Shown in pieces: positions 1 through 64,000 of a DNA stretch of 64,000 bases. Position 1 is the stretch's first letter. Each line of letters opens with the position of its first letter. Location: the NCBI GenBank assembly GCA_950295325.1, contig OX485809.1, positions 13,888,001-13,952,000 of the forward strand. Reading direction: 5' to 3'. This DNA comes from Polytrichum commune. Taxonomy: Eukaryota; Streptophyta; Polytrichopsida; Polytrichales; Polytrichaceae. The position numbers were made by a program, and so were the translations under genes. A model generated the notes under the pieces. It was not told the origin of the DNA. It was given only the letters and a program-made list of their open reading frames with translations, and did no database searches.

Positions 1-86
1 GTCCCCCACCTTTTGGGAACAATGGGGACCGTTGGGGAACACCACCACCGCCACCACCACCATCACTATGTTGTCCTTGTATATAG
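1..86. repeat. Left arm of a 19-kb-spaced inverted repeat
   Basis: Bases 1-43 are the exact reverse complement of 19,381-19,423. The match continues through a CCA/CAC microsatellite and the segment ACTATGTTGTCCTTGTATAT to about base 86. Similarity fades after that. The repeat probably extends beyond the left edge of the window. Confidence 0.85.
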
Positions 87-1489
87 ATTCTCAAGTTCCA
101 CACTTCTATGTGCCCATAGGGCCAATGAAGAATGACAACTTTGCTACCAACATTGGTATTTGACAACCATTTGGCGGACATTTTTCGTACTATGGTGGTG
201 TCATCACCTCGGAACATGTGATTGCTTTAACCTTTAACTCCCCAAGCAACCTTTTCATGGTTGATGGATGATTTATGCCCTACATTAATCCCATCTTGCT
301 CGTTCATTTGAGATCAAAAGTACGATGAACATCAAGTCAACATGATATCTACCCATACACATTTGGCTTGTGCAATTTGGAGAAGATTAGAATGCGTAAA
401 ATATTTCAACACAGTAAGTGATCATGTTCTGTTGTGTTGGGAGCTCATGTAAGGGTGTTGACTCCAATCAATGGTTGCCATTTCACTAAAATTATTGCTT
501 GAACATTAGTGGTGCTAATTTTGGTAAAAGTGTATTTCTAGGGTTCCTGTAAATGTAACCTTCATGCTAACATCAGTCGGTTGCTTTAACTTTTGGACAC
601 TCTTTGATTCACGAGGACTTCTTTGCATATAGGTAGTAAGAAATATGGGTCAATTCACATACTCCAATTGCAACGTGGCTAAACCATCATGTTAAACATA
701 TTTTGACTTAAGAAATTTTGGAGGTGCTCAAGTATTGAGTTCTTCCCATCTACTAAGTGGATCACGCGAGCATTTTACTTGATTTCCATGCAAATTCGAT
801 TGGTCAAAGGTCTTTCATTGGGGATAGAATATGGCATTTCCATGTGCACTCCTTCCTTCAAGTCTTGTAATATGTATATGTATAGGACAATTCATGAACA
901 TTTCCCTAAAAATAGCTCATCTCCCATGTTTCAAGAGCATATTGATTTAGCCCACTTCAAGCTCATGACTTGTCCATGTAATATCCACAATCAACATTGA
1001 GTGAAATGCACTCAAAACAACCCTTTCATAGGCTTGGGAAGTTGAGCTATGACTTGGGCATGATTTGTGTGAATGGGAGTATATATATATATATAATTGG
1101 AGCCTCAACTTATGAAGTTGTTTTACATATAAAAATGGACATTGTTCGGGTTTGCATGGAAGCAAAGTCAAGCACTTGACATTACGAACCATGCATGCTC
1201 ATTGAGTATCTTTGCTTCATGTCTCAACTTTCAATCACACTATTTTTTTTAAATAATTTTTTTTAAAGAGTGATCTTGATTAAAAGTATCACAACGGATT
1301 ATTTTGGTTACTACAATGGGGGAGCATCACCCTAAAACAACTCATCAATGTTATTTGGGGGTGGAGTTTCTAGCCAACTAACTCTTAAAATAAGCATCAA
1401 ACATTTAGGTCATTTTTTTTACCGCATACCAAAATCGAATTGACTTGAATGCACGGAGTATCAAATTTGGTGTGAGTGTGTGTAACTTA
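87..1489. other. Intergenic, no gene recognised
   Basis: AT-rich sequence with only short open frames of no recognisable content. It holds a short (AT)n run near 1,080-1,096 and T/A homopolymers near 1,245-1,265. I see nothing that supports a gene. Confidence 0.6.
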
Positions 1490-2069
1490 GGGGTTGTTTA
1501 CACCATGGACCATGAGGTCATCCTAAGGTCCTGTAAAAATTGTGATTGGTTGTTGAGCTCGTCCCGGGACCACTTCGGGTTACACTAAGGAAAAAAATGT
1601 TAGAGTGACCATGGAGTTCGAAGTCCCCAAAGAACATATTTCAAGGTCTACATTATCCACTGACATGGTCCAACAAGTTTTGGGTGGGAGAGGCTAAAGA
1701 GGTGCTCTACTAGAAGAAAGTAGGGCCCATGGCAAAGAAATGACGTTATAATAATGTTTTGATGAATTTTTTTTAGGGGAAGAGAAGACGAATACGAAAA
1801 AAGGACAAGAGAATGGTCAAACCTCGAGTTTTTTGTTCCTTCCAAAATTGCCCTTTTTGGGCATATTTTAAACAAATTAGCACACTCACTTTTGGGTGCA
1901 TGGTCATTCCTCTTGGTCCACATTCGGTCTACACCTAGTGAGGGGCCCAAAGACTTTGTAAATTGGTTTTTATAAGTAATCGGACCATGAATGTTGGACC
2001 ATGAAGTCGGACCATGGAAAAGGGCCATCTTCCAAGGTCCGATTTCATAGTCCATTGTGTAAACCGGCC
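1490..2069. mobile_element. MITE, GGGCCGGTTTACAC family, copy A
   Basis: The left end reads GGGGTTGTTTACACCATGGA. The right end, read inward on the minus strand, begins AGGGCCGGTTTACACAATGG, so the 0.58-kb segment has terminal inverted repeats. Internal phrases (ACACTAAGGAAAAAA, GGTCCCCAAAG-like, ACACCTAGTGAGGGGCCCAA) recur in the copy at 5.4-6.5 kb. It has no coding capacity. The ends resemble non-autonomous PIF/Harbinger or hAT elements, but I could not find a clean target duplication, so the superfamily is open. Confidence 0.7.
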
Positions 2070-5000
2070 CTCGCTGATCTACTTATATAATAGACAGAAA
2101 ATGACAAAAATGAAGGGCAATTCAAAAGGATGGCAATTTGCATCTTGTTATAAATGGGAATGTTGTAGTGTGGTTGGAGCTTAAGAAGTGCATTGCAAAT
2201 TCACAAGTCCAATAAAGTAATTGCTCACAACCCGGGGGTTGCGACCCATGTTTAACTTTTGAAATCATGTGCATTCAAAGGGTCATTTGACCCCCCCTCC
2301 CTTTTCTCCACAAAGCTCATGGAATGGAATGGAATAAAATCTACACATGCATGTAAGTGTGGGAGAAATAAGTGCAATATATGCACATCCAACAACAAAA
2401 TCAATGGAATAAAGGGCATAGGTTAAGTATATGGCAATTATGTAAGAGGGTAATGGTATCCCCTTTCATGTGCATAACGGACAAAGACTAATTTCTATTC
2501 CTAGAGCCGTTAAAAGTATTTTACTTGTTCAAAATTGATGTTTGTAGAGACTTAGAATTAGTCTACCATCAAGTGACCAATATTCATGGACAATTTCCCA
2601 TTTGATATCCAACTGAAATCCTTTATGTCCAAGCTTTATCGTCTATTTGTCATCCGTCCCCCAATCCTTTTAAACAATTGTCTAAAAGCCCTACCCCACC
2701 CTACCATAATGTTGATTTCTTAAGGAGGTACTTTGAGCCTCTTCCGTCTGTCTATATCTTTTATTTTTACAATATGTATAGGCTGCATATATGTTGTACA
2801 TCGTCATTCTAATAAAACCCCCTCCTATGTACTAACTCACTTGGTTTAATTGCATCATTGTAGTGTAACTAATCTCACATGCATAAAGTGCACTTCAAAG
2901 ATTGCATAAGGATTCAACATAACAAAAGTGAAGAAATACTCATTATTTGGACAATTTTTTTGAAGCTTGTAGAATTTCTCTAAGAAAATAAAACTATTTT
3001 CGCCAATGGATGCTTTGCAAAAATCGACTATTTTTATGTATTTCAAAGATTGATTTTCTTCATGTATTGTGGATCGTAGTTAGGTTTTCATGACTTGGAT
3101 TAAAACAACAAGAACCTAGGGTGTTGTGCGACTAATTTTGGGTAGCTTGACAATCATATGTCGGCCCTACTTGTAAAAGCACTCGTGCTCTAGCTTTGGG
3201 TTTTCCATAGTGTTTGGCCCCTGCCTTGACATTTTACAAATAACTCTAATATGTTGCCATTATATCCAAACCAAAATATTCACATTCCATCGTGCTTAAA
3301 ATATTATTTTCAATACAAGGTGCTAGATTAAAACTATAAATAGGATTTTCAATCAACATCCTTAAAGTCCTCTAAAAGGCATACTATGTATGTAGAGGAT
3401 TTCAACTCCCCTCTCTTTGCATTTAATGCTTATGATTGGGAACCCTCCTCCTCTCAAATGATTCTCCCATGTAAAATAATGGCATGATATGACAAGGAAA
3501 ATGGGAGGCACCACACATGCGACTTGATGGAGTAAACTTCTTGTCAATACCATGCATTAGACCACGGTCGCATAACACATACGTACTTCAAACCCTTGTC
3601 CTATGAGAAAATGGCATAATAAAGTAGGGAATTGGAGGGTACAACATAATCTCCTTCATATAAAGTTATACACTTTAATGTTGTGCATTTAATTTGGTCA
3701 TGATCGCATTCTATCAGCCTAAGATCACATGGGTATACTAAACCTTCGCTCGAATATGAAATTATGGCACAATATGATGAGGTTGGGAGCTACAACATAT
3801 CCCATCACATTCCACCATGCTAATATAATGTACCAAAACATCTAGCCTTACAAAGGTAATGTAAATTAATTAAGTCTCCTATGTAAGCACTTGATTGATA
3901 TGAAGAGGAAGCAAAAGCTACAACATGTCTCATATGATGGAATACTCTCTTCTTCATTGTAGTGTATTTCATCAAGGTAAATTACATACACGGGGAGGTC
4001 ACTTCATTGTCAAGTTGACACCACGTGCGGACAAAGTTTGCTACCCCTATATTACATGCCATATATAATTTTAAAATTTATGATATTTTTTCTTCATATA
4101 CATAACCATTGATAGTATCTTTTGTATACTTTTTTGAAATTTTTAGTCATCTTTATTTTTTTTAGTAATTGTTTTAGTTCAATTTTGTGTCATTCTAGTT
4201 AGAAATGGTATGTTTTATAAAAAAAACAAATCATCAAATTTAGTTACCACTTTTAACTATGTCATAGGTACTGTGTATATCTACTCATGAAAAAATTTTG
4301 ATAAAATTTTGACCCATTTTGGTGGTGCAACTTACCAAAAGAAGATTTTTTTTGGCCGCACGTGGTGTTCAACTTGACAATGGAGTGATCTACCCGTGAT
4401 TACATAGTATTGTTCAACTTTGGAAAGAACACATATTTACACCAAGCCTTGTGTTGGATTAACTTATGGTAGGATATAATAAAGATATGGGGTTTTCAAA
4501 CATCCCATCACATTCCACATTCAACACAATGTCTTCGCACATTTTAATAATGTATAGCATCATCAAGCCATAGAAAAACAAAATTTTGCACAATGTATTC
4601 TCTCATATAAATATTAAAAAATTCATGATAAGAAAATGGGAGCCACAACACATTATGGCAAGGAAAAATGTACTTCAACCTATTAGAATAAACAAATATC
4701 TACGCCAAGAAACACCTTTGCATACTACTTCTTGCCTCTATGTTGGACGAATGGGGCATGTTTGTATGCACTCATTCCCTCTCTTCACTAAATAATACTC
4801 TCCCGCATTCCTTATTTTATCCTTGTCAAAGGAAAGTGTCATTTGATGCCTTGCCCCCACTCCCAAAAAAAAAAAAAAAAAAAAAAGTTGCAAAATTAGC
4901 TTGAAGACTTTGTATCAGTCATGGCGAAGTCATTTGAGATGAATCAAGAACAAACTTAGAAGGGGCGGGGGGGTCAAGTCTTGATGTTGGATGGATGAGA

Positions 5001-5404
5001 AGTAAGCTCGTATGCATTAATCCCCTCTTGGGTTCTTTGGTACCATTATTGATGTTGCAATAGATAATGCTTGAAGATCATGGTATTCCACGAATCATGG
5101 CCCGCCCAACAATAGGAGGCTAAAGCCATGGCCATTGTTCATGAATTGCCATATTCCAAGGGCGCAATCAAGTGTAAATTAAGTCCTAGATTAGATATTA
5201 GCCCTTGAATGAGTGCCAAGATCTATGGTTCATATGCTATTATGTTTGAAGTCCCACCGTGGATCACCGTTGGAAATTTACGTAGTGTAAGGGGGCCACT
5301 CGTACCAAAGAGAAGTATGACCTAGGCTTTACAATTGCATATGGATACCTATGCGCATTCATATAGAGAAGCCTTGGTAGAAATCCTTGCGTTGCGTGGG
5401 AGGT
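2070..5404. other. Intergenic, no gene recognised
   Basis: More than 3 kb of AT-rich sequence without a convincing open frame. It contains a 20-plus-base poly-A tract at about 4,864-4,886, which could be the tail of an old retroposed sequence, and several repeated phrases of the type ACAACATATCCCATCACATTCC. No RNA gene is visible. Confidence 0.6.
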
Positions 5405-6520
5405 TGTTAAGGGCCGGTTTACACTATGGACCATGAAGTTGGACCAGGGCTCTGCAAGGCAACTGATTGGCTATTGAAGTTGTCCCATGTTATCTTCGGT
5501 TTACACTAAGGAAAAAATGGCAAAGGGACCATGAAGGTTGAGGTCCCCAAAGTATAATTTTTGAGCCCTAATAAATGCTTTGACATGGTCCAACCGGTTT
5601 TGGGGTGAGAGAGGCAAGAAGTTATATGATAGGAAAAGGCAAGGGCACAAATCAGAGAAATGCCATTTCATGAACTTTTTAATAAATCTACCTTCTATGT
5701 GCCTTAATCATATCATAGCCCATAAGACATATCAACATTACCTTGCCCTACCCCTTAAACCGGCTCACACGTGTTTCACCAAACAACGTGGTACATCTAG
5801 AACTCAAGACTTCAAGTGCAGATTTGTTTTTTTGGTCTACCAACTGCAAGGTTTGGAATTTGGGGCTTGTAATATACCGTTGGAAAGGTCTTGAAAATAC
5901 ATTTCCAGCGGTATATTACACACGACAAAATGTTTAAAAAATACAGTTTCAAAAGAAAAAAAATAAAAAATGTAGTGGTTAAGTGACTGTAGATCAGGGT
6001 GGTCAAAATAAGAGCAATGGGAAATCTTCTAACAATAATAATCAAAGAATTGAAAATCAATGTTGATCAAGGTAGGGTGGTAGCAACATTAAATATGATC
6101 AAACACTAAATATCCTATTTAGTGTAGTGACAACACAAGCTACATGTCACATGTAAATTACATGGAACATGTACAAATGAAATTTCTCATTTTTTTTTTG
6201 TAAAAATTGTTGTGAGAAGATTTGGAAGCCACATTTTTGATATATTTAACAAGAAGTGAAGACAAGTGAAGCCCAAGAGAAGACAAGAGAATGATCATAC
6301 TTGAATTTTTTTCTCTCAAAATTGCCCTTTTTGGACATGTATTAAAAAAACCAACACCTCTACTTTTTGGTGCGTGGTCATTCTTCTTGGTTCATATTCG
6401 GTTTACACCTAGTGAGGGGCCCAAGACTCTCAAAAGCATTTTTTTTATGGAAGTCGGAGCATGGACAAAGGCCATCATCTTCCATGGTCCGACTTCATGG
6501 TCCATAGGGTAAACTGGCCC
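5405..6520. mobile_element. MITE, GGGCCGGTTTACAC family, copy B (enlarged)
   Basis: It begins AGGGCCGGTTTACACTATGG at about 5,411. It ends with ATGGTCCATAGGGTAAACTG followed by GCCC at about 6,520, the inverted form of the start. The outer parts match the MITE at 1,490-2,069. The middle (roughly 5,640-6,240) is extra and carries a separate hairpin and an ACACTAAATATCC..TATTTAGTGT motif, so another small element probably inserted into it. Confidence 0.65.
5868..5920. repeat. Hairpin with 19-bp arms
   Basis: 5,868-5,886 (TGTAATATACCGTTGGAAA) is the reverse complement of 5,902-5,920 with one mismatch, separated by 15 bases. It lies inside the enlarged MITE copy and is probably the end structure of a nested foldback element. 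Confidence 0.7.
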
Positions 6521-9500
6521 ATAGTAAGGACCAGGTGGTACCGAACTACCGACAGATGAAACACGTGCGGGAAGCGGAGACGGGCGGCTGGGGGGGCGTG
6601 CAGAGGATGCGTGAGGCATCTTCTCATCTCCTCACTCCAATTCTCTACCTCCTCGATCTACTGCCTATTTATACTTACCGCTGAATCGTGCTTTTCACTC
6701 ATCGCAATCTGCACACATACTCCTCTCAACAGCACCTTACTCTCCACAATCGCTCCTTACACCGCCTGCTGGATTTGGACTGCTCTACAACTGAGTCTCT
6801 CTCTCTCTCACTCTCTCTACACTCTGCTACTTTGACACTGGAGACGGATTCCTTTGGATTTGCCGGCCTCCACGGTGTTGCGGATTCTTTTGAGCTATTG
6901 GTACATAGTCTCAACATTCCACTGGACTTTGCAGCTCTCCTCGTACCTTGTTGGCCATGCTTGGTTACGCCTGGAATGTGAATGGGTTAGCAAGTTTTCG
7001 TCGTTATTGTGATGTTGTGGGGAGATTGAAAAGCTAGAGAATTAAGCTGGATGTCAGGATTTCGGATGGGTCGTAGTTGAAGCCCCTCCCCTTGCAACGA
7101 GTCTCTTTGTGGTCTCTGTCACTTTAGTTGCTATCGATCATAGGTCGTTTCGATCCATCGATGTTTGGACTCTTGGTCGTGATCCTTTTTGTTTTCATCT
7201 CGCGATACCAGACACTTCCTTTTGATCAATTTGTACCTAGCCTCTATGATGTCGCTATTGAAAGGCTTTGTGCTCCCATGAGGTGGTGGTAATGCTGCAC
7301 TTTAGTATTTGGGATTTCAATGTTTCTGGAGAGCATTCCTGGCTGTTCTGATTGCTCTGACAGGTCGTAGAGTCAACACACACTTTCTTTCGGGCCAATT
7401 TGTTTGATGGCTCGCATGTTGTTCTAATGTTGGTCTGCTGTGCGTATTCTGGTTGCACTGGAGCTGGGTGGCGTCTGGCAAGGGGATAATGCTGGTCGTG
7501 CTTGATTTGATCGTCAACGCTTAGCTTGCACCGAATGTTGTGATGTAGGGAAAGAAGTTGTTGGATGTGGATGGCTGGTCCATAACCAGGGTTTTTGTGT
7601 TGGGCCCTGCCATTGCAATTAGCGTCTTTGTTATCCCTATGTCACTTTAAGCCTCTCATGTGTGGCCCCCTAGTGTTGCTACCATAGGTCATGTTCAGGC
7701 AGCGATGTCCATCTTTCTGGAACCTCGGTACAAGACAGGTCTGACGGCCTCCATGTTGTTACCATATCTGTGCATTTGGTGCTTGGGTTTGGTGCTTGGG
7801 TTCACTGCACTATACACTGCAGGATGGGTTTGCGTTCTCCTCGTGTAACCGTGCTGGTGGTGCTTAGTCTCATTCCTAGGGTTCGCCTGCAAATCTACGA
7901 GATTCGAAATTGTGCCGGAGGAAAGGGAGCCGATAGATGTGGACGGCCCGGGGATATCCGTTGTAGTTAGCGTCTTCGGTGTTGGTGTTGTCAATTACTT
8001 TCTTTAGCTACCATCGGCAAATAAACCTCCCAACATCCATAATTCGTTGTGATGCAACGAATACGTAGTTTTTTTGATTATGGCATTCTTTTTTTCCTGG
8101 TTGAGTTTTTTTGTAGCAACTTGTAGAACCAGCCAAATTCTTGCAGTGCACACATATTAGTGTATTGCTATGTCCTTTAATAGGAGTTTCTTTGAGCTCA
8201 AACGCCTTGGAGTATCCCCGAAGCATCTGCTTCCACTTTTATTGAATATTTTGGGTAGGGTAAGGCTTCGCGATTGAGTTTGTAAAAAAACGGAATTGGG
8301 TCAACTTATTTGACAGAAGTTTGTTCAAGTACTCTTCCTTCGCGTTTCCCAGATCTGTTGGACTCTCTGGATATGTGTGGCCTGCTATATATGTAACTAG
8401 TTAAGTCCTTTGATAGTAACCAAGTTAAGAATTGGTGTGTGCACAGGTGTTGTTCCAGTGAGTGACGAGCAAAAAGGAATAAGTTACGCTCCACATTACG
8501 AGAAGATCAGTTGCATGAGCGTTGTATGCATATGGAATTGGCTTCCGGTGCAGGGTTTCTCCAGTCGTGCTTTGTGCAGCGTGCGAAGGTTCGAAATACG
8601 GCCTGACATCGAAGTCATCCACTTAGCTCCTCTCATTTGGAACTTTCGTCGAGCGTTTGCACTATCCATTGAACCCGAGGCCGCCTTTCCTGCTTGAAGA
8701 AATCTTTGAGAGGAGTTCCACATACGAGCATTTTGTTGAAAGACATCACATCAGTGTACTCAACTTACTGCGCCATGACTGAACACACTAAGCACGTGGC
8801 CGTGCTCCCTAGGAGAGGGGACGTGCTCCGTAATGTCGTCGTTTCCGTCGGAGACGATATAAACAACATCTACAATGCTATATGTAAGAGGACCGGACAT
8901 CCTCATCACGACCCAGCTGCCAAGTGTAGCTGCTTAGCTAATCCTCCTAAGTAATGGAAGGCACTCAAGGTAGAATGCTGCAGAAGAGACCCCAATCTCT
9001 CTCCGCCCTTAGTTGTTCAAGGGTTGAGCGCGCGCATATTTGTATTTTTACAGTAAACAACGAGAAGGTAGAAGGTGAGCAATACTAGGGAGGTGGTGAT
9101 GGCGAGAGTAAAAGCTTCCAAGATGCGGCAACCAAAAGAGCCGGCAGGCGAAGAGGGACGGGCTTCCGGCGGCGGCACTTATTCTAACTGTTCTTGCACC
9201 GAGGACAATGGCAATTGCAAGAATCTGTTATGTATTGAAGTTGACCCCACATGTTTGGATTTGTGTGGTAAACAATGAACACGTAGAAGGCGAGCGGCGG
9301 AAATCAAAGAAACGGTGGGCGAAGAGGGTCTGCAGCACAATGTCGATTTTGAGATTTCGCAAGAGCGTGTCTGTTGTAGAATATTGCATGATAACGAACA
9401 CATCTAGCAGCGATGTGGCTGTAATCAATGTTATGCATTACCTGTTTAGGATTAAGCTAGTCACTCCACGTGAACTGGACTACAATATTTGTCGTCAGAT

Positions 9501-9535
9501 TGTTCATAGTGAATGTTGTAGCTAGTACTAATTCC
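6521..9535 (+). other. Possible transcribed locus, product unknown
   Basis: This stretch is less AT-rich and freer of repeats than its surroundings. A TATA-like TATTTATA at 6,666-6,673 is followed by a long pyrimidine-rich stretch (CTCTCTCTCT near 6,797-6,825), as in a plant-type 5-prime leader. Downstream, 8,410-8,696 and 8,694-8,954 carry two adjacent plus-strand open frames of 95 and 86 codons that I do not recognise. The second ends with a small Cys/His-containing tail. Splice signals are not clear enough to join them. It may be the only host-like transcription unit in the window, or simply old sequence. There is no evidence for a function. Confidence 0.2.
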
Positions 9536-9544
9536 CGGGTACTT

Positions 9545-9765
9545 CTGCAGTGGCTTTGGATGCTAGCCCTTGCAATGTAACTTCACTTCATCCGGATGGT
9601 GCATCATATGCACAGAGCAGAGGACATGTAATCTAGTGTTGAATAGCTTGCATTGGCTTGGATACCAGCCCTTGCAATGTAATATATAGTTCGTCTGGAT
9701 GCTCCATCACATCATGTGGAGGAGCAAAGCGCATGTAATCTAGTGTTGAATAGCTCGTAGTGAAC
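9545..9765. repeat. Two-unit tandem duplication, about 103 bp each
   Basis: The phrase GCTAGCCCTTGCAATGTAA (about 9,560) recurs as ACCAGCCCTTGCAATGTAAT (about 9,663). Both units end with CATGTAATCTAGTGTTGAAT. No coding potential. Confidence 0.7.
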
Positions 9766-11159
9766 CTTGGCGTGTTTCTATCATGATGTAATTAACCAAC
9801 TAGAAACATAAGGCCGTTCCACGGTGCATGACTTCTTTGTATCCATCTCCTGCTTCACATGATGGGAAGACCACTCGGCATGTATGGTTTGATTACGAGA
9901 CCAATATCTCTGCTGTGCTTATGTTGTTGTACGCCGTTTTGCAATATGGATCTTTTGTAGATAATATGTAAACATCTTCAAGCATCTTGAAGTGATCTTT
10001 TGCCGGCTGGCTGCATGCTTGCAGATGAATTCATCAATGGCTATTATGTATGTCTTGGGAAGCATTTACATCTCACTAGACATTTCGACAGATTTGGCAC
10101 TTGAAGAACATGTATTGTTTTCAACTTCCATCAATCTATTCTATTCATTCTTGTAGTCAATCATCTCAAGTTTAACATGAAAAAACCAGCTTTGCATGAT
10201 GAAATTTTGAAGCACTTACTTTAAATTGAACACAAGAGAATGATTCTTTTTCTTTTTCTTTTTTGAACCATATGAAATGAAATGAAATTTGATTTTAATG
10301 TGTGGGAAGCCAAAAAGGCTAATGGCATGGGACTGTAAGTACATTAGGATGGTTTCAAACTAGGTAATCCCCTAGAGTGGTGGAGTGCGGTAGCTTCAGT
10401 GAGATAGATGTCACGTGAGTTCACATCGGGGGCTAAGTCGCGTCAAATAAGGAATAAATGGACTCCATTAGGAGTCCATGTGTGTTTGGATGAGTGATGA
10501 ACTCCATTGGGAGTCCTAGTTAGTTGTTCATCCACTTCATGGATGAAATCCACATAGGCGGGAGGTTATGTGGAGAGGAAGACATCTTGACTTGCCATTG
10601 TTGTCAAGTCAAGTCTTGTGAGTGTGTTTTGAGAGAGAGAGAGCTTGTTGTTGCTATCTTATGGCTATGGTGTAGTAGATCATGAGTAAAGCCTTTGCAT
10701 TCTTTCTCCATCACTTGCACTCTTGGATTCTCCCTTCGTGGAGTGAGAGATAGCTTGACTCTTGTGTGTGAATTTCAGAGTTTTTTAAGCTTTGTAAGGA
10801 GACTTCTTAGTTTCTTAAGCTTGGAGAGAGAAACCCTCATACTTGACAACAATGGCTTATTTTTGCATTTTTGGTTGTATTTCGGAGCTAGAATGGCCCA
10901 GTAGTAAGAACAAATGAGTGATACAAGTGTATGAAAGCTTAGTTTGCAATTCCTTGCAACCCTCAAGAAGATTTTGAGAGAAATCTCCGCATTTCTCTTT
11001 TGGTGTCTCTTTGTGTTTTCTTCAATTGTTGATGGTTGAATCTTGAGACCAAATGGAATCTCAAGTCACATCTTTCTTGCTTGCAAATTGTGGAAGCAAA
11101 GTTTAATTTTTTTTTAAAACAAACACAAAACAAAATAAAAACATCCGACTTGTTTTTTA
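9766..11159 (+). other. Non-coding; part may be LTR or leader of the retroelement downstream
   Basis: No supported open frame. From about 10,380 the sequence changes style: a twofold GACTCCATTNGGAGTCC palindrome-like motif (10,470-10,520), a GAGAGAGAGAG run at 10,632, and short stem motifs, followed by the retroelement leader. It is reminiscent of an LTR plus untranslated leader, but I found no second copy in the window, no clear TG..CA ends and no primer site. Confidence 0.25.
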
Positions 11160-11305
11160 TTTTTTATTGAGCTCCGGACGGATCCGGAGCTCACCGGACC
11201 CTCCTGGAGCTCCTGGAGCTCCTAGCAGAGCCAGGGGCAGGCGGCGCAGGCCTGGCCCCACGGGCGGGCGGGCGCCAGCCAGGCCCTGGTAGGGGCCCAG
11301 GTAAG
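11160..11305. repeat. GC-rich island with strong palindromes
   Basis: About 140 bases of very high GC content inside AT-rich DNA. It opens with GAGCTCCGGA, then CGGA, then TCCGGAGCTC, a near-perfect hairpin. It continues with GGAGCTCCTGGAGCTCC repeats and GGGCGGGCGGGCG. Flanks on both sides are T/A-rich homopolymers. It may be a structured part of the retroelement leader. Confidence 0.6.
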
Positions 11306-11554
11306 CCCTTTTCTTTATATTTTTATATTTTTATATTTTTTGTTTTTGTTTTGTTTTCCAACATTACTTTTACCAAATTTGTTTTACAATTACTTTTCAC
11401 CTTTTTAATTTTTTTTAATTTTTTTAATTTTTACTTTCACCTTTCAAACTTGGCATTTAATTCTCACAAACTTTGAGGTTCAAATTTGGGGGCATACTAG
11501 CTCTAATTGGAGTGAAATTTGAGCCTATCTTGTGTGAAATTTGCCAAGGAATCC

Positions 11555-11880
11555 GGCTGGGCCTAAGGCCAACCAGCTGAGTTGCTGGACTAAGGGAGGA
11601 TTTAACTGCTGATGGCTTCGGCTGGGCCTAAGGCCAACAACCAGCTGAGCTGCTGGACTAAGCGAAGATTTAACTGCTGGAGGGATTTGGCTGGGCCTAA
11701 GGCCAACCAGCTGAGCTGCTGGGCTAAGGGAGGATTTAATTGTTGAGGGATTCGGCTGGGCCTAAGGCCACCAACCAGCTTAGCTGCTGGACTAGGCAAA
11801 GATTTAACTGCTGGAGGGATTCGGCTGGCCTAAGGCTAACCAGCTTGGCTGCGGTTAGATAATTTGGCTTGGTCCTAAGT
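11555..11880. repeat. Minisatellite, five units of 65-69 bp
   Basis: Units begin GGCTGGGCCTAAGGCCAACC at about 11,555, 11,620, 11,689, 11,754 and 11,823 (spacings 65, 69, 65, 69). Each has CAGCTGAGCTGCTGGACTA and GATTTAACTGCTG. The array lies just upstream of the Gag region, probably within the element's untranslated leader. A different minisatellite sits beside the LTR-like leader at 35.6 kb. Confidence 0.85.
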
Positions 11881-12404
11881 ATTTCATTAGCTCTAATTAG
11901 TTAAACTACTAGGGGGGTGGTAGTTAGGATAATCCTTTTAGGATTGATAGACATGATAGATTATTGCATGCCATCTTGGTTTTAGGTAGAGCTGGATTTA
12001 CTAGGAAAGTAGACGTGTGTGGGACTTTCAAATGTGTGGATGGTTACCCATTGAAGCAAGTGTTTCTAAACACTCGTACCTTTGGTTGGAATATAATACG
12101 TGCACCATCAATGGGAACTGTGGAGGATCCTAGCAGGGACAAGATTAAGGAAGTAAAAATCAAGAAGTCTAGAGGGATCTCTTTAAGGGCATGCGTGGCC
12201 AAGGCCGCGGGTTGGACCCTTGAAAAATCGAATTCCACTACGAGCAATGATGCTCACAATAATAAAGCAAAGGAGTTAAGATGAAGTTAGTGCCTTGAAC
12301 ATGAGAACCATATAGCAATTCATGTTATGGTATTAGGAATTGAATGTGATTCTCAAAGCCATCACCCGGACTAGGACGCTTAAGGGTGGTGGATTTCTCC
12401 TCAC

Positions 12405-13420
12405 ATGGACACTACTAGTAGGCTTCGGATTTGGAGTGTTGGCACGTTCGACGAAATGGAGGACGATCACCACGGTTCAATGCGTGATCGGTTCTCAGGT
12501 CGAGCTGGGGGCATTTCCTTGCCCGATTGGAAACTCCGGTTTCGTACTTGGATTAAGGAGAAACATCAAAGGTCTTCCAATTTCAATGATTAGTATGCCT
12601 TTGAACTTCTGCCTCAGCATTTGGAGTATGAGGCACTCCAAACTTACGAACGCTGGACAGAGGGTCATCAGCGACAACTTCGAGAGGTGGAGCAGTATTG
12701 GGAGGCCCGGGTTGAGCTTATTTCAGCCCTTAAAGATGGGGCGATTACCACCTTAGCTCCACCCACCTTAAAGGAGGAGGATCCACCGGAGGAGTCTAAG
12801 GACAAAGAATTGACACTTGGACCAATAGTGGCTGGCAGTAGCATGGCTACCCTTTCACGGATGGCACGTGCTACACAGGCAGCATTGACGGTTGTTGGTC
12901 CACCACCTCCATTTAATCCCCTTGCTGAATTTGTCGCACATTTGGAGGTGGAGTATGGTGGATTTCGGCGAGACCAGAGGCAGCGCATTCAGGATTTCCG
13001 CCGAGAGAAGGATGACACTCCACGGACCATGTATACGCGACTCGCACGCTTTGCTGTTGAATCGGGAGGTGTTTTTGCTAAGAGTCAGCTTGTCAAAATC
13101 TTTTTGTTTAAGATTGACAAGCGGCTACTTGAGTTGGCATCACCTCGGATTATCCTCGACTACGAAGGCAGAGCTACGCTTGCACAAGCGTTTGCCGTGG
13201 TTGAGAGATATGATCGGGCTCTCTGTTAACACGATGCCACAGACATGGTATCTTAGATGACAGAGAGTACGAAATCAAGAAGAATTGTCACAGCTACTAG
13301 TAGTTTAGCTGAGACTCAAACCGTTAAGGAGCAAAAGATTTTGCATTGTTGGGGTTGTGGAGAAGCTGGTCATTTGAAGAATGATCCCCCAATTGTCCTA
13401 AGAAGAAGAAAACCCAGCCT
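12405..13420 (+). pseudogene. gag: Retroelement Gag, decayed
   Basis: Gag would form the retroelement's particle. One frame from 12,405 reads through three stops (TAG 12,591-12,593, TAA 13,227-13,229, TAG 13,255-13,257). It has the shape of Ty3-type Gag: an acidic N-terminal part, a YERW..HQRQLREVEQYWEARV helix, then a retrotransposon-gag-like segment with FVAHLEVEYGGFRRDQRQ and TMYTRLARFAVESGG. At about 13,340 it reaches a CCHC knuckle, CWGCGEAGHLKND, whose last Cys is lost to a frameshift in a C run. The next frame restores CPKKKK. The largest intact piece is 12,621-13,229. Gag identity is inferred from position, composition and the knuckle. No intact Gag can be made from this copy. Confidence 0.7.
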
Positions 13421-14302
13421 TTGGGAAAATTAAAACAAAAGATAGAACTAGTAAAGGCAGGGGACAATTCTAAGAAGAGACAATTGAAATGTAACCATTG
13501 TGGTGGCACTAATCACGATGTGGATCATTGTTTCCAACTTCATCCTGAGATGCGGCCTGCCAGTTATGTCACTGGTAAATCTCCAAGGGAGCAGAGTCTT
13601 GACGTTAAGGTGGCAGAGACTGAGCAAAAGCTCAAATCTTCTGCATCTTTTGCTCAAATTTTTGAGCCGCATGCGGGTGGTGGCATCTCGGGTTCGGACA
13701 TATATATGTTTGGGGCATCTGGAGAGGTGGTGGCTGCGGCTTCTACTCGATCACAAACATTGGCAAATGCGGTGGCTTCTACAAGTGGTGGTAGCAAAGA
13801 GGTGTCACATCCTCGCCATGCCGGACCAGCGGATCAAGTTGGTCAAGCACGTTTACCTCTCTCATTTGGATTGGTAGACACCACTGTTGTTGGGGCTAAA
13901 AACCCTGTACCTTTGAAAGATGGGGATTCCATCTCGAAGGATGTTACGCAGGCATTGGCATATAAAATTCTCCATATGCCAATTTTCTTGGGTTTGGAGT
14001 TGATGGCTCTAGATTTCAAGCCTGCTGGAATTTTCCATTTAGCTGGGAAAATGTTAGAAGGAAAGGCGGATTTGCCATCCCTTCAAATATCCCAAGCTGT
14101 TGTTGACGTACATGTGGCTGAAGAGGTGGAGGACTTAGCCAATTTGCGAGCGAGCCTTGCGGATGCGGCGATCATTGCTTTTGGTAAGCACATTGATATT
14201 CCTCCATCAACAATTTCAGCAGTGGACACGTCATTTTCGAATTATGCAGCAGGAGCGGCATATCTTGCAGATATCTGTAAGGCCCGCTCGCGAGCGGTAT
14301 AA
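13421..14302 (+). pseudogene. Gag-protease linker with second zinc knuckle
   Basis: An open frame of 293 codons in a different phase from the Gag upstream. It starts in a Lys-rich segment and contains a second CCHC knuckle, CNHCGGTNHDVDHC (about residues 24-37), the expected nucleic-acid-binding part of Gag. The remainder (GASGEVVAAASTRSQ, Ala/Ser/Gly-rich) is low in recognisable content and resembles a spacer before the protease. The last 50 codons overlap the protease frame in another phase, so a single-base slip near 14,290 probably disconnected what was one polyprotein. A programmed frameshift is possible but unsupported. Confidence 0.55.
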
Positions 14303-15000
14303 TTTGCAACATGGAGTTGTACGGCTGATGAATGACAAATCTTTGTTTGTCGTTTCACGCGCGGATATTCCTACTATTCGTGCTACACCACTGAGAGTTA
14401 TGATGGATTCCGGTGCTCAACCGGTTATGATTGGCAAAGGACTTGCTGACAGTCTTGGATTGATGCCAGCAAACTTAGATCCTTGTCCATTCACAATTGT
14501 GACTTCAGTAGGGGGCACTGAACGTACAACAGGTTACACCAAAACACCTCTACATTTGATTTTTAATGTAGGGGCAGGACCTACCTACACTCATTTGTCA
14601 ATGAAGTGTGTTGTTACAAATGCTACCAACTATGATATACTTGTTGGTCAGCAAGCTCTTTATCCACTTGGCTTTGGTTTGGATAATTGGACTGAAGAGG
14701 CATGGATTAGACCGGGATGGTCTTTTGAAGATGGCAAGAAGGTATTTATTCTTGTAGCATTTGCAGCTACTTCTATGACTATGGTTGCGGAGGCAATGTT
14801 TGGTTGTAGCGGTTCAGTTGCGGATTTGCCTTGTGGTCCAGTTTTGTTGGAGGAAACATTGGACTACGCTTGTAATGCAGCAGAACAACAAATTTTGCCA
14901 TCTTTACAAATTCATGCTCGACATTTCAAGGATCCACCTCCACCATGGCGTACCCCTAAGGAGTTATCCGACCATTGTCGACACATTGTAGGGATTTGGG
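14157..15000 (+). pseudogene. Retropepsin-like aspartic protease of the retroelement
   Basis: The frame encodes a retroviral-type aspartic protease domain, which would cut the polyprotein. The active-site loop is PLRVMMDSGAQPVMIG at 14,391-14,438, with the flap-side sequence TSVGGTERTTGY and the second hydrophobic-Gly motif YDILVGQQALYPLGFG near 14,635-14,680. The sequence is collinear with Gag upstream and the methyltransferase downstream, and overlaps the latter's frame at 14,975-15,089. From about 14,985 the good continuation moves to another phase, so this frame's last 35 codons are probably spurious. The first 45 codons are likewise out of phase. Confidence 0.75.
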
Positions 15001-16092
15001 GCTTGGAGAGACACCTCCAACGTCATTCTCAATTTCTTTTGCTCAACCCATTCGTTGGCAACCATCACCTGAAGGTATTGTCCTTGTAGAAATCTTTGGG
15101 GGCATTGGCACAAGTTTGGCGGCAATGTTGGAGGCTGGGATTACAGTTAGGCGATATATTCATGTGGATAATGGATATGTAGCCAACAGAACCGTCCGAC
15201 ACCACATCCAACAATTGTTGTTGAGGTACCCCGCACAATTGTCAGCCTCTGCCATTCTTGGATGTTGTGGTCAACTTCCTCAAGATGTCACTATGATTAG
15301 TGATGAGAATTTGAGAAGATTGGGTCACGTGGATTTAATTATTGCAGGATGGCATTGTCAAGGTCATTCACGGGCAGGAACTGGCCAGGGTTTGGATGAT
15401 CCTAGGTCTAGTTTGTTCGCGAATTTGATGCGATTAACACAATGGTGGTTTACCCACCAATCAATTCCGCCAGGGTACATTTTTGAAAATGTGTCATTAT
15501 TGGGTGATACACGGTACAAAGTGGTGAAGGATGGTGAGTACATTAACCAAATTCTGGGTACTCCAACATTTATGGATGCTGCATCCTTGGGATCCTTTGT
15601 TCATCGGCCTCGTTGGTTTTGGACCAATTTGGTATCACCTCAGGTGCTTTCAGCGGCGATCGCCCGCATTCCCCGCCTTATAGATCGCAAGGTGGATGAC
15701 ATTTTAGATACTCATCGTGTTTCGTTGGCAGTAACCAAGGATGACACCTTGCCATTTGCAATAATTAACAAGGTGGGAATTCCGAGAGGTGCACTACCTA
15801 CTTTTGTGACATATCCACGGTCTTTTGCATTTCGATCTCGTGGACCAGGCATGGTTTGGGATTTAAAAATTCCAAACTTATGATGAGCCTACGGCAGATG
15901 AGCGGGAACGAGCCATGGGTTTTCCTACAGGCACCACGGCTGCTCATGGGCTTCAGGAAGGTCAGAGACGTTTCCTATTGGGACAAGCTATGGATCTCAA
16001 TAGCATGGTGTGGATAATTGGAATTTGTCTTGCTGCTCAACAACGTATGGATGACCAATTGCTTCCATACGTTGTTAAGCAGCAATATTAGT
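14975..16092 (+). pseudogene. Cytosine-C5 DNA methyltransferase domain on a retroelement
   Basis: A C5 DNA methyltransferase transfers a methyl group from AdoMet to cytosine in DNA. Motifs appear in family order: motif I VEIFGGIGTSLAAMLEAG (AdoMet binding, about residue 33), an aspartate-containing VDNGYVANR, motif IV DLIIAGWHCQGHSRAG with the catalytic Cys (family consensus PCQ-FS; here His replaces Pro), then GLDDPRSSLF, motif VI PPGYIFENV, and motif VIII FVHRPRWFWTNL. The open frame stops at 15,883. One base shift restores QTYDEPTADERERAMGFPTG and a motif IX-X-like GQRRFLLGQAMDLNSMVWI up to about 16,080. The domain is thus almost complete apart from one frameshift. It lies directly after the protease, where RT would normally stand. 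No RT, RNase H or integrase follows. Confidence 0.85.
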
Positions 16093-16896
16093 TTGCTATG
16101 TTTATTTTGCTAATTGATGTTGATGACAACATTCAATCTGTTGTGTTTAACGATCTTAGTTTACACGACATAGAGGCCAATGCCAACTTCATGGTCCAAC
16201 TGAAAGAAAGACCATAGGCTCTCTAGAACTACATTCTCAAATAATGATGGAAACTTATCTCTAATGGAGTTATATAGGGCACATTCCAACACAAAACTTG
16301 GCTCCTTTTCAACTGCACTATTGGAGTAAAAGTGGCATAGTCTATTATCTCTAGAGATGGAGATAGTCGTCCGTCGTATAATTTGAATGACAAGTCTATG
16401 GTTCGAGGTGCGGTAAGCAACAATGATCTTACGTTATGATGGTGTCAATGGTTGCTTCAAGTATAATTTGCATTTGTATTTGAGAAAATCTTTGAGGTCG
16501 AGTTAGTCTAGGTTCCTCTCTGAGGGATGAAAAAAGTTCCACTCTTTAGCAATAAAAGCCTCATTGATATCATTGTATGTGATTTTAATGTGGTTGTTTT
16601 GTCATGGGTTTCCCAATGATATAGACCCCATGATGCCTTTCATATGGTTGTCGATTTGTGCCAAGTATTAAATTTTCGTTCAACAAGGTGTTGGGAAGTG
16701 ATTGCTCTATGAACAAACTAAGAGAAGGGTAGGTGTACAAGTTGTTGAAAACCCGTAATGAGCTTGAGAGCGTATAGTTCTATGAGAGATTCTCCAAATT
16801 CATATATAGCATTGGCTTTCCCTAGAGATGGCTTGGCTTCATGATTGAAGGTAGCACCAAAATGGGGATACAACCATAATGCATTATACAATCATG

Positions 16897-16956
<60 letters not shown>

Positions 16957-17390
16957 AATTGAATTTATTACATGCATCATGCTTAGTCATTGTTGGGAAC
17001 ATCACTTTTAAACAGCTCATCAATGTAACATATATGTGACATGTACACTAGAAGAGATTGTGTCCAAATGAACCCTAGCACGTGGCCGCGGTTGCCTTTG
17101 AGTTCATTAGCGTATGGACTAGTACCGCCATTTCCATTGCCTTTTTTACTACAAAGAAGGTGACCCTGGGTTAAATCCATTTATGTAACAAACATTATGT
17201 ACTTTGACACCGATTATACCCGTGAAGGGTAGTCGTTACCACTTTGGTAGCGACTAGGTAGACACTAAGTAGTCACTAGGTAGCTATTTCAATATTATGG
17301 ATATGCACTCTACATGCTAGGGTGACCACTAGGTTGTAGATTTGGAGCATAGTCACTGTGGGACAACAATAATCCGTGGGGAGGGTAGTA
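16093..17390. other. Intergenic with a TA/TG microsatellite
   Basis: No supported gene. A (TA)n tract followed by a (TG)n tract occupies about 16,896-16,955. The rest is AT-rich unique-looking sequence. Confidence 0.6.
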
Positions 17391-17764
17391 CACTTAATAT
17401 GATATTTAGTGTCACCAATTCTAATTGTCTTGCTCAATACTAATTGTAAATCGCATGATATTGTCACCAACACTAAATGTTAACCCAACATTATTTGTCA
17501 CTCCTTGTAAACTTTTGGGGAATGAATGGTTTACAATGTTGTAGTTACTGTCACTTCCGGAGAGATTTTTTATCGAAATTTCAATTATCCATGACAACAT
17601 TTCATCACATGTTGTTGACAAGTGAAGGTAGGGTTTTGGCCAATGGATGAACTCATCCATCATCCATGACTATTTTTCTTCACTTATTCATAAGAGGTGT
17701 GTCATATGAAAAGTTACCATAGGGACATGAAATATCAAATGACACTAAATATCATATTTAGTGT
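17391..17764. mobile_element. MITE, ACTAAATATGATATTTAGT family, copy A
   Basis: The left end has CACTTAATATGATATTTAGT at 17,391-17,410. The right end, read inward on the minus strand, gives CACTAAATATGATATTTAGT. The end motif is itself nearly palindromic. The inverted interior matches 33,313-33,685 over its whole length, including TATGAATAAGTGAA and GATGGATGAGTTCAT. No coding capacity. Confidence 0.8.
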
Positions 17765-19339
17765 AGATGTTTTACAAAATTTAGATTTCCATGTCTATGT
17801 GTAGATATGTGTGTGACATGTAATTGTTGATGGAATTTCATGTTCAATAGCTAGAACAAGTAGGATGTGCAAGTTGGTTGTTGTTTGCATTGTATTCTTG
17901 GGAAGATGTTGGTCAATACATCAGGTGCCTCAATGGGATTAATGAAGAACAATTTTGAATTGAGTATGTTGTAATTGATTATTTTTCCATAAAAGTTGAA
18001 TAGATTGGCATTCACTAGTTAGAGAGTATTCGTTGCAATAATTGTTGGCAGTTAGACATTGGAGATTCAATCACTTGGGCAAAGTTGAAGAGCCTTGATT
18101 TCAAAGGAAGTTCGGAAACATTTGGGCCCTTGGTTGGTTTAAGCTCATTGACAAACATATTATCGCTCGAGTTACTAGGTTTCAAGCCATTCAGACAACT
18201 TGTGTTGGTATTAAAGAGCTTAAGCTCATCATGTTGACCAATTAGATTGTTCTAGGACGCCAATATCCAAGATCCAAGATTTGACGAATCTCATACGTTT
18301 GAAGATTTTTGTAATGTTCGATTGCTTCCGTCTTACAAGCTTAGGTAGCATTTGAGCACACGGTTTATGATACAATTTGCAAGCGTTTGAAGAATAGATT
18401 ATGACCCAATGCATCGGCTTGTAAAAAGTTTGGTTTTTTCCACCCTTGATTATACTACTTGAAGTGTTGGACTAGTTTGGACCCATGCCATCCTGACCTA
18501 CTGCACTTATGGATAACGTATAGTACGTGGGTGTTAGTCGATTGCTTTTTTTAATAGTATGTAGCTTCTACCAACCATATTTAGGCAACCAAACTTGTAT
18601 TGCATTAGCAAATCTACTATATGATGAAGCATCACCAAAAATTGGATTGGAAATTGGACTTTCCCTAATTTAGTTATGGTTATTGGAAGTGTGTGTTTGT
18701 AGACTCTTCAACCGAAAACGTACGTCCCTTCCAATTATGTTCACTATTGAGTGTGGAGTAGTTGATAACATTTCAAAGGCGTAGTCCAATCTCTTTTAGC
18801 ATGTGTCTTTTATGGTGCTCGTTCTTTAATCTTCGCCTACCCGCACACCAATCCAATATAAGTGTCCGATTGAGGGTAGAATTTGAATAACACCCGCATA
18901 CCTTATGAAACCATCTCCTAGGTCATCCATGAATTGTTCGCTCGACATGTCATAGCTGATGACCAACGGTTTTTGGAATCTTTGAAACAATGATTTCGTC
19001 AACACCCACCCATGCCCTTCGTTAGAGGTTCCTATAATGTATCTATGATTTCGTAGAATTCAACGGACGACTCATCATGAAGGCCAAGGATTTGTGCCAC
19101 TCAAGTAATTTGAAGGTAAGAGTGTTGGGAGCTCAAGTTAGATGGACCCCATTCATGACTCGAGTGGCTTGAATCCTAAGCCCATCGTGACTCGTGATTG
19201 TACCTAAGAAATAAAGGTTAAAGAAACGGAATCAATGTCCTTGCACTCGGTCGGTATTCTTTGTCTTTCTTGCGTAGCACAATTTGCACATGTAGTTTGC
19301 CTTGAAACAAGGTAAGGAATGAGCACTACTAGGGTTAAC
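17765..19339. other. Intergenic, no gene recognised
   Basis: About 1.6 kb of AT-rich DNA with only short, featureless open frames. Confidence 0.55.
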
Positions 19340-19423
19340 CCTTGAAGCTATATATACAAGGACAACATAGTGGTGGTGGTGGTGTTCCCCAACGGTCCCC
19401 ATTGTTCCCAAAAGGTGGGGGAC
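19340..19423. repeat. Right arm of the 19-kb-spaced inverted repeat
   Basis: Reverse complement of bases 1-86, differing mainly in the length of the GGT/GTG microsatellite at 19,369-19,383. Confidence 0.85.
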
Positions 19424-21323
19424 CACATTGAAATGACATGTCATATGCACATGTGGGAAAAAACTGAGACAACAAGGGGCCCATACTAGATAGTACACCC
19501 TAACCTCTATAACATCACCCTCCATAATGTCATTCCCTTTCTTATATCGCGGAAACACATGGAATGGATGTCCTTAGTTAACTCTCCCTCTTTGTTGTCA
19601 CATTTCCCTCCCATATTTCACAAGTTTTGACACTTTAGAGCTTATTGTCACGTGCAGTTTGGTTGCCACGTACAGAAACAATAGAGAGGTTAGAATGTAA
19701 CATTTAAACCACGTTCAAACAACGTGCAAGTGTTGTTGAAGCAAACGTCAAAGCTCAAACTTCAAAGTCACACATCATCCACAATTTAAGAGTAGGTCCA
19801 GGCATCTAGAGTCGATTGTGTCCATTTAACTGCTCACAAGGTTCATATAATGCCAACATGAATGAGATTTATATTTTGTAGTCGAACAGAGATAAAGTTT
19901 GTGTTGTGGCAGCTTGTGATTGATCACCCTCACAATAAGACTTTTGACAAATGTCATAGCCAAGTACAAGCATTTAGCTAAGTGGTCGGGTTAACCTATA
20001 GAACAATTGTGTGCGGCTTACCCTAAACTTTATCGCTTTGAATGTGCAGCAATTTCCATATTCATGCCTAGAACATAAAATATTCATTCTCCTTAGAATT
20101 TGTTTTGCTTCACAAGACAAATAGTTCCCTGATATTACTCCTCCTAAACAAATGCAAACTCTCTTATTATTTTTATCGGTTATAGGTGCCTCAACCCTAT
20201 ACTTGATTTCATCGCTAACGTGGAGATTTCATGTGAATCTGCGAAGTTGGTGGAGATTGTTTTTAATACAGTAAGGGCTTGTTTAGACTTGGGGCCAAGG
20301 CCATTGGGAACGAAGGCCAATATGTCCCATGTGGCATGCAAATGGGCCCCCAAGGCCATTAATAAGAAAGTAACCTAACTCCATTCATTGTTTTCATGTG
20401 TAAACTTATTTAGGTTGGGTTGGGGCCATTTGGAGGCTGCAATTATGAGAGGCTTATCCACGTACCAACGTACTCATGAACTATTCTATGGAAAATGATT
20501 AAAGTATAATAAATTTAAAATTTCTCCCCTCCATAACATTAAGTAGCAACGCTAAGAGGGTACCCTTTGAGTACCCGCAAATTTACCTCAACAAGAAGGG
20601 AAAAGCTTGCAAAGCAAGGGTGAATGAATGGATAATTAATCAAATATAGAAGCTTCAAAAAGGTATCAAAGAGGTTTCCAATGCGGGTGTCGGGAGACTT
20701 TTCCAAAAAGTGCAACTACATTTTTTACCTCACCAACTTTCCCGTTGCTTTATAGCTATTTAAATTTGTTTAGATCGTAATTTAGCCTAGATTAGAACCT
20801 TTATCACCACTTGGCATTAGTTTTGTCCTAGAAACCGACATAATTAATACTAAGCATTGAAAGTAACTACCCAAATAGTTCAAAAATAGCCTAAGTAAAA
20901 CTCAAACTTAGTGTTACTTTTGCTCTTGAAAGAGCATCAAACCGGCACGCGCCGGTTTGATGCTCTTTTAAGAAGGTCAATTCGGGCTTGCTACTTAATG
21001 TTATGTCCTATTCAATGCTCAAAGAATAAACTACTACAAGTAAATAAAAACTTTGACAATGGCCTCAACTAGAGGGAAAGAATGCACAAGGTTGGGAGCT
21101 CTCTTTTTCAAGGCTTGAGGTCGTTATGATGATGAATAAAATAATTTATTTGTTAATTGGCCCCAACTCATTGTGTAAACTTGAAGAAACGAGTCCCAGC
21201 CTCTCTACCAATGAGAGGAGTGGATATCTTGCACCCCAGCCCATTTTTGAGCCCTGACTCCAAGTCTAAACCCGCCCTAATGGCCCAAACGTTGTCACAG
21301 AAACCCTTCCTTATTTGGTTGAT
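19424..21323. other. Intergenic, one strong hairpin
   Basis: No gene. A segment starting AAGGGCTTGTTTAGACTTGG at 20,274 resembles the ends of the GGGC-type MITEs, but its partner end was not found. The hairpin at 20,929-20,968 is listed separately. Confidence 0.55.
20929..20968. repeat. Perfect 18-bp hairpin, 4-base loop
   Basis: 20,929-20,946 (AAAGAGCATCAAACCGGC) and 20,951-20,968 are exact reverse complements, with the loop ACGC. It is not associated with any coding region. Confidence 0.9.
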
Positions 21324-21435
21324 GGGGGGTGCTATCATGTGAGTGGTGAGCGGTGAGCAATGAGCAGTAAGTTGTGAGCATTGAGGGACGAAAAATAATT
21401 GGAATTACACCCAATATTATCCTATAACCGTGGTA
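21324..21435 (+). repeat. Terminal inverted repeat, methyltransferase side, copy 1
   Basis: GCTATCATGTGAGTGGTGAG, then CGGTGAGCAATGAGCAGTAA: degenerate heptads of GAGCGGT type at 21,331-21,370. A subterminal CCTATAACCGTGGTATT follows at 21,421-21,437, about 97 bases from the outer end. The equivalent end of copy 2 has CCTATAACCGCGGGATT about 92 bases in. Confidence 0.7.
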
Positions 21436-24400
21436 TTTTGGCATAATTAGTTGCATATTTCTTTATATATTAGAAGTGGGGAGTGCAAACAAAATGTAAC
21501 AGACCTAATGAATTTATCACAAATCTACTTTCAAAATCAATAACCACAAGATTGGCATGAGGGTTTCATGATGAATCTTAATATTGTTGTTAGATTCAAC
21601 AAAACAAATGTAAACATATTTCAAGCATTGAGAAATGCATTAATGGAGGTGTTTCCGGGGGGGGGGGAACTAAGTTATTTGAGCATATCGTTTATGAGTA
21701 AGAAGAATTTGCTTACTTAAAATCACTCTCCACTAGTTGTGGTAATTCAAAAACAATGCAAAGAAATGACCTCAATTGTTTTGTTTTATTAGAATGTCAA
21801 ATCCAATGTCATTTCACATTTCTAACCAACCATATCCAATTCAATCAAACATATGGTGGATGATATTTTCAACTATCTAAATGCCCCCATTGTCATCTAA
21901 TGCCTCTAAATAGAACAACATCTCCACATTGGTATTAAATGGGTGAGACTTTGGCCGACTTGTAGGTGTTGACGTGGCCGCTTGTGCTAGAGCAATGCTC
22001 TCCGCATATACAGGAAGCAACAACGACCTAGGAGGAGATGATAATTGCTTCATCATCTTGCCAACACTGCATTTAGATATACACAATGAGGGTTAGTTAC
22101 TTTGACGATACACAAATTCACAAATATTCAATAAATTCAAATAGGTTGGGCAAAACTCACGTACTCAAACGTGATTTTCTGGCTACTTTGCGAGGAGGTT
22201 CATCATCCTCCTCCAATGAAGGTGGTTGTGATGATTGACCAATTACGGGATTTTGCGATGAGAACTCGCGAAGCGGTTGAAGTATCTTATTAAAGATAAG
22301 ATCATCTGCCTCGTAAGCAATAAGATGGCGTCCACTTTTACGACATGCGTGGATAGAGGCACCTGAAATAAAATGAAATTAAACAATATATTCAGTATAT
22401 ATTCTATAAGCAATACAATGCATTAGATGGCAGAAAGTCTAATGAATCATTAAGGTAGAAAAACAGAGGGTCGATGGTAGATATGGAGATTGTAAATCCA
22501 CCGGTAGAAGCTGTGACATCAATGACCACCGCTCCAGGCTTACATAAAGCCTCAATAAACATTTGCATAAAGATAGGATTTTTCATGAGCTCCTCGCCAA
22601 GGCACAGAACCATTTATTAGTTGAATTTTCTCAGTTGTGTAGTTAAAATAAACATCGTCTTCGCGAACACATACACCTTATTTTTCGAACTCAATATTTT
22701 TGTTGAATGATACTTTCACATGTGCATTTTTCTCACGACAATATAACAAGATTCGGAATTTGCGTGACTGCCACAAACAAATAATATACACATATAAGTA
22801 AAAACTATATAATTTGATTTTGTATAAATTCAAAATCCATTGAAAATATTCAGGAGAAATATTGTACTTACTGTGGCAGAAACATCGATACCAGAGCACA
22901 ATTTTATGCCATTCACACCCCACCAATTTTTCAATAAAGTGAAGCCGTAAGTAGCCGAATATGTACGAACATCTTGACGTACATCTTTACATTCCGAAAT
23001 GAACAAAAGAATAAATGCATTGTCGTGAAGGAACGAAAATGCGAACTCAAATATTACTTCAATTTCGGTGGTGTTGTGCTTATTCTATTCTAGAACAACT
23101 GAAGGAGGAAAAGAAATATACATCATAGGGAGACCTTCAGGCAAATCTGCAATTAACAAATCAAAACCTCGTTGCGGGCATGTGTCGCTGGATACATTTG
23201 TGATTCTCAAACCATCAAACTGTTGCACATAACAACAAATAATCAATATCGTTAATAATCAAACTTCAATTAAAAATCTTCCAAACTGACAATGTGCAAA
23301 TATAAATATTAGCAAAATACTTACTTGTTTGACAAATTCATTTGTTTTCGACAATACTCTAGCAAATGCCCCAGTGACAACCTTAAGAACGAAAGTATTT
23401 TCTAACATAACTCGAGCAGCGATCCGAGGCAATACTTTCATTGTTGATATCCCGGTCATTTGCACACAATTATCATATTGCGCGAGGTCCACATGATCTC
23501 CACTTGCACTTGCTCTTGACACCACATGTTTTTTTGTTCCGGATGATCCTAAGACCACATTTTCTTGAGAAGGAGTGTCAGAAACTTTAAAACCACGTTT
23601 GCGTTCTGCACGAAACTCTGGAACAACACTACAATTAACTTCTGGAGGAATTAATTCTGAAAGACAAACATCATTACCAACATAGTTTCTTTCTTCTTAT
23701 TCTTCTATAGTACAAAATGTAAGTGCACATTCCAAAAACCAAGGACACGATTGCAAAATTCTCAGAGGCCATGTTTCCATATGAGACGGTTCGAAAATAC
23801 AGATCACTGCATTTATCAACCCACGCTGCCAAATATTGAGGCAAACTTTGTTCAGGAATAGCACCCTTCACTACCAATTCTGGTCGTAAATATCTACAAT
23901 GAATTAGAATCCAAAGAATTTAAAAATCATCTAAAAAAATATATCATAAACAAAGTGAAAGAACTTTCATAATTAAATAATATAAAAAATAAATCATAGT
24001 GATAAGTAAAGTAAAAACCAAATTGCATCACAATATCCAGCATATAAAGAATACGCTTAATGATTGAATCTGCTCCATGAACTTTCATGAGCTGGGTAGA
24101 TTTTGTAAATGGTGGATTTCCTTTCATTATTGTCATAAATTATTTTCCCCATAACAAAATTCTCCACTTTTCAATGTAATCCGAAAGTGATAGCGCGCCT
24201 GTGTTAAATTTGATATTTTCCATTTCATCTTTCATTGATTCAAATTCATTGACAACGGCTACTTCCATCTATATTAAAATACACATCAACACATTAATAC
24301 GTTAATACATTAACCCATCCCAATATGAAATCATGCATTTAGAAAAATAATTATTTATCGTCAATGAAAATAGAAGTACCTGAGCCCAAAATGATGTTTT

Positions 24401-25914
24401 TGATAACCATGCATCTAATTCAGAGTCTTTGGTATCATTTGAAGTCAAATGTAGAGAAACCCGAGACATAGAACTAGAATTCCAACATTTAAGCCATCTA
24501 GCTTTGAATTGGCGAGGTACACGAGTAGTGGCTATTTTCTGAAGCTTCTCCAACGTGAGTTCTGGTTTAGAGTTGGAAGTCCAGTGTTTATTAATCTGCA
24601 TACAACAATATTCAAAAATTAAAACCGAAAAAACTTAAACACAATATAATGATTTAGAAGTGTTTATATAAGAACATACCTCCACCATAAAATCATCTCC
24701 ATTTACAAGATCCGCTACCGCGAACATCTTGTCAAATTCTTTTTTTCTAAACGATTTGACAATTGCAGCTGTAGCTTTGTTCATTTCCTCCCACTCTCCT
24801 TTTGCAAATTGTTTTTTTATTGGAATCTTTTCTTTGTACAACCTGGATGCCTCATCAGCAGCAGTCACCACCTCTCTGTGTATATAAGAGCCATACACCA
24901 ATAGCAATTACACACTTAATTTTTTTTTAAATCAAACAAATTTTTTAATTTATACCTTATAAACCAAAGTTACAAACATATCGATCGTCAAAGAATACCA
25001 CGTAGTCTTTGATTTTTTTTTTCACGCAATTTGCGTAGTCCTCAGATGAAATAAGCTCTTTAAATTCATCAAGCTTTAAAATGCCTATATTCCGTATGCG
25101 ATGAATCTTATTGGGTAAACTGGTTTTTACATGATTGTTCTCAGTGGATCTGCAAAGCACACAATATATAAATCATTAAAAACAATTAAAAATAAAAAAT
25201 ATCAAATAAAATGGTTGAGTTTGGTAATTGTTATTAACTGGTTGACATCATTCATAGCATCGAGGAGTACTCCGACTGAGCCTTTTGGATCCAAAAAAAT
25301 ACAACTCAATGAATAATGCCAGTGTTCTTCATCATAATGATGGTGTTCAATGTGGCGTAACCATGCTGTCACTCGATGGTTACCCTCCCAAACATAAAAC
25401 ATTTTGCGCTTAAATTTATGCAAATCTTTGTCCTTATCCAATTCCTTCTCAAAACATTGATTTGCACGTTGTCAATGTTGGTCCCAAGAGCTAACTGTCT
25501 CATCCGTAACATCAAGAAAAGAACCATCATTTTTGGTAACTGACATATATAACACACGATCTCCTTCCCTATAGCCATTGGAAAATTCAGTTTTTAATAA
25601 TTGAACATCGCCTCAAGGATTGGTCTAACCAACGGTAAAACCACAAGATGACACAATGGAACACAAAATCGCGATTTCGCATGTGGGGCCACCCGTAGTT
25701 GGTTGATGATAGAATTAAAATCTGTTCTTATCAACCTACGAGCATCAAGATCTTTGTCTTCCAAAACCTGATAATTAACATCCACATAATAAAGAATAAA
25801 TAATTAGAAACCTATCGAACTAATTTTTTTGAACTCACCAAAACAAATTTAGACAAGATATTCATAATATGCTATGAATTCAAACAATATACCTTTGATG
25901 AATAAAGCATATCA

Positions 25915-27330
25915 TGGACATATCAACATGTAATCACTTGAACTTAGAAACATTAGAATCAAGTGTGACTATCTTCAAAAACCTCCCTACTTGAGTTTGA
26001 AAAATATGACAGGTTGAAGGTCGAGGTTCTTCATAAATTACCCGTAATTTTTTAGGAATGCATACAATATACATGTAGGTTATAAAACATATTATGAAGA
26101 TATCAACATGTAACCAGTTGGACTTGAGAAAACTATAATCAAATTCGACTATGCCCCAAAACCTCCCCTGTTGAGTTTGAAAGAATAACAAATTAAAGGT
26201 CAAGACTTTATAGAACACTTACATATCAACTTTTGATAGATCTCAAAAATATACATGAAATGAATGAAGCAAAACCTAAGTAATCAACATGTAATCATTT
26301 GGACTTGGAAACACTAGCATCGGGACAAACGATGTTCCCAATTGATTTTAACAGATTGCAGCTAAAGTTCGAGACTATCGAACACTTAAAATTCAGATTT
26401 TCATATATCTTAAATAAAACAAAACTCGAAAACATCTACATGTAATCAGTGGCACTTGGAAGCACTAGGATCGGGACAAACTATGTCCTAGAAACTCCCA
26501 GTTGATTGTAACAGATAGTAGCCGAAGTTTGAACACTTAAAAACACTTAAAAATCAGATTTTGATAAATCTAAAAAGCACACCTGAAATCAATTAAGCAA
26601 AACCTATCAACATGTAACATGTTGGACTTGGAAACACTAGCATCGGGGCAGACCATGCCTTAAAACTACCAGATGATTTTCACAGATTGCAACTAAAGTT
26701 CGAGACTGTCGTACACTTAAAAATCAGATTTTGATCAATCTTAAATATATACCTAAAATGAATGAAGATAAACTTTACATATCCACATGTAAATTGTTGG
26801 ACTTGGAAACAAGGGGCAGTACGATTAAACCCCAAACCTTTGAATGCTCACAAGCCATAAATGAACTTTTAATGAGGAGGGAGGGCTGATCACCCCCTTC
26901 CCCCCTTCACCCAACAAAAATCTGGTAGAATTCTGGAAGTGCAAAATTCTGTCAGTTGTACCTTCGGCAACAAAAGTACAACTGACAGAATTTTGCCAAG
27001 TTTGTGCATAATACACCTCATTTGAAAAACCAAACTCGAAAACATCTACATGTAATCACTGGGACTTGGAAGCACCAGGATCGAGACAAACTCTGTCCTA
27101 GAAACTACCAATTGATTTTAACAGATAGTAGCTGAAGTTCGAACACCTAAAAGCACTTAAAATCAGATTTTGATCAATCTAAAAAGCACCCCTGAAATGA
27201 ATTAAGCAAAACATATCAACATGTAACCTGTTGGACTTGGAAACACTAGCATCGGGGCAGACTATGCCCTAAAACCTAAACTATCAACATGTAACCTATT
27301 GGACTTGAAAACACTAAAATCTCATGCCAT
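25915..27330. repeat. Degenerate tandem array, units about 155-180 bp, in an intron
   Basis: The phrase CAACATGTAAYNNNTTGGAC followed by TTGGAAACACTAGNATCGGG recurs near 25,928, 26,106, 26,284, 26,440, 26,605, 26,784, 27,045, 27,217 and 27,286. The array is interrupted at about 26,813-27,020 by unrelated sequence carrying a hairpin. It occupies the intron between the N-terminal exons and the ParB-like exon of the minus-strand methyltransferase gene. Confidence 0.8.
26941..26996. repeat. Perfect 21-bp hairpin, 14-base loop
   Basis: 26,941-26,961 (21 bases, GCAAAATTCTG through GTTGTAC) is the exact reverse complement of 26,976-26,996. It lies within a roughly 200-base insertion that interrupts the tandem array and may be a small foldback element. 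Confidence 0.9.
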
Positions 27331-27379
27331 AATGAAAAAGTTAGGGTTTGGGGGAGAAAACTTGGATTGGAGAGGCTTT

Positions 27380-27615
27380 GTGCACTTCTCCATCATCCCC
27401 CTCGCTCCTGCCGTCCTCCTTGGCATGTTCTACCTTGTCATTTGCCTCCTCTTCTTCCTCCTCCCCCTTATCCTCTTCCTCCTTTTCATTTGGGTCATGT
27501 TCCTCGCCCTCTCCTCCACTTTCTTATTCTTCTTCTTCTTCCTCTCCCCTTAGTTGGCTAGCCTCATCTTCATCTTTGTCTTCATCTTCTTTCTCCTCAT
27601 CTTCTCCCATTTGGC
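27380..27615. repeat. Pyrimidine-rich low-complexity tract
   Basis: Long TCCTCTTCTTCCTCC-type runs. On the minus strand this reads as Glu/Asp/Lys-rich sequence (EEEEEE, DEDKDED), which could be the acidic second exon of the methyltransferase gene. The plus-strand Ser/Pro/Leu open frames are artefacts of composition. Confidence 0.6.
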
Positions 27616-28433
27616 CTTCCTCCACTACCTCCAATACCACCTCATTGATGTTCCCAACTTGTTGCTCGTTGGCCGCGCCAACGGATCTCCGCATTGATCT
27701 GCGGCATGGCAACATTGGGGGTCGGGGAGAAGTGATGGTGAGAGGCATAGTGGCGTTCCCCCTCCCATGAGCCTTCTTTGCCATTGAGTGAGGCCGTACA
27801 GAATGAGAACTCATCCTCTCCTTCCCAACACCCCATTCCAAACCCTAAATTCAATAACCAATAAGTTTCTACTTCCACTCTAGGCAATGACTAGGAAATT
27901 AACATTCAATAGATAATAGGTCAAATTCTTACTTCTAGTGTGTTTTGGGACTCCACTTCTTCTTCATTATCTTGGATATCAAGCCTTGTCTCACTGATAA
28001 TTTCTACATCCTCTTTCCCATAGATGTCAGGTTGTTCCGTATCAATCCCTTCATTGAGGAGTTCCGTGTCTTCCACTATTTTTTCAAATGTTAGAATTCG
28101 TGTGGTGGCACCTATGCCGCATTTTGTAAATCTAGTCAAATTCTTCCCCATCCTCGACCGCTCTAATGCTTTCCATGTCGAGTACTTGGAGGATCCCTTT
28201 CATCTGCGTTTCTTCAAGGGAGCTGAGAATTGTGAATGTGTGGACACATCTTCGTCAAGCATTTGCACAAATCAAATCGGTAACTAATTAGCAAAACAAA
28301 TAGAAAATGAACGCCTCATGTCTTATTGTTGTTTTGCTTCAAGAATAAATTGTGCGTTCTCCACATCCATATGTATTTAATGTATCATATAATACAACAA
28401 GACCAACAACAACATGCCTTAACCATCGAAATC

Positions 28434-28922
28434 TTAAGGGCGCTTCACACTATGGCCGAAGGTCAAGAGGCCATCGATTTCCACCAATCAAATTGCAAGA
28501 AACCAAGAGTTCAGCCTCTCAACCCTTTACACTATGGCCAAAGTCCAAAGGCCGTCGCAATTTAATATGATTACTTTTTGAAGAAGGCGATGGACTCTCA
28601 AAGGAAGTTTGGATCGGACGGGAATGGTAACTCAAACTATAGTCGAGAGGCCGTCGGTTTTTTTCAATAAAAAATCAATCATTGACAAGATGTTGGCCAT
28701 TAGATTGGAAGGGTTATTTGAGCAAGGAATAAAGTGTGATGCCCCTTTGGGTTGGGACTTTGGGCTTGGCTTTTGGAGGCTTCACACTATGCCCGGCCAA
28801 AGGCTCCACTTACTATATTTTATTGGCTATTTTGAGCCCATTTCTTTAGACTCCCAACAAAGTTTGGCCACTCAATCCCACGGCCTTTCGACTTGGACGG
28901 CCATAGTGTGAAGCAGCCCTTA
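28434..28922. mobile_element. MITE with 24-bp inverted ends in the divergent promoter
   Basis: It starts AGGGCGCTTCACACTATGGC and ends with GCCATAGTGTGAAGCAGCCC, with TTA on both outer sides, consistent with the 3-bp duplication of PIF/Harbinger (Tourist-like) elements. Internal phrases such as GGTCAAGAGGCC and CAAAGGCCGTCG suggest sub-repeats. It lies between the start regions of the two divergent genes of transposon copy 1 and roughly doubles their spacing. Confidence 0.75.
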
Positions 28923-29273
28923 GAGTTTCACATTTCCATACGTCAAAGCCTATTATTGGCCGTCACAAATTTAAAATTTGTGTGTAGATGCATTGTATGT
29001 GGTGGGGTTTCTATTTAAGGTGCATAACACCCTTGCATTATTTCACATCCTACTCAAGTTGTCATTGCAATATTTTTGAGTATTTTTTAAAAATAAGCCA
29101 TGTGAATTCAAATAATAAAACCATTACCACTACCCAAATTGTAGTATCAATATACAAAGTTTATGAAGATGTATTGTCAGTGTTATTTGTGTCTACATTA
29201 TTTGATATATATGTCATGCATCATTTGCATTCTTCATTTTTGTGAGTCTGCATTGAATTTGTTTTTTTTTCCA

Positions 29274-32200
29274 ATGGCATCTCTTCGAGCGGGAGGTTGT
29301 TCTATTCCTTTCACTCTTCCTTTAGATGCAAATGATTTTGTAATGGTCCACGAGAATTTGCTAAGTCTTAAGTTTAACTTTCGCCTTGGTACCATGTATG
29401 TCGAACAAGAATTATTCCAAGAGACTGGTGAGTTGTGTGAGGCGGTTTTGATTCAAAAATCAAGAGTGGATAGTGGTTGTTTTTGGTCATTGGGTGTAGG
29501 CTCATTCAAAGTGATAGGATTGTTTGAATCGGAGATGGATGCATCCACAGTGTTGTTGACAAATGAGTTCATTACACCCGCACCGCAAAACCATTCTCTT
29601 CGCAAGGTTAAATTGGAGGTAGATGATGTGATGGTCCTTAGTGATTCAGATGAAGATAACATCAAAGTGGTGGACATTGCACAAACTTCATCTTATCCAT
29701 TTCAATCTTTGTGTTCTTCTCCTTCTACATCTTCTGTACAAGCTTTGCTTGGTAATGATCCCTCCCCTTACAAACCATTGAACTTGAGTATTTTTTATCA
29801 CCACATATCCTCCAAAAAACCTCATGTTCATCCTACGTCATCCATATATGATGTCCATGTATTAGAAACCCTCAAAATCACCAAATGTCGTAGAAGAACC
29901 AAATCCGATCTCACAAATATTGACTTCGATAACATTGCTATAGAGGATGTGAAGTATCTGCCGTCTTCTTTCAATGGGGATGTCCTTTTCATTTTGCCAC
30001 CGGTCAAGACTGGAATTCCAGATGCTTATGGCAAGGCGATGGATGGCATAGACAAGATTTACAACGGACATGCCTGGTGCATAACCAAAACAACAAACAT
30101 TCAAAATGAATTTGGTTTGACTTTTCGGAGGTCTTCATGCGTTGGTCATTTCCAATGTCCTAACGACTCATGTGAGTATTTTTCACAAAATGGTGGAGTT
30201 CCCAACTCTACTGAATGGATCGGTATTACACCCACTCCTTTCATGGTTGGTACAGACCCACCAGAGAAATCTAAGGTTCAATGCAAGGTTTGTCATGCCG
30301 CTCCCATATGTCTTGATGCTTGCTATGCAAAAATTATATACGTACATTCACAATCGTCAAACATGTCCCGTGTTTGTATTCATTTGGGTGTTCACAACCA
30401 CCTTGTGTCTAGTGGAGTGTGTCGTGAGTCATTAGACATGGCTTACCAGTGTGTGGTAAATGAGATGGCTAAAACTCCAACTGCAAAGAACTCGGCTATT
30501 GTTATGGCTGCTAGTAAACAATTTTTGGCTGATTACATCCTCAAATCCCCACTCCTAGGAGAAAAAAACCATCTTCATGGAGCATCCTTGGAGGTGGTAA
30601 TGGATAAATTCTCCACTTTGGTATCCCCTAACTATAGGAACTTTGTGGCGGGTTCCAAACGTTTCATTCGTAGTGGGATGGGTTCCCTGGATAGCATCAT
30701 GGCGCTGAAAAACCACTCTGGGTTCAAATATGTGCATGATAGTCGATTTCCAGGGCAATCCAAAGATAAGGTCTTTGTGTTCAAGATGTATGTGGATCTT
30801 GCTGGAAGTGGAATCGATTTGGTTAAGCGCATGCAGTATGGAGGAGACATAGAAAATTCGTGGATCATGTTTGATCATGTGAAGCGTTTACGAGATTGGA
30901 CTACAATGGCGTGTCATGTCTACGATAGCAAACATTGCAAGGTTCTCACAATAGCATGTTGTGATATGCAATTGGAGGATGCTCGGGCCCAAATCATTTT
31001 TTGGGAAAATTTAAATGCTGTCATGTTGGAGAATGGTGTTCCCAATGTCAATTTCAAAGGATTCATGGCGGATAATGCCCAAACAAATTGGATTGTTGTG
31101 AGGAAGATTTACGGGGATGGTGACCCATCTGTTCCTCTCAAGGGTCGCGAACAAACATGTTTTTTTCATCGGGCTGCCAATTTGGATAAAATAACACAAA
31201 AACACATCCGACCGTCATTGCAACATGAACACAAACAACTTTGTAAAGACTACAAGGATGCCAAAAGTTTGGAGGACGCCGACATCAAATACCATGTAAT
31301 ACGGGCATGGTGGTTGTCATCAGGGGCAACCACCGAGGAGGGCATGTACAGCTCGTCGGAATGGTTGGGGTTTTGGCATTATCGATATAGACAATGGGGA
31401 GGTCACATGCTCATTGTAATTTTCTCCTATACACAAGTGCCCCTTCTCTACTATTGATAAAATTGTTGTGTCATCTCAATTTTTAAAACAAAAAATATCC
31501 CCAATATGTACTACAGGATCTGACTTTGGATCAGCGTGTTGAGATGCCAACTTGCAACCTAGCAGAATCAGTGCATAACAAGTGGCTACAACAATTAGGG
31601 AACAAAATGACATGCTTGTACGAGGCAACCGTGGATGACATGATCCGTGCATTCATGCAGATTGCAAATTATCGTTATTGGCTTAAAGGGGGCTTTTTAG
31701 GGAAATGTCCAGATCAAGCATCATTGAAGCTCAAAGCTACAGCACACACTGGTGATCCCAAGCTTCTTGCAGAGGCAATGAGGTCATACCCTGGGGCAAA
31801 GGATCTTAATACAAGGAATTGTGCACTTGAGGGCTCTGAGTTGTTTGGATCAACCAAGACAAAACTTGACTTACCACCTAGATCTGAGTATGATTCTCAT
31901 CGTCCCGACAAAGTGAACTACTCCATCCCTCACCCTAATACAAGTCAACGAGGGCACGCATAGATGAATCCTTCAAGCGTGATGAGAATATGGTGTCTCA
32001 CACCACTAATGTGTTGGAGTCAAAGTGTCCTGAATCCCAATTCACGATTGCCTTATCCGTCCAAGAAAGAGTGTCAAGCATTGCAGGCCAATACTGGACA
32101 TCCATGTAGGGCTAAAGTTGGGAAAATACACATGGCACACCTGCGCCAACGTACACAGGCATGAAAAAAGAATACCGTTCCGACAAATTTTTGGTTTTGT

Positions 32201-32809
32201 GCAGATGACATTAATCGATGTGTGAAGGGGAGCAAGAAGAAATGGGTGTTTGATTGGCCAAATCTCCCTAAGGTGTGGCCAGTGAAGGTTGGTACAAACC
32301 TTACACGGGAGGAGGTGTTTACATTGGAAGATGTTGGGTTTCAACTGCAACAGAAAGAGGCACTGTCACCATGTCGTCGATTGAGAACAATGACAAACCT
32401 CCCCATCCCTCGTTCACATTTTTGTGTTCCTCCAAACCCAGATGCGCATCCAAACACACGGTTTTCTAAGGCAGTTCAACGGAAAATGCCAGCACCATTA
32501 TCAGAGCACAAGAATAAATGGGAGAGCGCATTACACATGGATGGGTATTATGTGGTTGGTGTGACTCCCATTCCATACCCTGGATACGGATGCATCATAA
32601 CCATAGTTTCCAAAGAAGAGAAGACATACCTTGTCTTCATTGCAGATATTCCACAATGCACTTGCCCGGACTTTGTGAAAATGTTGTCTTTGGCAGTGGG
32701 AAAAAGGGGTCAGTGGGTTTCATGCAAGCACTTGTATTACGTGTTCAGGTATTTGTGCAAGGTTGACTACGCCACTGACAAGTTCATTCATGCACCAACA
32801 TTCAGCTAA
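29274..32809 (+). pseudogene. Mutator-like transposase with SWIM zinc finger, copy 1
   Basis: Would excise and insert the element. ATG at 29,274 (MASLRAGGCSIPF) matches the start of the homologue at 43,825. Exon 1 (29,274-31,415, 714 codons) has a variable N-terminal part, a Cys/His cluster (CVGHFQCPNDSCEYF, CKVCHAAPICLDAC, CIHLGVHNH) like the WRKY-GCM1/FLYWCH fingers of MULE transposases, then a DDE-type core with candidate acidic residues in CHVYDSKHCKVLTIA, FKGFMADNAQTNW and TTEEGMYSSSEW. A 101-base GT..AG intron (31,416-31,516) is conserved in the other copy. Exon 2 continues with MPTCNLAESVHNKWLQ and ends with a SWIM finger, CTCPDF through CKHLYYVF (about 32,658-32,740). One frame holds throughout, but TAG at 31,961-31,963 and TGA at 32,162-32,164 break it. 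Assignment to the Mutator superfamily is from domain order. Confidence 0.8.
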
Positions 32810-33061
32810 ATGAGGTGATGCGACTTCTTGAGCTCGCGGGTGTTGCAGAAAAGGCGTAGTGGCATAGGGGTGAAGGGCACGGACGCAATTATTCATCACT
32901 TTTACATATATAGAAATATTTGTATATATCCATATGAAATGTATGTAGTACAAACTGATGGTACAACTCAATAGTTGTTTGTCACAATAAAGTGCTCGGC
33001 ATTTCAATGCCGTACTTGACATGTCAATAAAATGATTATCACCGTGGATCAACAAACTTCC

Positions 33062-33231
33062 TGAAATCCATGGTAATAGGGCCGAGTTCAATACATTTTT
33101 TTCCCACAATTTTGTTTTCATAATATATAATCCAACTATATTGGAATATTTTCTTTTAAAATCCTATTATTGGTCATTTTTTTGCTGACTGCTGACTGCT
33201 CACCGCTCAATTCTCACATGCTAGCTTCCCT
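33062..33231 (-). repeat. Terminal inverted repeat, transposase side, copy 1
   Basis: Read inward from the right: GGGAAGCTAGCATGTGAG, then AATTGAGCGGTGAGCAGTCA, with a subterminal CCCTATTACCATGGATTTC about 150 bases inside (33,062-33,081). The transposase-side end of copy 2 has ACCTATTTCCGTGGAATG at the same distance. Confidence 0.7.
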
Positions 33232-33312
33232 CAAAACTAAATCTAAGTAGTGTGGGTTATGTATTGCTATAACATTTTACCCAAAGTTTTGTTTTCTACC
33301 CAAATAAAATAT

Positions 33313-33685
33313 GTACATAAAATATGATATTTAGTCTCATTATGGTATTTGATGTCACTATGGTAATTTTTCGGATGAGACTTCTTATGAATAAGTGAAC
33401 AAATACTTTCATGGATGATGGATGAGTTCATTTATTGGGCAAAACCCTACCCTTCTATTGTCATCAACTTACGATGAAATATTGTTACGAATGATTGAAA
33501 TTTGGATGAATAATCACTTGGTAAGTGGCAGTATTTGCAACACAGTAAATGTATAATCCCCAAAAAAATTACAAGGAATGACATATTTAGTTCACATTTA
33601 GTGTTGGTGACACTATACCGGGGTTTACAATCAATATTGAGAAAGACACTTAAATTGCTGACACTAAATATCATATTCAGTGTAG
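33313..33685. mobile_element. MITE, ACTAAATATGATATTTAGT family, copy B
   Basis: Inverted relative to 17,391-17,764 and similar along its length. The ends are AAAATATGATATTTAGTCTC and, read inward on the minus strand, TACACTGAATATGATATTTA. It sits about 80 bases outside the right end of transposon copy 1. Confidence 0.8.
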
Positions 33686-34980
33686 TTAGTGTGCACGCCC
33701 AAGAATCTCATTAAACTTAGCTGGTAGAAATCAATCATTTCGGTTAAAAAGTTATAGCAACACGTGACTCTGAATGGTTATCCACACTAAGTAGACAAAA
33801 AGGTGTAGTTGAATTTAGCTAGGGATTCGTGGTGTCTGCGGAAACTCATTTGTTGCAAAGGGAAAACGTAATGAACGATATTGTAACATGCAAATGATTA
33901 TTGTTAACCAATTGACTCCGACAATGGAGTCAAAGATTCCGAATTAGTCTAGTGGTGTTGAATTGGAATGAATCAACCTCCAATCTTGAAGAATTTTTTG
34001 GTAGTGGGGCTTCTTCATCCATAATGGATGAGTTTACATAGATGCCACAAATCCCAAGCCGTTAAATTGAGGTTAGATGTGGGCCACTTTGCATGTATGT
34101 TTTACATCTAGGGGGTGGAGTTTACATGATTGTAGATATACTTCAAGTTGTGGAGGATTTTGTTACAGTGATCTCTTGGTGTGAAAAAGGCAAAGGTGTA
34201 ACATACATATCCCCTTCCTACTATATAGTGCTACAAGGTACCTACTATTTACCTAGTGGGTGAGGTCATTATGTGATTTTCATCTCGTTTTCATATGCCA
34301 CCCACTTTGCAAATGAGAGAAATGGCTTAAAGCAACTGGAGGAATCACTCAAAAAAAAACTTGTCCAATTGTTGCAACTTGTCCATTACAACTCCAGGTG
34401 AGGAAATGCATAGATAGATAATTTTGGTTGTCAAAATGAGGTTTTTGGTTGCAATTTTTGGACATGTGGATTTTAAAATGATCTATTCATGTTTTCCTTG
34501 ATGTAAGTTGCAAGTTGCAACAAATGGTTGTAATGGGCATGTTTTCTTCTTGTGTATGTGAACATTTGATGGACATTTGAATTATCTGAAAAGTGTTTGG
34601 GTTAAATTTTGGGCAAGTTGGCTGAACGGTGAGTTTGGCAACTTGTGCATAGAGGCTTTCAGTTTTGATCAAGGCTTAACTTTGCATGCCAAAAGGAAAA
34701 AGAAAGAAGAAAAGAAAAGAAAAGAAAAACTGATATTTAAGACTATCGTACTAGGATATGTGGGCCAAGCTAGCCTTGCACATGCCAATTGAGAAGTAAG
34801 GATGTTCACATTAATCAAACTCCATTCTATATCGTAAAGTTCTTTCAAGCAATTTGGATTGAAATAGGAATTGCAAGGAGTTTCACCCCATGTTTTAGAA
34901 CTAGGCTAATACATGATTGCTTTTATTTTTTTATTTTTTTTACACCAACAGTAGAATGGTGTCAAATATGTTATGAACAA
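33686..34980. other. Intergenic, no gene recognised
   Basis: AT-rich DNA with a purine-only run (AAAAGAAAAGAAAAG) near 34,700-34,730. No supported open frame. Confidence 0.55.
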
Positions 34981-35200
34981 AGGCCCACGGGCCTTGGCTT
35001 GGTGGTTAGGGCTCATTGCCCCCAATGAGGAGGTTGTGGGTTCTATTTCCCATGTTGGCGTGGTGCTCACCACCTTAGTCCACCCAACTATGGTGGGGGA
35101 TCTGTGAGGCCAAACCCACCACCCTTAAGCGTCCTAGTCCGAGTGATGGGTTTGGAGATCACATGTGTAGCATAAAACTTGTAGTAACATGAACTGTACG
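34981..35200 (+). mobile_element. tRNA-derived SINE-like sequence
   Basis: TTGGCTTGGTGGTTAGGGC (34,994-35,012) fits a pol III A box. GGTTGTGGGTTCTATTTCCC (35,032-35,051) fits a B box, at SINE-like spacing. A GC-richer body follows, to about 35,200. There is no tRNA cloverleaf with paired acceptor ends, so it is not a tRNA gene. Flanking duplications were not resolved. Confidence 0.55.
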
Positions 35201-35639
35201 TTCCACCTTGATGGACTCACAACTTACTTCAAGTCATGTCATTTTATTAATGTGATCCTCTCGCATAGGTACATCCTTGGCTTTCTCAAGTGTCCACCCC
35301 ACCGCCTTTGTTATGCATGCCCTCAAGGATTTCCCCCTTGCGAGCTTGGTTCTGGCTGACGATTCTTCACTGGTGCATGACACCTCGTTGAGGCTTTGGA
35401 GTGTTGATTCCATGAGGCACGTTAGTCTTTAATACAAGTGTTAAAAAACACTTCTATAACTTGTCATCGTCTTCTTTTCCATGATTTCCCCACAACTCCT
35501 TCACAAGTTCACACCTTAATGCGACCACTAACCAACTAGCCTAACAATCTAGTCTAACTAACTAACCTAACTAACTAGCCTCTTAACTAGATTAACTACG
35601 AACTCAGCCTAAACTAGTTGTAACTTAATTGGCCGAACT
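35201..35639. other. Intergenic, CTAACTAACCTAACTA-type simple sequence
   Basis: No gene. A degenerate CTAAC-rich stretch at 35,530-35,600 leads into the minisatellite. Confidence 0.5.
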
Positions 35640-35830
35640 CAGATTAGACCACAAGTAGCAGAGCTTCGGCCAACAGTAGCAGCAGGGCTTCGGCCCAACA
35701 GTAGCAGGGCTTCGGCCTAACAGTAGCAGCAGGGTTTCGGCCAACAATAGCATAGGGCTTCGGCCAACAGTAGCAGGGCTTCGGCCTAACAGTAGCAAGG
35801 CTTCGGCCAACAGTAGCAGAGGCCAAGACC
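35640..35830. repeat. Minisatellite of 21-24 bp units, about eight copies
   Basis: Repeated GGCTTCGGCCAACAGTAGCA with small variations. On the minus strand it follows the LTR-like leader at 35,831-36,560, parallel to the minisatellite upstream of Gag at 11.6 kb. Confidence 0.85.
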
Positions 35831-36560
35831 TAGCTTAGGCCTAACCCGGCTTAAAACCCACAAAATCAAGTACTAATGATCCAACATAAATCTAAATGCC
35901 ATAAAGCTAGATACCATGAGTCTACATGCTATAAATCTAAATACTATAACACTAAATGCTAGAAATTGAACGCTATGAGCTAAGCTCTTGTTTTTAAGTG
36001 CCTTAAATCCAAGACTACATCTAACAATGTGAAGCTAATTTCAAGACTAATTAGTCTTGGTCCTTCACCTTGAAACCTTGCACACACACGTGCTCCTCTT
36101 TTGCTTCCCACACACCCACACTTATAACATATGGGGTGCCAAGGAGCACGAAAGAAAGAGGGAGAGGGAGAGGGGAGAGTGAGGATTATATAGTGAGGTG
36201 AAAGGGAGTAGGTGAGCACCCCCAAGGCTGAAGATAAACCTTTTGATCATTTCCTACTTTGTAGGCTTTCATCTTATTCTTTAAGCCTTCAACTCTTAAA
36301 CCAACAACATAGATCCTAATTCAAACATTTAACTCAAGGAGCCACCCTTGGTTCACCACACACTATGCTCACCTAACTAAGGAACTTTCTTCACACCACT
36401 AAACTTCTAATCAACCTAAGGTCTAAACATAACTTCACTCAAACCTCACTCTTTTTATATTTTTGTGAATAATCATAAAATATCAAAACATAACTTCTAA
36501 TAATTTCAAAGGGTTAAGAACACATGTGGGCACCATTTTGGGCTCACAGGGTCCTTTGGA
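35831..36560 (-). mobile_element. LTR/leader-like sequence, copy X
   Basis: Read on the minus strand it matches 63,270-63,800: GAGCCCAAAATGGTGCCCAC, TTTATGATTATTCACAAAAA, TTAAATGTTTGAATTAGGAT, a TATA box in CACTATATAATCCTCACT, CGTGCTCCTTGGCACCCCAT and GTTATAAGTGTGGGTGTGT. The TATA box followed by a structured leader suggests an LTR or promoter region of a retroelement. No internal coding part is attached here. Confidence 0.6.
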
Positions 36561-38420
36561 CTTTGTTGTATGAGTACCTCAAAGTCCTTTGGGGGGATAC
36601 CATATCCGGTATCTTCAAGGCACTAGTGGCTAGCTAAGAACTAGTATAGTGTGTCACTATAGTGCCCATCCTCGAAAGGGGAGAGTAGTATTGCCCCAAT
36701 GTCCCTTTGGTGCAGGGCACATGAGAGAAGAGGGGCGCCAACCTCCGCAAGTTAAGTGTTAAAGTACGTGGAATTCTCACGGCCCACGAAATCGTCATAT
36801 ATCATTGTTGTATAGTTTGTTATTAGACAACTCTTTATATTTTGGTGTTTATGAAATTATTGGTATTATAATTTTTTTGAGTTTATATGAAATGACAGTC
36901 GCTAACTTGGGTAGGTAACACCATACATTTTTGAATTCCTATATCAACAATTCTTATAAATATTTGTGTTTGTTGAAGCTATAAGTTCTTATGCCATAAC
37001 ATCTCTATTGCTTAATCTGGTTGTGTGTGTACACACACATATATATATATATATATATACATAATAACACATGTTACTTGTATGTGCATGTTCCCTCAAT
37101 ACTACGACAACTTTACAGCATTTGTCATGTTAAAGAGAAGACGACTTTTTGATAATGATAAGACGTAACCTTCATCGGGTCTTTTGGCTTTTCCAGTTAC
37201 CGGGACAATACTATTTACGGGACGTAGTGCGTTTTTTTTAGGATACATGGTTTTCAGTATGAATAACTCCTATTTGGAACCACACCAATTTAGGAACTCA
37301 TTGTGCTATGTACACTACACTAAGTAGTCCTATTAGTATAAGTAGAATATTACCGTGGAAATAATCAACGGTGGCCACCCTAATTTTGCAGTGAAGGTGG
37401 AATTTATGTGCGTGGAAGACCCGTGGAGTTTCCCTAAGTCTTCAAAAACAGTTCCGATCAACATAAGAATTTCAATTATAGGGCAAATGTATCGTAAAAT
37501 TAAACCATCACCACATCAAGTTATATCAGCATGAACTATTCAATATGGTCCATCCTACATTTTGATTAGAATGTCAGTGTGCTTTGAGAGATAATGTGGC
37601 CCCACATTAATTAGCGCTATGAGAGTTGGTGTGGGTTCTAGAAAATTATTACGGCCCACAACAATTTTGGTGTATGGTTGGAGTCGGTGTGGAGGTTTGA
37701 ACAAAGAACTTTTCATACAAATTCATTGGGGACCAAACTCATTTCACATGTAAAGAACTGTTGAAATGAGTTTGACCCTCACTGCACTGATATGGAACAT
37801 TCTTCATTTGAACTCCACACAAACTTCAAGCGTGCACCGAAAACTTATCGAGCATGGAAAGCTTTGTATGCAAAACAACCAACTTCCAACCAAAACTCCA
37901 GTTGAATTAAAAGCTGATGTTAGCAACCTATAATAAATGTGTTAAACTTATGTAACAACCTGCTTTGAAATGTAGCAGTATAAGTGGCTCACCATAAAAG
38001 AGAATAACAAAGTAATGAAATTATCACGGAAGTACTTGAAATCACATCATTATATTACGAACACAATATTCCAATTGTAGGATTTTTTGCCAAGGGTGCG
38101 AGATTGTTTGTATATTTTCAGGTTTCAGACACTCATTTTGGCTTGGTTTTGTTTGTGGGGTAATAGAAAAGATGATTAGTGGGCTAACATGTTGAAGCTC
38201 ACCACCACGCTCCTCAGCAAATGAAAGTGGCCATTTCTCATCATCATAATGTCAAATGCACCACCGGTTACAAGAACTGCCCATCTCTATTGTATGTATC
38301 TGGAGACAACTCACACTATTGTTTATAGATTATCTGGATTCAAATTGCAGAAGGCGGCCTGCTCTATGCTTCAGAGCTATGTAGTTGTAGATGTTAATTT
38401 CCTCTGCCCATGGAAACTCA
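36561..38420. other. Intergenic with a microsatellite and a dispersed repeat
   Basis: GTGTGTGTACACACACATAT then (AT)n at about 37,023-37,060. A dispersed repeat at 37,690-37,915 recurs in the same orientation at 61,905-62,125, just beyond the other end of transposon copy 2. No gene. Confidence 0.55.
37690..37915. repeat. Dispersed repeat flanking transposon copy 2, left member
   Basis: Shares TGTTGAAATGAGTTTGACCC, GCACCGAAAACTTATC and GCAAAACAACCAACTNCCAA with 61,905-62,125 in direct orientation. It lies about 0.5 kb outside the left terminus of copy 2. Confidence 0.7.
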
Positions 38421-38590
38421 TGGACGAGACTTGTATGTGAGCGGTGAGCGGAGAGCGGAGAGCGGAATGGTGTAAAAATAGGAAAGATTCTATATTAAAT
38501 TTAGAATGGCCTAAAATAGTAAAAGAATATATTTAGAATATTTCATATTCTGCCAAAAATAGAAAAAATTGGGACCTATTTCCGTGGAAT
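38421..38590 (+). repeat. Terminal inverted repeat, transposase side, copy 2
   Basis: GTGAGCGGTGAGCGGAGAGC at 38,437-38,456 is a run of heptads. The subterminal ACCTATTTCCGTGGAATG lies at 38,574-38,591, about 153 bases from the outer end, as in copy 1's right end. Confidence 0.7.
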
Positions 38591-38967
38591 GTGTAGGCAC
38601 TAAATAAAATAAATGCCCTGAATTTGAAATGGTCTGATTTAGTTTGGGAACCGTGAAGTGCAAAAATGATAGTAAAATTGTGATATAATAAATAAGTAGA
38701 TGATGAAAACCAAGGATGATCCCAAGATGTATAGAGACACATGATATAGTTGAGTATTGTAATCCAACATTTTGAGCTGAATAAAAATAATCCATGCGAT
38801 TATATTTATTATATTATTGCCCTGACAATCTTAAATTATTCAATGAAAATCTTATATCACTTATATCACTTAGTCTATGTCGTACTCGATTAGAAACATG
38901 GATGAATAGGCACTACTTCATCGATCTATCATGTTGATGGGAGAAAGGGACACTCCTAGAGTAAATC

Positions 38968-41900
38968 CTAGGTCTGATCTAAAGGGTGAGTTAAAATTCC
39001 ACTCTCGAGAATTACTTTGACCTTGTTGAAGCTGAAGGTTGGCGCGTGGATGAAAAGGTCTACATCAGGATTGCGATGGCAGACCTTTAAAAGAATATAG
39101 TAAACATGCTTGCAATACGAGAATTGACTCCACCCTCGAAAGTTGGTCATTGTCTTCTTGAACGCAGGGCAGGTGCAACCCGGGAGGGAACTGATGGTGA
39201 TATGGTATTGTGTCACATCGGGTGGCGTCATCGAGTCTAGCGCAATGATGCAGCCATGGCCAGGGTGAGGAATCATCGTGACCGAGCGGAGTTGAGCTTT
39301 GAGGGAGTCCGAAGAGCCCATGGATAGCCGCTGCTGAGGGTTTGGACGGGTTGCGGTGCGCTTAACGAGCTTCCCTTCTCTCTTCCCAGGATACCTGTCC
39401 GCATCTGCTGGCACCGGCACGGAGTCTAGATTTGCCAGAGACGGTGCAGTGGAAAAGAGCCTTCTGGGTGAGACTGGCACTTTCTGCGGCAGTTGGAATC
39501 CGGCCGCCGCGAGGGCCAGGATCTCACGTTGCTTGAGGTTAGTGCCAAGTTTCACTGGCCAAACATCCGGAATGCTTGGTCTCTCCTGTTCCGCAGAGTA
39601 TTGAACAACCCATTTGCGCCTGCTACCCTTAACGCCCTATGGATATCATCTGAGCAGAAGAAAAACTCTGTGGTCTCTTTCACATTCCTCCTAGTGCTGT
39701 GCCATAGACCGGTGTACGTAGGGGCAGGGGTTGATTTTGCACCCCTTACGATTCTCTCAGTACACTTCTTTTTGGTGACAGCTCTCTGTGCCCAACAACA
39801 TTTGGCAGAAGTCTTTGGCAACCGAGCGATGTGCCACTCCTTCACGTTCACCCTAGTCTCCTCGACGGCAGTGACGTGGCTGATCCGTCCCTCGGGGATG
39901 TGGGACGGGACGACATTGTCGGCATGTGGCGCCAGGGGTGCAACTTCCGGGACATTGGAATCATCCTCTTCAATAATTATGGGCATGTTAGTGGAACGAG
40001 TCCGGACAGTCCTACCAGAGCCACGGGGATGTGAGAAGTTGATCTTATCATGTCTGTGTGACTCCTCTTCTGCTCCAAGAGGTAGATCTGCTTTCCGTTT
40101 CGTGGACCCGAATACCTCTTCCCCAGCCATGCAAGGCACCCGGGTACAGAACTCTTCTGCTCCAGGCATGTCCATCATGGGGTCTTCGAGGACTAAAGGA
40201 TTACCCATTTGCTTCGCCCTGCGTTTTGCCAACCTTAGCTTGAGCTCTTTCTTTGTAGGGCATGTACCGCCGACATCACCTTTCAGGAACTGGTAGTAAT
40301 TGACAACCTGTAGGAAGCCTCGAACGAAGTCGTCCACGGTAGCAACATAGAGGTCGCCGCCGCTGTTTCCAGACGCTTGAAGCCACTTGTTGTGTATTGA
40401 TTCGGCGAGATTACATGAAGGCATTTCTGCTACTTCTCCTTCTGTAAATTTCTGCGTGCACATAGTGGAAGCAATTATAAATTGGAGAAGAGTTGTAAAA
40501 ATTACAGTGAAAGAAAAAAAAACAACAAAATTTGGGACAACATACCCCGGTCATGAAGCCTCCCCATTGGCGATAACGGAAATGCCAGAATGCAAGCCAG
40601 AGCTCCAGTTTGTCAAGTGCCTTCTCTGTCACTGCCTCGGCGGATACCCACCATGCACGTAGCCCGTGGTACAGGTTTTCCGCTTCGTCCATGGTCCTCG
40701 CGGTCCTATATTGGTGGCACATCTTCTTGTGCTGCTCCCAGAGTTCTTCAGGAATGTATTTCTCGGTATACTTAACCATAGATTGGGTCCAGTGAAACTG
40801 ACAGGTTCTCTCCCGGTCATCCATGCGGTCCTCCTTCTTCCCGTTGCCATATATGACCCGAACTGCATTCCAATTGGCCTGGGCGCTGTCGGCCATGAAA
40901 CCCTTGAAGTTGGTATCGACAACACCATTCCTCTCCATCACAGCATTGAGATTCTTCCAAAAAAACGATTTGGGCATCACAGTCCTCCGATTGCATGTCA
41001 CAGCTTGCAATGGTCATGACACGACAATACGTGGAGTCATACACGTGGCATGCCATTGTGGTCCATTGTCTAACCCGTTTCACATGGTCGAACATCATCC
41101 AAGCATTCTCCAGATCTTCGCCGGGCTGCATACGCTTCACCAAGTCTACCCCACTACCAGGCCCGACTTCCGACATCTTGAAGACAAAAACCTTGTCAAG
41201 ATTAGCCCCCTGACCATGGAATTTGTTCTCCTGAACAAAGGCCCATAAACTGATTCCACGGAGTTTGGTGATAAAGTCCATGACACCATACCTTCTAAGG
41301 TATCGGAAGCTCATGACCTTGTTGCGGATGTTCGGGGAAGCCATGTCCTTGCACCGGTCGAATACAGGAACAAGTTCCTCCAGAGTGAGCTTCTTTGGTG
41401 GCGCGTCATCGGATTGAAGAAGATAGTTGCCAATTAGAACTTTGCTAATTAGAACTTTGCTAGCCTCCAATACAACTGCACTCTTGGTAGCCTGAGGAGT
41501 CTTCTCGATCTGTTCTTCAATTAGGCCACTGATCTCAGCCTTAGTGTCTTTGTAGTCGTCCACCTTAACAGGGTGATCGTGAGTTCCAATGTGGATGCAC
41601 GCTCTTGTGTGGTTGTTTTTGCCAGCAACATAATAAATTTTTGCTCCACATGTAGCAATACATGTTGGGGGTTCTTTACATACCTTGCAAACAAGCGTAG
41701 AGTCAGGTGGGGGCGTTTGATCCACTACAAAGGCTTGGAGGGTACAACCTTCAAACTCTGTCTCGTTGACTTCGAAAATACGAGGTCGGCGGATCAAATA
41801 TTCGCACTCCTTGTTGTTGCAACGCAGGTGTCCAACGCAGGCGGTGTCGTGATGTAAATACGTATACTATATAGATGTGTACGTATTTAATATTGCATTG

Positions 41901-43825
41901 TGATTATTGGTCTTGGAGAAAAATAATAAAGAATAGAAGTAGATTACTTTTTTTATTTACTCATAGTTTATTTTAGTTCATTACCTAAGGATAGAAGTGG
42001 ATAGAAGTTGCTTACCTTTATGTTTACTCATAGTTACTCTTAGTTACCTTTACCAAATGATAGAAATAGATTACCTTTTTATTTACTCATAGTTTATTTT
42101 TGTCTTTTAGTTATCTTGAGTTACTTTGGACCAATGGGTGATTAGGAGCCATGTGATGAGGATAAGAGAGAACTTTGTCTCTCGCATGGATAGGGAGAGG
42201 TGGTGAAGGAAAGATGTTATGTGATTATTGTGGGAGAGAAGTTGTTGAGAGAGAGAAGTGGATTCGAAGCTCACGGTGTGAGTTGTTTTGAGAAGAATAT
42301 GAAATAAAATACGAGGGATTTGTGATTCATGAGAGATCTCACTTGTTGTTTTGGAAGTTAGCAATCAAGATTTGTGCTTGTTTGAGTGGAGGGAAGTCTG
42401 TTGGTTCTTAAAAGAAGAGCTGAGACTTCGACCGACCATAGAAGACGGACAGATTAAAGAATTGAAGGCTTCAAGACTCGAATGTGTGGTTGCTTGTGGC
42501 ACGTTGTCTTTTTCTTATGTGTGTGATTCCAAGCCGGTTTTGGAGGCTAGTTGCATTTCATTTCTGCATCGTAATTTGTTTGCTGTGTGACAACGAAGTG
42601 GGATTAATGACCCACAAGATTGTTTGTGACAACGAAGTGGGATTAATCACCCACAAGGTTGTTTTCTGTCATTCCCACTGGTGAGGCGCGATTGCTGGTC
42701 ACCGTGGGTTTGAAAGTTTAGGAGCCAATCTTTCGGACGTCAGCTCGTGTTCTGACGTCCCGTTTTACCCGTCCGAAGCCCGTGGTTTCTTATCACACTA
42801 CCCTTACCCTTTATCCATATAGAGCCGCAACAGAATAGGTCGACGGGAAAGAGGTTGAAGATTAGAAGAAATTGAAGAAATTGAAGACTAGAAGACCGGA
42901 GGATTCGATTGAAGACCAGAAGATTCGACGGGTCTGATAAAATCTAGTTGCAGCCAGAAGCCCAGCGCTTTCCCAAGGCGGAACCCTCTCTACCCGACAG
43001 CGGAAGAACGGAAGGAGAAACCAAAGTCGTTTGTGATGTTGGTGGTGATGGTCTTCGTCCACACATGGCCGTCGTAACGCTTGTCCATTCCCTGCATTGA
43101 CTTGGCATGTGACCGTGCGGCTGTGTCACCAGCGGGTGGCAACTCAAATATGACGACACCATCGAACACATCAGGAAGGTACTCTACTCTCTCGTGTCTA
43201 ATCACTGAGTAATCTAATTTTTTTAGAATATTTTTTTTCCCGGCCTTCTTGCAAGTTGTTTTAGCAATGGAAATATGCTAACAGTCTCTTGGGACAAAGG
43301 ATATACTTTAGGAGCATTCCCACTAACTATAACCTGAGGCGGGGGCTTGGTGGGACTGCCCTCTTCATCTGAAGAAAGTGTAATTACAAACTGAACTCTA
43401 ACGTTTTCTACAATTGGCGTGTCGAGACCGGGCTCGAGCTTGACCTTCACATCACATGGCAGAGGAGTTTGAATGGTGCACGTAGAGGAATTACGAGGAG
43501 TGAGGATCTCAGTAGACGCAGCCATCTGAGAATGAGTGAGGCCATACACTCGGTAACTACCTGGAGGAAGACTCCAAAACAAGTTATTGTTCTCATCTCG
43601 CTGCGATAGCCGACCAAGGGTGTGTGTAAGTTCTGACGTGACAACATCAAAAATATCCTCGTCAACAATAATAGTATCCTCTCTGAAGCCGAACCGAATA
43701 CTCAGACGTTGGGACGTCACGTAAGTTAGACCGTCCTCTTGCATCCGAAAGGTAAGTGGGACTCTCACACCATCTGCATAGAGGACAGCCAACCCCAAGT
43801 CTCCAATAGCAGGAATATGAGCCAT
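38968..43825 (-). pseudogene. Mutator-like transposase with SWIM zinc finger, copy 2
   Basis: Collinear homologue of the gene at 29,274-32,809. Start at 43,825 (MAHIPAIGDLGLAVLYADG). The N-terminal part runs to about 43,230, with a frameshift in an A run, then VEYLPDVFDGVVIFELPP to 43,004. A 1,155-bp LTR splits the codons for RSSACVGH. The gene resumes at 41,840 with LRCNNKECEYL, CKVCKEPPTCIATC, CIHIGTHDHP, then the core CHVYDSTYCRVMTIA and, after a frameshift near 40,960, FKGFMADSAQANW and FWHFRYRQWGGFMTG. An intron (about 40,541-40,447) is in the same place as in copy 1. Exon 2 has MPSCNLAESIHNKWLQ. After another slip near 39,630 comes the SWIM finger, CTCPAF through CKHVYYIL (about 39,185-39,085). 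It has fewer internal stops than copy 1. Confidence 0.8.
41845..42999. mobile_element. Solo LTR, 1,155 bp, with GCGG target duplication
   Basis: It begins TGTCGTGATGTAAATACG and ends CCTCTCTACCCGACA, with TG..CA and TGTCG/CGACA terminal symmetry. GCGG is present immediately outside both ends (41,841-41,844 and 43,000-43,003). Removing the insert and one GCGG restores the transposase reading frame exactly. Inside is a 38-bp direct duplication (TGTGACAACGAAGTGGGATT.., 42,587-42,663). There is no internal region or second LTR, so it is a recombined solo LTR. Confidence 0.85.
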
Positions 43826-45179
43826 GATGAGGGGAATGAGCCTTTGCGGCAAGATGGAAATATGAAAGAGGATTCTAAACATTGTGGGCCATCTATATAT
43901 TACAAATGGGCTGCCAACGACAACGACATGATCCACATGATGGATGAACTCTGAACGAAAGCTTCACTAATATTTTCAATATGGAAACAGCCGCCCTTGG
44001 GTCTAAAAGTGATGGGTAACGCTGTCACGATATATATAAGTACAGCGTGCAAGTCATGGTAGACATTCTACTCGACAAGCAATTAAATTTGATTATTTGG
44101 CGCCGACTTAAAGCATGATTCATAACTAGGTCTAGAGATAGACTTGACGTTTCAAGACAAGAATAGAACGAATGACAAAGACCCAATTGGACATTAAATA
44201 TAGGACTGTCCCTCGTGCGAACACTTGTATAAGATCTCGTGATACTCAGCTCCTTTGTTTTAGAATCATAAGTTATGGACTCTCGAGTGCCGTAAGATGT
44301 GTTCGGTTCAAGGGAGGATTTTGGGAGTGTTGGAGTAGACATGTTCTGGAAGGGTGATACCTGACATGCAAAATCATATCAAGAGAAGGAAAAAGAGAGG
44401 GAAGTTGTATTTCAGTAGCACTAAGGCATTGAAGACAAGTAGAATGGGGAGGAAGAAGGCATAACACGAAAGATACGAGACAAATGGAATTAACAAAGTT
44501 TCCCTCCCAAATGTAGAACATCTTGCCAGAAAGGTGTTCAAGGTAAGGGTCAATTTGAATTAAAATTGAAAATGCAGTGGAGCAGTTACTTAAGTTAATT
44601 ATGATCATATGCCAATCCAAATTAGATATATTAATAACAAACATGAGGCTGGATGCCGAGTGACGTACTTATAAATACACCAGAGACCACGTGAACCATT
44701 TAGTGGATATAAGGGACACCCTAAAGTAAAGTGTTTCTTTTGGAGTGGAGGATTGAAATGGGCAAGGGAAGAGCATTAACCTTTAAGGAGAAGCTAGAAT
44801 AGGTTAGTTTAGTTGGAAGAGTATCGTCAAGGTATGGCTATACAAAATATTTCTTCCAATTAGTTTAGTTTGAATTATGTATTATCATTTGTACTATCAT
44901 TTTTATTTTTATAAAACATGATATTCTTCATTTTTAGATTACTTCTGGATTATTTCTATAAATGTTATTAGACATCCGTGTTCATTATTTTAATGTTCAT
45001 TTTTATGATTCCTTATATGTTTATAGCAACTTGACTGTAATAAAAACATATCGACATTATGTGAAAGAAATTATGGGATGGAATATTAGTGTGGATGTAA
45101 TACAGGCGAGACACATACATTGATAGAGTGATGTTCACATAGGAGGGAAGTGTAGAATTTGTGAAGCCGGTTCAGTTAC
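43826..45179. promoter_or_regulatory. Divergent intergenic region between the two genes of copy 2
   Basis: About 1.35 kb between the two outward-facing start codons (43,825 minus, 45,180 plus). It must hold both promoters if the genes were expressed. It is AT-rich, with TTATAAATACACCAG near 44,668 as a TATA-like candidate. No repeat family is shared visibly with the 1.0-kb equivalent of copy 1 (28,265-29,273). Confidence 0.4.
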
Positions 45180-45485
45180 ATGACAGGGTCCTCGCCGATA
45201 GAGTTAGTGAAACCAAAGGCGAAGAGGAGGAGGAAGGCACTTTTCTCAAGCAGGAAGTAATTAAGGGCATCTAGGATGAGACAACCGAAACAACGATATG
45301 ATAGCTTAAACAACACAGTCAAGGCATTGGAATTCTCCCCAGACCGCACACGGTCAAGGTCTCGTATACGGAGAAGCCAGACTCATAGTGGTGAAGACAT
45401 TGCTAGCAAGGAAACTGGAGTGGGTACGACCAGACAAGTGGAGATATCACATGATCTTTCGAGAATTTGCGAGACCCATGTATGA
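45180..45485 (+). pseudogene. N-terminal exon of ParB-methyltransferase, copy 2
   Basis: ATG at 45,180 opens MTGSSPIELVKPKAKRRRKA. After a TAA in the same frame it continues LRASRMRQPKQRYDSLN. The Arg/Lys cluster and the RM..R pattern match copy 1's first exon (LKKRR, KALERSRMGKNLTRF), which is also interrupted by one stop. The basic stretch could be a nuclear-localisation or DNA-binding tail. The downstream exons are 11 kb away because of insertions. Confidence 0.45.
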
Positions 45486-45744
45486 ACCTCAAGTCGATGT
45501 TAACATATATGCACTAGAAATTAGGGGTTGTATTCGTGAGCTAGAGAAGGCAACAAGTGTGGGCCCGTCGAAGCACTCGACATCACAATGAGACCGTCAC
45601 AAGTGGAAGGGAACAAGACTGCCGGGGTAGTAGCCTACCATCATTCCCCGCATTACAACGGACCTCTGAACTAGGCTTGCAGGGTTGCAGCCACGATTTG
45701 GAGCGGGGGAGTGACTCGAGGGAAGGGCAGTGGTCGCCCCGTGG

Positions 45745-46717
45745 AGAGGTTTGAGGTGAGAGCCTTGGGGGATGAAATTTGAACCTCGCAAATGACTTTA
45801 GATGGCTGGTTTAGGGTTGGCAAAGGGCTCCTTAGTGAGGTATGAGGTGAGAGCTGGATGATCCTTAGTAAGGTTCAAGGTGAGAGCTGGGGGGCAGAAA
45901 TTTTGGTGGCTTTGTAGGGTGGCAGGATGCTCTTAGTGTGGTTCGATGTGATAGCTTGGGGGCCAAAGATGAGAGGTGATCATATGAATTTCCGTGGCTG
46001 GATGGTCCTACTGAGGTTCGAAGTGGAAGTCGGAGCAGGCGGTGCGGTGCGGTTCGTTTCGGTTCCTTCATTCGTTCGTTTCGTTTCGTTCTTTCTTTCT
46101 TCAGCTTTCTTTTTCAGCGTCCTTAGTGAGGTTAGATGTGAGAACTGGGGGCAGAAATGTGAGGTTATTATCTGATTTTTGGTGGCTTCCTAGTGTGGTT
46201 GAATGGTCCTTACTGAGGTTAGAAGTTAGAGCTAGGGGCATTGTCGGATCCGACAGACCCCTAGGGGCAGATATGGGCACCTCGCTTTTGATTTTCGGGA
46301 GGGTCAAGGTGAGAGCTGGGGGCAGAAATGTGAGGTTATTATCTGATTTTTGGTGGCTTCTTAGGGTGGTTGGTGGGTCCTTAGTGAGGTTAGAAGTTAG
46401 AACTAGGGGCATTGTCGGATCCGACAGACCCCTAGGGGCAGATATGGGCACCTCGCTTTTGATTTTCGGGAGGGTCAAGGTGAGAGCTGGGGGCAGAAAT
46501 GTGAGGTTATTATCTGATTTTTGGTGGCTTCTTAGGGTGGTTGGTGGGTCCTTAGTGAGGTTAGAGGTTAGAGCTAGGGGCAGTGTCGGATCCGACAGAC
46601 CCCTAGGGGCAGATATGGGCACCTCACTTTTGATTTTCGGGAGGTTCAAGGTTAGAGCTGGGGGTAAAAATTTGAGGTTATTATCTGATTTTTGCTGGCT
46701 TCCTAGGGTGGCTGGAT
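45745..46717. repeat. Satellite array, 171-bp units with GTCGGATCCGAC palindrome
   Basis: The palindrome TGTCGGATCCGACA occurs at 46,242, 46,413 and 46,584, exactly 171 bases apart. Each is followed by GACCCCTAGGGGCAGATATG and preceded by TTAGAGCTAGGGGCA. More degenerate units (GTGAGAGCTGGGGG.., TCCTTAGTGAGGTT) extend left to about 45,745. Open frames of 223-248 codons across the array are artefacts of its periodicity. Confidence 0.9.
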
Positions 46718-47540
46718 TGTCACAACCCTTACTAGTCCCTTTAAAAATCTTGCCAATTTCCATTTCTAGCAAAGGTTACGAGTACTAACCCTTCGCATAC
46801 CGCCGTGCTAATGGTTAGCTCCTCCTACCCCGGACCATATAGTTCATAGGAGGGGAACCAACCCTCTGATTTTGCTTTCGGGACTCACCCTTAATCGGTA
46901 ACCCATTCCCAAATGTGGACTTCCATCCATGGAAGTCCAATCCCATGTTGATCATCGCGTTGCCGGAGCAACACTACAACAGCCCGAACCATACTAGGCA
47001 ACTATGGCCTCACAATGGGCCAAAGCCCATGGAGGCCGTGCCGTTCGGCCTCGGGTGGGTGAGGCCACACCACCTCACCCATATAAGCCTCTAGGACTGT
47101 ACGAGGGGCCCCTACCCCACCATCAACCAAGCTCTTGTCTCTTTACCAAGAGTTGGGGCCAAGTAGACATTTTCCTTTAGCCGCTGGGCCTAGAAGCCCC
47201 CAGCAGCTTCAGACCATCATAACTTTCTTGTATGATTTCTGATTCCAACAACCAACTACTCCATCTTCATCTACGCTTCACGTAGATGCCGATGAATTCC
47301 TCATTTGACCCATTCAGGCAAGTATTGACGACGTTATGCCTGTTTGAACCTTGGCAGTCCCAGGAATCACTCCCAGGCACTGCTCGACCAGGGCGCTGTC
47401 CCGCGACAGCGCCCCACTCAAATGGCCATAACTCCTAGCTCACACCTCCGATTGAGGTGTTCTTCAGCTTTCTAGAATCACCACGCCATGAGCTACGCAT
47501 AGCTCATGGCCTTACCCTTGTGCCTCCCAGTCTCCGAGGG
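46718..47540. mobile_element. Truncated LTR of the gypsy family, inserted in the satellite
   Basis: Starts TGTCACAACCCTTACTAG and follows the LTR at 47,927-48,905 through GCCGGAGCAACACTACAACA and GGCGCTGTCCCGCGACAGCG. It breaks off after GTGCCTCCCAGTCTC at about 47,537, where a GTGAGCGGCGAAG-type repeat begins. It is older and more diverged than the two LTRs of the complete element. Confidence 0.8.
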
Positions 47541-47926
47541 TGAGCGGCGACGTCTGTAGGCGGCGAAGTCTGTGTGAGCGGAGCGGCGAAGTATGTGAGC
47601 GGCGAACCCATAACCCTTGCTTCAAACCCACTAGGCATCCTTAAAGAAAGAAAAAGACGAAGGTAAAGGTGCGTTTCTTCAGCTTTCTTTTTCATTGTCC
47701 TTAGTAAGGTTAGACGTGAGCGCTAGGGGGACTGTCGGATCCGACAGACCCCTAGGGGCAGATATGGGCACCTCGCTTTTGATTTTCGGGAGGTTTAGGG
47801 TGAGCGCTGGGGGCATAAATGTGAGGTTATAATCTGATTTTTGGTGGCTTCCTAGGGTGGCTGGATGGTCCTTGTTAGGTTAGAGGTGAGAGCTAGGGGC
47901 ACTGTCGGATCCGACAGTCCCCTTGG
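47541..47926. repeat. GAGCGGCGAAG repeats, then two satellite units
   Basis: 47,541-47,610 is a short run of GTGAGCGGCGAAG-like units, similar in style to the transposon ends. From about 47,690 the 171-bp satellite resumes, with palindromes at 47,733 and 47,903, up to the gypsy insertion point. Confidence 0.7.
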
Positions 47927-48905
47927 TGTCGCAACCCTTGCTAGCCCCTTTGACAATCTTGCCAATTTTCATTTTCTAGCAAAGGTTACGAGCGCTAACC
48001 CTTCGCATTCCGCCATGCTAATGGTTAGCTCCTCTTACCCCGGACCATATAGTTCATAGGAGGGAACCAACCCTCCTACTTTGCTTTCGGGACTCACCCC
48101 TTAATCGGTAACCCATTTCCCCAATGTGGACTTCCATCCATGGAAGTCCAATATATCCTATGTTGATCATCGCATTGCCGGAGCAACACTACAACAACCC
48201 GAACCATACTAGGCAACTATGGCCTCACATTGGGCCAATGCCCATGGAGGCCGTGCCGTTCGGCCTCGGGTGGGTGAGGCCACACCACCTCACCCATATA
48301 AGCCTCTAGGACTTCACGCGGGGCCCCTACCCCACCGTCAACCAACCTCTTGTCTCTCTACCAAGAGTTGGGGCCAAGTGGACATTTTCCTTTAGCTGCT
48401 GGGCCTAGAACCCCCCCAGCAGCTTCAGACCATCATAACTTCCTTGTATGATGTCTGATCATAACAACCAACCACTCCATCTTCATCTACGCTTCACGTA
48501 GATGCCGATGGACTCCTCACTTGCCCCATTCGGGCAAGTATTGAGGAAGTTATGCCTGTTTGAACCTTGGCAGTCCCGGGAATCACTCCCAGGCACTGCT
48601 GTAACAGGGCGCTGTCCCGGGACAGCGCCCCACTCAAATGGCCATAACTCCTAGCTCACACCTCCGATTGAGGTGTTCTTGAGCTTTCTAGAATCACCAC
48701 GCCATGAGCTACGCATAACTCATGGCCTTTCCCTTGTGCCTCCTAGTCTTTGTGGGTGGGAGGCGTTCCCAACGCCCGGGGCCCTCACCCACACTAGGAT
48801 CACTTGGGCCCTCTCACCAACGGCGCCACAAGTCCCGGGTGTCACTCCGGGGTCCCCCTTGTGCCCATGGTGTTTCGGGCACTCCTCATGGAGAGGTGCG
48901 CGACA
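47927..48905 (-). repeat. 3-prime LTR of the gypsy element
   Basis: 979 bases bounded by TGTCGCAACC on the plus-strand left and GGTGCGCGACA on the right (TG..CA, with TGTCGC/GCGACA symmetry). Nearly identical to 54,296-55,269. Confidence 0.9.
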
Positions 48906-48918
48906 CTCACCCCCACCA
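48906..48918 (-). promoter_or_regulatory. Polypurine tract (plus-strand primer)
   Basis: On the minus strand, GGTGGGGGTGAG ends directly at the start of the 3-prime LTR, the usual place and composition of a polypurine tract. Confidence 0.7.
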
Positions 48919-49789
48919 AACAGAGTCGATGCCCTCATCGACTATACTCGTAGTCGGCACACCAATTCTCAAGTTGCCATCCTCTATGGTGCGGCATTGT
49001 GTTTACCTTAGGGCGCGACCCCCACAATGCATCTTCAAATTTGGCATAGTCCCAAAGGTGTCGTTCCTAGGTGGTCCGTTAGCGACCTTGGATCTCTCCT
49101 CCAAGGACCTAACCTACACTAGACCCACCTACTTTGGGACTCACTTGGGTTGCCCCTCCTTTGGGGCATCCCCCGTTAGGCTCCACTAGCCTAACATGAC
49201 ACATCTAGGCGAGACCTCAACGCTTCTACTAAGTTGTCTCGGTTGCAACTCCGAGATGACTTTCCATTGTTAAGCCACGCCTCGATCGCACGGGGGTGAT
49301 GCCAAGTCCCGCCCGACTCGGTTCCCACTTTGCTCTTTCGAGACATGGGTTCATGACTCCCATGCGCCAACTCTCGTTAGCTCGCGGGTAGCACTTTTAT
49401 GAGCACACGCCATCACCTTGCCCCCGCCCGGACAAGCCCACAACTAAGAAGTTTCTTGGTTTTATCCAAGGCCCCTCCAAGCCATGGCCCCCAATTACTT
49501 GGCTTACCCAACCTAGTTTGGCATATCTATTCCCCCTCTTCCATTAACCAAGCACAAGTACAAGACTAGGACCTCATCTCATACTTTTCTCTTTGCACCG
49601 CTAAAGTTTGGACTTTATTTCCTCAAGCCAAAGAACAAGTTCATGTTGTGGAGCAATTAACCTCGAAGCTAAGTGTGCTACTAGCGTCTCTCCCCCACTA
49701 AAGGAGATTGATGTCCTCATCAATGCCTACGCTTCATTTTATTGGAATGTCTAGCCTTAGTTTATTCAAAGTGCTTTACCAATTCCTTG

Positions 49790-50113
49790 GCGTTCACCAT
49801 GTCTCTTGCCGCCACCTAAGCGATTTCTTTCTACCATTTCACCAAGTACTTCATTGTACATTTTCTTTCCTTTTCACTTGGGCTTCCTACACTGGAGGAT
49901 GCCCTCTTACCTCATATTCCAAATAACCTCCACAAGGTCGGGACGTGGCCTAATCACTTCCTTGTGATCGGGCCACAAGGTGTCGTCCTTAAATGGGTTT
50001 AGTAATGAGACATGAAATGTCGGATGCACTTTGATCTCGGGCGGTAATTCCAACTTATATATGTCCTTGAACACTTGTTCCACAATGGGAAACGGAGCTC
50101 CAATTTTGGACAT
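49790..50113 (-). pseudogene. Integrase C-terminal and chromodomain-like remnant
   Basis: The minus-strand frame has GAPFPIVEQVFKDIYKLELP followed by KVHPTFHVSLLNPF, the hallmark of gypsy integrase C-termini. After a break, at about 49,850-49,790, KYLVKW and, past two stops, MVNAKELVKHFE match the start and end of a chromodomain, which in chromoviruses steers integration to particular chromatin. Confidence 0.7.
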
Positions 50114-50157
50114 GAACTTTGGAGTGAGGCCTTCCGGCTAAGTGACATTGTTCACAT

Positions 50158-50860
50158 TCAACAACACCTTTTGGCCCACCTCATTCTCCACTTCGCGTCT
50201 TCGGCATTGACTTGCACTCCGTAGCACCTTCGGGCTTTCTCCACCACCAACTTGGTCATCTCCAAGACTTGTTTACCATCCTTGGCCAAGTCCTCACCAT
50301 CTTGGTTGAACTCTAGTGTTGAATGTGCCCCCTCGAGAGCTAGGTTAATAGGTTGGAGCGCATCCACTCCATAAGCCACCACGAAAGACCACCCCTTGGT
50401 GGCCAAGTGCGTGGCTACATTGCAATTACACTTCGCTCGACCCACATAGTCCGCCCAATCTCTTTGGTCCGCCCCCACCAAGTTCCTCAAGTATTGCTTC
50501 AAGACTCCATTCACACGCTCCGTTTTCCCATTCATTTGGGAATGCAAGGTCGTGCTAAACCTTAGTTTCATTCCGACCTCCTTAGAGAAATGCATTGAAA
50601 ATGCACTTGTGAACTTTAGATCTTGATCCCACACAATTACTCTTGGCAACCCGTGGTGCCTCAACCATCATTTGAGAAAAGGCTATGCAGTCTCCAACGC
50701 GGTGGCGGTTCCCACAATCGGCACCATATGTACCAACTTGGCAAACCGCTCTACCATCAACAAGATGGCATCATACCCATATGACTCCGGGAAACTTGTG
50801 ATCAAGTCCATGCACATACTATGTCATGGTGCCGACGGGATAGGCAACGGTTGCAAGAAA
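50158..50860 (-). pseudogene. Integrase core of the gypsy element
   Basis: Reading down from 50,860: a zinc-binding-domain end (SGFLQPLPIPSAP), CMDLITSFPESYGYDAILL with the first catalytic Asp, two stops, then HGLPRVIVWDQDLKFTSAF with the second Asp, and HSQMNGKTERVNGVLKQYLR with the Glu. All three catalytic residues are present. The stretch 50,664-50,158 is open for 168 codons. Confidence 0.85.
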
Positions 50861-51374
50861 CCGCTTTGCTTTTGTTAAGAGGCTCGGTTCACTTGGCACT
50901 TTATTCACGCCTTCACAAAGTGGGTTATATCCTCCTTTATGCACCGCCAATGGTACCTCTTTGACACCATTCTATGGCGGTTTTTTTTTTTCTTTCTCCT
51001 CTATGGCCGGCAATAGGACTATCATATTCTTCAAAACCGATAGCCTCAACTTGCCTTGTGGCACATACACCCAACTTTGCTTGCACTTGAACAATCCGTC
51101 CACCAACTTAACCTCTTTGAGCACCTTGCTCTTGCGAAGCTCACCTAAAAGCTTTTGTGCCTTGGGGTAGTTAATTTTCCCCTCCTGTATCTTGCATCAC
51201 AAGTTTCCTTCGCTGGCACACATTAGCCACAAGGTTTGGATGGTTCTCATTACTTGGAACTCTTCCGGTCTACTTCGCGCATCCGGCACCACATTTCCAT
51301 GGTCCGGTTTGTGGATCAAATCCACCTTCATAAGCGCCAAACTATCATGCCACCGCAATGACTTGGCGTTCACT

Positions 51375-52440
51375 TGCGCTTGTATGTCAAAATTCTTTTA
51401 GGACACATTGTCCATGTAGACCTTTGCTTTGTGCGACCCCAAATAGTGTCGCCACATCTTCAAGCAATGCACTACGGCAAAGAAGTTCTTTGTCATGAGT
51501 TGGTTGTCTTCTTTGACAACCATCGAGCCTCATGCCCCCATATGCAATGGCCATCCATCTTACATTAACAATACACCATTGGCACAGTTATTCGCCCCCA
51601 TATGCACCTCAAAAGGTTTGTCAAACTCCACGAACTTGAGCACGGGCGGCAAAGAGAACTTGGTCTTAAGCTCCCCAAAGACTTGGTTGCAAGGCTCATC
51701 CCACTTTTGGGATAGTCATTTCTTCCACAAGTCGGATAAGGTCGGATAACCATCGAGCTTAATGCTCTCATATGCAATGGCCATCCATCTTACATTAACC
51801 ATCCGCCAATGGCAAAGTCACTCGCCCCCCGTATGCACCTCAAAAGGTTTTTCAAGCTCCGCGAACTTGAACACGGGTGGCAAAGAGGACTTTGTCTTAA
51901 GCTCCCCAAAGACTTTGGGACAAGGCTCATCCCACTCTTGAGATAGCTTTTTCTTTCACAACTCGCACAAGGTTTGACAACCTTTAAGCTTAATGGTCCC
52001 ATATGCAATGGGCATCCATCTTGGATCAACATCCGCCAATGGTAAAGTCACTTGCCCCCGTATGCACCTCAAAAGGTTTGTCAAATTCCGCGAACTTGAG
52101 CACGGGCGGCGAAGAGAACTTCGTCTTAAGCTCCTCAAGGACTTGGTGGCACGGCTCATCCCACTCTTGGGATAGCCATGTCTTGCACAAGCCGGACAAG
52201 GTTTAACAACCATTGAGCTTATTGCTCTCATATGCAATGGTCCTTCATCTTGGATCAACATCCGCCAATGGTAAAGTCCTTCGTCTCCATGTGCACCTCA
52301 AAATGCTTATGAAAACCTGGAAACTTAACCACATCTTGCGAAGGGAACTTGCTCTTGAGCTTCCCAAGGGCTTGGTGACAAGGCTCATCCCACTCTTGGG
52401 ATAGCCATTTCCTTAATAAGTTGAGTAAGGTCCTAGCAAC
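51375..52440 (-). pseudogene. RT thumb/RNase H region with a fourfold tandem duplication
   Basis: The minus strand encodes FEVHMGAN..GVLLM and MTKNFFAVVHCLKMWRHYLGSHKAKVYMDNV, the RNase H of gypsy pol. The upstream piece (DEPCHQVL.ELKTKF..PPVLKF..FDKPFEVH) is present four times. The marker TATGCACCTCAAAAGGTTT and variants lies at 51,601, 51,832, 52,061 and about 52,290, spacing 229-231 bases. The units are diverged from each other, so the amplification is not recent. Confidence 0.8.
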
Positions 52441-53160
52441 CTTAAAACAAATCTAGAATGAAGTGGTGGTAGTAGTTGGCTAGGCCAACCAATGACCTAA
52501 ACCTTTTTGAGTCAAGGGCCAATTCTCCTCTTGGATTGCCTTGACATTCTTCATGTTTGTCCACCAACTTCCTTTGTCACCCCATGCCTCAAGAACTCAA
52601 TTATTTCTTGAGCAAAGTTGCAATTCACTCCTTGGCGGTAACATTTTGAATAACACATTGGTGAATACATCCTTGTATCTCACCAACATCCCATAAGTAT
52701 GGTTTGGGGGAGGCCCATCTTTCCTAGCCTCCCCATGAGTTCCTTGGAATTGCTCCAATTGAACCACGACCATTATGTTTACCATTTTTCATTTGGTTCA
52801 TTAAGACCAAATTCAACTTGGGTCCTCCTACCATAGGAGTCCTTGTCAATTTGTAGTTCAATTCTTTGCCATCATGGCATATCACAAATGCACCGCAAGC
52901 TCATCAACTTGCACCTCACATCTTTCATGTGAGTTTCAAAGAAGGTGTCCTCCAAAGTGAGGGCACCTCATCCATTTTACATAGTGTAAAATGTCCACAA
53001 ATTCCAATGTCCCACATTATAACGTCAAAGACATCGCCATTACCTTATTTCATGGGGTTCACCCTTAGAGACCGCGCATTAATGAGCTTGCCCACTATAC
53101 GCGTCGGCAAGCCCCAACACCTTATGAGCTTCGGCTCATCAAGGAGTATGTTGACTCTTT
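52441..53160 (-). pseudogene. Reverse transcriptase remnant
   Basis: Near 52,520-52,440 the minus strand reads FRSLVGLANYYHHFI, the conserved connection after gypsy RT (FLGL.NYYRRFI in the family). Upstream pieces are scrambled by frameshifts. The YxDD catalytic box could not be located with confidence. Confidence 0.55.
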
Positions 53161-53510
53161 GTCAATCCATAAGACTTGGCCTCGGCCTAAGGCTACTAGC
53201 CTTGGCCACAAAGCCATCGTCCAACATGCCGTCCTCGGCAACTTGGCTTGGCTTGGTCCGCAAACCCAACTTTAAACATTCCGTCCGCGGGACAAATTGG
53301 TTTGGTGCCACAAAACCAATTTCTAATAGTTTGTCCGCGGAACAAACATGTTTTCCCTTGATAGCACAAAACCACCTTCCCACACTCCGTCTGCGGCACG
53401 AACATGAATTGCCTTGGTAGGACAAACCCACCTCCCAACATTCCGTCCGCGGCATGAGTATGATTTGCCTTGGAAGCATAAAGCCACCTTTCAACATTCC
53501 GTTAGCGGCA
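53161..53510 (-). repeat. Coding-length minisatellite, about 57-60 bp units
   Basis: Units with TTCCGTCCGCGGCA, CTTGG and CAAA..CACC recur about six times. On the minus strand they give 19-20 residue repeats of type RTECWEVGLSYQGNS. It lies between the Gag/protease part and RT. Confidence 0.7.
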
Positions 53511-54110
53511 CCAACATGTTTTGCCTAAGTAAAATGGACCAAACAATTTGCACTCATTTCTTTGGGACCTACTTTGGCTAAAGCCACTTGTGGTGCTGCG
53601 CCGCCAAACTTTTCTTCGGGACCATCGGATTCAATGATCTTGCAAACTTAAAACCCCACCTAAAACGATGCATTTCTTAAAAAGCTCGTCCGTTTTGGGT
53701 GTATCCTTCATTTGTGCGTTTGAATAGCGTACATAGGCCTTAAGAGGCCCCGGGTGCCTCATTAGCACCAAGTTCATTTCAACATCCGAACCTTCGAAGC
53801 ATCTCGAATTGAAATTTCAATCCAACATTAATACCCTCCAAGGTTTTGGGTGCATTCGGTATTCTAGGCCCCAAATACTATTTGACGTTTGCGGGAGCCC
53901 TTTCAAAGGACACCTCCATTTTCCTCACCGAATCCACCCTCATGCCCACCATTACCATTAAAATCAATGGTATGGTCAAACTCCATTTGCACATGATCCT
54001 TGTTCCAATTTGAGCCTCACAACCTTTTGGAAACCCCGGGCTCACCATCATAACCCGCACATTTGCTAGCCATGTCTCCCTCAAAGTGCGAGCCCAAATA
54101 TTGGAACCCT
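53511..54110 (-). pseudogene. Gypsy 5-prime internal region (leader/Gag remnant)
   Basis: Between the PBS and the minisatellite there are only short broken frames. One, at 54,132-53,878, begins near the PBS. By position this should hold Gag, but no zinc knuckle or capsid motif is recognisable. Confidence 0.4.
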
Positions 54111-54122
54111 GCTCTGATACCA
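54111..54122 (-). promoter_or_regulatory. Primer binding site, initiator tRNA-Met type
   Basis: The minus strand reads TGGTATCAGAGCAGGG two bases after the LTR-type end (CTTGGTATCAG). TGGTATCAGAGC is the standard plant retrotransposon primer site complementary to the 3-prime end of initiator tRNA-Met. This fixes the element's orientation. Confidence 0.9.
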
Positions 54123-54124
54123 AG

Positions 54125-54295
54125 TGTCGCAACCCTTGCTAGCCCCCTTGACAATCTTGCCAATTTTCATTTTCTAGCAAAGGTTACGAGCGCTAACCCT
54201 TCGCATTCCGCCATGCTAATGGTTAGCTCCTCTTACCCCGGACCATATAGTTCATAGGAGGGAACCAACCCTCCTACTTTGCTTTCGGGACTCAC
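54125..54295 (-). repeat. Extra 171-bp partial LTR between the 5-prime LTR and the PBS
   Basis: Repeats the first 171 plus-strand bases of the LTR (TGTCGCAACC to CTTTCGGGACTCAC) and abuts the complete LTR at 54,296. In element orientation the LTR 3-prime end is therefore duplicated. Its sequence is closer to the 3-prime LTR than to the abutting 5-prime LTR in places (CTTGACAATCTTGCCAATTT). Confidence 0.85.
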
Positions 54296-55269
54296 TGTCG
54301 CAACCCTTGCTAGCCCTCCTTGACCATCTTGCCAATTTTCGTTTCTAGCAAAGGTTACGAGCGCTAACCATTCGCATTCCGCCATGCTAATGGATAGCTC
54401 CTCTTACCCCGGACCAATAGTTCATAGGAGGGAACCAACCCTCCTACTTTGCTTTCGGGACTCACCCCTTAATCGGTAACCCATTTCCCCAATGTGGACT
54501 TCCATCCATGGAAGTCCAATCCTATGTTGATCATCGCGTTGCCGGAGCAACACTACAACAACCCGAACCATACTAGGCAACTATGGCCTCACAATGGGCC
54601 AATGCCCATGGAGGCCGTGCCGTTCGGCCTCGGGTGGGTGAGGCCACACCACCTCACCCATATAAGCCTCTAGGACTTCACGCGGGGCCCCTACCCCACC
54701 GTCAACCAACCTCTTGTCTCTCTACCAAGAGTTGGGGCCAAGTGGACATTTTCCTTTAGCTGCTGGGCCTAGAACCCCCCCAGCAGCTTCAGACCATCAT
54801 AACTTCCTTGTATGATGTCTGATCATAACAACCAACCACTCCATCCTCATCTACGCTTCACGTAGATGCCGATGGACTCCTCACTTGCCCCATTCGGGCA
54901 AGTATTGAGGAAGTTATGCCTGTTTGAACCTTGGCAGTCCCGGGAATCCCTCCCAGGCACTGCTGTACCAGGGCGCTGTCCCGGGACAGCGCCCCACTCA
55001 AATGGCCATAACTCCTAGCTCACACCTCCGATTGAGGTGATCTTGAGCATTCTAGAATCACCACGCCATGAGCTACGCATAGCTCATGGCCTTACCCTCA
55101 TGCCTCCTAGTCTCTGTGGGTGGGAGGCGTTCCCAACGCCCGGGGCCCTCACCCACACTAGGATCACTTGGGCCCTCTCACCAATGGCGCCACAAGTCCC
55201 GGGTGTCACTCCGGGGTCCCCCTTGTGCCCATGGTGTTTCGGGCACTCCTCATGGAGAGGTGCGCGACA
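54296..55269 (-). repeat. 5-prime LTR of the gypsy element
   Basis: 974 bases, TGTCGCAACC to TGCGCGACA, nearly identical to the 3-prime LTR with scattered substitutions. The TSD CTTGG follows at 55,270-55,274. Confidence 0.9.
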
Positions 55270-55274
55270 CTTGG

Positions 55275-56560
55275 GGCAAAAATGTGCACCCGAATTTTTT
55301 ATTTTTGTTGGACTTTTTGGTAGGCAAGATGCTCATTTGGACATGTATTAGTTGGGGGTTAATGCACGTTAGTGATGGTTTAGTCATGTTTAGATGCTCT
55401 TAGTGTGGTTCGAATTGATAACTAGGGGGGGGATTTAGAGGTGCTCTATAATCTGTTTGACTTTTAAGGGTTTGGGATGCTCTTAATGTGGTTCGATTTG
55501 ATAGCTAGGGGGGGGGGCACAAACTAGAGGTCAGATTATAGTTGAGAGAAACAGGGCAAATTTGCTAGCATATTATGTGAATTCTGGTAGATTATGTGGG
55601 TGGCCGAAAGCTCCTAATGAGGCTAAGGTTAGAGGTAGGGGTCTGAAATGTGTTTGTTAGCACCTGAATATTTGTGGCTGGCTTTAGCTTGTGAGGTATG
55701 ATATGGAAGCCCAGAGGCACTGTCGGATCCGACAGTCCCCTTGGGGTAGAAATGTGCACCCAAAATTTTGATTTTTGTTGGACTTTTTGGTAGGCCAGAT
55801 GCTCATTCGGGCAGGTATTTAGTGTGGGATTGTGCACGTTAGTGAGGGTTTAGTCATGTTTAGATGCTCTTAGTGTGGTTCGAATTGATAGCTAAGGGGG
55901 GGGGGATTTAGAGGTGCTCTATAATCTGTTTGGCTTTTAAGGGTTTGGGATGCTCTTAATGTGGTTCGATTTGATAGCTAAGGGGGGGTGCACAAACTAA
56001 AGGTCAGATTATAGTTGAGAGAAACAGGGCAAATTTGCTAGCATATTATGTGAATTATGGTAGATTATGTGGGTGGCCGAAAGCTCCCAATGAGGCTAAG
56101 GTTAGAGGTAGGGGTCTGAAATGTGTTTGTTAGCACCTGAATATTTGTGGCTGGCTTTAGCTTGTGAGGTATGATATGGAAGCCCAGGGGCACTGTCGGA
56201 TCCGACAGTCCCCTGGGGGCAAAAATGTGCACCCAAAATTTGAGTTTTGTTGGACTTTTTGGTAGGCCAGATGCTCATTCGGGCAGGTATTTATTGGGGG
56301 ATTGTGCACGTTAATGAGGGTTTAGTCATGTTTAGATGCTCTTAGTGTGGTTCGATTTGATAGCTAAGGGGGGTGCACAAACTAGAGGTCAGATTATAGT
56401 TGAGAGAAACAGGGCATATTTGCTAGCATATAATCTAATTTCGGGTGGATTTTGGGGGTAGCCGAAAGCTCACAAGGAGGCTAAGGTTAGAGGTAGGTGG
56501 ATTTTGTGGGTGGCCGAAAGCTCCCAATGAGGCTGAGGTGAGTTTGGTCGTATTATCATG
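55275..56560. repeat. Satellite array, units about 470 bp
   Basis: The markers TTAGATGCTCTTAGTGTGGT (near 55,389, 55,859 and 56,331) and the palindrome TGTCGGATCCGACA (55,721 and 56,194) give a period of about 470-473 bases. Units share GAGGTTAGAG-type phrases and the same palindrome with the 171-bp array left of the gypsy insertion, so both belong to one satellite family with different unit lengths. G runs (GGGGGGGGG) vary between units. Confidence 0.9.
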
Positions 56561-56634
56561 TGAATATTGGGTGACATTGTTCATCCTATTGGTTCTTATG
56601 TTGGCAAGTAATTGATTCTCAGGAGATTGTTGAG

Positions 56635-59600
56635 ATGGTTGCGGATGGAGAGTCATTGGATGTTGGGGTTCGCATTGGCGCTGGGTCATCCCTTAATGTA
56701 GAGGAGCATATGGAGCAAGGGTCTTCGTTGTCATGTGCTGAACCTACTAGACTTACACCAGGTAGTGGCGAACTGCATACACCCGGGATGACACTCACCG
56801 GCTCACCACCAGAATCGGATGTGGGTGTTCGTGTAATGGAATATCGGATTCGCCACAATTTTAAAAAAGATAGTTTTTCAGTTGTTGAGGGCATGAGGAT
56901 ACAACCGGTCGAAAAGTCCTCTATAATAATTCCCCTTTGCAGGTTGATTCACATGCCATTGGTTCGGCCAACTCTCCGCAGCGACGTTACAAAGCTCATG
57001 GCAGCATTTCAATTTGGATACCGAGCTGGGTCTGCCACTTTTTATGTGTCTACTGCAAATGAGAGTGGAGAGAATCGATTCATTTCTGGCAAAGACAAGC
57101 GTGAATGGGGAGAGCTATGAAATGCAAAAAATGATAAGTTTGAGTTTTTTTGCGCTCGGATAAGGACTTGATGAGCCTTAATAGATGCATGTTCTTTGTG
57201 TATGATGGTAACCACCACTTGCTAGCGTGGAAGGAATGTATTGAAACAGATCACAAAGACGATGCACTTTGGTACGAGAAGCATGGTTGCCTAGAATGTG
57301 TCATCCTCGACACAACGGGTGGGCGTGGAGACGTCCTTAACGCAATGCACGACATAAACAAGTAAGTTTGTTATTTTTTTGAATTTTTTTTCCTTCATTT
57401 TTTGATTTTCATCTAATGCCATTTATCTCAACCGCAACAGGGCTAACCAAACCGCGCACGTTAAAACTAGCCTTGTTCACACTCTACACCGCATCAAAAA
57501 ATACGGTTCGTATGATCTTAGCTACTACCAGCCATTGTTGACCGAGGAGCAATTCCAAGCGTGCAAGAGCAGAGGCCCCAAGAGCCCTTGGTACCCGCTG
57601 ACCCAGGATCTTATGGTGTCCTTCATTTTCAATGTAAGTCACTCCAAATTCATCAAGCTCCTACTTCGCATTCATTACTTTTAGTCATGATCTAACAATT
57701 TAGAATACATGTCCAGCAAGAGATAGCCGATGCGGTAGATGAGGCAACCCAAATCTTCAAGGAGGAAGTGCCTCTAGATGAGTAGTCAGGGAAGGGGTTG
57801 AGTGATGTATTGGACGCTGTAATTAAGAAGACGTCTGAGGAACTTGGGCACAAGTTCAACAAACAACAGTCGATTGCAAACCCTGCCCTTGGAAAACAGT
57901 TCCTAGATGAGGTAATTTCCTTGTCATCCAATTTGGAATTATGTTTTTCGTATTGCTTGCATTCTTTGCAGCATTTTTTCAGTAAACATTCTAAAATTTA
58001 CTTGGCCTTCTATTTTGATTGCATTTGTTTCAGATTACTAGGCATTATAGCGCCCACCATTCTCAAAAGATTGAGATGACATTGGAGAAATTGCAACTCA
58101 TTGCCACTGCCGCTGTCGACCCAAAGTATAAAGTCCGTTGGTTTAAGTGGTGGAACAGTGTAAGTTTCAATCGTGAAGCTATCCGGTTTTCCAAAAGTCC
58201 TGCAAGCGAGGACAACTTGAAATCTTGGCTTAATAAAGCAGCGTTCTGGGCAGGGGTACGTCTATCCTATTTTCTTTACTTACCTTTCAATTCTTCATTT
58301 TGTGCCAATTCTCATGTTCGCCTTGAATTTCTTCACAGCTAGAGGATGTTGCGGTCAAGGAGTTACCGGATATATTAAGTGCATTGGGTGGGCTTGACGA
58401 AGACGTGGAAGTTGATTCGTTGCCGGATTACTTGGAGAAGTGGCGAATTTGCCTTTGGGATAAGGCGTTCATTGGTCACTTCTCAGGGTCAGATATCTAT
58501 GGAAAGGGTACGTGGTGGAAGGATGTCAAAGGCGTTGACAACATTGTCAAGCGCTTAATTTTCCGGTAAGTTAGTTGGGCCATCTTTTGTTCTCATTTAT
58601 ATCAAACTAGTTGTTTTCTAAGTTGCTTATTGGCCTCACTCCTTGGTTGTGAAGGTACATCAAGCACGAGCTTTTCAAGAAGAAGGCTTTGAAGAAGCTT
58701 CCTCCATTTCTGGATGCATGGTCGGATTCCTCTTCGCCCACCTTCATTTTTTCCCCAGCTCAAAAGCGCAACTTCTCCCTCCCGCATCTCCGCGAGTGTT
58801 GCTGGTACTTGGAGTGTAAGAGGACGTGGCAGCCGGATGAGGAGGCGGCCTTGAAGATTCGGCTCTCCGGTGGAGAGCCACCTTCTCAAAGCGATGAGGT
58901 TGTTCTTCTAGAGAGTCAGCTTCCGAAGGCGGATGAGGTTGTTGCGACTCTCGATGAGCCCAACACTCAGAAGTCCAAGAGGAGGAAGCGTGCGACTCAA
59001 GACGAGTCTTCACTGAAGAAGCGCGCGAGGAAGCTGAAGACTGTGGAGGATGATCCCCCTGCTTCACCTGAGGCGGCAGTTGCATCCACTGCAACTCTTA
59101 GTCAAGTTCCTACTCTTTCCAGGCCGCCTCCTCCGCCCGTTCTTTCATCTGCTAGGCGTCCTCCAGTTGTTTCAGAATGCATCTTGAATACCTCTATTCT
59201 TCATCAACGTCGTCATTTTCAGGATGTTTCCAACTTCACTCTTTCTCTTCCACCCTCCTATCCGCGGAGAGCTCTAGGCGTTGCGAGGTCAGATGTGGGC
59301 ATGGCTGATCTTGTCATTGCCGACCTCCCGGAGAACCTGCCGGTACCCAATGTCTCCGATCCTTCCTATAGTGTGCCTTCCTAGAATGCATTGGATTCCG
59401 ATTTTATTGGTGAACTCTTCGATTTCGCGGACGAGATCCTGCATGACGATGGAGCTCTCCTCCTCTTTCATCCAGATGACAATGGTGATTTCAGGGAGAG
59501 CATTGAAGACCACTTCGCTGCTTTTGGGTTCACGATCTTCAAGGAGTGGTTGGGAGTCAACCGTCTTCGCCTACATTCAGCTAAGCATAAGGACAAGACC

Positions 59601-60565
59601 ACCAACCTCTTCCAAGTTGTACTACTTGTTCGTGCCACGAAAACAATTGGATCCGACCTTGATAAGCGGCCCCGGCACTTGTCATTTCGCCTTCGCGATG
59701 CCAATGAGCTCAAGGCTCTTGGCATTGAGCTCGACATGGATGATGCGATTATGAATTATACCGCAACTCCTCTCATGGACGGCTCCAAAGCTTGGCGTGG
59801 TCCCCGGGAGAAAGATATTTCTTTCATGTCCTCCTTGATCATGGCCACTACGGACATTGGACAGGTTGTGGTGGACGTTAATGCAGGCGTTGGTATGTCC
59901 TAATTCACTTGCCAACATATCCTAGTTTTCAATTTCTAAGTTTGTTTTTTTTTCCTTTGCTAACATTTCCTCCGCAACAGGGACTTCTATCCATGCATGC
60001 AGGCAGCTTGGGCGCCATATCGTTGCTCTTGAGGAGGACAAGGACACCTTCAACCGTGTCCTTAAGCCACTTAAGAGTGTTCAGCCTGCGGTGAAGGCTC
60101 CATCCATTGTTGTTGCTTCCACGCAGGCTTCACAAGGCACGCAGAAGAGGCCGCCGGCCTTGAAGCGATCGAGGCCAGAGCCCTCGCAGTAAGTGAGTAT
60201 GATGACCTTCTTCGCTTATTTTCTTTGTCTATTCAGCTTTTACACTTTCCATCCTCTTTCTTACATTTATTGTGTTTTTTTTCAGACTTGGCGTTGGAGC
60301 GGATGTGTTGGGTACTCCCACCATGGGATTCACATTGCCTATCTATGCCCATGATATGGCGATGGTACTAGCGGCACAACCTTCTCCTACCGAAGCTAGT
60401 ACCCCGTCTCCACGTTATGACCCCCGTGCCTTAGACTTCTTCGAGCATTCTGCGGAGGTGGATAATGAGTGCCATAGCTTAGATTCCACTTCAGATGAGG
60501 GCGGCCATGAGGGTAGTATCTTTGGAAGTAGGGAATCTAGTAGTGACGACCTCATGGTTGATTGA
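56635..60565 (+). pseudogene. ParB-like domain plus beta-class DNA methyltransferase, copy 2 (main exons)
   Basis: Exons with GT..AG borders: about 56,635-57,361, 57,441-57,633, 57,717-57,911, 58,034-58,255, 58,339-58,565, 58,655-59,892, 59,981-60,188, 60,286-60,565; roughly 1,100 codons. Exon 1 holds the ParB/sulfiredoxin-like part: IIPLCRLIHMPLVRPTL, FQFGYRAG, then MFFVYDGNHHLLAWKE (the DGNHR-type motif). Exons 2-5 are helical and unrecognised (HVKTSLVHTLHRIKKYG, MTLEKLQLIATAAVDPKYK, LPDYLEKWRICLWDKAF). Exon 6 has a Lys-rich linker, then DLVIADLPENLP at the motif IV position, a hydrophobic strand DDGALLLFHPDD, WRGPREKDISFMSSLIM (motif X-like) and VVVDVNAGVG, which exon 7 completes as GTSIHACRQLGRHIVALEED (motif I). 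IV before X-I is beta-class order. Breaks: TGA 57,118-57,120, a T-run frameshift near 57,150, TAG about 57,797, TAG 59,382-59,384. Enzyme activity is inference: DLPE replaces the usual DPPY. Confidence 0.65.
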
Positions 60566-61540
60566 TTTTGGGTTTGATTGATTTGTTGGTTTGATTTATC
60601 GGTATTTGGATTTATAAAGTGTTGTGTGGATTTCAATATTCCAATTATCTCATTGAATGCATCTTTTCGTTGTTCTCAAATCACGCTTCACTTGGTGGTC
60701 GTCATACTCCAAAGAGAATTTAGTCCACCATCTTCTCACAATCTTAACCGCTAGTCACAAAACAATGTAGCATCCACCCACTCCAATAAAAAGTTGTTGC
60801 CTCACACACCTCCTCCTTGTTTCCTTGAATCATAAGTATTCAATAATACTTGTTGCACACCACCCAACACACTCCAATTCATACTACCCGCATTGCATTC
60901 TTCATTTTTGTTCACCATCTATAATGTTCACCCTCTATAAATGTTAACCCTCGGGAGTGGATCGAACTTTACATGTATAAAGGTGTTAACAGTTAACAAT
61001 TATAAAATTACTTCTTTGAGCAATATACAAATCTTAACATGTCCTAACTATAAGCAATTGTGAAGAGTAATTGTGAGAGAATACCATACACAAAATTGCA
61101 AACCCAATCAAAACTTTATTCAATATCAAGTTTACAAATCATGGGTGAATTATGAATGTATTTCAGTCGTTAACATTTATAGAGTCAAATTTACAAAGAA
61201 GGGAACACCGTTTTGTTAACAACTAACAGGTTTAACATTTATAGTGTGCAATATGTAGGGAGTAGAATAAAGTGAACATTTGGAAATGGTTAACACTTAT
61301 AGGTGTAACAGTAATAGAGGGTGGACTGTATGTGGAGAATTTTTTTCGCCAACCTCCTTCGTGTCACGTTCAAATAGTAAATATTATTTAATTTACCATA
61401 ATATAAAATATAGTACACCAGTTTGGTAATTATAATTGTGACGTCATAGTGATGTAAGCCCTAATTTTGTATTTTATTTTAATATTTCTATGTTTCAAAA
61501 ATCTATTAACTTTATGAATAGGGAAATGTTACTTTATTTC
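60566..61540. other. 3-prime flank of the methyltransferase gene, AT-rich
   Basis: About 1 kb without a gene. It contains scattered GTTAACA(N)TTATA phrases (near 60,950, 60,990, 61,225 and 61,295), a weak internal repetition. It is about twice as long as the matching interval in copy 1. Confidence 0.5.
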
Positions 61541-61710
61541 CACGGTAATAGAGTCCATAACTCTCCAAAGTTTCTAAAAATAGTTCAACTTTTTTCCCTC
61601 AATCCCGCGGTTATAGGTGCAGTTTCTCTCTCATTTTATGTCTCAAATTGAGTTCTCCGGTCTTCGGTCTTCGGTCTTCGCTCTCCGCTCGCATACTAAC
61701 TTTCCCCGGA
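61541..61710 (-). repeat. Terminal inverted repeat, methyltransferase side, copy 2
   Basis: Read inward: GTTAGTATGCGAGCGGAGAG, then GAAGACC triplicated. CCTATAACCGCGGGATT follows about 92 bases in (61,602-61,618) and CTCTATTACCGTGGAAAT about 157 bases in. The first matches the methyltransferase-side end of copy 1. Confidence 0.7.
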
Positions 61711-61904
61711 AACTCACCATGTCCAAATTAAAGAGCAAGCACAATTGTGAGCTGCAAGTAAGTGGTTGGAAGCCCTCATTGCATTGAGTTAAAATTAATC
61801 ACTCTGGCCAGATGACCAAAGAGATACATCGTAACACCTAAGGTCATCCTATGAAGAAGGTGAGCACAGTTCCCATTTTAAACAAATGTCTCATTAGCAA
61901 TTGA

Positions 61905-62125
61905 AAGCGAATTCTAACACAACTTTTCATATAAATCCATTCATGACCAAACCCACTCCACATGTCAAGAGGTGTTGAAATGAGTTTGACCCCCAATACA
62001 CTGATATGTGACATTCCTCAATCAAACTCCACGCAAACTCCAAGCATGCACCGAAAACTTATCTAAATCCGAAAGTTTTGTGTGCAAAACAACCAACTCC
62101 CAACCAAAACTACTATTGATGTGAA
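61905..62125. repeat. Dispersed repeat flanking transposon copy 2, right member
   Basis: Direct-orientation relative of 37,690-37,915 (TGTTGAAATGAGTTTGACCC and the surrounding 200 bases). It starts about 0.2 kb outside the right terminus. Confidence 0.7.
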
Positions 62126-62339
62126 AAAATGACCATACAATTCACCAAAGACATGAAGCCCCCTAAAATAGAACTTTAATTATTGGATAAAACTAGGTAT
62201 AAAGTAGGTATACAGAAGGGGGACAATAAACCAAATATGTAGACTTTAATCGTAAAGAAATACAATATTATTATTATATTGCATAATAAGAAAAAAAACA
62301 ACATGCAATCCAATATATTCGGATGCTACATTGGTAGAA

Positions 62340-63152
62340 CTACTTCTTAAGTCCTTGAAGCACATTCGCGAAAAGGCTTGCCATTCTTTCCTGCGATACC
62401 TGTGTCAATTTAAACATCTCTAACTCTAATTTTCTGTTGTCCTCGTGCAATTTCATGGCGGCCTCCAGCTTTAACTCCTCGATTCTACGAGTGGATTCGC
62501 AAAACCGATCCAAAGAGGCCGCCATATCACTAGCCAACTTCCTCCTCTTCACGGGTTGCCCTCTAACTCCAGGTAAATTGGAGGCTTGAGTTCTTGGCAA
62601 CTCTGGGTCCTCCTCCGGAACCTGTTGTGTTTCTTCTTCCGGCTGACTTGGCGGCTGGTCATCCACACCTACGGGCCGACCATTGTCCATACCACCAGGC
62701 ACCCCGTCAGCCTTAGCTGTGCTGGAAAGAACCTCGTCAATCATAGTAAACCAAATCCATTGGGAACCCGCATTGTCACCGGTCACATTGTGTAATTCCT
62801 TCTCCTTGTGGTAATGGTGCTTAAGCTTGTCTCACTTGTCCCGAATTTGCGACCAAGTTCGTCGTGCCTCACTTGGATGGTCCTTTATAACCTACTCTCG
62901 GATCCACTCCCAATGTTGTTGCTTGAAAACCGCGGTGCTAGAAGTCTCAATGCGCTCCTTTACCAACTCCACTAGGTATTTCGTAGCTCCGTGGGTCCAC
63001 TCCCTTGCTAGAAGAGGTGGTGACCCTAAACCCACAACGTTCCCGTCATTTGAAGGTCCCGGAGTGCCTAAAATTGGAGGCGATGCAAGCACCATGGTCC
63101 CCAAAAATCCTAACCCTTCCTCCATGGTAAAAATAAAGAGCTTCAACTTCAA
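62340..63152 (-). pseudogene. Trihelix / Myb-SANT-like DNA-binding protein, broken
   Basis: From ATG at 63,152 (MEEGLGFLGTMVLASP) one frame runs 271 codons to a stop at 62,340, interrupted by TAG (62,889-62,891) and TGA (62,829-62,831). The domain has the trihelix pattern: EWTHGATKYLVELVKERIET, QQHWEWIRE, RRTWSQIRDK, DKLKHHYHKEKEL. The TGA falls where the family has Trp (DKW-KLK). The C-terminal part has a Pro/Glu-rich linker, a basic VKRRKLA cluster and a helical RRIEELKLEAAMKLHEDNRK coiled-coil-like end. Such proteins are either plant transcription factors or accessory proteins of PIF/Harbinger transposons. No transposase of that type is nearby. Confidence 0.7.
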
Positions 63153-63269
63153 AATGGCCCGCCCAACTAAATCCTCACTATGCTCAAGTGAATGAGAGAG
63201 CGAGAAATGCGAAGTGAGAGCTTAAGATGAGCTAAGCTCTTCTTATGCCTCATTACGAAGGAGCTGGGC

Positions 63270-64000
63270 CTATTATTTTTAGGAGACTGTGAGCCCAAAT
63301 TGATGCCCACATTGGTTGTTAACACTTGTAAAACATTACAAGTGGTGTTTTGGTGATTTATGATTATTCACAAAAATATAAAAAGAGTGAAGCTTGAAGA
63401 AAGCTTAGTTTGAAGCATTAGGCTTTTGTGGAGTGGATTTAAGTAGGAGAAGGATAAACCTTGGTAAAGTGTGGTAGGTAGAAAACCAAGGTTAGTTAAA
63501 TGTTTGAATTAGGATCCTTGTTGATCATTTGAGGGAGGAAGGCTTAGGAGATAGGATTAGAGCCTTCAAAGTAGGAGGAGATCTCGAGGGCTTATCGTGA
63601 GCCTTGAGGGTGCTCACCCTCTCAAACTCACTATATAATCCCTCATTCTTCCCTCACTCATCATTTCTTCCCTTCGTGCTCCAAGGCACCCCACGTGTTA
63701 TAAGTGTGGGTGTGTTGGAAGCAAGATTGGAGCACATGTGTGTGCTTAGTTTTTAGTTGGAGAGCCAAGGCTAGTTGGCCTTGAAGAGGGCTTGACCTCT
63801 TGTTAGAATTAGTTTTGGTGTGAATAATTTTAAGATATTTTATGGCTTCAAATTGTAGTACTTGAGTTCATATTTCTTGGGTATTTCTTGAGTAATCTAG
63901 GTAGTAAGGGGCATAACTTCCGAGCAGAAGAAGATACTTTGTTGAAATTTAGAGAGTTAGTAAACAACTTGTTTATATGAACATGGTCAAAATCTGAGGA
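63270..64000 (+). mobile_element. LTR/leader-like sequence, copy Y
   Basis: Plus-strand relative of 35,831-36,560: GAGCCCAAATTGATGCCCAC, TTTATGATTATTCACAAAAA, a TATA box in CTCACTATATAATCCCTC (about 63,628-63,645), CGTGCTCCAAGGCACCCCAC, GTTATAAGTGTGGGTGTGTT. It runs towards the right edge, so any internal region of the element lies outside the window. Confidence 0.6.

Follow-up and report, generated by a model that had tools for sequence, protein, structure and literature searches.

A divergent pair of transposase and ParB-like/putative methyltransferase genes within a DNA transposon family of Polytrichum commune

In a 64,000-nucleotide stretch of the Polytrichum commune genome (assembly GCA_950295325.1, contig OX485809.1, positions 13,888,001 to 13,952,000 of the forward strand; hereafter the window, by whose positions features are given), a transposase gene twice lies beside a gene for a ParB-like protein with a predicted DNA methyltransferase domain, which raises the question of whether the two genes are parts of one mobile element and, if so, what the second could do for it. 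The original prediction described two inverted copies of one design, each with a divergent gene pair, and the same picture emerges when the open frames of copy B (38,422–61,707) are compared with the DNA of copy A (21,324–33,231): gene order and divergent layout are shared, and the orientation is inverted. In copy A the transposase gene occupies 29,274–32,809 (plus strand) and the ParB-like/methyltransferase gene 22,157–25,803 (minus strand), and in copy B the corresponding genes lie at 38,968–43,963 (minus strand) and 56,594–60,192 (plus strand). Transposase pieces of the two copies are 35–50% identical and ParB/methyltransferase pieces 25–44%; the predicted persistence of the design across such diverged proteins holds for order, orientation and kind of ends, whereas the supposedly kept exon borders are seen as kept exon order only. 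Between the genes, copy B carries a tandem array of 3.4 copies of a 171-bp unit (46,138–46,711), the copy at C1:37.67 Mb carries 17.3 copies of 170 bp, and arrays in this position are present in three subfamilies.

The borders of copy B are defined by its flanks and by comparison with its relatives. Near-identical family copies are found elsewhere, and the one at C1:37.67 Mb aligns with the window as far as position 61,707, where the match stops; the flanking 10-mers GGAAACTCAT (38,412–38,421) and GGAAACTCAC (61,708–61,717, both plus strand) agree at 9 of 10 bases as a target site duplication. The limits of this copy, first proposed as 38,421–61,710, are corrected to 38,422–61,707. On the transposase side, the inverted end (38,422–38,480, plus strand) reads GGACGAGACTTGTATG followed by the heptamer repeats TGAGCGG/AGAGCGG, and on the methyltransferase side (61,645–61,707, minus strand) it reads GGGGAAAGTTAGTATG followed by heptamer-like repeats. 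Copy A ends in GGGGGGTGCTATCATGTGAG and heptamers at its methyltransferase side (21,324–21,385, plus strand) and in GGGAAGCTAGCATGTGAG and heptamers at its transposase side (33,170–33,231, minus strand), and a target duplication was looked for in its flanks and not found. The terminal inverted repeats are short and degenerate, and are of one kind in copy A, copy B and a third subfamily. The pattern [TA]GAGC, picked after the ends had been inspected, occurs 4 times per 80 bp at the methyltransferase-side end of copy A and likewise at the transposase-side end of copy B (background 0.14), and once or twice at the remaining ends read.

Besides the window copy there are 26 paired copies; we sampled ends in the first 20 of these and scored the 18 in which both ends were found (C4:30503581 and C6:6870622 were left out) together with copy B. 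The 10-bp duplication is perfect in 16 of these 19 copies and matches at 9/10 or better in 18, compared with 0 of 342 cross-copy controls at the latter threshold. Because the duplication flanks whole copies, the ParB-like/methyltransferase gene lies inside the element and is part of it, and the ends mark copy boundaries in further loci, as had been anticipated.

Nor does the methyltransferase gene mostly lie alone: among the matches listed, 54 are full-length close copies of its exon (query span 1–172 or 3–172, at least 89% identity, counting the window copy), and 43 of these have an upstream, oppositely oriented transposase within 35 kb, compared with a mean of 0.73 and a maximum of 4 in 300 runs of random placement, uniform over the seven large contigs and ignoring repeat clustering. 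An earlier candidate reading, in which the half of the close copies without a listed transposase (26 of 54) sat in another element, was rejected when a search with the transposase of a more diverged subfamily raised the pairing from 28 to 43. The other 11 close copies have no transposase within 35 kb among the matches listed. Four loci were inspected because the lists gave them no partner, and all four turned out to have one. One seemingly unpaired locus proved to be a copy interrupted by a nested DUF7869 transposon, whose suspected ParB-like and methyltransferase-like pieces gave no meaningful Pfam match, and another contains a transposase of the more diverged subfamily. For the copy-A type, 64 matches were picked by hand with the aim of one first-exon match per locus, excluding later exons and partial or weak matches; 24 are paired with an A-type transposase, every one of them upstream and opposite. 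A search for relatives in viral contigs returned 152 pattern matches, 0 of them confirmed.

The repeat content of the window, and the splitting of one copy by another transposon, would also fit a methyltransferase gene that belongs to a different element with a tendency to insert beside this transposon. Both genes, however, are enclosed by the same pair of ends, flanked by a single 10-bp duplication, and of 103 exon matches with a listed transposase within 35 kb (among the best 150 of 159 genome matches, on which the exon counts rest and some of which are pieces of one locus), 97 have it upstream and opposite and 6 otherwise. The shared duplication and the 43/54 pairing lead us to reject this scarcely credible reading, and pairing, layout and duplications together support well the predicted status of the two genes as a kept pair in one mobile element.

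The first gene was originally assigned to a SWIM-type Mutator transposase. In copy B it comprises several frames with the motif order D..D-CxxH..N.aES.. and a C-terminal SWIM-like finger of CxC..CxH pattern, and in copy A a SWIM-like finger is seen at the 3' end, all recognized by eye. The SWIM zinc finger profile PF04434 scores below cut-off in the last transposase exon of copy B (E = 0.057; 13.4 bits, cut-off 19.6) and gave no match in that of copy A or, at E ≤ 0.001, in a genome search. The MULE transposase domain PF10551 matched no window piece at E ≤ 1 and none of 20 transposase family members at E ≤ 5, and a PDB profile search revealed no relative of the transposase. These empty searches would suit a separate, undescribed DDE superfamily with a SWIM-like finger and 10-bp duplications, an assignment that we consider unlikely given that the motif order fits MULEs, as does the duplication length, which falls within their reported range of 8–11 bp (PMC6446971). 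The 10-bp duplications and inverted ends thus speak for a Mutator/MULE identity, whereas Pfam profile support is absent, and we refer to the transposase as MULE-like.

The second gene encodes a protein of ~1,000 residues. In copy B its seven exons were mapped approximately from the spliced C1:37.67 Mb copy, and both genes of copy B are damaged: the transposase by a 1.15-kb insert (41,845–42,998) and the ParB-like/methyltransferase gene by a frame break near 57,120–57,143 and an in-frame stop at 59,382–59,384, all three of which are missing from the C1:37.67 Mb copy. A DGNHR-type motif is characteristic of ParB-like (ParB/Srx) domains, and five of six aligned sequences carry [DE]GNHR..AW in the N-terminal part; copy A reads EGNHR (25,373–25,384), the C1:37.67 Mb copy DGNHR, and copy B DGNHH in the corresponding exon part (57,144–57,362, plus strand). 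Profile searches gave a weak PHROG ParB match (best E = 0.18), no Pfam match for the ParB-like part, and no ParB among PDB profiles for its exon. The predicted ParB-like character of this part is thus suggested by its motif, while a significant profile match is lacking.

The C-terminal domain belongs, by family profile and motif I, to the N6/N4 methyltransferases. Its spliced form from the C1:37.67 Mb copy matches Pfam N6_N4_Mtase (PF01555) with 28.4 bits (cut-off 26.7; E = 2e-6), and further matches were obtained to a PHROG DNA methyltransferase (9e-8) and to DpnA (7e-4) and CcrM (1e-3) in the PDB. Against the same Pfam profile, the composite of copy B stays below cut-off (E = 0.004; 17.5 bits), the approximate composite of copy A gives no match, and 1 of 20 unspliced homologues matches, again below cut-off (E = 0.16). 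Beta-class amino-methyltransferases have a permuted motif order, IV...X-I with the AdoMet motif I, and a canonical catalytic motif IV of [DNS]PP[YFW]. The order is found here: motif I VVVDINAGVGTS stands after the motif X region, and motif IV lies upstream. The main methyltransferase exon of copy B (58,653–59,900, plus strand) contains motif IV as ADLPENLP, the motif X region as WRGPREKD and the start of motif I as VVVDVNAGVG, and the last exon (59,981–60,192, plus strand) contains the end of motif I and motif II, GTSIHACRQLGRHIVALEED; copy A reads ADLPEGLP and VIDVTASTGGASI for motifs IV and I, respectively.

Motif IV is where the family departs from the canonical pattern. It reads ADLPENLP in 21, ADIPENLP in nine and ADLLENLP in one of 31 genome loci, and [DNS]PP[YFW] was found in no copy read, so catalysis may be lost. 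The predicted methyltransferase identity accordingly stands as family match and motif I, but not as a canonical DPPY motif, and the activity is putative. A plausible alternative, to which we give substantial but minority weight, is a catalytically dead methyltransferase fold that binds specific DNA sequences as an anti-silencing or accessory factor and leaves the DNA unmodified. It would explain the missing PPY and the third subfamily, which reads LQFPDG at motif IV and has lost the Asp, and it has a precedent in VANC proteins, which work by recognizing short motifs in related elements (PMC13317346, PMC10398659, PMC5735166). On the other hand, the family conserves both motif I VVVDINAGVGTS and the motif X region, with the AdoMet-binding half driving the Pfam match, and D-[LIV]-P-[ED] is kept in 24 of the 30 homologues in which motif IV was located (13 of 43 had none located).

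Selection acts on the second gene. Among the 26 of 31 loci with an open frame of at least 300 residues, median dN/dS is 0.22 for the methyltransferase exon (106 pairs) and 0.20 for the domain (105 pairs; pairs are not independent), and the open exons are under purifying selection. One could imagine a functionless passenger, a gene taken up from the host or from a bacterium in the manner of Pack-MULEs, as MULEs often catch genes (PMC13317346) and proteins of this type otherwise occur mainly in prokaryotes. Such a passenger, very improbable in our estimate, is rejected by the dN/dS of about 0.2, and the equal position and orientation of the gene in subfamilies diverged to 30–45% identity also argue against it. 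The divergence of the two genes is discordant across copies: transposases 89–91% identical to that of copy B stand beside exons 36–43% identical over matched parts (C3:48.39, C7:23.41, C2:10.75 and C3:54.81 Mb), and at C6:39020757 a ~62%-class transposase is paired with a 95% identical methyltransferase exon. From this disagreement we infer that the second gene may have been exchanged as a cassette between transposase lineages.

On balance, we favour by a little a model in which the family is a high-copy cut-and-paste transposon whose fuller form has two divergent genes, the second encoding an accessory factor that marks or binds the element's own DNA. The first protein would be a MULE-like transposase with a SWIM finger; it would work at the short inverted ends and produce the 10-bp duplications. 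The second, with its ParB-like N-terminal motif and C-terminal beta-class (IV...X-I order) amino-methyltransferase domain, would load on repeated element DNA, namely the terminal heptamer repeats, the tandem array that separates the promoters, or both, and would methylate this DNA or at least bind it in an AdoMet-dependent manner, and such marking could counter host silencing or tune excision. That the ParB-like part binds DNA, that methylation takes place and that silencing or transposition is affected are all projected from sequence; the retention of the gene under selection suggests that the element carries its own means to mark or bind itself. A more specific form of this accessory-factor model, which we regard as rather doubtful, has a ParB-like clamp on the element's repeats and a non-canonical, DLPE-type amino-methyltransferase place 6mA or 4mC on ends or array, distinguishing self from host DNA to escape silencing or time transposition, with the cassette swapped between transposase lineages much as restriction-modification or partition modules move among bacterial mobile elements.

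The idea is partly in print already, since ParB-methyltransferase accessory genes are reported in algal transposons. Sola1-1_Ec32, a 21.5-kb giant DNA transposon of the brown alga Ectocarpus, carries a gene for a 1,104-residue ParB-like and N4/N6 DNA methyltransferase protein, transcribed from the other strand than its transposase, and the authors propose that proteins of this kind may bind the transposon that encodes them and modify it (PMC12477816). The gene content and opposite strands resemble those described here, where the ParB part is recognized by motif only, but Sola1-1_Ec32, compared by its description rather than its sequence, has a Sola1 transposase and another host lineage, whereas the Polytrichum family has a SWIM/MULE-like transposase with 10-bp duplications, is present in many copies, and shows discordant gene divergence and measured purifying selection. 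The same article cites ParB and methyltransferase proteins in green and red algal transposons (Iyer 2011; Petroll 2025, Bostrychia), whose transposase families, going by the citing text, differ from the one in Polytrichum, as well as giant red algal EnSpm elements that bear accessory genes (PMC12477816). Our literature search found no element pairing a SWIM/MULE-like transposase with a ParB-methyltransferase gene, so the claimed novelty of the pair holds for that combination but not for the accessory gene, already present in Sola1 (PMC12477816).

Other systems share single features. VANDAL and Hiun elements with vanB and vanC are plant MULEs, partly SWIM-bearing, with extra genes as here, and one of these genes has an epigenetic, anti-silencing role through short-motif recognition, but VANC is described in these accounts neither as a methyltransferase nor as ParB-like (PMC6446971, PMC13317346). 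Fungal TET/JBP transposons likewise comprise several superfamilies with a DNA-modifying enzyme and inferred gene transfer between transposons, but the enzyme is a dioxygenase (PMC12730594). KnitGypsy-Dnmt3 (Ka/Ks below 0.2) and the Symbiodinium retrotransposon DNMTs also combine mobile elements with DNA methyltransferases, but they are retrotransposons with C5 enzymes, and the passages describing them mention no ParB-like part (PMC5890265). Viral Mariner elements likewise contain a methyltransferase, among three genes and with no ParB-like part mentioned in the description (PMC3627910), and ParB-N6_N4_Mtase fusions with the same domain pair are phage proteins, discussed in the main text of their report without mention of transposition or transposons (PMC12704722).

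To a few scattered algal reports of ParB-methyltransferase transposons, the Polytrichum family adds a testable system within a single genome assembled to chromosome scale: its duplication-flanked copies are numerous and nearly identical, the gene can be spliced into an open frame, purifying selection has been measured, and the cassette occurs with different transposase lineages. Should the protein indeed mark the element that encodes it, transposons would be able to introduce N6/N4 methylation of their own to a eukaryote, with a bearing on the disputed 6mA/4mC signals of eukaryotes and on the escape of mobile DNA from silencing. The window as a whole is rich in repeats, and between the genes of copy B an ORF that appears integrase-like by eye (50,158–50,667, minus strand; no Pfam match) lies inside a probable nested retroelement (47,926–55,270, limits approximate) with long direct repeats at both sides.

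The two inverted copies in the window, copy A (21,324-33,231) and copy B (38,422-61,707), share one two-gene design with far-diverged proteins, as originally predicted: alignment of the copy B open frames to copy A DNA reveals a common gene order, in inverted orientation, along both the transposase (35-50% identity in the matched pieces) and its divergent ParB-like/methyltransferase partner, gene 2 (25-44%). The right-hand limit of copy B is given by a near-identical copy on host contig C1 (37.67 Mb), whose alignment to the window stops at 61,707, together with the flanking duplication. We searched the host genome (408 Mb in 64 contigs, the seven with loci of interest measuring 42-78 Mb each), in which the window occupies 13,888,001-13,952,000 of contig C7. 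Of the 26 paired copies besides copy B, the first 20 were surveyed for their ends; 18 yielded both and were scored together with copy B. A 10-bp target duplication (at least 9/10 positions) surrounds 18 of these 19 copies and is perfect in 16, compared with none of 342 mismatched pairings of left and right flanks at 9/10; the sole scored copy without it, C1:20235477, has flanks agreeing at 3/10. The ends of copy A are of the same kind as those of copy B and recur in a third subfamily (GGGGAGTGCTATCTTATGAGCGG...), and a target duplication looked for in the copy A flanks was not found. Transposase and gene 2 both lie inside the duplication-bounded ends, and we consider the element anatomy secure.

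The two genes are also coupled across the host genome, where the predicted proximity of methyltransferase genes to a divergent transposase is borne out for most full-length close copies. As queries we used the main methyltransferase exon, two pieces of the copy B transposase and the core of one diverged transposase, scoring the best 116-150 of 1,072-1,807 candidates for each and counting as paired any methyltransferase exon with a transposase upstream, in opposite orientation and within 35 kb. Among the matches listed, at least 43 of 54 full-length close exon copies (the window's included) are paired, compared with a mean of 0.73 and a maximum of 4 in 300 runs of uniform random placement, and 11 are unpaired among the transposase matches listed. 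The broader set of 150 exon matches listed includes fragments that belong to a single locus; for 47 of the 150 there is no transposase among the matches listed, and for 103 there is one no farther than 35 kb away, placed upstream and opposite in 97 cases and in the other three arrangements in 6. For the copy A type, 24 of 64 hand-selected matches are paired with an A-type transposase among the matches listed, all 24 upstream and opposite, and pooling every transposase list gives a listed neighbour for 29 of the 64, 25 of them in that arrangement. Because the partner searches gave best matches only, we read directly four loci with the partner absent among the matches listed, and found it at all four: a transposase at the exon loci C6:39020757 and C1:32049237, in the latter 31.5 kb off and past a nested transposon, and a methyltransferase at two transposase loci (L077 and L078). 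First-look candidates number 1,072-2,227 per query, most of them unscored, which suggests a large copy number, and some exon copies are identical across 416 codons, suggestive of recent activity of the family.

The transposase displays, by eye, the motif order D...D-CxxH...N.aES...CxC..CxH, which together with the 10-bp duplications marks it as MULE-like, MULE target duplications being 8-11 bp in the available text of PMC6446971. We retain "MULE-like" rather than "MULE": the motif order and duplications agree with the SWIM-type Mutator transposase of the original prediction, whereas no Pfam MULE domain was found in the window pieces or family members, the SWIM profile scores below cut-off on the window transposase, and a SWIM profile search of the host genome returned none at E≤0.001. 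Relatives of the two proteins in public contigs number 274 and 43 (E≤0.001).

Gene 2 of the C1 copy contains six predicted GT-AG introns and would encode ~1,004 residues once spliced. The N-terminal exon of its product, protein 2, carries the motif FFVYDGNHRLLAW, with [DE]GNHR..AW kept in 5 of 6 aligned sequences; we take this GNHR-type motif to be a ParB-like signature and the sole ground for the name here, the ParB profile matches being weak (PHROG ParB, E=0.18-0.47). The C-terminal domain of the spliced C1 copy exceeds the Pfam N6_N4_Mtase cut-off (28.4 versus 26.7 bits) and matches PHROG DNA methyltransferases (9e-8) and, by sequence, DpnA (7e-4) and CcrM (1e-3) in the PDB; the copy B composite reaches just 17.5 bits, an approximate composite of copy A gives no N6_N4_Mtase match, and unspliced homologues give a weak one in 1 of 20 (E=0.16). 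The match spans the region of motif X together with AdoMet motif I, the latter complete only after splicing. Motif IV of this methyltransferase class is expected as [DNS]PP[YFW]. At this place 30 of the 31 genome loci read carry ADLPENLP or ADIPENLP; among 43 homologues the motif was located in 30, 24 of which show D-[LIV]-P-[ED], and was not found in 13; the third subfamily has LQFPDG. Because of this departure, catalysis by protein 2 is putative: the proposed ParB-like/beta-class methyltransferase holds by the Pfam score of the C1 copy and motif I, but is ParB-like by motif only and atypical in motif IV. The exon has a median dN/dS of 0.22 (106 pairs, dS >0.08) and the methyltransferase domain one of 0.20 (105 pairs), computed from 26 loci whose exons are open, 20 of them distinct (broken copies excluded, pairs not independent); we read this as selection on protein 2, catalytic or not.

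The two genes do not always diverge in concert. At four loci (C3:48.39, C7:23.41, C2:10.75 and C3:54.81 Mb), the transposase is 89-91% identical to that of copy B and the exon just 36-43% (matched parts), at a similar transposase-exon distance of 13.2-14.5 kb. Conversely, C6:39020757 combines an exon 95% identical to that of copy B with a transposase of the ~62% identical class, and its DNA similarity to the window starts at 44,551, a short way upstream of the transposase gene. Most simply, elements may have swapped halves at a breakpoint close to the divergent promoters while retaining the gene pair.

The heptamer pattern [TA]GAGC, picked after inspection of the ends, reaches 4 per 80 bp both where copy A ends on its methyltransferase side and where copy B ends on its transposase side, and 6 in the third subfamily, against a background of 0.14; within the 64 kb, four or more are found solely at those two ends of A and B, and the remaining ends examined hold 1 or 2. 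Between the genes lie tandem arrays. Their unit is 170 bp in the C1 copy (17.3 repeats) and 171 bp in copy B (3.4 repeats); the third subfamily has two arrays with a 64-bp unit (8.7 and 11.7 repeats), and the diverged subfamily has, among others, one with a 129-bp unit (4.7 repeats). Copy A has none above threshold. Our best reading is that protein 2 would act on the element's own DNA, with methylation putative, and that it might load onto the end repeats or central arrays as candidate sites.

The element is not wholly new in kind, since the available text of PMC12477816 describes a 21.5-kb Ectocarpus Sola1 transposon encoding a 1,104-aa ParB-like plus N4/N6 methyltransferase protein from the strand opposite to its transposase, as here, points to cases in green and red algae (Iyer 2011, Petroll 2025), and proposes self-binding and self-modification by such proteins. 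The claim that no described element carries this pair is therefore narrowed: we found no MULE-like element with this gene in the open-access literature, with subscription journals mostly outside coverage. Compared with Sola1 as there described, what is new here is the different transposase type, the great copy number, the selection and the discordant divergence of the gene pair.

Several side observations concern other sequences. On C1, a nested stretch of ~17 kb (~32,030,500-32,047,800, ends approximate; loci L075, L073 and L074) splits a ParB-methyltransferase gene and carries open frames for DUF7869 (PF25273, E=1e-42), a NIF/FCP1-like phosphatase (PF03031, E=4e-15) and, with IDGQHS and FGGS motifs, products that look ParB-like/methyltransferase-like by eye and have no significant Pfam match. 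The centre of copy B (47,926-55,270) holds long direct repeats (99% over 300 bp, spacing 6,364) with an integrase-like frame within (by eye), and relatives of this repeat also occur at the centre of the C1 copy and in its right flank. Copy B is flanked by inverted arms ~27 kb apart (36,029-36,555 and 63,281-63,796; 75-80% complementary), and a minus-strand frame at 62,340-62,831 resembles by eye the Myb/trihelix partner protein of PIF/Harbinger elements, with no Pfam match at E≤0.01. Finally, the plus strand at 12,594-15,883 bears three frames in a row: one gag-like with a zinc knuckle (by eye), one resembling an aspartyl protease (PF13975, E=1.9e-4, under the cut-off) and one for a C5 cytosine DNA methylase (PF00145, 34.2 bits, cut-off 22) with HCQ in place of the expected PCQ (by eye). 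The row has the look of a retroelement that encodes a DNMT, a second DNA-methyltransferase element in the window, comparable to KnitGypsy-Dnmt3 as presented in the available text of PMC5890265.
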